Below, one piece after another: positions 1 to 34,268 of a stretch of DNA of 34,268 nt; within the stretch, counting starts at the first letter, position 1, and each line of letters starts with the position of its first letter. The stretch is taken from the NCBI GenBank assembly GCA_002404015.1, contig DHIW01000121.1, positions 1-34,268 of the forward strand. The letters are read 5' to 3'. This DNA comes from Chloroflexi bacterium UBA4736. Lineage in GTDB: Bacteria; Chloroflexota; Dormibacteria; Dormibacterales; Dormibacteraceae. A program made the translations under genes and the position numbers. The notes beneath the pieces are model-generated. The model worked only from the letters and a program-made list of their open reading frames with translations, was not told the origin of the DNA and did not search any database.

Positions 1-69
1 CTGGACTGTTCCCAGCTCGTCGAGTAAGGCCGCGCTGTGACCGTCCTTGTGGGTGTCCACCCCAACCAC
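1..69 (-). mobile_element. IS110-family transposase, 5' end only (window edge)
   Basis: Reading the minus strand from about 69 down to the window edge gives a short open frame starting VVGVDTHKDGHSAALLD. The GVDTHKD-H pattern is the start of the RuvC-like DEDD catalytic domain of IS110-family transposases, with the first catalytic Asp in VDTHK. The start is ambiguous. GTG at 69-67 directly abuts GAGGAG, while GTG at 60-58 has GAGGAGG at a normal distance. Only about 20 codons are visible, so the state of the rest of the gene is unknown. The family call rests on this motif alone, but the motif is distinctive. Confidence 0.7.
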
Positions 70-184
70 CTCCTCGTGTAGCGTCCAGTGAGGCGCCGGT
101 CGTGACTTCAAGCACTGGCGCCCTCCAAGTCTCACAGGGAGGGTTTGGGGAGGGGGTCTCGTGACCACCCGGGGACCGGACTGC
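70..184 (-). other. Non-coding stretch upstream of the IS110-type transposase
   Basis: No gene is seen here. The stretch lies between the transposase start and the stop of the response-regulator gene and should contain the end of the insertion sequence. It has short inverted repeats: CCAGTG at 85-90 with CACTGG at 113-118, and CCCTCC at 121-126 with GGAGGG at 138-143. In many IS110 elements the non-coding segment upstream of the transposase encodes a structured bridge RNA. Whether this one does cannot be judged from so little sequence, and the exact element boundary is not visible. Confidence 0.35.
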
Positions 185-622
185 CTAGGTCGCCTCGACC
201 GCCCCGAGAACGGGGATCGGCGATGCCTCAGGGCGCTCGACCAGCTCGATCAGGTAGTCGACGTTGAACGGCTTCGTGACGTACTCCCGCACCCCGACCG
301 CCAGCAGCTCCTCGCGCACGCCCGGCATGTTGTCGGCTGTCAGCACCACGATCCGCAGGTCGCTGACGGACGCGTCCTCTCGGATCGCCGCCGCGACCTG
401 GAAGCCGTCCATTCGCGGCATATGGAGGTCGAGGAGAAGGAGGTCGTAGCGCCGGTTCTGGATCCTGGCCAGCGCCTCGGCGCCGTTGCGCGCCCAGTCG
501 ACATAGTGGCCCCGCGAGCGCAAGGCGGAGTCGACCAGCTCAAACCCGAGCTCGCTGTCGTCCGCCAGGAGCACCTTGCGGCTGATAACCGGTTCGTCCA
601 CGTGGTCAAGTCTCCGAGCCAC
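185..622 (-). CDS. Single-domain response regulator (CheY-like receiver)
   Basis: This 145-residue protein is essentially one receiver domain with no output domain. The hallmark residues are present: the acidic pair D21-D22 in VLLADDSE, the phospho-acceptor D65 in LLLLDLHMPRMDG, T95 in VVLTAD and K117 in YVTKPF. It should be phosphorylated by a histidine kinase and act by protein contact rather than by binding DNA. The start is GTG at 622. It lies 86 bp downstream of the molybdenum hydroxylase gene on the same strand and could be co-transcribed with it. No kinase gene is in the window, so the partner is unknown. Confidence 0.85.
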   Translation of the reverse strand: MARRLDHVDEPVISRKVLLADDSELGFELVDSALRSRGHYVDWARNGAEALARIQNRRYDLLLLDLHMPRMDGFQVAAAIREDASVSDLRIVVLTADNMPGVREELLAVGVREYVTKPFNVDYLIELVERPEASPIPVLGAVEAT

Positions 623-708
623 CGGCGTCGGATCCCCGGCCTCCCGGCTACCGGGCGGGGTCAGGTCTGGCTCGCGCTGGCGTCAGCCGAGGCCCGCCGC
701 ACGACCGT

Positions 709-3021
709 TCAGGCCGGACCGTTCCGCCCCGGGTGGCCCGCCGCGGCCAGCGCGGCCCACACGCGCTCCGGCGTGAGCGGCATGTCGATGTGCCGGATGC
801 CCAGGTGCGACAGCGCGTCAACGACCGCGTTCTGGACCGCCGGCGTCGAACCGATCGTCCCGGACTCGCCGACCCCCTTGGCGCCCAGAGGATTGTTCGG
901 GCTCGGCGTCTCAGTCGTCGCCGTCACCACCTCGGGGATCTCGCCGATGGTGGGGATCAGGTAGTCGAGCAGCGAGGCCGTGCGCGGGGTGCCCTGGTCG
1001 TCGAACACGACCTCCTCGAACAGCGCCTGGCCGATGCCTTGCGCGATCCCGCCGTGGACCTGCCCCTCGGCGAGCAGCGGGTTGATGATGCGGCCGCAGT
1101 CGTCGACCGCGAAGAAGCGGGTCAGGCGCGCGTCCCCGGTCTCCAGGTCGACCTCGACCACGGCGCAATGGGCGCCGAACGGGTAGCTGCCGTCTCCTGC
1201 GAAGTCGGCCTCGGTGGCGAGGCCCGGCTCCATACCCTCGGGCAGTCTTTCGCGGTCGCCGGCAGCCGTGACCAAAGAAGCCCAGGAGAGCGAGCGCTCG
1301 GGGACGCCGGCCACGCCGACCGTTCCGGCCACGAAGACGATGTCCTCGGGGCTCGCCTCGAGCAGGTGCGAAGCCAGGTCGCGCGCCTTATGACGCAGCT
1401 CCAATGCGGCCTGATGCACGGCGGAGCCGCCGTGCTGCATCGAGCGCGAACCCACCGTTCCGGTGCCGCGCTCGACGGCGTCGGTGTCGGACTGGACGAC
1501 GACAATCGAGTCGAGCGGCAGGCCGAGCTGCTCGGCCGCGATCTGGGCCAGCGAGGTCTCATGGCCCTGGCCGAACGAGGTGGTGCCGCAGCGCACGGTC
1601 GCCGTCCCATTCGTCTCGATGCGAACCGCTCCCCACTCCGGGCCGATCCCGACCGCGGTCACCTCGACATATACCGAGAGCCCGATCCCGAGCTGCAGGC
1701 GGTCGCCGCGCTGGCGGCGCCGCGCCTGCTCAGCGCGCAGCTCCGGGTAGGCGGAGATCTCGAGAAGCTTGTCGAGCGCCCTCTCGTACTCGCCCGAGTC
1801 GTAGGTCGCCCCGCCGGCCGTCGTGAGCGGGAAGCGATCGGGCGCGATCAGGTTGCGGCGCCTAAGGTCGGCTGGGTCGATTCCCAGCTCCACGGCCAGC
1901 ATGTCCATCGCGCGCTCCACCATCGCGGCCGCCTCCGGCCGGCCGGCGCCGCGGTAGGCGCCCAGCGGTGTCGTGTTGGTGACGACGCAGTGCGCCTCGT
2001 AGTCGATGGCCGGGATCTCGTAGACGCCGGCCGACATCTGGCCGGTGAGCATCGGCAGCAGAACCGCGATCCCCGGGTATGCGCCGATGTCGGCAAGCAC
2101 CCGGGCGCGCAGGCCGACCAGTTGGCCGGCGCGCGTCGCCCCCAGCTCCACCTGCTGCACCTGGCCGCGCCCGTGGGTCATCCCGACCAGGTTCTCGGAG
2201 CGGGTCTCGATCCACTTCACCGGCCGCCCGAGCTTGCGCGCGGCCGCGGCCACGACGATCAGCTCGGAGCGGGCTCCGGCCTTCGCGCCGAAGCCCCCGC
2301 CCATGTCGCCGACGACCACCCGGATCTCAGCCTCGGCGATGCCCAGCGACGACGCCAGCTCGGCGCGGAGCCCGAAGGGGGTCTGGCTGGTCGCCCAAAC
2401 CGTCAGCCGGCCTGCCTCGGGCACCACCAGGATCGCCTCCGGCTCCATCGGCACCGGCGCCAGCCGCTGGTTCACGAAGCGGCCCTTGATGGTGACCTCG
2501 GCGCCGGCCAGCACGTCATCGTCGCCGCGGGGCGGAAAGTGGCCGGCCACGTTCGAGCCGTGGGCGGGGAACAACAGGCCCGAGCCGGCCTGGCGGGCGG
2601 CTTCCGGATCGACGACGACCTCGAGCGGCTCGAGTTCGAGCCCGACCAGTTGGGCCGCGTCCACGGCCGCCTCCGGGCTCTCCGCGATCACAAGCGCCAC
2701 CGGCTCGCCCACGAAGCGGACGCGCTCGACGGCGAGGGGGGGGCGGGCGAAGACGCCGGGCACCATCGGGAAACCGACGCGCGCGGGAAGGCCCAGGTCG
2801 GCAGCGGTGAGCACGGCCACCACGCCAGGCGCCTCCGCGGCCGCGGCGACATCAACTGAGCGAATGGTGGCGTGGGCCAGCGTCGACCTAACGAAGGCCA
2901 CGTGAAGACACCGGTCCGGGTGGATGTCGTCGACGTAGCGGCCGGCGCCCGTGATGAGGCGCGGGTCCTCGCGCCGGCGAACGCCGTGGCCGAGGATCGA
3001 GCCGGGAGTGAGTGTCTGCAT
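709..3021 (-). CDS. Xanthine dehydrogenase-family molybdopterin-binding large subunit (form II CoxL-like)
   Basis: This is the large catalytic subunit of a molybdenum hydroxylase, about 770 residues. The N-terminal aldehyde oxidase/xanthine dehydrogenase a/b hammerhead domain begins with RREDPRLITGAGRYVDDI. The molybdopterin-binding region follows, with GQGHET and, near residue 719, GVGESG carrying the conserved catalytic Glu. The active-site loop reads AYRGAGR near residue 355. That is the form II (putative CODH/other hydroxylase) signature rather than the AYXCSFR loop of true aerobic CO dehydrogenase, so CO oxidation should not be assumed. ATG at 3021 is preferred over TTG at 3027. The usual FAD-binding medium (coxM) and 2Fe-2S small (coxS) subunits are not adjacent on either side, so the gene is solitary here. 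Confidence 0.9.
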   Translation of the reverse strand: MQTLTPGSILGHGVRRREDPRLITGAGRYVDDIHPDRCLHVAFVRSTLAHATIRSVDVAAAAEAPGVVAVLTAADLGLPARVGFPMVPGVFARPPLAVERVRFVGEPVALVIAESPEAAVDAAQLVGLELEPLEVVVDPEAARQAGSGLLFPAHGSNVAGHFPPRGDDDVLAGAEVTIKGRFVNQRLAPVPMEPEAILVVPEAGRLTVWATSQTPFGLRAELASSLGIAEAEIRVVVGDMGGGFGAKAGARSELIVVAAAARKLGRPVKWIETRSENLVGMTHGRGQVQQVELGATRAGQLVGLRARVLADIGAYPGIAVLLPMLTGQMSAGVYEIPAIDYEAHCVVTNTTPLGAYRGAGRPEAAAMVERAMDMLAVELGIDPADLRRRNLIAPDRFPLTTAGGATYDSGEYERALDKLLEISAYPELRAEQARRRQRGDRLQLGIGLSVYVEVTAVGIGPEWGAVRIETNGTATVRCGTTSFGQGHETSLAQIAAEQLGLPLDSIVVVQSDTDAVERGTGTVGSRSMQHGGSAVHQAALELRHKARDLASHLLEASPEDIVFVAGTVGVAGVPERSLSWASLVTAAGDRERLPEGMEPGLATEADFAGDGSYPFGAHCAVVEVDLETGDARLTRFFAVDDCGRIINPLLAEGQVHGGIAQGIGQALFEEVVFDDQGTPRTASLLDYLIPTIGEIPEVVTATTETPSPNNPLGAKGVGESGTIGSTPAVQNAVVDALSHLGIRHIDMPLTPERVWAALAAAGHPGRNGPA

Positions 3022-3123
3022 GGCCAACCGGAGGGTAGCCTTTATTCGCGCGCAGCGACAACACCCGGGCTGCGCTGCAAGTGCGGCCGAGGCAGCGGCT
3101 GGCGACTGTCATACTCGACCGGC
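3022..3123. promoter_or_regulatory. Divergent intergenic region between the hydroxylase and PH-domain genes
   Basis: About 100 bp separate two divergently transcribed units and must hold both promoters. I see no convincing -35/-10 pair and no clear operator, so this is placement by context only. Confidence 0.35.
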
Positions 3124-3639
3124 ATGACCGGATCGGTCAAAACGGTCATGGGACCGGAGGAGACCTGGCGGCACCCATCTCCCCGGCTGAGCGCGATGCG
3201 GCGGGCCGAAGTGGTCGGTGCCAGCGCCGTGCTCGCGGTGCTCGTGGTGATCGGCAGCGCGGCCGGAGCACTCAGCGGAGCTGGCCGGGCCCTCCCCGTC
3301 GGAGCGCTGGGCCTGGTCGCGGTCGTGGTTGCCGGACTGGCCGGCGACCGGTTCGCCCAGCGCCGGGTCCGAGCCTGGGCCTACCACGAGCGGGACGACG
3401 ATCTCCTGGTTCAGCGGGGAGTGCTGATCACGCGCCTGTCGGTCGTCCCCTATGGCCGCATGCAGTTCATCGACGTGGTCGCCGGGCCGATCGAGCGCTC
3501 CTTCGGCCTGGCCACGGTGCGGATGCACACTGCGGCCGCGTTCAGCGACGCCCGTATTCCAGGGCTGAGCCACGAGGAGGCGGCTCGGCTCCGGGACCGC
3601 CTGGCGGAGTTGGGCGAGGCCAAGGCCGCCGGCCTGTGA
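3124..3639 (+). CDS. PH domain-containing membrane protein, YdbS-like (bPH_2)
   Basis: A 171-residue protein with two N-terminal membrane segments (roughly residues 27-45 and 52-75), followed by a bacterial PH-like domain (bPH_2, former DUF304). Typical bPH_2 features are the block DDLLVQRGVLITRLSVVPYG, then MQFIDVVAGPIERSFGLATV. The protein resembles YdbS, which pairs with YdbT. The next gene is YdbT-like and overlaps by 4 bp (GTGA), implying coupled translation and a membrane complex. The role is unclear; in Bacillus the pair is linked to stress or bacteriocin resistance. The start is ATG at 3124. Upstream in-frame codons lack family similarity. Confidence 0.82.
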   Translation: MTGSVKTVMGPEETWRHPSPRLSAMRRAEVVGASAVLAVLVVIGSAAGALSGAGRALPVGALGLVAVVVAGLAGDRFAQRRVRAWAYHERDDDLLVQRGVLITRLSVVPYGRMQFIDVVAGPIERSFGLATVRMHTAAAFSDARIPGLSHEEAARLRDRLAELGEAKAAGL

Positions 3640-5054
3640 GCGCAGACGGTCGCCCGGCAGGCTCTCCGCCGGCCGGCGCCGGCGCCCAGCCGGTACCGCT
3701 CGACAAGGCCACCTGGCACCGGCTGCACCCCCTCTCGCCTGTCATCCGGGCCGGGCGTGCCCTGATCGGTGTCGTCGTCGTGTTCGTGGGCACGCTGGTG
3801 CCGGGTTCGCAGGGTGGCCGGGGCAGCGTGTTCGGACACCTGGTTTTCGGCGCCGCCCTGGTGTTGCTGGGCCTGGTCTCCTGGCTGGTCACGCGCTGGC
3901 GTGTGCAGGATGGCGACCTCCGGATCGAGACCGGCCTGATCCGGCGCAGCTCGCTGCGATTTCCGCTCTCCCAGATCCAGGCCATCGACATCGTCCGCCC
4001 GGCGCTCGCCAGGATTTTCGGGCTGGCCGAGCTGCGGCTCCGGACCGGCGGCTCAGGCGGCAACGCGGGCCGGCTGGCCTACCTGACGGCCCCCGAAGCG
4101 GATATCGTCCGGGCCCAGCTGCTGGCGCTGGCCCGCGGCGGCGAGGCGGATACGGCCCCCTCCGGGGAGCGGGTCCTGGTGTCGGTGCCGGTGGGCCGCC
4201 TGGTTGGTTCCATCGTCCTCAGCGGCGCAGCGCTCGTGGTCCTGCTAGTGGGGATCGGGCTGGCCGTCGGCGCGTTGGTCGCACCGGCCGGGGCCATCGC
4301 CGTGATCGGCTCCAGCGGGGCGGTCGGATTGGGGCTGCTCACCATGCTCTGGCGCCGCTTCAACGGCGGCTACAACCTCACGGTCGCCGAAGCGCCCGAC
4401 GGGCTGCGCGTCCGATCGGGGCTGATCGACACCACGGCGGAGACCATTCCGGGCGGCCGCGTTCAGGCCGTGCGGATGGTCGAACCCCTGCTCTGGCGAC
4501 CCCTGGGCTGGTGCCGGCTGGAGGTCGACGTGGCCGGCAGCCACAGGGGGAGCGGCGAGAACACACCCGAGAGCCGGCAGCTGCGGGCCGTGCTGCCGGT
4601 CGGCACCCACGAAGAGGCCGAGCGGCTGCTGAGCCGGATCCTGCCGGACGCCCCCGGGGACCGGAGCCCGGCCCCCCCGCGAGCGCGTTTCAAGAGCCCG
4701 CTGCGCTTCCACAACCTCTCTTGGGGCCACAACGAAACCTGCGCCGTCACGACGACCGGGAGGCTGGCCCGGGTCACCGCCTGGGTGCCTCTCACGAAAG
4801 TCCAGAGCCTGCGCCTGGTGCAGGGTCCTGTCCAGCGCGGCCTGCGGCTGGCAACCGTCTACCTGGATACGGCCGGCCGCAGCGTGCACGCCGCGATCCG
4901 AGACCGGGACGCCGGCGAGGCCGGCCAGGACCTGGTCGAGCTCACGGATTTGTGCCGGGCGGCCCGCCAGTCGGGCCGGTTACCCAAACCTCCGCCCGGA
5001 CCGTCCGAGGGCGGGTTGCAGGACGCCGCCGCCGGGCCTTCGAGCAGCAGCTGA
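3636..5054 (+). CDS. PH domain-containing membrane protein, YdbT-like
   Basis: A 472-residue protein with repeated bPH_2 domains separated by transmembrane pairs, the YdbT layout. Hydrophobic pairs lie near residues 40-90 and 195-245. The PH-like blocks include DLRIETGLIRRSSLRFPLSQ with IQAIDIV, GLRVRSGLIDTTAETIPGGR with VQAVRMVEPLLWRPLGW, and a third near LARVTAWVPLTKVQSLRLVQ. The GTG start at 3636 overlaps the stop of the YdbS-like gene. The C-terminus is a low-complexity Pro/Gly/Ser tail. It is expected to be membrane-bound and to act with the preceding protein. Its substrate or ligand is unknown. Confidence 0.8.
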   Translation: MSADGRPAGSPPAGAGAQPVPLDKATWHRLHPLSPVIRAGRALIGVVVVFVGTLVPGSQGGRGSVFGHLVFGAALVLLGLVSWLVTRWRVQDGDLRIETGLIRRSSLRFPLSQIQAIDIVRPALARIFGLAELRLRTGGSGGNAGRLAYLTAPEADIVRAQLLALARGGEADTAPSGERVLVSVPVGRLVGSIVLSGAALVVLLVGIGLAVGALVAPAGAIAVIGSSGAVGLGLLTMLWRRFNGGYNLTVAEAPDGLRVRSGLIDTTAETIPGGRVQAVRMVEPLLWRPLGWCRLEVDVAGSHRGSGENTPESRQLRAVLPVGTHEEAERLLSRILPDAPGDRSPAPPRARFKSPLRFHNLSWGHNETCAVTTTGRLARVTAWVPLTKVQSLRLVQGPVQRGLRLATVYLDTAGRSVHAAIRDRDAGEAGQDLVELTDLCRAARQSGRLPKPPPGPSEGGLQDAAAGPSSSS

Positions 5055-5188
5055 CTCCAGCGTCGGCGCGGATGTCGTTTTCGAGGCCGGGCTGTTCGTC
5101 GTTCTGGCAAGGGCGGCCATCGAGGCGCCGCCCATGGGGTTGAGCGGCGCGCGGCCGCGAGACGGATTCCAGGTGGAGGTATCTCTCG

Positions 5189-5506
5189 ATGGCCAATTTC
5201 TTGCTTCTCTACACCGGCGGCGGAATGCCCCAGGGCGAGGCTGAGCAGGCGAAGGTGATGCAGGCCTGGGGCGCCTGGTTCCAGAAGCTGGGAGACGCCG
5301 TCGTCGACGGCGGCAACCCGTTCACGCCGGAGGCCAAGACGATCGCCAGCAACGGCAGCGTCAGCGACGGAGCCTCACCGTCGGCCAGCGGCTACTCGGT
5401 GATCAAGGCCGACTCGATGCATGACGCGGTCGAGAAGGCCAAGGGCTGTCCGGTGCTGCAGGGCGGCGCCAAGATCGCGGTCTTCGAAACCTTCCCGGCG
5501 ATGTAG
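5189..5506 (+). CDS. YCII-related (DGPF/YciI-like) domain protein
   Basis: A 105-residue alpha/beta protein beginning MANFLLLYTGG, with AWGAWFQKLGDAVVDGGNPF and ending in a GGAKIAVFETFPAM strand. This matches the YCII/DGPF family of small ferredoxin-like proteins, whose members are often paired with ECF sigma factors. No sigma factor is adjacent here. A purine-rich AGGTGGAGG lies upstream of ATG 5189. The gene sits alone between the PH-domain operon and the sugar-type ABC transporter. Biochemical function is unknown. Confidence 0.75.
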   Translation: MANFLLLYTGGGMPQGEAEQAKVMQAWGAWFQKLGDAVVDGGNPFTPEAKTIASNGSVSDGASPSASGYSVIKADSMHDAVEKAKGCPVLQGGAKIAVFETFPAM

Positions 5507-5600
5507 CGACCGACCCGAGGGCGGACGGCTCCGAGCGGATCGGATGCTGTCCGCCCCTCATCGCGGGGTCCTTCTGCGGAATCCAACACACGATCGCCTC

Positions 5601-5652
5601 CCAATCTGTAGGAATCACACCGTGACACTCCAGACGCCCGCTCCTAGATTGG
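5601..5652. promoter_or_regulatory. Inverted repeat upstream of the ABC transporter operon
   Basis: CCAATCT at 5601-5607 is mirrored by AGATTGG at 5646-5652, and the arms extend imperfectly (GTAGGA inside the left arm, TCCT inside the right). The repeat ends 6 bp before the ATG at 5659. It could be an operator or a leader hairpin for the transporter operon. The interior also holds GAATCACACCGTGAC (5612-5626), which resembles a motif upstream of the second M24 gene. No experimental support. Confidence 0.35.
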
Positions 5653-5658
5653 CTGCGA

Positions 5659-7182
5659 ATGGGCGCAGAACCCACGGAGGCCCGGCCCCTGGTCCTTGAA
5701 GCCAGCCGGCTGGCCAAGAGCTACGGCGGCCACCTGGTGCTGAAGCACGTCGACTTCGCAATCGCGGCGGGCGAGATCGTCGCGGTCATCGGAGAGAACG
5801 GGGCCGGCAAGTCGACCTTCGCGAAGATAATCGCCGGCGCTGTCCAACCAGAGTCGGGCGAGCTGGCGGTCCACGGCGGGCAGGTCGATTTCCAGTCCCC
5901 GCGTGACGCGCTCCGCGCCGGCGTCGGCTACATCCCCCAGGAGCTGGCCTACCTCTCCAACCGGACGGTCGCCGACAACATCCTGGTCGGCCGCTGGCCG
6001 CACCGGCAGGGCGTCACCAGCGACCTGACGATTCGCTCCATAGCCGCGGCAGACGCGAAGCGGTTCGGCATCCAGGTCGACGTGCGACGCCAGATGGCCG
6101 ACCTGACGCTCGCCGAAAGGCAGCTGGTCGAGATCGTGAAGGCCCTGTCGCGCAGCTCGGCGGTCCTGGTCCTGGACGAGCCCACGGCCTCCCTCACCAG
6201 CTCTGAGAGCCAGAACCTGTTCCGGGTCCTCCGGAACCTGGCCCAGACCGGGCTGAGCATCATCTTCATCTCCCACCGGATGGACGAGATCTTCGATGTG
6301 GGCGACCGAGTGGTCGTCCTTCGCAACGGTGAGGTGGTGGGGAACGTTATGACGGCCGATACGACCCGGCCGCAGCTGATCGGATACATGCTCGGCGCGG
6401 CGGCGGAGGAACTCAGCGAACGACACGAGAGCGGCCCTTTCACGGAGCCCGCGCTGGAGCTTGCCGGCTGGAGCTGGAGCGGCGAGCCCGCGATCACCGA
6501 CTTCAACCTGACGGTGCACCGGGGCGAGATCGTGTGCCTGTTCGGACTTCGCGGCTGCGGCGGCGAGGTCATAGCCGAGAGCCTGGCGGGGCGCAACCGG
6601 AAATTCCAGGGCAGCGTGCGCATCGAGGGCCGGCAGTACGCGATGTTCCGCCGGCCGGGGGCGGCGGGTCGCGCGGGAATCGGCTATGTGCCCGCCGAGC
6701 GCAAGCGCGAGGGCCTCGTCATGCCGCTCCCAGTCCAGGCCAACCTGAGCCTCCTCGTCCTGCGCGCCATTTCCCGGCTCGGCTGGCTAAGCCGGAACAA
6801 GGAGAAGCGCCTGGCTGCGGACCTGCGCCAGCGGATGCAGATCAGGGCGCGTTCCCTCTCCCAAACCGTGGCGACTCTCAGTGGCGGCAACCAGCAGAAG
6901 GTCCTTCTGGCCAGCCGGCTGGCCGCCCGGCCCCGAGTCCTGGTGCTCCAGGAGCCGACCCGCGGTGTAGATGTCGGGGCCCGGGTCGAGATCCACCACT
7001 ACCTCCGCTCAATAGCCGCCCAGGGGACTGGCGTGCTCTGGGTGACGACCGATGTCGAGGAGGCGGTGCTGGTCGCCGATCGCCTGGTCGTCCTGAGGGA
7101 GGGGGCGGTGGTCGCGCAGCTGACTGGGACCGACAAGACGCAGGGCAGGGCCCTGGAGATGGCGACGAAAGATGCAGCTTAA
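5659..7182 (+). CDS. Sugar-type ABC transporter ATP-binding protein (RbsA/MglA/XylG-like)
   Basis: A 507-residue protein with two fused nucleotide-binding domains, the arrangement of carbohydrate uptake (CUT2) ATPases. Domain 1 has Walker A GENGAGKST (residues 45-53), the signature-like segment LTLAERQLVEI and Walker B VLVLDEPTAS near residue 173. Domain 2 has a degenerate Walker A (GLRGCGGE, no Lys-Ser/Thr), as is usual in this family, then LSGGNQQK near residue 407 and LVLQEPTRGVDVG. It powers import together with the following permease and lipoprotein. The next gene overlaps by 11 bp. Family members carry pentoses, hexoses and occasionally other polar molecules, so the amidase and M24 neighbours leave the substrate open. 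Confidence 0.92.
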   Translation: MGAEPTEARPLVLEASRLAKSYGGHLVLKHVDFAIAAGEIVAVIGENGAGKSTFAKIIAGAVQPESGELAVHGGQVDFQSPRDALRAGVGYIPQELAYLSNRTVADNILVGRWPHRQGVTSDLTIRSIAAADAKRFGIQVDVRRQMADLTLAERQLVEIVKALSRSSAVLVLDEPTASLTSSESQNLFRVLRNLAQTGLSIIFISHRMDEIFDVGDRVVVLRNGEVVGNVMTADTTRPQLIGYMLGAAAEELSERHESGPFTEPALELAGWSWSGEPAITDFNLTVHRGEIVCLFGLRGCGGEVIAESLAGRNRKFQGSVRIEGRQYAMFRRPGAAGRAGIGYVPAERKREGLVMPLPVQANLSLLVLRAISRLGWLSRNKEKRLAADLRQRMQIRARSLSQTVATLSGGNQQKVLLASRLAARPRVLVLQEPTRGVDVGARVEIHHYLRSIAAQGTGVLWVTTDVEEAVLVADRLVVLREGAVVAQLTGTDKTQGRALEMATKDAA

Positions 7183-8206
7183 GACCAGGCCGGCGGGCGG
7201 CGAGGACGAGGCTCCGGGCGGACCCGGCGGGGGGCGGGAGGCGTCCGCCTCCCGCGGCACGCGTCTCGCGCTATCGGGCATGCAGGCGCTGGGCCTGGGC
7301 GGCTTCTACGTGCTCGTGCTGGTGTTCTTCTCACTGCAGGCGGAGCACTTCTTCTCCTTCAGCAACACCGTCAACATCCTGTCCAACGTCTCCGTGATCG
7401 GGATCGTCACCCTCGGCCAGGCGCTGGTCCTGATCGCCGGAGGTTTCGACCTCTCCGTCGCGGGGACGGTGCCGTTGGGCGGGGTGATCTTCACGACCCT
7501 GATCAACCGCGATCTCAACGTCGGCGAAGCCTGGGTTGGAGCCGTGATCGCGGGCGGGATGATCGGGATGGCCAACGGCCTGATCATCACCAGGATCGGC
7601 ATCAACGCCCTGGTGACCACGCTGGGCACGCTCTCGATCACCGCCGGCCTGGCCTACGTCGTCACGGCGGGCGTGACGATTCCCTTCAAGAACCTGGACA
7701 ACGGACCGATCGACAACGTGGTCGCCGGAATGCCGCTCTACGTCTGGGTCTGGATCCTCATGAACATCCTGGTCTTCCTGGTCCTCAGGTTCACGGTGTT
7801 CGGCCGGATGATCTACGCGATCGGCGGCAACCGAGAGGCGAGCCGGCTGGCCGGAATCCGGGTGGACCTCGTGACGACGCTCGTCTACGTCATCAGCGGC
7901 TCCCTGGGCGCCTTTTCAGGGGTGATGCTCGCCCAGCAGCTGCTGGCGGGGGCGCCGACGGTCGGTTCCACGGCCGCGCTCACCTCGATCGCCGCGGTGA
8001 TCCTGGGTGGCGCGGCGCTGACCGGCGGGGTGGGCGGCGTGCCCGGCACCATCGTCGGCGTGCTGGTCCTCGGAACCGTCGCCAACGGGATGGCGCTGAT
8101 GCAAGTACCCGCCTTCTACCAGCAGATCGCTACCGGGTCGATCCTGCTGCTGGCCGTCGGCTTCGGCCGTCTGCGCGCCCTCTTCGGGCAACTCGGTGAT
8201 CGGTGA
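7172..8206 (+). CDS. Sugar-type ABC transporter permease (RbsC-like, BPD_transp_2)
   Basis: A 344-residue integral membrane protein with about eight to ten hydrophobic segments. It carries CUT2-permease features: ITLGQALVLIAGGFDLSVAG after the first helices, NALVTTLGTLSITAGLAYV, and TVFGRMIYAIGGNREASRLA before the cytoplasmic coupling region. The hydrophilic N-terminus (about 28 residues, Gly/Arg rich) overlaps the ATPase reading frame. It forms the membrane channel for the transporter. ATG 7172 is chosen because the shared overlap suggests coupling. Confidence 0.92.
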   Translation: MQLKTRPAGGEDEAPGGPGGGREASASRGTRLALSGMQALGLGGFYVLVLVFFSLQAEHFFSFSNTVNILSNVSVIGIVTLGQALVLIAGGFDLSVAGTVPLGGVIFTTLINRDLNVGEAWVGAVIAGGMIGMANGLIITRIGINALVTTLGTLSITAGLAYVVTAGVTIPFKNLDNGPIDNVVAGMPLYVWVWILMNILVFLVLRFTVFGRMIYAIGGNREASRLAGIRVDLVTTLVYVISGSLGAFSGVMLAQQLLAGAPTVGSTAALTSIAAVILGGAALTGGVGGVPGTIVGVLVLGTVANGMALMQVPAFYQQIATGSILLLAVGFGRLRALFGQLGDR

Positions 8207-8240
8207 AATCGGATTGGCCCGGCACATGGGAGGTTCGGCT

Positions 8241-9347
8241 ATGAGACCCAGGGCATTGTTGATCGTGATGGGCTGGCTGGTGGCGTCCGCCTGCGGCGCC
8301 GGGAGCGGCAGCAGCTCCACGTCCAGCAGTACGCTCAAGATCGACTTCGCAAGCGCGGACGACGCCATCGGAGTGTTTCAGACCGTAGGTGACGGCATGG
8401 TCAAGGGCGGCCCGGTCGCAGGGGTGAGCGTGCGCCGCTACGACAACAAACTGGACGGTGCGGTTGCGATCCAGAACGCGGACCTGATGATCCAGGACCA
8501 CCCGGACATCATCATCGACTGGAACGCGGTCGCCAATGTGGGCGCAGCGCTCGGCAAGAAATTCAACAACGCCAAGATCCCCTGCCTGGCCGTCAACCAA
8601 CCGATTCCAGGCTGCGTCCAGTACAACCTCTCGAACATGCAAATGGGCGTGGACGCCGCCAATGTGATCGTCCCCATCGCGATGCAGAGGGGTTGGACCT
8701 CCGCCAACACCACGATTCTCATGTCGGTGGCCTCGCCCAACGGCGTCGAGGTCAATGACGGGCCGCGCTACTTCTACATCACGATCGCGTCGAAGATCCC
8801 CGGCTTCCCGACCCTGACGCCGGACCAGCTGAATCCCCAGACGACGAAGGTCGGCAACTTCCAGGGTCTCCAGTACGAGTGCAACCAGACCGTGGATGGG
8901 TCCTACACCAACGCCAAGAACCTGCTTCCGACCATCCCGGCCGGCAACCACGTGCTGCTGTACGGTTCTGACAGCGATTGTTCGCTCGGCGCGCTGCGGG
9001 CTCTGACCGAGGCCGGACGCGCCAGCAATACGCTGACCTGCGGACTGGGTCCGACACCAGACGGCCTGACCAACCTCCACACGAACGCCTCGTGGGTCTG
9101 TGAGGGCTCGGCCTTTCTGGAGGACTGGGCGGAGTTCATCATCGCAGAGGCCGTGGCAATCCACAGCGGCGCCAAGGTGCCCGCGCTCACGCACAGCCCA
9201 CAGCTGATGCTGACGAAAGCCACCGTCGACACCTACTACAACGGACCCACGATCAAGCTGCTCCCGCCGCTGTCCAAGGACGCCGAGTATCTGAAGGCGA
9301 CCGGCGTGCTGCAGAAGTTCAAGAACGTTCAGGGCGCCGGCGGCTAG
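8241..9347 (+). CDS. ABC transporter substrate-binding lipoprotein (sugar type, periplasmic-binding-protein fold I)
   Basis: A 368-residue secreted binding protein. The signal is MRPRALLIVMGWLVASAC, with the predicted lipidated Cys at 18; the lipobox is slightly unusual, with Ala rather than Leu at -3. A Ser/Thr-rich linker follows, then the mature domain starting at LKIDFASADD. QNADLMIQDHPDIIIDWNAV is the type I binding-protein pattern for effector-site occupation. Four or more Cys in the mature part suggest disulfides. ATG 8241 is preferred over GTG 8196 because it has GGGAGG at normal spacing and begins exactly at the signal peptide. It delivers ligand to the preceding ATPase and permease. 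The ligand is unknown. Confidence 0.88.
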   Translation: MRPRALLIVMGWLVASACGAGSGSSSTSSSTLKIDFASADDAIGVFQTVGDGMVKGGPVAGVSVRRYDNKLDGAVAIQNADLMIQDHPDIIIDWNAVANVGAALGKKFNNAKIPCLAVNQPIPGCVQYNLSNMQMGVDAANVIVPIAMQRGWTSANTTILMSVASPNGVEVNDGPRYFYITIASKIPGFPTLTPDQLNPQTTKVGNFQGLQYECNQTVDGSYTNAKNLLPTIPAGNHVLLYGSDSDCSLGALRALTEAGRASNTLTCGLGPTPDGLTNLHTNASWVCEGSAFLEDWAEFIIAEAVAIHSGAKVPALTHSPQLMLTKATVDTYYNGPTIKLLPPLSKDAEYLKATGVLQKFKNVQGAGG

Positions 9348-9360
9348 ACAGCGACCACGT

Positions 9361-9389
9361 CCCGGCCGGCCTCGGATGGGCCGGTCGGG
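9361..9389 (+). promoter_or_regulatory. Strong intercistronic hairpin between binding-protein and M24 genes
   Basis: CCCGGCCGGCC (9361-9371) pairs with GGCCGGTCGGG (9379-9389) over 11 bp with one G-T wobble and a 7-base loop. No T-run follows, so it is not a classical terminator. In transporter operons such hairpins commonly protect the abundant binding-protein mRNA and reduce expression of the genes after it. A good RBS (GAGGAG, 9413-9418) precedes the next gene. Confidence 0.5.
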
Positions 9390-9426
9390 CGCTACATCCC
9401 ATCGATCCCATTGAGGAGTTCACCAG

Positions 9427-10566
9427 ATGAGCAGTACAGCGCAGCGCGCGACCACCGGACCCAAAGTGGCCAAGCTCCAACAGATCATGGAGCGCAAGAA
9501 CCTGGACGGCGTGGTGGTCTCCTCGTACCAGAACGTCTCCTACTTCGGCGGCACCTACCTGGCGACCCAGAACTCGATTCCGGATCGCCTGGCCTTCCTG
9601 GTGGTGCCCCGCGGACAGGCGCCGACACTCGTGGTGTGCGGCATCGAGACGCGCCAGGTTCTGACCCAGACCGACATCGCGGACGTCCGGGACTACGTCG
9701 AGTTCGCCGAGAACCCGACCGACGTCCTGGCCCGGGTGCTCCAGGAGCGCGGCCTGGCGGGAAGCTCGCTGGGGGTTGACGCCCGCCGCCTGCCGATGGC
9801 CTCCGGCGATCTGCTGAAGGAGAGGCTGCGGGGCTCCGAGCTGGTGTCGATCGACGATGAGGTCGAGCTGGCCCAGTCCGTCAAGGACCGATCGGAGATC
9901 GCGATGCTGGAATCGGCCGCTCAGGCCACGCTGGCGGCCGCGGAGGAGACCGCCGCTGAGCTGCCGCCCGGCTCCTCCGAGCGCGACTTCTCGACGCTGG
10001 CGTTCCTGAAGCTGATGCAGAAGGGGGGCACGCCCCTGTTCCAGGTCTTCGCCACGGGCGAGCGCACGATGCAGGCCCACCCGGAGTCCACCGAGCGGCG
10101 GCTCGAGCCCGGGGTGCTCTGGCGGATCGACTTCGGAGCCCGGTTCCACGAGGTCATCAACTCGGATCTCGCCCGCACCGGGGTCGTCGGCGAGCCCAGC
10201 GCGGAGCAGGAAGCCACCCTGAAGGCGCTGCGCGCCACGCAGGACGCCGGGTTCAAGGCGATCGAGCCCGGCCGGCGGGCCGGGGACGTCTTCAGGGCGG
10301 TGAAAGACGAGTTCAAGAGCCAGGGACTGCCGTTCTCGATGCCCCATATCGGCCATGGGATGGGCATCGGCCTGCACGAGTTCCCGATGCTGGAGCCCGG
10401 CTGCGACATCGTCCTCGAAGCCGGCATGGTGCTGAACATCGAGCCGATGGTCGTGATGGAGGACCGCAAGGAGGCCTACCACACCGAGGACCTGGCGGAG
10501 GTGACCACGGCGGGGCCGCGACTGCTGACACCGCCCCAGGAGGGCCTTTTGAGAGTCCGCGCATGA
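9427..10566 (+). CDS. M24-family metallohydrolase 1 (Xaa-Pro peptidase/creatinase fold)
   Basis: A 379-residue protein with a creatinase-like N-terminal domain (residues 1-150) and a C-terminal pita-bread catalytic domain. All five expected metal ligands are visible: D235 and D247 in RIDFGARFHEVINSDLARTG, H310 in GHGMGIGLHEFP, E339 in LNIEP and E354 in YHTEDLA. It should therefore be an active metal-dependent hydrolase. The family includes Xaa-Pro aminopeptidases, prolidase, creatinase and ectoine hydrolase, and the sequence does not decide among them. It is a close full-length paralogue of the enzyme at 17970-19109. Its stop overlaps the next start (ATGA). It likely hydrolyses a C-N bond in an imported compound. 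Confidence 0.88.
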   Translation: MSSTAQRATTGPKVAKLQQIMERKNLDGVVVSSYQNVSYFGGTYLATQNSIPDRLAFLVVPRGQAPTLVVCGIETRQVLTQTDIADVRDYVEFAENPTDVLARVLQERGLAGSSLGVDARRLPMASGDLLKERLRGSELVSIDDEVELAQSVKDRSEIAMLESAAQATLAAAEETAAELPPGSSERDFSTLAFLKLMQKGGTPLFQVFATGERTMQAHPESTERRLEPGVLWRIDFGARFHEVINSDLARTGVVGEPSAEQEATLKALRATQDAGFKAIEPGRRAGDVFRAVKDEFKSQGLPFSMPHIGHGMGIGLHEFPMLEPGCDIVLEAGMVLNIEPMVVMEDRKEAYHTEDLAEVTTAGPRLLTPPQEGLLRVRA

Positions 10567-10754
10567 AACCCGACGAGGTGGACGCGGGGCTGATCCGGAC
10601 GCTGGCCCACGTCGCGGGCATCAGGGTCCCAGAGGAGGATCTCGAGCCGCTGGTGGCGGCCTACAAGAACCACGTGGCCGGCATGGCCGCCCTCGACGCC
10701 CTGGACCTCGAGGAGCAGGACCCGATCGTCGTCTTCGACCCAAGGTGGCGATGA
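10563..10754 (+). CDS. AtzG-like (DUF4089) small amidase partner
   Basis: A 63-residue protein: an N-terminal helical part (RTLAHVAGIRVPEEDLEPLV), then NHVAGMAALDALDLEEQDP and the tail IVVFDPRWR. The short length, the helix followed by a D-P-x-x-VF-P tail and its position immediately before an amidase-signature gene match AtzG/DUF4089. In the cyanuric-acid pathway that protein forms a complex with the amidase AtzE and clamps its active-site side, much as GatC does for GatA. Both ends overlap neighbours by 4 bp (ATGA), so it is translationally coupled to the amidase. A generic GatC-like protein is the main alternative; no gatB is nearby, which argues against tRNA amidation. Confidence 0.72.
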   Translation: MKPDEVDAGLIRTLAHVAGIRVPEEDLEPLVAAYKNHVAGMAALDALDLEEQDPIVVFDPRWR

Positions 10755-12175
10755 GCGAGCTCTGGCGGCTGAGCATCCGAGAGGCCGGCGACGGTCTCGT
10801 GGCCGGCCGCTTTTCCGCGGTCGAGCTCCTGGAATCGACCGTCGAGCGGTTGGAGGCGACCGAGCCCACCGTCCATGCCTACGCGACCCTGATGCACGAC
10901 TCCGCCCGGCGCGAGGCGAGCGCCGCCGACGCGGACATCGCCCGCGGCCGCTGGCGGGGCCCGCTGCACGGGATCCCGGTCGGAGTCAAGGATCTCTGCT
11001 TCACGGAGGGCGTGCCGACCGAGGCCGGCTCGAAGGTCATGAAGGGCTTCATCCCCGACCACGACTCCACCGTCGTCGGCCGGCTGAAGCAGGCGGGCGC
11101 TGTGATCGTGGGCAAGACGGTCACCCACGAGTTCGCCTACGGACAGGACGTGCCCGTCACCCGCAACGCCTGGAACCCGCGCTGCTACCCGGGCGGGTCG
11201 AGCGCCGGTTCCGGTGTGGCGGTTGCGGTCGGCTCCGCCTTCGGCGCCATCGGGACCGACACGGGGGGCTCGATCCGGGTCCCGGCCTCGGTTAACGGCG
11301 TGGTCGGGCTGAAGCCGACATACGGGCGGGTGAGTCGCTTCGGCGTCTTTCCGATGAGCCCGACGCTGGACAATGTGGGGCCCCTGACACGGACCGCCGA
11401 GGACTGTGCCCTGCTCTTCGGCGCGATCGCCGGCCACGACCCGCGCGACCCGGGCAGCCTGCCTGAGCCGGCGGCTGACTTCAGCGCCGGCATCGGCGAG
11501 GGAGGGCGCGGCTTGCGTCTCGGCCTGGACCGCGACTACTTCTTCTACGACCGCGTCACGGACGAGGTGCGGGCGGCCGCGGAGGCCGCGATCCGGGAGC
11601 TGGAGGCCCTGGGCGTCGACATCGTGGAGGTGCGGATCCCCGAGCTGGGGTACGCACCGCTCGCGGGCATGACCGTGCTGCTGGCGGACACCAGCGAGTG
11701 GCACCGGCGGCTGCTCCGGACGAAGGGCGACCTCTACGTTCCAGGAGTCCGGGTGATGCTCGAGCTGGGCGAGATGGTGCTCGGCGCCCAGTACGTGCAG
11801 GCGCAGCGGGCGCGATCCGCCATCCGGGACCGGGTCCGCAACGCTTTCGACCGATATCGTCTCGACGGGCTGGTCGGGCCCACCCTGCCCATGCCGACGA
11901 TGCCTCTCGAGCAGCATTCGGCGAAGCTCACAGGCGGGACCGACGCCGACCTCTCACCCTTCCTGCACCACTGCTTCCTGGGGAACGTCATCGGCATCCC
12001 CGCGCTCAGCTTTCCCTGCGGCTTCAGCCCCACGGAGCTGCCGATCGGCCTCCAAGTCTACGGGCGCCCGCTGGCCGAGGCAATGCTCTTCCGGGTCGCC
12101 CACGCCTACCAGCAGGTCACCGACTGGCACACGCGCCGGCCCGAGCCGCAGCGGCAGGTCGCGACGGCTCCGTGA
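10751..12175 (+). CDS. Amidase-signature enzyme 1 (AtzE/GatA-like)
   Basis: A 474-residue amidase-signature hydrolase. The Ser-cisSer-Lys triad is visible: K80 in GIPVGVKD, the Ser pair S150/S151 in PGGSSAGSG and the nucleophile S174 in GTDTGGSIRVPAS. It should hydrolyse an amide, a carbamoyl or a related bond in the cytoplasm. ATG 10751 overlaps the stop of the AtzG-like gene, and the preferred pairing is a complex with that protein. It aligns gap-free with the next protein over the first 180 residues, so the two arose by tandem duplication. No amidotransferase B subunit is present, so a catabolic amidase is the best reading. Confidence 0.88.
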   Translation: MSELWRLSIREAGDGLVAGRFSAVELLESTVERLEATEPTVHAYATLMHDSARREASAADADIARGRWRGPLHGIPVGVKDLCFTEGVPTEAGSKVMKGFIPDHDSTVVGRLKQAGAVIVGKTVTHEFAYGQDVPVTRNAWNPRCYPGGSSAGSGVAVAVGSAFGAIGTDTGGSIRVPASVNGVVGLKPTYGRVSRFGVFPMSPTLDNVGPLTRTAEDCALLFGAIAGHDPRDPGSLPEPAADFSAGIGEGGRGLRLGLDRDYFFYDRVTDEVRAAAEAAIRELEALGVDIVEVRIPELGYAPLAGMTVLLADTSEWHRRLLRTKGDLYVPGVRVMLELGEMVLGAQYVQAQRARSAIRDRVRNAFDRYRLDGLVGPTLPMPTMPLEQHSAKLTGGTDADLSPFLHHCFLGNVIGIPALSFPCGFSPTELPIGLQVYGRPLAEAMLFRVAHAYQQVTDWHTRRPEPQRQVATAP

Positions 12176-13614
12176 ACGAGCTGGCCGGGCTGACGATCGC
12201 CGACGCGGAGGCGAGGCTGGCCCGCCGAGAGGTGTCGTCGCGGGAGCTCGTCGAGGCCGTCCTCCAGCAGGCGGCCCAGACCGAGCCCCTCGTGCACGCC
12301 TTCGCCCACCTGAGCCCGGAGAGCGCGCTGGCCCAGGCCGACCGCGTCGACTCCGAGCTGAAACGGGGCACCCGGCGCGGTCCCCTGGCCGGCATCCCGA
12401 TCGCGTTCAAGGACCTGGTCTACACCACCGACGCCCCGACCGAGGCAGGTTCCCGGGTCCTGGAGGGCTGGGTGCCGGACTTCGATGCCGAGGTGATCGG
12501 GAGGCTGCGCGAAGCGGGCGCCGTGGTGCTCGGCAAGACACACACGCACGAGTTCGCGTACGGCGTCAACATCCCGCCCACCCGCAATCCGTGGCGCCTC
12601 GATTGCTATCCCGGCGGCTCGAGCGCAGGCTCCGGGGCGGCGGTTGCCGCGCGCTCGGCGTTCGGCGCCATCGGCACCGACGGGGGCGGCTCGATCCGCT
12701 GCCCCGCCTCCGTGAACGGAGTGGTGGGCCTGAAGCCGACCAACGGCAGGGTGAGCCGGCGCGGCGTCGTCCCGATGAGCTCGACCTTCGACACGGTGGG
12801 CCCGCTGACCCGGACCGTGGACGACTGCGCGATCCTGCTGGGCGCCATGGCCGGCTACGATCCCGGCGATCCGATCAGCCTGCTTGAGCCGGTGCCCGAC
12901 TTCAGAGACGGTCTGCAGGGCGGAGTTCGGGGGCTCAGGCTGGGGGTCGAGCGCGACTTCTTCTTCAACGCACGCCTGGACGCCGATGTGCGCCGGGCGG
13001 CGGAGGGCGCGCTCGACTTTTTCGTCGCGGAGGGCGCCCAGATAGTCGAGCTCAGCATCCCCGGGCTCGAGCTCGCGGTGGCCATCGCGATGCCCCCGAT
13101 CCTGTCCGACACCACGGCCTATCACCACGACTGGATCAGGGAGCGCGCCGATCGCTACGAGCCCGCCACCCGGGTCATGATCGAGCTGGGCGAGCTGATC
13201 CCGGCCACCCACTACGTGACAGCCCAGCGGGCGCGGAGCTTCCTTCGCGAGCGGGTTCGAGCAGCGTTCGAGTCCCATCGCCTGGACGCGATGTTCGCGC
13301 CGACTCTGCCGCGGCCGACGGTCCCGGTTGAAGAGGTCGGCCTCGACCTCACCGAAGGAGCGGGTGAGACGCCCGGCTCGTCCTACTTCCGCCACTGCGT
13401 GACGGCCAACATAGTGGGGGTGCCCGCACTGAGCTTCCCTGGCGGCTTCAGCAGCGCGGAGCTCCCGATCGGCCTGGCCCTCTTCGGACGGCCGTTCCAG
13501 GAGGCCCGGCTATTGCAGATCGCGCGCGCGTACGAGGCTGCTCACCCCTTCCACGAGAGGGCGCCCTCGTTCCGAACGCCTGACCCGGCGGGGAACCTCG
13601 CTGGTGCGCGTTAG
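12172..13614 (+). CDS. Amidase-signature enzyme 2 (tandem paralogue)
   Basis: A 480-residue amidase-signature enzyme, duplicate of the preceding gene. The catalytic Lys is K80 in GIPIAFKD, the Ser pair is in PGGSSAGSG (S150/S151) and the nucleophile S174 is in GTDGGGSIRCPAS. Spacing is identical to amidase 1, while the substrate-facing middle region (residues 230-330) differs more. The GTG start at 12172 overlaps the previous stop (GTGA); an earlier start would run inside amidase 1. It has no AtzG-like partner of its own, so it may share that protein or act alone on a related substrate. Confidence 0.88.
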   Translation: MNELAGLTIADAEARLARREVSSRELVEAVLQQAAQTEPLVHAFAHLSPESALAQADRVDSELKRGTRRGPLAGIPIAFKDLVYTTDAPTEAGSRVLEGWVPDFDAEVIGRLREAGAVVLGKTHTHEFAYGVNIPPTRNPWRLDCYPGGSSAGSGAAVAARSAFGAIGTDGGGSIRCPASVNGVVGLKPTNGRVSRRGVVPMSSTFDTVGPLTRTVDDCAILLGAMAGYDPGDPISLLEPVPDFRDGLQGGVRGLRLGVERDFFFNARLDADVRRAAEGALDFFVAEGAQIVELSIPGLELAVAIAMPPILSDTTAYHHDWIRERADRYEPATRVMIELGELIPATHYVTAQRARSFLRERVRAAFESHRLDAMFAPTLPRPTVPVEEVGLDLTEGAGETPGSSYFRHCVTANIVGVPALSFPGGFSSAELPIGLALFGRPFQEARLLQIARAYEAAHPFHERAPSFRTPDPAGNLAGAR

Positions 13615-14698
13615 GTCGCTCGACAGCCAGGTGGTGCGAGTCCCGCTGCATGGGAACCTGGCGATGTCCATCGGGTCCTTTGCCTCACTGGACCACGTCA
13701 TGGTCACGCTGACGACCACCGAGGGGCTGGCCGGCCGAGGTGAAGCGACCATCGTGCCCGAGTTCCTGGGCGAGTCGGTGGAGCAGGTCCTGGCCGACCT
13801 CGAGGTCCTCGCCGGCGCCCTCTGGGACGTCGACGTCGGGGACCTCGCCGGCGTTCACGCGGCGATGCGGCGGCAGAGGCCGGGCGCTCGCTCCGCCTCG
13901 GCGGCGGTCGACCAGGCCTGCCACGACGCGCTCGGCCAGGAGCGCGAGGTCCCGGTCTGGCGCCTGCTCGGCGAGCCCGCCAACGGCGGCACGCGGTGCA
14001 CCTGGGTCATGGGGCTCCAGAGTCCCGCGGCGACGGAGGACGAGGCCCTGAGCAAACGTGCCCTCGGCTTCCGCACTTTCAAGCTCAAGGCCGGGATCGA
14101 TACCGACGAGGATGTGGTCAGGGTTCGCCGGCTGCGCGAGGCGCTCGGCCCGGACGCCCTGATCCGGCTTGACGCCAATGGCGCGTACACGCCGGAGCAG
14201 GCGCTCTCGGTGCTGGATCGACTGGTCGCCTACGACCTCGAGATGGTCGAACAGCCCTGCGCCGCCGGCGAGCTGGACGGAATGGCCCGGCTCCGGCGGA
14301 CCCTGGGTGTCCGGGTACTGGCCGACGAGTCAGTCCTGTCGGATGAGGACGCCGAGCGCGTCATCGACTCGGCGGCCGCCGACTTCGTGAACATCAAGGT
14401 CCAGAAGCTCGGGGGGCTGCGACCAGCGCTCGCGATCGCCGGTCGGGTTGCGGCGAGCGGCCTCGGCTGCATCGTGGGCAGCTGCCTCGAGGTGGGCGCC
14501 GGCGCGGCAGCCAGCGCGCATCTGGCGGCGGTCTGCCCGGCGATCGCCGGCGATTCGGACCTCGCCGCCGGGCTGCAGTACTCGCTCGCGACCGACTGGG
14601 CGCCGAATTGGTGGGATTCCGGCAGCCGGTTCGGGCGGCCGACCGGCGACGGTCTCGGCCTGGCGGCAGCGCGCGTCAACGACCCCAGCCCATGCTGA
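13604..14698 (+). CDS. Enolase-superfamily enzyme (muconate lactonizing/dipeptide epimerase-like)
   Basis: A 364-residue member of the mandelate racemase/muconate lactonizing group. It has the N-terminal capping domain and a barrel with the MLE-type residues: K160-x-K162 in TFKLKAG, metal ligands D190 (RLDANGAY), E216 (MVEQPC) and D241 (LADES), and Lys at K265/K268 in NIKVQKLGG. These abstract the alpha proton of a carboxylate. Dipeptide epimerase, N-acylamino acid racemase/OSBS-like and cycloisomerase functions share this pattern. Next to amidases and peptidases, a racemase or epimerase of amino acid derivatives is the most attractive inference. GTG 13604 overlaps the amidase 2 stop by 11 bp, and its own stop overlaps the next gene. 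Confidence 0.87.
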   Translation: MRVRSLDSQVVRVPLHGNLAMSIGSFASLDHVMVTLTTTEGLAGRGEATIVPEFLGESVEQVLADLEVLAGALWDVDVGDLAGVHAAMRRQRPGARSASAAVDQACHDALGQEREVPVWRLLGEPANGGTRCTWVMGLQSPAATEDEALSKRALGFRTFKLKAGIDTDEDVVRVRRLREALGPDALIRLDANGAYTPEQALSVLDRLVAYDLEMVEQPCAAGELDGMARLRRTLGVRVLADESVLSDEDAERVIDSAAADFVNIKVQKLGGLRPALAIAGRVAASGLGCIVGSCLEVGAGAAASAHLAAVCPAIAGDSDLAAGLQYSLATDWAPNWWDSGSRFGRPTGDGLGLAAARVNDPSPC

Positions 14699-15672
14699 CG
14701 ACCACGCTCGGCGGGATCCCCGTCGGCCGCCTGGGGTTTGGCTGCTTCGCCCTGTCCGGCGGCTACGGCGAAGCCGACCCGGCCGCCGCGGTGGCAATGA
14801 TCCACGCCGTCCTCGACGCCGGCGTCAACCTGCTCGACACCTCGGACGCGTATGCAGCCGGCGAGAACGAGGTCCTGGTCGGCCGGGCGCTGGCGGGCCA
14901 TCGCGAGCGGGCGGTGGTCGCGACCAAGTTCGGCTGGGTGCTCGACGACGCGGGCCGGGCGGTCCGTCTCGACAGCTCGCCGGCCCAGGTTCGGAAGGCC
15001 TGCGTGGCCAGCCTGCGGCGGTTGGGGACCGATCACATCGATGTGTACATCCAGCATCGCGTCGACCCCGAGGTGCCGATCGAAGCCACGATGGGCGAGC
15101 TGATGCGCCTACGCGAGGAGGGCAAGATCCTCGCGATGGGCCTCTCGGAGGCGGCGCCCGCCACGCTCAGCCGCGCCAACGAGGTGGCGGAGGTGGCCGC
15201 GCTCCAGACCGAGTACTCCCTCTGGTCCCGCGAGCCCGAGGCCGAGCTGCTGCCCCTCTGTGATCGCCTGGGGACCGGGTTCATGGCCTACAGCCCGCTG
15301 GGACGCGGCTTTCTGACCGGCACCGTGCGCAGTGTCGACGACCTGCCGGAGAACGACTTCAGGCGCGACCAGCCGCGTTTCGCCCGCGCCAACTTGAAGC
15401 GCAACCTGGTGCGGGTCGACCGCCTCGCGCAGCTTGCCGGCGACCTCGGCTGCAGCGCCCCGCAGCTGGCGCTGGCCTGGCTGCTGGCGCGTCCCTGGAA
15501 CGTGATCCCGATCCCCAGCACACGCAGCCTGGGCCACCTCCAGGACAACCTGAAGGCGCTCGAGCTGGAGCTGAGCGCCGCCGACCTGGCGGCGGCCGGC
15601 GAGGCCGTCAGCCCGGACAGCATCCAGGGCGAGCGCCACCCGGAGCAGCACATGAAGACCCTCAACCGGTAG
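14692..15672 (+). CDS. Aldo/keto reductase
   Basis: A 326-residue (alpha/beta)8 NADPH-dependent oxidoreductase. The catalytic tetrad is D49 and Y54 (NLLDTSDAY), K79 (VVATKFGW) and H122 (DVYIQHRVD). The C-terminal cofactor segment includes VIPIPSTRSLGHLQDN. The family reduces aldehydes or ketones, or works in reverse. ATG 14692 overlaps the enolase-superfamily stop. It is the last gene of the coupled catabolic run and probably acts on the carbonyl product of the upstream enzymes. The direct substrate is not deducible. Confidence 0.9.
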   Translation: MLTTTLGGIPVGRLGFGCFALSGGYGEADPAAAVAMIHAVLDAGVNLLDTSDAYAAGENEVLVGRALAGHRERAVVATKFGWVLDDAGRAVRLDSSPAQVRKACVASLRRLGTDHIDVYIQHRVDPEVPIEATMGELMRLREEGKILAMGLSEAAPATLSRANEVAEVAALQTEYSLWSREPEAELLPLCDRLGTGFMAYSPLGRGFLTGTVRSVDDLPENDFRRDQPRFARANLKRNLVRVDRLAQLAGDLGCSAPQLALAWLLARPWNVIPIPSTRSLGHLQDNLKALELELSAADLAAAGEAVSPDSIQGERHPEQHMKTLNR

Positions 15673-15683
15673 GACCGGTGACC

Positions 15684-15722
15684 GGCCGAGCCGCGGGCTG
15701 CGGTGCTATCGTCGGCTCGGCC
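15684..15722 (+). promoter_or_regulatory. Inverted repeat immediately upstream of the PucR-type regulator
   Basis: GGCCGAGCCG (15684-15693) and CGGCTCGGCC (15713-15722) form a perfect 10 bp inverted repeat with a 19-base loop, ending 2 bp before ATG 15725. It covers where an RBS would be, and no Shine-Dalgarno sequence is otherwise visible. It may be an autoregulatory operator, a structure controlling translation of the regulator, or a weak terminator for the preceding operon (no T-run). Confidence 0.45.
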
Positions 15723-15724
15723 TC

Positions 15725-17821
15725 ATGAGCGCGATACGGCCGGTGAGCCTCGACGCGGGGTCGGAGTGGGCCCTGGCATCCGTCGACAGCTGCGAGCGGC
15801 TCGCCGCCATCGACCTGGATACCGTCGAGCCCGGTGCCCTGCTCACGGCCATCGAGGCCGAGGCCGTCCGCCTGTTCGGGCTGAGGGCCGCCCGGCTGGA
15901 GCTTGGCGGCCGGCTCCGCGCGGGCGGCCATGTCGCCGCCACCCCGACCGGCCTCGTGATCCAGCTGCCGCACGGCCGGCTGGTCGGCGATGGTGAGCTC
16001 GGCGTCGCCTGGGAAGCCCAGGCGCGGCTCTTCGCGGCTCACGTCTCGGCGCTGCTCCACGCGCACGCCGCGATGACGGCCACCCACAGCCGCGAGGCCG
16101 AGCTGAATGCCCTCTACGCCTCGGTCGGCCAGATGACCGCCAGGCTGGATGTCGAGGGCGTCCTGAGAACCGTGGTCGAGCGCGCGCGCGAGCTGCTCGG
16201 CTCCGAGATCGCCTACATCATGCTGCTCGACGAGGGCGGCAGGATGCTCCGGATGCGGGTGGTCACCGGCAACCGGACCGCCAGCTTCGCGGAGATCACC
16301 CGGCCGGTCCGGGCCGGTGTGTCGACGGAGATCGGCGCCCCCATCCAGACGCCCGACTTCCTCAACGAGGTGGAGCTGGACCACGATCCCGAAACCGACC
16401 GGCTGACCCGCCTGGAGGGTGTTCGGAGCGTGCTCGCGGTGCCCCTCAAGACGGAGCTCCTGGTGCTGGGGACCCTGATGGTGGCCAACCGCCAGGTCAA
16501 GACGTTCAGCGAGCGCGAGGTCTCGGTCCTGGCCAGCCTGGGCGAGCACGCCGCGCTGGCGCTCGACAACGCCCGGCTCTACGAGGAGGCGGTGAAGGCC
16601 GCCGCCGCGGCGACCAGCTCGCGCTCCGAGGCCGAAGTGCACCTGAACCGGCTGCGCCACGCGGACGAGGTTCACAACCGGCTGACCGAGGTCCTGCTGG
16701 CCGGGCAAGGGGTGCCGGGGGTCGCCGACACGCTGGCCCGCGCGTTCCCCACCAGGGTCCTCGTGACCGACTGGCGGCACCGGCTGGTGGCCCGATCGGC
16801 GCTTGCCGACTCGCCGGAGCGCCCGGAACCGCCGTCGGCCGGCTTCATGCGCCGCAAGGATGTCCGGGGGGCGCTGGCGGTCTGCGCGAGCAGCTATGAG
16901 ACGGCCAGGGTCGGCCGCGAGTACCTGGTCACGCCAATCGCGGCCCGCCGCGAGCTGCTCGGGTACATCTGGGCGGCCTGCCCCACCGACGAGGAGGCCG
17001 TCGACCTGCTCCGGACAAGCATCGAGCAGGCGGCCCGGGTGGTTGCGCTGGAGATGCTGCGCGAGCGCGAGGCGGTGGAGACGGAGCGCCGGCTGCGCAG
17101 GGACTTCATGTACGAGCTGCTCGGCGAACGTCCGCCCGACCCCGCGATCATCGAGCCTCGAGCGCGCCAGGTGTGGCCGCGCCTGGGCGTCGACCACCGC
17201 CCGCTGATCGTGTCTGTGACGGCGACCGCCGCGGTTGGCGGCAACCCTGTCGAGCGCGGTCGCCGGCTGCTGGCGGAGGACCGGCCATCGGACTTCGTCA
17301 CGGTCCACGGCCGCCACCTGGTGGTGCTGACGACCCGCGTCAAACGGCGCGACGTGCTCGCCGAGGTGACCGAGATCCAGGAGCTCCTCTCGCGAAACGG
17401 GATCCAGTCGGGGATCGCCATCGGTGTCGTTTGCCGCAGCCTGCTCGCGACCCGGCAGTCGATCCTCGCCGCCCGCAACCTGCTGGAGCTCCTGGCCCCC
17501 CGTCGGGTCATCTGGGCGGAGGGGCTGGAGGCCCTGACGGTCCTGTTCGACTCGTCGCACCGCGATCGCCTGCAGGCTTTCGTGCAGCAGGCGCTGGCGC
17601 CGTTGGAGGGCAAGGAGGCGCTGATGGCGACGCTGCACGCCTACTACGAGTCGGGCGGCAACCGGGCGGACGCCGCCCGGCGGCTGGGCGTGCACGTGAA
17701 CACCCTGCGCCAGCGGCTGGACCGGATCGAGGTCCTGCTGGGCGGCTCCGTGGACGAGTCGGTCCGGGCCGTGCCCGTGCGCCTGGCACTCCTGGCCAAG
17801 GGCATGACGACCGCACCCTGA
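15725..17821 (+). CDS. GAF-domain PucR/CdaR-type transcriptional regulator
   Basis: A 698-residue regulator. An N-terminal region of unknown type (1-110) is followed by a GAF sensor domain at about 120-285 (LNALYASVGQMTARLDVEGV through RSVLAVPLKTELLVLGTLMV) and a linker helix. A GGDEF-like/CdaR region follows (about 480-600), then the C-terminal PucR helix-turn-helix near 630-665 (YYESGGNRADAARRLGVHVN followed by TLRQRLDRIE). PucR proteins control nitrogen-compound catabolism (purines, allantoin, amino acids, glycerate), usually activating nearby genes when a metabolite is sensed. Lying between the amidase/enolase run and the peptide-transport operon, it is the natural controller of both. The ligand is unknown. 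Confidence 0.87.
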   Translation: MSAIRPVSLDAGSEWALASVDSCERLAAIDLDTVEPGALLTAIEAEAVRLFGLRAARLELGGRLRAGGHVAATPTGLVIQLPHGRLVGDGELGVAWEAQARLFAAHVSALLHAHAAMTATHSREAELNALYASVGQMTARLDVEGVLRTVVERARELLGSEIAYIMLLDEGGRMLRMRVVTGNRTASFAEITRPVRAGVSTEIGAPIQTPDFLNEVELDHDPETDRLTRLEGVRSVLAVPLKTELLVLGTLMVANRQVKTFSEREVSVLASLGEHAALALDNARLYEEAVKAAAAATSSRSEAEVHLNRLRHADEVHNRLTEVLLAGQGVPGVADTLARAFPTRVLVTDWRHRLVARSALADSPERPEPPSAGFMRRKDVRGALAVCASSYETARVGREYLVTPIAARRELLGYIWAACPTDEEAVDLLRTSIEQAARVVALEMLREREAVETERRLRRDFMYELLGERPPDPAIIEPRARQVWPRLGVDHRPLIVSVTATAAVGGNPVERGRRLLAEDRPSDFVTVHGRHLVVLTTRVKRRDVLAEVTEIQELLSRNGIQSGIAIGVVCRSLLATRQSILAARNLLELLAPRRVIWAEGLEALTVLFDSSHRDRLQAFVQQALAPLEGKEALMATLHAYYESGGNRADAARRLGVHVNTLRQRLDRIEVLLGGSVDESVRAVPVRLALLAKGMTTAP

Positions 17822-17868
17822 CGCGCCCGGCTGTGGTTCTCGCACCCCTCGGCCGCCGAAATCTATGC

Positions 17869-17883
17869 GAATCCCACGCTGAC
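17869..17883 (+). promoter_or_regulatory. Candidate operator upstream of the second M24 gene
   Basis: GAATCCCACGCTGAC here matches GAATCACACCGTGAC upstream of the ABC transporter operon (5612-5626) at 12 of 15 positions. Both lie upstream of operon starts flanking the PucR-type gene. The rest of the 17822-17969 spacer holds a strong RBS (GGAGG, 17957-17961) and no clear terminator. Tentative. Confidence 0.25.
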
Positions 17884-17969
17884 TTCGGGCTGTTCGGGGC
17901 TCTAGGCTCAGGCGCGACGATCGTGAATCGCAGCGTCGGATGGGCCCCTGGTCACCGGAGGATTGAAGG

Positions 17970-19109
17970 ATGAGCAGCACTCTCGGCAGGACCTCGACCG
18001 CTCCCAAGATCGAGAGGCTCCGCCGCCTGATGGAGGCCCGGGGCCTGGATGCGGTTGTGGTCTCCTCCTACCAGAGCGTGTCCTACTTCGGGGGCACAAC
18101 AGTCATGACGCAGGTTCATCTCCCGGATCGCCTGGGCTTCCTGGTGGCGCGGCGAGACGGGGCGGCGACGCTGCTGTTCTGCAACATCGAGATCTCCCAG
18201 GTCCGGACTCAGACTGACATCGAGGACGTGCGCGAGTACGTCGAGTTCGCCCAGGACCCGACCGTGGAGCTCGCCCGGCTGCTCCGCGAGCTGGGCCTTG
18301 TCGGGGGCAGCATCGGGCTTGACACGCGCCGCCTGCCGGCCGCCTCGCTGGCCACCCTCCAGTCGGAGCTGGCCGGCCTCGAGGTGGTGCCGATCGACGA
18401 CGAGATCGAGCTGGCGCAGGCGATCAAGGAGCCAGCCGAGATCGAGGCCCTGGAGCGGGCGGCCAACGTCACCCTGGCCGCCCTGGAGACCGGACTGAAA
18501 AGTCTGCAGCCGGGTTGCACCGAGCGTCAGGCGAGCAGCGCGATCTACCTGAACCTCATGGAGAGCGGGGGGATGCCCCTCTTCATGGTCTTCGCCTCGG
18601 GTGAGCGGACCCTGCAGGGCCACCCGGAGTCGCTGGCCGCCCCGATGCCGCCGGGGACGATCTGGCGCATCGACTATGGCGCCCGCTTCGAGGGCGGGAT
18701 CAATTCCGACCTGGCCCGGACGGGGGTGGTGGGGGAGGCCAGCCCGGAGCAGGCCGCCACGCTGGCAGCCCTTCGCGCCACCCAGGACGCCGGGTTCAGT
18801 GCCATCGAGCCGGGCCGGCCCGCCAAGGATGTGTTCTTCGCGGTCCGCGACGAGTTCAAGCGCCAGGGCCTGCCCTTCTCGATGCCGCACATCGGCCACG
18901 GCATGGGCATCGGCCTCCACGAGTTCCCCATGCTCCAGCCCGCCTGCGACATCCGGCTGGAGGTCGGAATGGTGCTCAACATCGAGCCGATGACCCTCAT
19001 CGCCGAGCGGTCCGAGGGCTACCACACCGAGGACCTGGCGGCCGTGACCGAGGATGGCGCCCGTCTGCTGACGCCGCCGCAGGAAGGGCTGCTCAGAATC
19101 CCCGCCTGA
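17970..19109 (+). CDS. M24-family metallohydrolase 2 (paralogue of 9427-10566)
   Basis: A 379-residue pita-bread hydrolase, the same length as M24 enzyme 1 and collinear with it throughout. It keeps the two Asp ligands in RIDYGARFEGGINSDLARTG, the His in GHGMGIGLHEFPML and the Glu ligands in LNIEP and YHTEDLA, so it should be catalytically competent. Differences cluster in the N-terminal domain and around the SLAAPMPPG segment, which may tune substrate choice. It has its own 148 bp upstream spacer with a good RBS and ends 146 bp before the binding-protein gene of the second transporter. Function as for enzyme 1: C-N hydrolysis of an imported peptide-like or guanidino-like compound, not resolved further. 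Confidence 0.88.
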   Translation: MSSTLGRTSTAPKIERLRRLMEARGLDAVVVSSYQSVSYFGGTTVMTQVHLPDRLGFLVARRDGAATLLFCNIEISQVRTQTDIEDVREYVEFAQDPTVELARLLRELGLVGGSIGLDTRRLPAASLATLQSELAGLEVVPIDDEIELAQAIKEPAEIEALERAANVTLAALETGLKSLQPGCTERQASSAIYLNLMESGGMPLFMVFASGERTLQGHPESLAAPMPPGTIWRIDYGARFEGGINSDLARTGVVGEASPEQAATLAALRATQDAGFSAIEPGRPAKDVFFAVRDEFKRQGLPFSMPHIGHGMGIGLHEFPMLQPACDIRLEVGMVLNIEPMTLIAERSEGYHTEDLAAVTEDGARLLTPPQEGLLRIPA

Positions 19110-19255
19110 CGCCTGCTGTCCCAGCCTCGTGCAAAATCACACACCGGCGGGCGCTTCATGTAGCGGGAATGCACATCGACACGGCGAGGCCGGACCAAGT
19201 AAGTTCCGCATAACCCCCAGGCCAACTGGGTCCTGACGAGAGAGGAGCACCCTGG
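19110..19255 (+). promoter_or_regulatory. Upstream region of the peptide-transporter operon
   Basis: A 146 bp gap that should carry the promoter of the transporter operon. It contains AAAATCACACACCGG (19133-19147), loosely similar to the motif at 5612-5626, and an RBS GAGAGGAG (19239-19246) before ATG 19256. No confident -35/-10 pair was found. Confidence 0.35.
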
Positions 19256-20836
19256 ATGGACGAGCGATTGATTTTGAATTCCGCGCTGACCCGGCGGCGG
19301 CTGCTTCAGTTCGGGGTGCTGGCCGGCGCCAGCTGGACCGGGCTGGGGTTGCTGGAAGCCTGCGGCACGTCCACGTCCACGTCCACGTCGACCACGGCCC
19401 CCACCGGGGGCACGCTGATCTTCGGCGAGGGCACCGGACCGGCCAACCTGGACCCGCTCGGGCCGGGCGGCAGCACGCCGCTGCTGGGTTACTGGCGGCA
19501 GATGTTCGACACCCTGGTCTGGTACGAGAACGGCAAGGTCGTCCCTCAGCTCGCCACCAGCTGGAAGAACGTCGACGACCTGACCTGGGAGTTCAAGCTC
19601 CGCACCGGTGTCAAGTTCCACAACGGGGAGGCCTTCGACGCCACCGCGGTCAAGTTCACCCTCGACAGGATCCTGGACCCCAAGCAGAAGGCAACCCAGG
19701 CCTCCCGCTTCACAGCGCTGAAAAGCGTCGAGGTGGTCGATCCCCAGACCGTGCGCATGCACACGACGACGCCTTTCCCGGTCCTGCTCCTCGGGCTGAC
19801 CCAGGCGTTCATCGTGCCCCCCCTGTACACGGCCCAGAGCCCTGACAAGGCCCTGACCGCGCCGGTCGGCACCGGTCCGTTCAAGTTCGACGCCTGGCAG
19901 CAGGGCGCCCAGCTCAGCTACGTCGCCAACACCGGCTACTGGGGCGGCCGCCCCAAGCTGGACAAGCTGGTGTTCCGGGTCATCTCCGATGACGCGGCCC
20001 GGCTGGCCGCCCTCAAGGCGGGCGAGATCCACATCGACATGAACCTGCCCCTGGACGCCATCGACGCGGTGTCGAGCGATCCCAACCTGAAGGTGGCGAA
20101 GGCCTTCATCGACAACTCGCTCATCCTCGAGATGGACACGCTGCGGGGCGGTCCGACGGCTGACCCCAAGGTCCGGATGGCGATCAACTACGCCATCGAC
20201 AAGGACGGCATCAACAAGACCCTCCTGTCGGGCAAGCTCCGGCCGCTGGCCGGCCAGCTGCTGACCGACGATGCCTTCGGCTGGAACCCGAACATCAAGC
20301 AGGTCCCGTACGACCCCAACATGGCCAAGCAGCTGCTCACCCAGGCCGGGTATCCCAACGGCTTCGACACCCAGGTCAACGGTCCGATCGGCAAGTACAC
20401 GGCCGACAGGGACATCGTGATCGCCGTGGCCGACCAGCTGAACAAGGTCGGCATCCGGGCCAAGGCCAACCCCATGGACTACGGGCTCTTCGTGCAGAAA
20501 CTGATCTCGAACCAGCTCGGACCCATGTTCCTGGTCGGCTGGTTTAGCTTCGGCGACCCGGCGCTGGCTGAGATCTGGCTTTCGTCCAAGTCGACGCTCG
20601 GCCACTACTACCAGGACCCGACCTACGACGACTTCATCACCAGGGGCGCTTCCGACCTGGACCAGAAGACGCGGCAGGCCACGTACTTCCAGGCCGCCCA
20701 GTACATGCACGACCAGGCGATGGCCGCCTGGCTGTTCCAGGCCGCGACCTACTACGGCGTCAGCAAGAAGGTGACCGGGTTCGCGCCGCGCAACGACGAG
20801 CTTCCGTTCTTCTTCTCGGCCGCCATCTCCAGCTAG
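19256..20836 (+). CDS. Peptide/nickel-type ABC transporter substrate-binding lipoprotein (SBP_bac_5)
   Basis: A 526-residue DppA/OppA-type binding protein. The N-terminus carries a twin-arginine-like motif (TRRRLLQFG, Arg 13-15) and a lipobox ending at C36 (GLLEAC), so it is probably a Tat-exported lipoprotein. A Thr/Ser linker follows. The mature protein shows family signatures: TLIFGEGTGPANLDP, LATSWKNVDDLTWEFKLRTG followed by VKFHNGEAFDA, and KVRMAINYAIDKDGIN. It delivers short peptides or similar molecules to the permeases at 21055-22893. Its TAG stop lies exactly at the edge of the inserted repeat element at 20833-21033. Confidence 0.93.
   Translation: MDERLILNSALTRRRLLQFGVLAGASWTGLGLLEACGTSTSTSTSTTAPTGGTLIFGEGTGPANLDPLGPGGSTPLLGYWRQMFDTLVWYENGKVVPQLATSWKNVDDLTWEFKLRTGVKFHNGEAFDATAVKFTLDRILDPKQKATQASRFTALKSVEVVDPQTVRMHTTTPFPVLLLGLTQAFIVPPLYTAQSPDKALTAPVGTGPFKFDAWQQGAQLSYVANTGYWGGRPKLDKLVFRVISDDAARLAALKAGEIHIDMNLPLDAIDAVSSDPNLKVAKAFIDNSLILEMDTLRGGPTADPKVRMAINYAIDKDGINKTLLSGKLRPLAGQLLTDDAFGWNPNIKQVPYDPNMAKQLLTQAGYPNGFDTQVNGPIGKYTADRDIVIAVADQLNKVGIRAKANPMDYGLFVQKLISNQLGPMFLVGWFSFGDPALAEIWLSSKSTLGHYYQDPTYDDFITRGASDLDQKTRQATYFQAAQYMHDQAMAAWLFQAATYYGVSKKVTGFAPRNDELPFFFSAAISS
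19366..19389 (+). repeat. Hexanucleotide microsatellite, 4 x CACGTC
   Basis: Four perfect copies of CACGTC encode a Thr-Ser repeat right after the lipidated Cys of the binding protein. Because the unit is 6 bp, gain or loss of copies stays in frame and would only lengthen or shorten the linker between membrane anchor and binding domain. Confidence 0.75.
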
Positions 20837-21033
20837 TGTCCCGCCCCAGAGGTTCGTGGAAATCTTCAGGCTCTGGGCGCCGCTGCGGGCGTCAGGGGGC
20901 CCGGCCTGTCGTCGTCACGCACTACAAGTGCGCTCCTCCTAAGGCCACCCCTTCCTTCGCAGCGGCGCCCAGACCGGCAGCCTGCGGCTGCCTGCCAGGA
21001 TCTTTCGAACGAACCTCCGGGGCACGACACTAG
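20833..21033. mobile_element. MITE-like element with terminal inverted repeats, between binding-protein and permease genes
   Basis: The segment starts CTAGTGTCCCGCCCC and ends GGGGCACGACACTAG. The outer 25 bp match in inverted orientation at 22 positions. A second perfect 16 bp inverted pair lies inside (TCTGGGCGCCGCTGCG at 20872-20887 against 20958-20973), so the 201 bp segment can fold into a long hairpin. Both ends show CTAG, consistent with duplication of a TA target (IS630/Tc1-mariner style) or of CTAG. No ORF of its own is credible. Removing it and one CTAG leaves the upstream TAG stop intact and brings the RBS GAGGTGG near the permease start, as in an uninterrupted operon. Confidence 0.72.
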
Positions 21034-21054
21034 CCCCGCGTCCGAGGTGGCCCT

Positions 21055-21972
21055 TTGATCGAGTACGTCCTGAAGAGGCTGGTGCAGGTGCCGATCACCC
21101 TCGTGGTGATCACCGCGGTGGTGTTCGTCCTGCTCCACCTCTCCGGGAACCTCGTCAACCTGCTCCTGCCTCTGGACGCCAGCCCCAGCCAGCGGGCGGA
21201 GCTGACGCACTCGCTGCACCTCGACGAACCGCTGCCGCTGCAGTACCTGCGCTTCCTGGGGGCGCTCGCCCACGGCGACCTCGGGACCTCGCTTTTCTAC
21301 CAACGGCCGGCGCTGGCGGTCGTGTTCGACCGGTTGCCCGCAAGCCTCGAGCTGGCGGTGGCCGGGATCCTCATCGCCACCGTCTCCGGGATCGGGCTGG
21401 GCATCCTGGCGGCCGTCCGAGAAGGCTCGCTGAGCGACACCCTGATCTCGGCCCTGACCGTCTTTGGCCAGTCCATGCCGAGCTTCTGGCTCGGGATCAT
21501 GCTGATCCTGCTCCTGGCCGTGACCTGGCACCTGCTGCCCACCGGGGGAATGGGCCAACCGAGCCAGATCATCATGCCCGCGATCACCCTGGCCGCCTTC
21601 CTGGCCCCCCAGATCCTGCTGCTGACCCGCGCCAGCATGCTGGACGTGCTTCACGATCCCTACATCACGGTCGCCAGGTCAAAGGGTCTGCCGGACCGGA
21701 TCGTGATCCTGAGACACGCCCTCCGAAACGCGTTGAACCCCGTGATCGCCTCGGTGGGCCTGCAGTTCGGCTCCCTGATGGGCGGTGCGGTCATCACCGA
21801 GACGGTGTTCGCGTGGCCGGGGCTGGGCCAGCTCTCCGTGCAGGCCATCTTCAGCCGCGACCTCCCGGTGGTCGAGGCCTCGGTCGTGGTGCTGGCGGTC
21901 GGGGTCCTGCTGGCCAACCTGGCGGTGGACGTCCTCAACGCGCAGATCGACCCCCGGATCCGGTACCGGTAG
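21055..21972 (+). CDS. Peptide-type ABC transporter permease 1 (DppB-like)
   Basis: A 305-residue inner-membrane permease with about six hydrophobic segments, beginning MIEYVLKRLVQVPITLVVIT as is typical of DppB/OppB. The conserved cytoplasmic EAA-type coupling loop is at about residues 203-231 (ITVARSKGLPDRIVILRHAL then RNALNPVI). GAVITETVFAWPGLGQL follows, a strong family signature. The start is TTG 21055 with GAGGTGG upstream at short spacing. It pairs with the next gene as a heterodimeric channel. Confidence 0.92.
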   Translation: MIEYVLKRLVQVPITLVVITAVVFVLLHLSGNLVNLLLPLDASPSQRAELTHSLHLDEPLPLQYLRFLGALAHGDLGTSLFYQRPALAVVFDRLPASLELAVAGILIATVSGIGLGILAAVREGSLSDTLISALTVFGQSMPSFWLGIMLILLLAVTWHLLPTGGMGQPSQIIMPAITLAAFLAPQILLLTRASMLDVLHDPYITVARSKGLPDRIVILRHALRNALNPVIASVGLQFGSLMGGAVITETVFAWPGLGQLSVQAIFSRDLPVVEASVVVLAVGVLLANLAVDVLNAQIDPRIRYR

Positions 21973-22893
21973 ATGGCGGCCCTGACCGACGCCGGCCTGG
22001 TCGCTGGCAGCCCGGCGCCCAGGGCGGCGGGCACAGTCGCCGGGCGCCGGGGCCTGCGCACCGTGCGCCGCAACCCTCGGCTCTATATCGGGGCGCTGAT
22101 CCTTGCCCTGATCTGCGTCGGGGCGATCGGGGCGCCTCTGATCACGCACTACGGCCCGTCCACGCAGGAGCTGGTGAACCGGCTGCGGCCCCCGGCTTGG
22201 AACGCCCGCGGCAGCGTGGCTCACCCGCTGGGGACCGACACCTTCGGCCGCGACGTGTTCAGCCGGCTACTGTTCGGCGCTCGCTACTCGCTCCTGGTGG
22301 CCTGCGGCGCGGTCATCGGTTCGGGTGTGATCGGGGTCGTCCTGGGCGCGGTCGCCGGCTACTTCGGCGGCTGGGCGGAGGCGCTGATCATGCGGGCGGT
22401 CGACGCCCAGCAGGCCCTCTCCGCGATCCTCCTGGCCCTGATGGTGGCGGCCCTGTTCGGCAACAGCCTGCTCAACCTCTTGCTGGTGCTGGCCGTCACC
22501 GGCTGGTCCACCTACACCCGGATCCTGTTCGGCGTCGTGAGATCCATCCGCGGGCAGGAGTATGTCAGCGCCGCCATCTGCCTGGGAGCCCGGCCGACCG
22601 ACATCGTCATCCACCACGTGCTGCCCAACATCGTCTCGCCGATCATCGTCATCTCGACCCTGCAGGTCGGCCGCATGCTGCTGCTGGAGGCCGGGCTGAG
22701 CTTCCTCGGACTCGGCGTCCCCGAGCCTCTGCCCGCCTGGGGAACGATGCTCTCCGACGGCTACCGGAACATCTTCACCGCGTCCTACCTGACCACGATC
22801 CCCGGGGTCGCCATCACCATCACCGTGTTCGGCGTGAACCTGCTCGGCGACGGACTTCGCCGCGCCCTCGACCCGCACCTTCGCGGCACCTGA
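21973..22893 (+). CDS. Peptide-type ABC transporter permease 2 (DppC-like)
   Basis: A 306-residue permease. The N-terminal cytoplasmic stretch is followed by the OppC-type first helix (RLYIGALILALICVGAIGAP). HPLGTDTFGRDVFSRLLFGA is the classic DppC signature, and the EAA-like loop is at about 197-225 (YVSAAICLGARPTDIVIHHV then LPNIVSPI). ATG 21973 directly follows the TAG of the previous gene. Together the two permeases form the translocation pore served by the ATPases at 25591-27575. Confidence 0.93.
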   Translation: MAALTDAGLVAGSPAPRAAGTVAGRRGLRTVRRNPRLYIGALILALICVGAIGAPLITHYGPSTQELVNRLRPPAWNARGSVAHPLGTDTFGRDVFSRLLFGARYSLLVACGAVIGSGVIGVVLGAVAGYFGGWAEALIMRAVDAQQALSAILLALMVAALFGNSLLNLLLVLAVTGWSTYTRILFGVVRSIRGQEYVSAAICLGARPTDIVIHHVLPNIVSPIIVISTLQVGRMLLLEAGLSFLGLGVPEPLPAWGTMLSDGYRNIFTASYLTTIPGVAITITVFGVNLLGDGLRRALDPHLRGT

Positions 22894-22907
22894 GCAAAGG
22901 AGATTCA

Positions 22908-23303
22908 ATGCCCGCTACAGAGATCAGCACCGACCGCGCACCGAGGTTTGCATCGCCGCTCTCCCAGGCCATCCGTTCCGGCGAACTGCTCTTCACCTCG
23001 GGCCAGGTGGGGGCTCACCCGGAGACGGCGGACATGGTGGAGGGGGGCATTCGGGAGCAGACCGAACGCGTCATGGAGAACCTGAAGGCCGTGCTGGAGG
23101 CCGGGGGCAGCTCGCTGGACGAGGTCCTCAAGACCACCTGCTTCCTGACGGACATGGCCGACTTCGCGGCCTTCAACGAGGTCTACGCGGGCTATTTCCC
23201 AGGCCGCCGGCCGGCACGCTCGACCGTCCAGGTCTCTGCCCTGGCCGGGGCCTACGTCGTCGAGGTGGAGGCCATCGCAAGGGTCCCGGAGTCGGGCCGG
23301 TGA
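22908..23303 (+). CDS. ridA: RidA/YjgF family protein (reactive imine deaminase)
   Basis: A 131-residue protein of the RidA/YER057c/UK114 family. It shows the family blocks SGELLFTSGQVG (residues 24-35), LDEVLKTTCFLTDMADFAAF, the carboxylate-binding R104 in RPARSTVQVSAL, and E121 in VVEVEAIA. Such trimers hydrolyse reactive enamine/imine intermediates from amino acid breakdown, and relatives in catabolic operons have substrate-specific roles. ATG 22908 has a strong RBS (AAAGGAG, 22896-22902), well above the operon norm. The next start overlaps its stop (GTGA). Its place among M24 hydrolases suggests that an imine or enamine forms in this pathway. Confidence 0.9.
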   Translation: MPATEISTDRAPRFASPLSQAIRSGELLFTSGQVGAHPETADMVEGGIREQTERVMENLKAVLEAGGSSLDEVLKTTCFLTDMADFAAFNEVYAGYFPGRRPARSTVQVSALAGAYVVEVEAIARVPESGR

Positions 23304-24457
23304 GCGCCCTCAACCTGGCCGCCTGCACCCGAGCGCCCTATGTCGACCTGGACCGAATCCGGCGAACCATCGACGAGGGCCCCTACGACGCCGTCCTGGC
23401 CCTGGCCCCCGAGAACGTCCCCTACTACAGCGGCTTCTACAACATCGACCTCCGCTTGCTGCCCGAGCGGCTGCACGTCTGCATCTGGCCGCGAGGCGGC
23501 GAGCCGGCGCTCGTGGTGGTGGAGCGGCGGGCCCGCCTGCTGCGCCCCGATGAGACCTACCTGACGGACATCCGCGGCTACCAGGGCGAGGGCCTTGACG
23601 CGATGCGGGCCGTCGCCGAGGTGCTGCGGGACCGCGGGGTCGACAAGGGCCTGATAGGGTACGAAGCCCGCAGCTTCCCCGGCGGCCAGCTCGTCGAGCT
23701 GATGCGCTTGCTGCCAGGGCTCAGGTTCGAGGACGCCTACCACTTCCTCGAGGGCCCGCGGGTCATCAAGACCCCGGCCGAGGTGGAAGTGATGACGCGC
23801 GTCAACCGCATGACCACTGACGCGATCGACACCGCCTTCCGAGCGGTTCGGATCGGCGACACCGAGCGCTCCGTCATGGCGCGGATGCACGCCGAGCTGA
23901 TCGGCAACGGGGTGGACGTGGTGATCGCGCCCCTGCTCGCGGCCGGTCACCGCTCAGGCATCTGGCACGGCACGGCCGGCGACCTCCGGCTGGAGGAGGG
24001 CATGGTCCTGAAGACCGACTTCGGGGGCCTGCTGGACGGCTACTACTCAGACATCGCGAGGACGGCGGTGGTCGGGCGGGCGTCGCCCCGCCAGCGGGAC
24101 ATCCACGCCAAGATCACGGAGATCAAGCACCGGATCGTGGCCGGCATCCGGCCCGGCATGCCGGCGGGCGACGCCGCCCGGATCGGCATCAAGGCCTACG
24201 AGGACCTCGGGCTGGAGTTCAAGTGGCACATCCTCGGGCACTCGCTGGGACTGGGCGTGCACGAGGCGCCCCAGATCTATCCCTGGGTGGAGGAACCGAT
24301 CCTGACCGGAATGACGATGATGATCGAGGTCGGCTTCAGCGACTACCCCAACGACAGCTTCCACGTCGAGGACCTCATCTACATCAACGAAGAGGGGGCT
24401 GAGTACGTCACCGACGCCAGGGCGCACGAGCAGATCTGGGAGCTCGGCCGTGATTGA
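23300..24457 (+). CDS. M24-family metallohydrolase 3
   Basis: A 385-residue pita-bread hydrolase, divergent from enzymes 1 and 2. The N-terminal creatinase-like domain begins near VDLDRIRRTIDEGPYDAVLA. The catalytic domain retains all metal ligands: two Asp in DFGGLLDGYYSDIART, the His in ILGHSLGLGVHEAPQI, Glu in MMIEVGFS and Glu in FHVEDLIY. The GTG start at 23300 overlaps the ridA stop, and the gene's own stop overlaps the next GTG by 8 bp. Lying inside a peptide-transporter operon, it probably processes the imported ligand, with Xaa-Pro dipeptidase-like or other C-N hydrolase activity. Confidence 0.87.
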   Translation: MSALNLAACTRAPYVDLDRIRRTIDEGPYDAVLALAPENVPYYSGFYNIDLRLLPERLHVCIWPRGGEPALVVVERRARLLRPDETYLTDIRGYQGEGLDAMRAVAEVLRDRGVDKGLIGYEARSFPGGQLVELMRLLPGLRFEDAYHFLEGPRVIKTPAEVEVMTRVNRMTTDAIDTAFRAVRIGDTERSVMARMHAELIGNGVDVVIAPLLAAGHRSGIWHGTAGDLRLEEGMVLKTDFGGLLDGYYSDIARTAVVGRASPRQRDIHAKITEIKHRIVAGIRPGMPAGDAARIGIKAYEDLGLEFKWHILGHSLGLGVHEAPQIYPWVEEPILTGMTMMIEVGFSDYPNDSFHVEDLIYINEEGAEYVTDARAHEQIWELGRD

Positions 24458-25589
24458 GCTGAAGAGCGCCCGCGACCTGATCAACACCGAAAGGCTGCAG
24501 CGCGAGCTGGCGGAGGCGGGACTTGACGCGGTCGTCGCGGTGGCGCCCGAGAACACCTACTACCTGTCGGGCGCCTACATCCGAACCCAGGTGTCCATCC
24601 GAGACCGCCTCGCGCTGGTGCTCTGGCCGAGGCAGGGCGAGCCGACATTCATCGTGTGCAACATCGAGGAGAGCCTGGTTGCCCGGGAGTCCTGGATCGG
24701 CGACGTCCGGACGTACGTGGAGTTCGCGCAATCACCCGTCAACCTGCTGATCGAGGTCATGCGCGAGCGCGGCCTCCAGGGCTCGCGCATTGGAATCGAG
24801 CGCCGCTTCCTCACGGCTGAGTACCACGACGAGCTGCTCGAGGGCTTCCAGGCCGACTACCGGCCGGCCGACCAGCTGCTGGAACGGGTCCGCGCCATCA
24901 AGATGCCAGGCGAGGTCGAACGGATCAGGGACGCCTTCGTCAGGACCGAGGCGGCGATCCGCGCCGCCTGGGCCGCCACGCGCGCGGGCGACAGTGAAAA
25001 GGTCATCGCCGAACGAATGTCGGCCGAGATAACCGAGCGCGGCGCCGACGGTATCCGCCACGTGACGCTCGCCAGCGGCGAGAACACCATCCACGCACAC
25101 CGCCGCCCCGGTGAGCGCCGGCTGGCGCCGGGCGACCTGCTGCTGACCGATATCGGCGGCAACTGGGGAGGGTTCAACTCCGACATGGCGCGAATGGGCG
25201 TTTGCGGTGAGCCCACCGCCGAATCCCTGAAGGAATACGGAGCGTACCGCGAGGCATACGTCGACACGCTTCGGTTCCTCGGCCCAGGGGTCACCGCCGC
25301 CGAGGTGTTCAACCATTGCGCGCGGGAGTTCGAGAAGCGCGGCATCGCGCTGAGGGCGCCCCACATCGGGCACAGCCTCAGCCGCGGCGGCGGGCACGAG
25401 AACCCGATCCTGCACCCGTTCAACGAGCAGCGCCTCGAGCCGGGGATGCTGATCGCGCTGGAACCGACGTTCCAAGCCAGCGAGACGCGTCGCTACCACC
25501 TGGAGGACCTTGTCCTGATAACCAGCGACGGCCGCGAGATCCTGACCGATTGGCAGAGCACGGCCGACATGATCCGACTCGCGACGTAG
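24450..25589 (+). CDS. M24-family metallohydrolase 4
   Basis: A 379-residue pita-bread hydrolase. Ligands: two Asp in TDIGGNWGGFNSDMARMG, His in HIGHSLSRGGGHENP, Glu in LIALEPTF and Glu in YHLEDLVL. The His loop is distinctive: SLSRGGGHENP replaces the usual GxGxHE, a likely active-site specialisation. The GTG start at 24450 overlaps enzyme 3. The two may be partner subunits or successive steps. It ends 1 bp before the ATPase gene that follows. Confidence 0.86.
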   Translation: MIELKSARDLINTERLQRELAEAGLDAVVAVAPENTYYLSGAYIRTQVSIRDRLALVLWPRQGEPTFIVCNIEESLVARESWIGDVRTYVEFAQSPVNLLIEVMRERGLQGSRIGIERRFLTAEYHDELLEGFQADYRPADQLLERVRAIKMPGEVERIRDAFVRTEAAIRAAWAATRAGDSEKVIAERMSAEITERGADGIRHVTLASGENTIHAHRRPGERRLAPGDLLLTDIGGNWGGFNSDMARMGVCGEPTAESLKEYGAYREAYVDTLRFLGPGVTAAEVFNHCAREFEKRGIALRAPHIGHSLSRGGGHENPILHPFNEQRLEPGMLIALEPTFQASETRRYHLEDLVLITSDGREILTDWQSTADMIRLAT

Positions 25590-25590
25590 C

Positions 25591-26568
25591 GTGCTGCTCC
25601 AGGTCCAGCACCTCACGACGGAGTTCGTCACCGACCGTGGCGTGGCCAAGGCCGTGGACGATGTCTCCTTCGAGCTTGCGGAGGGCGAGGCGCTGGGCGT
25701 GGTCGGCGAATCGGGTTCGGGCAAGAGCGTGACCGCCCTCTCGATCATGCGGCTGGTTTCCCGACCCGCCGGCCGGATCACGGCGGGCCGGGTGCTGTTC
25801 GAGGGGCAGGACCTGCTGGAGCTGGACGAGGACGAGATGCGGAAGGTTCGGGGGAGCCGGATCGCGATGATCTTCCAGGATCCGATGTCCAGCCTGAACC
25901 CGGTCCTGACGATCGAGCGCCAGATGACGGAGACGCTCGAGCTCCACGAGGGGCTGAGCAGGCGGCAGGCCAGGGTGCGCGCCATCGAGATGCTGGACCT
26001 GGTCGGCATCCCAGACGCCACCCGCCGCGTCGACGACCACCCTCACCAGTTTTCAGGGGGGATGCGGCAGCGCGTCATGATCGCGATCGCGCTCAGCTGC
26101 TCGCCCCGACTGCTCATCGCCGACGAGCCGACCACCGCGCTCGATGTCACGATCCAGGCCCAGATCACGGACCTGGTGCAGCGGCTCCGCAGGGAGTTCA
26201 CGACATCGATCATCTGGATCAGCCACGACCTCGGCGTCGTGGCCGGCCTCTGCGACCGCGCCATGGTGATGTACGCCGGCCAGGTCGTGGAGGTGGCGCC
26301 GGTCGACGACATCTTCGCGGACCCCCGCCACCCGTACACGCTGGGGCTACTCAACTCCATCCCGCGGCTCGACCGCCCCGTCACCGCCGAGCTGGTGCCC
26401 ATCGAGGGCTCGCCCCCCGACCTGCTCAACCGGCCGTCCGGCTGTCCCTTCCAGCCGCGCTGCACGTACTCGGTGGCGCAGTCGCTCGAGCAGCGGCCGC
26501 CGCTGGAGGAGGTCAGACCAAGGCACCACGTGGCGTGCTGGGTCGACGTCACGGCGGTGGGCGCGTGA
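25591..26568 (+). CDS. Peptide-type ABC transporter ATP-binding protein 1 (DppD-like)
   Basis: A 325-residue ATPase with Walker A GESGSGKS (residues 39-46), Q-loop [11 protein letters not shown], signature [12 protein letters not shown], Walker [15 protein letters not shown] and H-loop WISHDLG. The C-terminal oligopeptide-transporter extension follows (GCPFQPRC). In DppD/F proteins this extension carries four Cys able to bind a 4Fe-4S cluster. Here the third position reads Ser (within [10 protein letters not shown]), so the set looks incomplete. The GTG start at 25591 follows the previous stop by 1 bp. It forms the motor with the next gene. Confidence 0.92.
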
Positions 26569-27575
26569 ACGCGGCGGTCGGAGCCGAGCAGCGGCCGCTG
26601 CTCGAAGCTCGCGACCTGAAGACGTACTTCACGGTGCGGCGGGGGCTGCCGCTGGCGCGGCGGACGACTGTGATCCGGGCGGTCGACGGAGTCGATCTCA
26701 CGATCGCGGCGGGCGAGACATTGGGCCTGGTCGGCGAGTCGGGCTGTGGCAAGTCGACGCTTGGCCGGAGCCTGCTCCGCCTGGTCGAACCGACCTCCGG
26801 CACCGTGACCTTCGACGGCACCGACGTCACGTCAGCGGGGGACGACGAGCTGCGGCGGCTCCGCCGCCGGATGCAGATGGTGTTCCAGGATCCCTTCGGC
26901 AGCCTGGATCCCCGGATGACGGTGGAGCAGGCGATCGGGGAGCCGCTTCGCATCCACCGGCTGGCGTCGGGATCGCGGCGCCGCCAGCGCGTGCGCGACC
27001 TGCTCGGGTTCGTGGGCCTCGATCCCTCGGCCGGAGACCGTTATCCGCACGAGTTCTCGGGCGGCCAGCGGCAGCGGATCGGGATCGCCCGGGCCCTGGC
27101 CGTCGAGCCGGACTTCATCGTCTGCGACGAGCCGGTCTCCGCTCTCGACGTGTCGGTCCAGGCCCAGGTCCTGAACTTGCTGGACCGCCTGCGCGACCAG
27201 TTGAAGCTGACCTATCTGTTCGTGGCGCACGACCTGAGCGTGGTGCGGCACATCAGCCACCGCGTCGCAGTCATGTACCTGGGCAGCGTCGTGGAGGTGG
27301 CATCTCGCGACCGCCTTTACGCGGAGCCGCTCCACCCTTACACCCAGGCCCTTCTCTCCGCCGTGCCGCTGCCCAATCCCGGGATCGAGAAGCATCGCCG
27401 CCGGGTGATCCTGAAAGGCGACGTCCCGAGTCCGGCCCGCCCGCCTTCGGGCTGCCGCTTCCACACGCGCTGTCCCATTGCGATCGACAGGTGCAGCGTA
27501 GATGTGCCGCCCCTGGAGGAGAAGCGCCCCGGCCACGTCGCAGCCTGCCACCTGGTAGAACCCGCAAAGGCCTGA
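26565..27575 (+). CDS. Peptide-type ABC transporter ATP-binding protein 2 (DppF-like)
   Basis: A 336-residue ATPase. DppF-type N-terminus ([10 protein letters not shown]), Walker [11 protein letters not shown]-loop [12 protein letters not shown], signature [12 protein letters not shown], Walker [15 protein letters not shown] and H-loop FVAHDLSV. The C-terminal extension keeps the full Cys set ([15 protein letters not shown], later AACH), unlike its partner. GTG 26565 is chosen because it overlaps the DppD-like stop (GTGA). It is the last gene of the transporter operon and is followed by a stem-loop at 27611-27644. Confidence 0.92.
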
Positions 27576-27610
27576 ACGCCCAGCAAAGTCCCACCCCATT
27601 CCAGGAAAAC

Positions 27611-27644
27611 TCCCTCCCCACAAGAACTGAACAAGGGGGAGGGA
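27611..27644 (+). terminator. Stem-loop after the transporter operon
   Basis: TCCCTCCCC (27611-27619) pairs perfectly with GGGGAGGGA (27636-27644) around a 16-base loop, 35 bp after the last stop codon. There is no T-run, so termination would be inefficient or Rho-assisted. The location fits the operon end. Confidence 0.5.
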
Positions 27645-27722
27645 ACCTACAGACGCTCTGAGGCTTTGCTCGACGGTCGATCGACCGGCTCACTGTGCCA
27701 TCGTGAGAACGTGAGCCGGACC

Positions 27723-28032
27723 ATGCCGCGCGCGCACCGCGAGCACCACTTCACCGGCAGCCAGTCGGTCCGGGACATCGTGATCGGCATGTCGGACGGT
27801 CTGACCGTCCCCTTCGCTCTGGCGGCGGGCATCTCCGGCGCGGTGGCTGCCACCGGGCTGGTCGTGACAGCCGGCATGGCAGAGATCGCGGCCGGCTCGA
27901 TCGCGATGGGCCTTGGCGGCTACCTTGCCGCCCGCAGCGACACCGAGCACTACCAGACCGAGCGGCGCCGGGAACGTGAGGAGGTCGATCACAAGACCGC
28001 CGCCGAGGAAGCGGAGGTCGTTCAGGCCCTCC
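27723..28032 (+). pseudogene. VIT1/CCC1-family transporter, truncated N-terminal half
   Basis: The first ~103 codons match the N-terminal half of VIT1/CCC1-type iron or manganese transporters: MPRAHREHHFTG, IGMSDGLTVPFALAAGISGA, EIAAGSIAMGLGGYLAARSD and a charged cytoplasmic helix (ERRREREEVDH). Full proteins are about 230 residues and have more membrane helices plus a metal-binding cytoplasmic region. Here the family match stops at about 28032, where an unrelated sequence begins, and the frame ends at 28088 after an out-of-frame tail. A functional transporter is unlikely. ATG 27723 or GTG 27711 could start it. Confidence 0.8.
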
Positions 28033-28149
28033 GAGTCGGCGGTGGAGAAGTACGCCAACGCGATCTTCTCCAAGCTGGGCCTGTCTGAGGAGCCGCAGGT
28101 GCACCGGCGGGTGGCGGCGGTGCTGGCCTTCCTTCGCGACTCGCATTGA
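28033..28149 (+). pseudogene. 3' fragment of a LuxR/NarL-type response regulator
   Basis: From about 28033, in a different frame from the VIT1 remnant, the translation ESAVEKYANAIFSKLGLSEE followed by PQVHRRVAAVLAFL matches the last part of a LuxR helix-turn-helix domain and the typical C-terminus of NarL-family regulators. Nothing of the receiver domain or the first helices is present. It is a remnant fused by deletion or recombination to the truncated transporter gene. Confidence 0.75.
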
Positions 28150-28163
28150 TGGTGCTCCCAGGT

Positions 28164-29285
28164 TTACACAATAGGAACCTTTTGACATTTCTTAACGGGC
28201 ACCTGATCGTACTCAGCGACAGGCACGCGAAGCTCCGTCGGGATTGCTACCACCGGTAGACGGTGCAGCCTCCAGATTCTCCGGGCGGCTTTCAATCTCC
28301 GTACGCGCCTTAGGCAAATCTCCGAACGGCCACGGCCGTCCAGCCGCGCCAAGGCGCGCTCGACCCTAGGAAGCCTGAAGGGCAGGGGGGCCCAGGTATC
28401 GCCGCCATCCCGCGACTCCCACACCGTGCCGTCGGCGAACCCCACGTCAAGCCTCCCCGGCTCAGGCCCGGTGATCAAGCTGTACGGCATCGAGTTCATC
28501 GGCTGCGGCAGCCCGCCCGCGAGCCGCTCCCAGGGGCCACCACCGCGGCATCTCCATATCGCAGCGTCGGCGTGGTCCGAGTGAGCCTCGACCCCATGTG
28601 ACGAGGATAGGAACCATGTCTCGCCGTCGGCGACGGCGGCGACGGCCCAGCCATATCTGCGGTCGAGGCCGGCCGGGCGTCGCCACACGGCACCGTCCTC
28701 GCTCATGGCCCCGCCACCGTAGCCCGCCTCAAAAAACCGCCCCGCCGCGGTCGCCAGGGAATGGCAGTCGCGCATCGCACCAGCCCGGTGTCCCTGCCAG
28801 GTTTCGCCGCCGTCGATGCTCCGGACAACTGCACCAGCCTCGATTCCGGCGATCACGATCTTGGGATGGCGCTCCGAAACGACGATCGATTGGACGTACG
28901 CGGTGAAGGGCCTCTCCGCCGGCGAACCAGAAGAAGCGCTTGACACGCTCGAACCCAATCTGCCGGCGCCAGCCCCGTCCGCCGTCGTCCGATCGGTAGA
29001 CGGCCGCGGGTTTCACGCCCGCGAAGACTAGCCCCGGCTCCGCGGCGCTGATCCCGACCGCCGTGACGCAGAGACCGGGAAGTCCCGAGCCGGTAAAGGT
29101 GCGCCCGCCATCTTCGGAGCGGTGGACGCCGTCACGATGGGTTCCGGCCAGGACCGTGCCGTGCCTTGATCGACTGCGAGGCACCGAACGTCGAGGCCGC
29201 CGGCGACCATCTCGATCTTCCAGGCGCCGTCGCCTCTGCGCTCGGCGCGACCGACGCCCGGTCTAAGCGTCGACAGGTAGATCAT
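28164..29285 (-). pseudogene. BNR-repeat/sialidase-like beta-propeller gene with two frameshifts
   Basis: Three minus-strand frames join into one beta-propeller protein of the WD40/YVTN/BNR-like class. It starts MIYLSTLRPGVGRAER at ATG 29285 and shows Asp-box repeats such as GVHRSEDGGRTF, AVYRSDDGGRGW, VVRSIDGGETWQGHR and VWESRDGGDTW. The first break is an exact 5 bp tandem duplication (GTGCC twice on the plus strand, 29156-29165). Removing one copy restores the frame as DQGTVLAGTHRDG. The second break lies near 28915-28935, between RFFWF and SPAERPFTAYVQ. The start overlaps the TetR stop (ATGA), so the two were one operon. Probably inactive unless these are sequencing errors. Confidence 0.8.
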
Positions 29286-29935
29286 CCGGCGGCCTCGGCG
29301 ATGACGAGCCGGCGAATCGAGTAGGCCAGCCATTCCTCAAAGCGATCGGGCGACCAACCGCGTTCCATGACCAGCTGTCGGAAGATCTCGGAGCCGGTCA
29401 GCGCGTAGAGCACGTCGGCGGCGTGCGTCTCGTCGAGGCCCGAGCGGAGACCGCCGCGCCTGGCTAGATAACGCGCGACCTTGGTCACCACTTCAAAGTG
29501 GCCCGCCTGCCAGGCGTCCCACATCGACTCCAGGATGGGGTCGTTTCCGCGCCCCGAAAGGAGAATCCCGGTGACGCCGGCGGTGCGCTCGTGGAGCTCG
29601 CGGATCAGGTGGGCTCCGATACTCGCCTGGCGCTGAGGATCGACTTCGTCGAGCACTTGTTGCACATCGAGCGATGGATCTTCGCTGGCATCGGCCAGGA
29701 GCGCGGACACCAGCGCGAGCTTGTTTCCGAAGATGAGGTAGACGGTGGCCACCGACACGTCGGCTTCGGTGGCTACCGCCTCCATCGTCGTTCGTCCGAA
29801 GCCACGGCTGGTGAACAGGCGGCGCGCCGCCTCGAGGATCTCGCGTCGGGTGGCGTTTGCCTGTTCCGCCCGCTGAGGCGAGCGATAACGACGCTTGACA
29901 CGCCGGTCATTTGGCTCTAGATTCACCCTAGTCAA
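29282..29935 (-). CDS. TetR-family transcriptional regulator
   Basis: A protein of up to 217 residues with an N-terminal TetR DNA-binding domain at about 29-75 (RREILEAARRLFTSRGFGRT, then VATVYLIFGNK) and a helical C-terminal ligand domain. The start is uncertain. TTG 29935 gives the longest form, while GTG 29926 or a later codon would still keep the whole helix-turn-helix. It is divergent from the cupin gene, with an inverted repeat over its own start, so it probably represses itself and the cupin gene. Its stop overlaps the start of the broken propeller gene. Confidence 0.87.
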   Translation of the reverse strand: MTRVNLEPNDRRVKRRYRSPQRAEQANATRREILEAARRLFTSRGFGRTTMEAVATEADVSVATVYLIFGNKLALVSALLADASEDPSLDVQQVLDEVDPQRQASIGAHLIRELHERTAGVTGILLSGRGNDPILESMWDAWQAGHFEVVTKVARYLARRGGLRSGLDETHAADVLYALTGSEIFRQLVMERGWSPDRFEEWLAYSIRRLVIAEAAG

Positions 29936-29944
29936 TACAAGGGT
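29925..29944. promoter_or_regulatory. Candidate TetR operator in the divergent promoter
   Basis: ACCCT (29925-29929) and AGGGT (29940-29944) form an inverted repeat with a 10-base spacer in the 57 bp between the TetR and cupin genes, overlapping the TetR start codon. TetR operators are typically palindromes in just this place. The surrounding AT-rich stretch (TAACTATATCG, 29944-29954) could hold a -10 element for the cupin gene. Confidence 0.45.
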
Positions 29945-29991
29945 AACTATATCGAATTTGTTCGGCGGCCGGGTTTGTGAGGTGCTGAGAG

Positions 29992-30582
29992 ATGCTGAGA
30001 GCCGGAGACCAGATCGAGAACGCGCGGACAGGGCAGCGGATGAAGTTCGTCATCACAGGGGAGGACAGCGGCGGCGAGCTGCTCAGGCTGGAGGAGCACA
30101 GCCCGCCTGGTCCCTTCGAGCCGGTGCACGTCCATCCCGAGCAGGTGAGCACGGCCGAAGTCCTGTCGGGTTCGCTGCTGTTCATGGTCAAGGGGCGTGA
30201 GGTAAGGGTGAACGCTGGAGAGAGGCTCGAGATCCCGGCCAACACGCCGCACACCTTCCGGAATGACGGCAAGGATGTAGTGGAATGGATCGGGGAGTTC
30301 CGACCGGCGCTCAGGAGCGCCGAGTTCTTCGAGACGTTTTTCGTCCTGTCGCAGCGCGGAGAGCTGGACGAGGGCGGAATGCCGTCCCTGCTGCAGATCG
30401 CGGTCTCGGCCCCGGTCTTCGCAAGGGAGATCCGGCTCGCCTCGCCACCCTGGGCAATCCAGCGGCTGGCGCTTGCTCCGCTCGCACCGCTGGCGCGACT
30501 CAGGGGACTGCAGCCGACCTACGCCTGGAGTTCGCTGCCCGCGATGGTACGCGAGGGTCGGGTCAGCCGTTCGTCAGTCTGA
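29992..30582 (+). CDS. Cupin-domain protein
   Basis: A 196-residue protein. The cupin barrel occupies about residues 20-105, with motif 1 as HVHPEQVSTAEVLSG (two metal-type His) and motif 2 as GERLEIPANTPHTFRNDG. A further 90 residues of predicted helix follow (AEFFETFFVLSQRGELDEGG then PSLLQIAVSAPVFA), as in a group of actinobacterial/Chloroflexota cupins next to TetR genes. Function is unknown; small-molecule binding or dioxygenase activity is possible. ATG 29992 lies just after the putative operator. Confidence 0.8.
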   Translation: MLRAGDQIENARTGQRMKFVITGEDSGGELLRLEEHSPPGPFEPVHVHPEQVSTAEVLSGSLLFMVKGREVRVNAGERLEIPANTPHTFRNDGKDVVEWIGEFRPALRSAEFFETFFVLSQRGELDEGGMPSLLQIAVSAPVFAREIRLASPPWAIQRLALAPLAPLARLRGLQPTYAWSSLPAMVREGRVSRSSV

Positions 30583-30586
30583 AGCT

Positions 30587-30964
30587 TTGCGCCTTCTCTA
30601 CTTCACCGCTGCCCTGTCGTGGCTGGGGCTGTGGTTTCACGACGCCCGCGAGTTTCCGGGCACGGCCGGGATCACGGTGGACAGCGTCGGGATGGGTCTC
30701 GTCGCTGCGCTCTTTGTGCTGGCCACGTGGCGCGCGCCGAGAGCCCGCTGGCCGGTGGTGGCAATGCTGGTGTACGGAGCGCTGATGCTGATCGGGGGTG
30801 GGCTAAGCGTGCTGCCGCTGCCGATCCTGCCGTTCTCCCCTGAGCAGAGCTATGCACACTATCTCTCGCATGCGGTATACGCGGCGGCGCAGCTGCCGCT
30901 GGTTGTCGCTTGTCTCCAGCGCTTGTTGCCGAACCCCCTGCCAGGTTCTCACGGGAGAAGGTGA
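30587..30964 (+). CDS. Small integral membrane protein of unknown function
   Basis: About 125 residues with three or four hydrophobic segments: LYFTAALSWLGLWFHDAREF, GMGLVAALFVLATW, VVAMLVYGALMLIGGGLSVL and a last one near the C-terminus (YAAAQLPLVVACLQRLL). TTG 30587 starts 4 bp after the cupin stop and is chosen over upstream in-frame starts that would lie inside the cupin gene. It is probably co-transcribed with the cupin gene. I do not recognise a characterised family; the FHDAREFPG motif may be a useful search key. Confidence 0.62.
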   Translation: MRLLYFTAALSWLGLWFHDAREFPGTAGITVDSVGMGLVAALFVLATWRAPRARWPVVAMLVYGALMLIGGGLSVLPLPILPFSPEQSYAHYLSHAVYAAAQLPLVVACLQRLLPNPLPGSHGRR

Positions 30965-30976
30965 CGTAACCCAGCC

Positions 30977-31381
30977 TTACATAACAAGGCGGCCGGCGGC
31001 GTGCCACGGGCGATCGTCCTTTTCAAGAGCCCACAGCTCTTCGTAGTTGTCCAGGCGACCGATGAAGTCCTCGTCACTGGCGTCGGGCGAGCCGACACAG
31101 TTGCCGAACTTGTCGAGCACGTCGATTAGGTTCCCCGCTCGCGGTTGTACCCGAGCGCCTCGACCACGATGGCCCAACGATGCTCGTCCCGGACGGCATG
31201 CACGCACTGATCCACCGGATAGAAATTAGCCGTTGTCAAGCATTACAAAGCGATAGTCGCGTGGCTCAGCAACCTGCGCTGCGATCGTGTTGGCCTCCAG
31301 AACGCTGTCGCCCTGGACGACCGCCTGCCGACTCGGGAGGAGATCGAAGAGATCCTCACCGAGGTCTGCGAGATGATCGCC
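30977..31381 (-). pseudogene. Frameshifted remnant of an uncharacterised small protein
   Basis: Three minus-strand frames join into one coherent protein: EDLFDLLPSRQAVVQGD, then PRDYRFVMLDNG, then FYPVDQCVHAVRDEHRWAI followed by VVEALGYN, then NLIDVLDKFGNCVGSP and IGRLDNYEELW up to the TAA at 30977. Breaks lie near 31225-31235 (TAA just after LDNG) and at a G-run near 31130. A TGA pair at 31382-31387 blocks the upstream end, although MWPSLVDEA in another frame could be its N-terminus (to about 31482). The LDNGY/RWAxVVExLGY pattern recalls a family of unknown function (compare DUF7003). It is not translatable as one protein now. Confidence 0.55.
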
Positions 31382-31509
31382 TCATCAACCAGGGAGGGCC
31401 ACATGGCCCTGACGTCCGTCCTCCTCGGGCCGACGCGCGTGGTGGGCCGCCACTCGATCCAACCCTCGTTCATCGTGCCCACTCAAAAGGTTCGCGTTCT
31501 GTCAAGGGG

Positions 31510-31585
31510 TGGTGCGCCTGGCAGGAATCGAACCTGCTACCTCTTGCTCCGCAGGCAAGCGCTCTATCCGGTGAGCTACAGGCGC
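31510..31585 (-). tRNA. tRNA-Arg (anticodon GCG)
   Basis: A complete 76-base cloverleaf on the minus strand. The acceptor stem is GCGCCTG/CAGGCGC, the D stem GCTC/GAGC, the anticodon stem CTTGC/GCAAG with loop CTGCGGA (anticodon GCG at 31552-31550), and the T arm GCAGG-TTCGATT-CCTGC. A discriminator A and an encoded CCA complete it. It reads CGC and, by wobble, CGU. Most bacteria use ACG (inosine) for this codon box, so a GCG anticodon is less common. It lies 37 bp downstream of the lipoprotein gene on the same strand. Confidence 0.95.
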
Positions 31586-31622
31586 AGACGCTCCAGTGTA
31601 GAAGAGCCGGCCAAGGTGCCTC

Positions 31623-32273
31623 CTAGCGGACGCGCCCAGCCACCGAGCTGAGGGCCCGCTGCGACTCGTCCTGGGACAGATCCTCACCGAGGAAGAAAAC
31701 ATCGAAGCTGTGGCCCTGCCAGAAAGCAAGGTAGAGCGACCGGCCCTGGACCGCCTCTTCCAGGGCCCAGGAGTTAGCGCCCAGCCCGGTCCCCGTTCCC
31801 ACCTTCAGTCCAGGCGTCTGCTGTCCCTGGGTGGGGGAGGGAAAGCCGAGGATGCCGTGCTTCCAGGCGATCGCCGCGCTGCCGTCGTCCTTGAACTGGA
31901 TCACGAAACTGGCTGCAGTCCGGCCTCGCCCGGTCCCCATCTCGCCGGTGCAGGCGGCCGGATCGGCGGCGTAGCTGACGATCGCGGCATTCTTGGCGCC
32001 CTGCGCCTGGAGCTTCTTCCAGGCGTCCAGGGTCCCGTTGTAGCCGTCGACGTTCTTGGTCTTCAGGTTGGCCAGGTAGGAGTTGATATCGCCCGAGGAG
32101 GGGCAGCGCTCGAGATCCTTGGGCAGGTCGGAAGGCTGCAACGAGACTGACGTCGGGGAAGTTCCCCCGACGATCGGAAGGGCGGTGTCGCAGCCGGCTG
32201 TCAGGAGCGCCGCGCCGGAGAGCGCGACCAGCCCGCAGGCTACACTGAGGACCCACCCGCGCCTGTAGCTCAC
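31623..32273 (-). CDS. Putative lipoprotein of unknown function
   Basis: About 216 residues. The N-terminus MSYRRGWVLSVACGLVALSG followed by AALLTAGC is a lipoprotein signal peptide with the acylated Cys at 28. The mature part is a soluble domain with a Ser/Thr-rich start (SPTSVSLQPSDLPKDLERC), NGTLDAWKKLQAQGAKNAAI and SFVIQFKDDGSAAIAWKHG. I do not recognise the family. The only in-frame start before the signal peptide is GTG 32273, which lies inside the oppositely oriented tRNA-Arg(CCG) gene (15 bp overlap). No clear RBS precedes it, so it may be leaderless or weakly translated. Longer starts would read antisense through the whole tRNA and are rejected. Confidence 0.7.
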   Translation of the reverse strand: MSYRRGWVLSVACGLVALSGAALLTAGCDTALPIVGGTSPTSVSLQPSDLPKDLERCPSSGDINSYLANLKTKNVDGYNGTLDAWKKLQAQGAKNAAIVSYAADPAACTGEMGTGRGRTAASFVIQFKDDGSAAIAWKHGILGFPSPTQGQQTPGLKVGTGTGLGANSWALEEAVQGRSLYLAFWQGHSFDVFFLGEDLSQDESQRALSSVAGRVR

Positions 32274-32334
32274 CGGACAGAGCGTACGGCTCCGGACCGT
32301 AAGGCAGCAGGTTCGATTCCTGCCAGGCGCACCA
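32259..32334 (+). tRNA. tRNA-Arg (anticodon CCG)
   Basis: A 76-base cloverleaf: acceptor GCGCCTG/CAGGCGC, D stem GCTC/AGC-type pairing, anticodon stem TACGG/CCGTA with loop CTCCGGA (anticodon CCG at 32292-32294), T arm GCAGG-TTCGATT-CCTGC, discriminator A and encoded CCA. It reads the CGG codon. Acceptor and T arms are identical to those of tRNA-Arg(GCG) at 31510-31585, so the two are recent paralogues in divergent orientation. A run of six T follows directly. Sequence character changes downstream, making this a likely integration site. Confidence 0.95.
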
Positions 32335-32340
32335 TTTTTT
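32335..32340 (+). terminator. T-run after tRNA-Arg(CCG)
   Basis: Six T residues follow the CCA end. The tRNA T-arm and acceptor stems upstream are GC-rich hairpins, so the run could serve as a simple transcription stop. It may equally mark the 3' edge of an attachment site. Confidence 0.3.
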
Positions 32341-32370
32341 GATCTTAGCGGGCTGCCCAAACCGGCTACT

Positions 32371-32424
32371 TTAGGTTGCCTGTGTAGCAACGCGTGTAGC
32401 AACGCCAATTTGTGGATGAACCAC
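32371..32424 (-). pseudogene. Possible C-terminal tail of a phage-type integrase
   Basis: On the minus strand one frame reads FVVHPQIGVATRVATQAT and stops at TAA 32373-32371, only 37 bp from the tRNA 3' end. The VATRVATQ type of ending recalls C-termini of tyrosine integrases inserted at tRNA genes, but this is from memory and the piece is short. The same DNA is a 12 bp tandem repeat on the plus strand. No catalytic part of an integrase is in the window. Confidence 0.3.
32382..32405 (+). repeat. Tandem 12 bp repeat, GTGTAGCAACGC x 2
   Basis: Two perfect adjacent copies lie 47 bp after the tRNA gene. They could be arm-type binding sites of an integrase or coding repeats of its tail. A perfect 9 bp hairpin follows 1 bp later. 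Confidence 0.7.
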
Positions 32425-32429
32425 AAATT
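32407..32429. repeat. Perfect inverted repeat (hairpin) next to the tandem repeat
   Basis: AATTTGTGG (32407-32415) and CCACAAATT (32421-32429) are perfectly complementary with a 5-base loop. It is AT-rich compared with the chromosome and stands within the presumed integration-junction region. It may be a protein-binding site or part of an attachment site. Confidence 0.6.
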
Positions 32430-32811
32430 CAGAAACTGGTGCCGAACGAGCCGACAGCGCAGAGTAAGGTGCTTGGGTTTCCAGAGGGCCCGGGGTGGGG
32501 TAGCTGAGCTCCGCCCGGTCGGAGAGGCGTGGGCGTTAGCTGTCTAGTGGGTCGCTAAGGGCGACCACGCCGCGTGTTGAAGGCCGACCGCGGCGTACGT
32601 TCAAGGCAATCTTGGCGCTGGTCTAAGGTCACCTCTTCGCCCTCCGCTGGACGTCGCCTCGGGCACCACAGTTGGACCGAAATGTCGTTCTGTCATCAGA
32701 TGAGACGAACAGGGGTCGCGAACGCTGCGGCCAGGAAGAGCTTCCCGCCCTGACAGGTTCGGACCGCCGAGTTGACGCCTCGCTCAGACGGTCCCGGCTC
32801 GACATTGGGCC
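32430..32811. other. Gene-free stretch at the start of the putative island
   Basis: About 380 bp with no credible gene on either strand. The reading frames have stops and no recognisable motifs. It is probably degraded sequence between the integration junction and the Rhs fragments. Confidence 0.45.
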
Positions 32812-33152
32812 GGCACCCGGTATCACGATCCCAACCTAGGACGATGGACACAGAGGGATCCCCTGCCGGGGACGGTCGGACTTCCGGGCCGGATGAACCG
32901 CTACGTCTATGTGGGTGACGATCCGATAAACGCCACGGACCCCACCGGGTACGCCACTTCTCCTGGTTCGACGCGGTAATGGCGGGCCTCGGGATAGTGG
33001 CGGCGGTAGTGGGTGTCGTCATAATCTTCGTGACGGCGCCCGCATGGGTGCCCCCAGTGCTCGCAGGAGTCGGTATCGGTCTAGCGGCATACTCTGTGGC
33101 GCGACTACTCGGATGGGATCCAGGAGGCCCGACACTCAGTCTGGGGTGGTGA
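32812..33152 (+). pseudogene. Rhs-repeat core fragment 1 with hydrophobic C-terminal tail
   Basis: The frame from 32812 reads GTRYHDPNLGRWTQRDPLPG and then RMNRYVYVGDDPINATDPTG, the RHS repeat-associated core that precedes the variable toxin tip of Rhs/YD-repeat proteins. A one-base loss near 32955-32960 shifts the frame. The continuation is SWFDAVMAGLG, then a long hydrophobic segment (IVAAVVGVVIIFVTAP and VLAGVGIGLAAYSVARLLGW) ending at TGA 33152. The thousands of residues of repeats expected upstream are missing, and a stop lies shortly before 32812. It is a decayed C-terminal remnant with a hydrophobic tail. Confidence 0.78.
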
Positions 33153-33177
33153 TGCAGCTGGTTTGGTCCAAAGTGTG

Positions 33178-33351
33178 ATGCCAAAACTAGACAACCGGCA
33201 ACGCCTTGGTCTCCTGTTCGGGTTACTCACCATCGTGGCGGGCATCGGACTCACATGGGCCACGCACAAGCCGGTCGTCATTGGGTTCCTCGGCCAGAGC
33301 GCGATCATCATGCTCTTTTTCCGCAAGCGCGGACCAGCGCGCCGTCGGTGA
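33178..33351 (+). CDS. Small two-helix membrane protein after Rhs fragment 1
   Basis: A 57-residue protein (MPKLDNRQRLGLLFGLLTIV...) with two hydrophobic segments (about 10-26 and 33-50) and a basic tail, RKRGPARRR. It starts 25 bp after the Rhs fragment and ends directly before Rhs fragment 2 in the same frame. Small membrane proteins immediately after Rhs tips are often immunity proteins, so that role is a reasonable guess, but no known immunity family is recognised. Confidence 0.5.
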   Translation: MPKLDNRQRLGLLFGLLTIVAGIGLTWATHKPVVIGFLGQSAIIMLFFRKRGPARRR

Positions 33352-33700
33352 GGTCGAAACGAGTTTCACGTACACCGCAACTACGACCCCAGTATTGGGA
33401 GGTGGCCGCAACAGGACCCGGTTGGAGGCTCAATCGCCAATCCCGCCTCTCAGGACTCCTACACATATGCGAGCGATGATCCTGTGAACCGAGTCGACCG
33501 CAGTGGCTTGCTGGGTTGGGTTGACATAGTTGCTTACATTGGGCATGGCGTTCATTGTCGCGGGAGTCGGTGTAGCTGTTTTCCTGGGTTCGCTTGTTGG
33601 CGTGGTGGCCGGCGTCGTCCTCACCGTCCTCGGGTTCGCGGTTGTCGGCTGGGAACTTTGCCACTCCACGAATGACCCGAGCTGGCATTGCGGCCCGTAG
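33352..33700 (+). pseudogene. Rhs-repeat core fragment 2 with hydrophobic C-terminal tail
   Basis: Directly after the stop at 33351 the same frame reads HRNYDPSIGRWPQQDPVGGS, then SYTYASDDPVNRVDRSGLLG, a second RHS core motif, then WVDIVAYIG. One extra base near 33541-33544 shifts the frame. The continuation is MAFIVAGVGVAVFLGSLVGV with further hydrophobic residues, ending in WELCHSTNDPSWHCGP at TAG 33700. Its order (core, short linker, hydrophobic tail) repeats fragment 1. It has no start of its own. Confidence 0.76.
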
Positions 33701-33796
33701 TGACGCGGATAGCCGGCGAACTGTCGTGATGCAGCCAAGACGCTGGCGGCCAGGTGGCCACCGGCTTGCGTTCTGGCGATCTGTGGCGGCCCAGCG

Positions 33797-33982
33797 GTGC
33801 GGTTGATTCGTTGGGCCAGCTGGATCACCATGATTATTGGATCACTAGCTGTGTCCGCCGGGATCGGGAACTGGCTAGGTCTGCGTATCGTGTTTGCTGC
33901 TGTGACGGTCGCGGCGTTCATCGTGATGACCGGTCTGGTCATCACGGCCGTTGTACTCAGGCTGCGTCAGGGCCACGCTTAA
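33797..33982 (+). CDS. Small membrane protein after Rhs fragment 2
   Basis: A 61-residue protein with two hydrophobic segments (WASWITMIIGSLAVSAGIG and FAAVTVAAFIVMTGLVITAV), starting at GTG 33797. Same size class and position relative to an Rhs fragment as the protein at 33178-33351. Codon use includes ATA-poor but GTA/ATT-rich choices unlike the catabolic operons. A possible immunity partner; family unknown. Confidence 0.5.
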   Translation: MRLIRWASWITMIIGSLAVSAGIGNWLGLRIVFAAVTVAAFIVMTGLVITAVVLRLRQGHA

Positions 33983-34268
33983 TTGGACGGTGGTCTTCGG
34001 CGGTTAGCGCTCGCAATCGCGATCGCTGGATGTCTCGTGCTGCTAATCGGAGGCCGTTCCATATTCTCCGGGCGTTCGACGCGGAAGCAGCTTGGTGCAG
34101 GTTGGTTTCTTAATCCCGGTCTTGGCGCCCAAACATTGTTGGTTTGGTCAGGCATGGCGATGCTAGTGTTTGCTGTGTCACTAATACTAAATCAGCCATT
34201 GATCGCCGCGCCAGTGATCCTGTTAATACCGCTCGCCTGCGACGAGGGGATGTCGGTCTGCGGTGGCT
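33983..34268 (+). CDS. Membrane protein, 3' end beyond the window
   Basis: An open frame from TTG 33983, immediately after the TAA of the previous gene, runs to the window edge with no stop (about 95 codons). Two hydrophobic stretches are visible: LALAIAIAGCLVLLIGG near the start and MAMLVFAVSLILNQPLIAAP later, followed by VILLIPLACDEG. Rare codons CTA, ATA and TTA are frequent, unlike the GC-rich core. Not recognised; probably part of the same mobile Rhs-associated segment. Confidence 0.5.
   Translation, partial: MDGGLRRLALAIAIAGCLVLLIGGRSIFSGRSTRKQLGAGWFLNPGLGAQTLLVWSGMAMLVFAVSLILNQPLIAAPVILLIPLACDEGMSVCGG

Follow-up and report, generated by a model that had tools for sequence, protein, structure and literature searches.

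The block at positions 5659-27575 of the window, by which we mean the whole 34,268-nucleotide stretch analysed here, holds 19 genes, all on the + strand and 96.8% coding, and makes better sense as a pair of conserved modules than as a single composite system. Module A (5659-15672) comprises RbsACB, M24-1, a small ORF, two amidases, an epimerase-like enzyme and an aldo-keto reductase (AKR), and module B (15725-27575) comprises PucR, M24-2, OppABC, RidA, M24-3, M24-4 and OppDF. We propose that the two neighbours each serve to import and hydrolyse small peptide-like amides, a proposal to which we give about an even chance of being right. The parts are as follows.

5659..7182, +, module A: RbsA-type double ATPase of a CUT2-class importer (Pfam ABC_tran in two stretches; best NCBIfam models AraG and YtfR, below cut-off)
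7172..8206, +, module A: RbsC-type permease (BPD_transp_2; best NCBIfam model AraH, below cut-off)
8241..9347, +, module A: RbsB-type binding lipoprotein (Peripla_BP_4 below cut-off; fold; homologues); a GTG start upstream, at 8196, is also possible
9427..10566, +, module A: M24-1 hydrolase (Peptidase_M24 and Creatinase_N; ligands D235, D247, H310, E339, E354)
10563..10754, +, module A: 63-aa ORF, possibly a GatC-like non-catalytic amidase partner (non-significant GatC likeness; position before amidase 1)
10751..12175, +, module A: amidase 1, amidase-signature family (Pfam Amidase, 8.4e-113; KD, GGSSAG and GGS motifs)
12172..13614, +, module A: amidase 2 (Pfam Amidase, 6e-109; motifs; 54% identical to amidase 1)
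13604..14698, +, module A: enolase-superfamily protein, probable dipeptide epimerase (MR_MLE N and C; PDB 3jva match)
14692..15672, +, module A: aldo-keto reductase (Aldo_ket_red, 8.2e-69; translation scanned from 14608)
15725..17821, +, module B: GAF and PucR-type (HTH_30) regulator (Pfam; 62% identical copy before M24-2 in locus L002)
17970..19109, +, module B: M24-2 hydrolase (Pfam Peptidase_M24 and Creatinase_N; alignment with M24-1; separate orthologous group)
19256..20836, +, module B: OppA/DppA-type binding protein (SBP_bac_5, 3e-87)
21055..21972, +, module B: OppB-type permease (BPD_transp_1; NCBIfam)
21973..22893, +, module B: OppC-type permease (BPD_transp_1, OppC_N)
22911..23303, +, module B: RidA (Ribonuc_L-PSP; TIGR00004 above cut-off)
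23300..24457, +, module B: M24-3 hydrolase (Pfam Peptidase_M24 and Creatinase_N; ligands)
24450..25589, +, module B: M24-4 hydrolase (Pfam Peptidase_M24 and Creatinase_N; ligands)
25591..26568, +, module B: OppD-type ATPase (ABC_tran and oligo_HPY; NCBIfam)
26559..27575, +, module B: OppF-type ATPase (ABC_tran and oligo_HPY; NCBIfam PRK11308, 408.9 vs cut-off 408); a GTG start at 26535 is also possible

The inventory agrees with the initial annotation, which had described one near-continuous block with two complete importers of different classes, four M24 hydrolases with their metal ligands, a pair of amidases, an enolase-superfamily enzyme, an AKR, RidA and a PucR-type regulator. Both importers, RbsACB (CUT2) and OppABCDF, are assigned by Pfam (RbsB falls below the Pfam cut-off and is supported by its fold), and Pfam likewise matches the amidases and the four last-named families; the RidA protein scores 142.9 against a TIGR00004 cut-off of 106.25. 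Packing is uneven, the gaps between the AKR, PucR, M24-2, OppA and OppB genes measuring 52, 148, 146 and 218 bases in turn, and the 52-base gap between the modules may permit joint transcription.

Relatives carry the modules separately. In the tblastn map, Ca. Dormiibacter (locus L002, genome G002) has all 10 module-B genes in the same order at 62-90% identity, and RbsB was not found in this draft MAG at E<=1e-10. In Ca. Gaiellasilicea (L003, G003), the first six module-A genes stand together in order up to the contig end at 42-62% identity, and a close PucR was not found in this draft MAG at E<=1e-40. Judged by the markers M24, RbsB and PucR, the three closest genomes, compared as draft MAGs, carry either a single module, B or A, or a partial hybrid, and never both. 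Elsewhere module A is visible only in part, since both contigs stop inside or just after amidase 1, and the 63-aa ORF is kept directly before amidase 1 in L001 and L003. These patterns go against the single composite pathway first proposed for the block and against a PucR regulator central to all of it, since PucR travels with module B in L002, the sole close relative to possess it. The co-occurrence expected among related genomes is seen in part: linkage of transporters to M24 enzymes and amidases recurs in other genomes, but the two modules are never together in the three closest genomes. RbsB and M24 homologues probably share contigs, as 11 of 102 distinct RbsB-homologue contig sizes equal an M24-homologue contig size, in excess of 120 shifted controls (mean 1.0, maximum 4). 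The lists were entered by hand (118 of 120 M24 rows and 103 of 105 RbsB rows, the others having no contig), and the test misses real neighbours, since the window's own RbsB and M24-1 rows differ in contig size (35,116 vs 862,998).

All four M24 proteins belong to the M24 family, with Peptidase_M24 (PF00557) and Creatinase_N above cut-off and the ligands D, D, H, E and E in each. The 65% identity between M24-1 and M24-2 ties the modules together by descent. In the tree, the M24-1 group (98/98) and the M24-2 group (100/99) are separate and joined at 97/91, and the L003 protein, about equally close to both, falls outside either. The two window proteins appear to be old paralogues, with one in each module. 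Throughout the four window proteins a His replaces the prolidase Arg two residues before the last Glu ligand, an Arg that we take to be a functional mark of prolidases and aminopeptidases P and that is present in four printed prolidase alignments, two of them of nearly identical chains. By this mark, the window proteins would not be classed with those enzymes. The His occurs in 38 of 40 aligned rows; four of the 40 belong to the window, 17 come from fetched loci and 19 are drawn from 120 listed homologues (408 were found). The same 40 rows underlie the tree and include two zero-length duplicate pairs (L002_M24_2/P0098 and L003_M24/P0113); L007, L013, L014 and L016-L032 lie outside the tree and the residue counts, and all of these but L007 were covered by the tblastn map only. 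The Xaa-Pro dipeptidase PepQ model (NF040821) gave 98.2, 97.9, 118.5 and 85.0 bits against a cut-off of 630.

The 408 homologues come from a protein collection that includes metagenomes. Among genomes, M24 searches matched 1 of 301 in the phylum and 2 of 110 in the class of G002, and 1 of 349 in the class and 1 of 396 in the phylum of G003, while an RbsB search matched 1 of 129 in the order of G003. All these matches are G001, G002 and G003 again; the samples overlap, and in the sets of 301, 349, 396 and 129 the first-look candidates of many genomes were scored in part. The scan of genome contigs was built on two peptide patterns and misses relatives that lack them. In plasmid searches, the M24 matches all stayed below 60% identity. 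On a haloarchaeal plasmid, Opp genes and an M24 gene adjoin genes for an amidase and a gamma-glutamyltransferase, with both strands in use; the parallel is poor, because the M24 protein of this plasmid has lost two metal ligands. Near distant M24 relatives, TRAP importers are commoner than Opp.

The RbsB protein scores 31.2 bits with Peripla_BP_4 (Pfam cut-off 35.1), and its AF2 model (mean pLDDT 90) is closest to ribose- and arabinose-binding proteins. Many of its 105 homologues are named for ribose transport. Ribose uptake as such is disfavoured, however, since D89, R90 and D215 of E. coli RbsB, presumably ligand residues, align to N, Q and G in an alignment that is weak in parts. The fold neighbours of the model are mostly sugar-binding proteins and hence would not suggest peptides for module A.

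The initial annotation also named an AtzG-like partner. A GatC/AtzG-type partner is our best guess for the 63-aa ORF, on weak evidence, and a true AtzG is not indicated. The ORF matches no Pfam family above cut-off, and no AtzG-type match was obtained in Pfam, which we take to hold the AtzG (DUF4089) family, at a limit of E 10 (filters drop most matches above about 0.1). Of 62 PDB fold matches to its AF2 model, the top nine are GatCAB/transamidosome entries (probability up to 0.97, E 0.23-1.2, none significant), and 6c62_C, which we take to be AtzG, ranks 16 at E 5.1. In a profile search two GatC chains came fourth and sixth of seven (E 0.28 and 0.74), below unrelated proteins. Both amidases belong to the amidase-signature family by profile and by their Lys, cis-Ser and Ser motifs, and both fall short of AtzE (272.5 and 268.7 vs 425.75 with TIGR02715; 279.2 and 279.3 vs 461 with NF006631).

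The enolase-superfamily protein has dipeptide epimerase 3jva as its best PDB match (E 9.8e-52). It shows the motifs KLK, DAN, EQP, ADE and DSD and, in the alignment, the opposite Lys; DSD aligns with DLD of 3jva and less certainly against 1jpm. These correspond to what we take to be the marks of dipeptide epimerases (KxK, metal ligands D/E/D, an opposite Lys and DxD), and the protein is probably one of them. The L-Ala-D/L-Glu epimerase models score far lower than required (122.2 and 66.1 bits vs NCBIfam cut-offs of 500 and 343).

From these parts we infer the following course. In module B, the Opp-type importer would take up short peptide-like compounds, the metal-dependent M24-2, M24-3 and M24-4 would split their C-N bonds, RidA would remove reactive enamine/imine by-products, and the GAF-PucR protein may regulate the module. 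In module A, the CUT2-class importer would take up a related ligand, to be hydrolysed by M24-1, amidase 1 (perhaps held by a GatC-like subunit) and amidase 2; the epimerase-like enzyme would invert a residue of a dipeptide intermediate, and the AKR would reduce a carbonyl product.

An integrated pathway, in which a single cyclic or N-substituted amide enters by two importers and undergoes ring opening and serial cuts by M24 enzymes and amidases under PucR as common regulator, seems to us somewhat unlikely. The short gap between the modules favours it, as do the hydantoinase B (L012), creatininase (L015) and FmdA (L004) genes adjoining distant M24 relatives and, in L002, an allantoinase/dihydropyrimidinase-like gene that lies on the opposite strand, 4.5 kb ahead of PucR. 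In L011, hydantoinase A lies about 5 kb from an M24 relative. According to excerpts of PMC6219798, atzG-atzE clusters also lie near nitrogen-compound genes in Proteobacteria. The distribution of the markers over the three closest genomes argues against the integrated pathway; of the cyclic or N-substituted amide in the initial annotation, the neighbouring amide and cyclic-amide hydrolases of some distant relatives are retained and the single composite pathway is not. Chance neighbourhood of unrelated generalist operons, with Opp and peptidases for mixed dipeptides and CUT2 and amidases for mixed amides, is unlikely. Every family is common, and the nearest solved relatives of M24-1, M24-3 and M24-4 (the three searched) are prolidases and aminopeptidases P, but the descent shared by M24-1 and M24-2, the His in place of Arg in all four M24 proteins and the rarity of the close M24 group in the class of G002, for all its homologues in the wider collection, stand against such scavenging.

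Catabolism of the ectoine or creatine type, with the M24 enzymes acting as ectoine hydrolase or creatinase, is highly improbable. The ectoine hydrolase (DoeA/EutD) models do match, at 66-95 bits (best 95.3) against a cut-off of 575 and at best 41.8 against 613, and creatinase 1chm matches M24-1 poorly, at only 4.1e-9. Furthermore, the window proteins keep the five metal ligands, which are absent from the M24 homologue in a pSymB stretch (a record without annotation), presumably the site of eutD. A guanidino substrate, as first suggested, is likewise not favoured, given these poor matches and the presence instead of an epimerase-like protein and an Opp-type importer.

Two import-and-hydrolyse modules remain our preferred reading. 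The families are ordinary, though an uncharacterised group is present among the enzymes. It is possible, if doubtful, that these proteins form an undescribed [Y/F]H.ED group, not prolidases, that hydrolyses non-peptide or cyclic amides and has spread across phyla with changes of importer (CUT2, Opp, TRAP), the window being the richest version seen, with four copies, two importers and a GatC-held amidase. If the group cuts a specific non-peptide amide, the names 'Xaa-Pro peptidase' and 'Xaa-Pro aminopeptidase' would be wrong in several phyla, and a small module with clear bounds, made up of a single binding protein, a single M24 enzyme and a small ORF paired with an amidase, would offer a direct route to a substrate in little-cultured phyla such as Dormiibacterota. 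In keeping with the initial annotation, the papers listed by literature searches for this gene combination included no described pathway of such a kind, and excerpts of a paper on bile salt hydrolases contained no M24 enzyme.

Parts of the block resemble known systems. The M24 proteins share with prolidases and aminopeptidases P the fold family, the five metal ligands, His218 and His317, but have His for Arg and PepQ scores of 85-119 against 630. In ectoine catabolism, excerpts of PMC13188858 describe an M24-type hydrolase (EutD/DoeA) linked to interchangeable importers, TRAP or ABC, and the window similarly joins M24-type hydrolases to differing importer classes; its proteins, however, retain their metal ligands and score below the cut-offs for ectoine hydrolase. 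In excerpts of PMC6219798, AtzG is a non-catalytic obligate partner of AtzE, and AtzEG is thought to derive from GatCA. As in those atzG-atzE(-atzH) clusters, the window places a small ORF immediately ahead of an amidase-signature enzyme, with ABC importers nearby, but the ORF has no AtzG Pfam match and the amidases reach 269-279 bits against 426 and 461 for AtzE; atzD, atzF and atzH were not recognised among the genes scanned. Finally, with regard to Opp/Dpp peptide importers and to dipeptide epimerases, OppABCDF is complete and the enolase-family protein is nearest to dipeptide epimerases, whereas in the window the epimerase-like gene sits with the CUT2 importer rather than with Opp.

The block at 5659-27575 comprises 19 protein genes, all on the forward strand and 96.8% coding, and domain searches bore out the families assigned to it in the initial annotation, with the exception of the small ORF. 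The single composite system proposed there fared less well: the genes are real and linked, but two modules of similar design (A, 5659-15672; B, 15725-27575) describe them better than one pathway does. In module A, genes overlap by 4-11 bases at six of eight junctions, the other two being gaps of 34 and 79 bases flanking RbsB (start taken as 8241); successive gaps of 52, 148, 146 and 218 bases follow, and tight packing resumes from OppB onward. Scanning one genome per species (84,980 species) with an M24-1/2 family alignment revealed 32 loci, three of them at 56% identity or more:

L002 (Ca. Dormiibacter inghamiae): PucR, M24-2, OppA, OppB, OppC, RidA, M24-3, M24-4, OppD and OppF, in the same order, 62-90% identity
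L003 (Ca. Gaiellasilicea, Actinomycetota): RbsA, RbsC, RbsB, an M24, small ORF and amidase 1, 42-62% identity, where the contig stops
L001 (Chloroflexi MAG): OppD (48%) and OppF (54%), then M24-1 (73%), small ORF (66%) and amidase 1 (78%), which the contig end cuts

Module B is thus complete in L002, and the first six genes of module A stand together in L003. At 48% and 54% identity only, OppD and OppF of L001 are not close to those of module B. Among the three closest genomes, RbsB (E ≤ 1e-10) was found only in that of Ca. Gaiellasilicea and PucR (E ≤ 1e-40) only in that of Ca. Dormiibacter, absences that are weak evidence since all three are draft MAGs. Further genes were observed at these loci and in the window:

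L002 1827-3209 (-), upstream of module B: amidohydrolase with sub-cut-off matches to dihydroorotase, allantoinase and dihydropyrimidinase models
L002 3258-5261 (+), upstream of module B: second GAF-PucR-like protein, judged by eye
L003 1305-2417 (+), ~3.7 kb 5' of module A: gene resembling threonine ammonia-lyase (376.2 bits, cut-off 378.75); PMC4433059 describes threonine dehydratase as producing enamines cleared by RidA
Window 709-3027 (-), outside the block: xanthine/aldehyde dehydrogenase-type molybdopterin-binding subunit
Window 27666-28088 (+): VIT-family gene matching profile positions 1-90 of 214 only, which may be truncated or frame-shifted
Window 31510-31585 (-) and 32259-32334 (+): tRNA-Arg pair (anticodons GCG and CCG) in opposite directions, ~670 bases between

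In a 40-row M24 tree, M24-1 and six relatives form one group (support 98/98) and M24-2 and eight relatives another (100/99); the two join at 97/91, and neither includes the M24 of L003. Both M24-3 and M24-4 are distant, their placement being unsure because of long branches. Among metagenome homologues, 11 of 102 distinct lengths of RbsB contigs coincide with that of an M24 contig (120 shifted controls: mean 1.0, maximum 4). Judging from these lengths, RbsB and M24 homologues probably share contigs; the test overlooks true neighbours, since RbsB and M24-1 of the window itself are listed with different longest contigs (35,116 and 862,998, respectively).

The small ORF (10563-10754) had been called AtzG-like. 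Pfam gave nothing above cut-off, and no AtzG-type match was reported at a limit of E 10, where weak matches are mostly filtered. Its AF2 model (mean pLDDT 86) shows a pair of helices with a loose tail. Of 62 PDB fold matches, the nine best are all GatCAB/transamidosome entries (E 0.23-1.2, singly non-significant); 6c62_C, which we take to be AtzG, ranks 16 (E 5.1). A profile search placed two GatC chains (E 0.28 and 0.74, singly non-significant) under unrelated proteins. Given these matches, and since the ORF directly precedes a GatA-like amidase in each of three lineages (the window, L001 and L003), our best guess is a GatC-like amidase partner. According to PMC6219798, AtzE has an obligate partner in AtzG, which is itself non-catalytic, the two being thought GatCA-derived.

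The family names of the block proteins give no substrate. RidA scores above its curated NCBIfam cut-off and OppF narrowly above that of a subfamily model (408.9 vs 408); the models listed for the other proteins all fall below cut-off, and RbsB and the small ORF matched none. Amidases 1 and 2 are 54% identical, and each has the Lys, GGSSAG and GGS motifs. RbsB gives a confident model (mean pLDDT 90) that resembles sugar-binding proteins, but three ribose-contact positions align to different residues, so that the ligand is not fixed as ribose. For the enolase-superfamily protein, the nearest match is the dipeptide epimerase 3jva (E 9.8e-52); the protein carries KLK, DAN, EQP, ADE, DSD and an opposite Lys, motifs expected of a dipeptide epimerase; DSD aligns to DLD of 3jva, further DxD triplets are present, and NCBIfam epimerase cut-offs were missed.

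The neighbours of more distant M24 relatives are mixed: TRAP importers (DctP confirmed in L006, L008 and L011; L007 and L009 by eye), Opp genes (L010), RidA-family genes (L008, L005), and amide-type hydrolases, namely hydantoinase B (L012), creatininase (L015) and FmdA (L004), with hydantoinase A ~5 kb away in L011. On a haloarchaeal plasmid (L048), Opp genes, an M24, an amidase and a gamma-glutamyltransferase lie side by side, using both strands. Together, these contexts favour nitrogen compounds of the amide or peptide type as a class and argue against settling on a single compound.

All four M24 proteins keep their metal ligands, as initially annotated (D235, D247, H310, E339 and E354, M24-1 numbering). 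The haloarchaeal M24 (L048:9001-10107) has lost two, and a homologue in an unannotated pSymB stretch, presumably the site of the ectoine hydrolase gene, lacks the ligands; metal-free M24 proteins may share contexts like that of the L048 Opp, amidase and ggt genes. For M24-3, M24-4 and M24-1, the three searched, the nearest solved relatives are prolidases and aminopeptidases P. The prolidases aligned with it have an Arg two residues ahead of the last Glu ligand (four of four alignments shown, two of nearly identical chains). This position is His in all four window proteins, in the haloarchaeal M24 and in 38 of 40 rows overall, the exceptions being two poorly related plasmid proteins; His-bearing rows span Dormiibacterota, Chloroflexota, Actinomycetota, Pseudomonadota, Bacillota, Acidobacteriota and Armatimonadota. 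The new part of the finding could be this M24 group itself: with ligands kept and His in place of the prolidase Arg, the window's four proteins are in all probability metal-dependent and, though close to prolidases, a group of their own.
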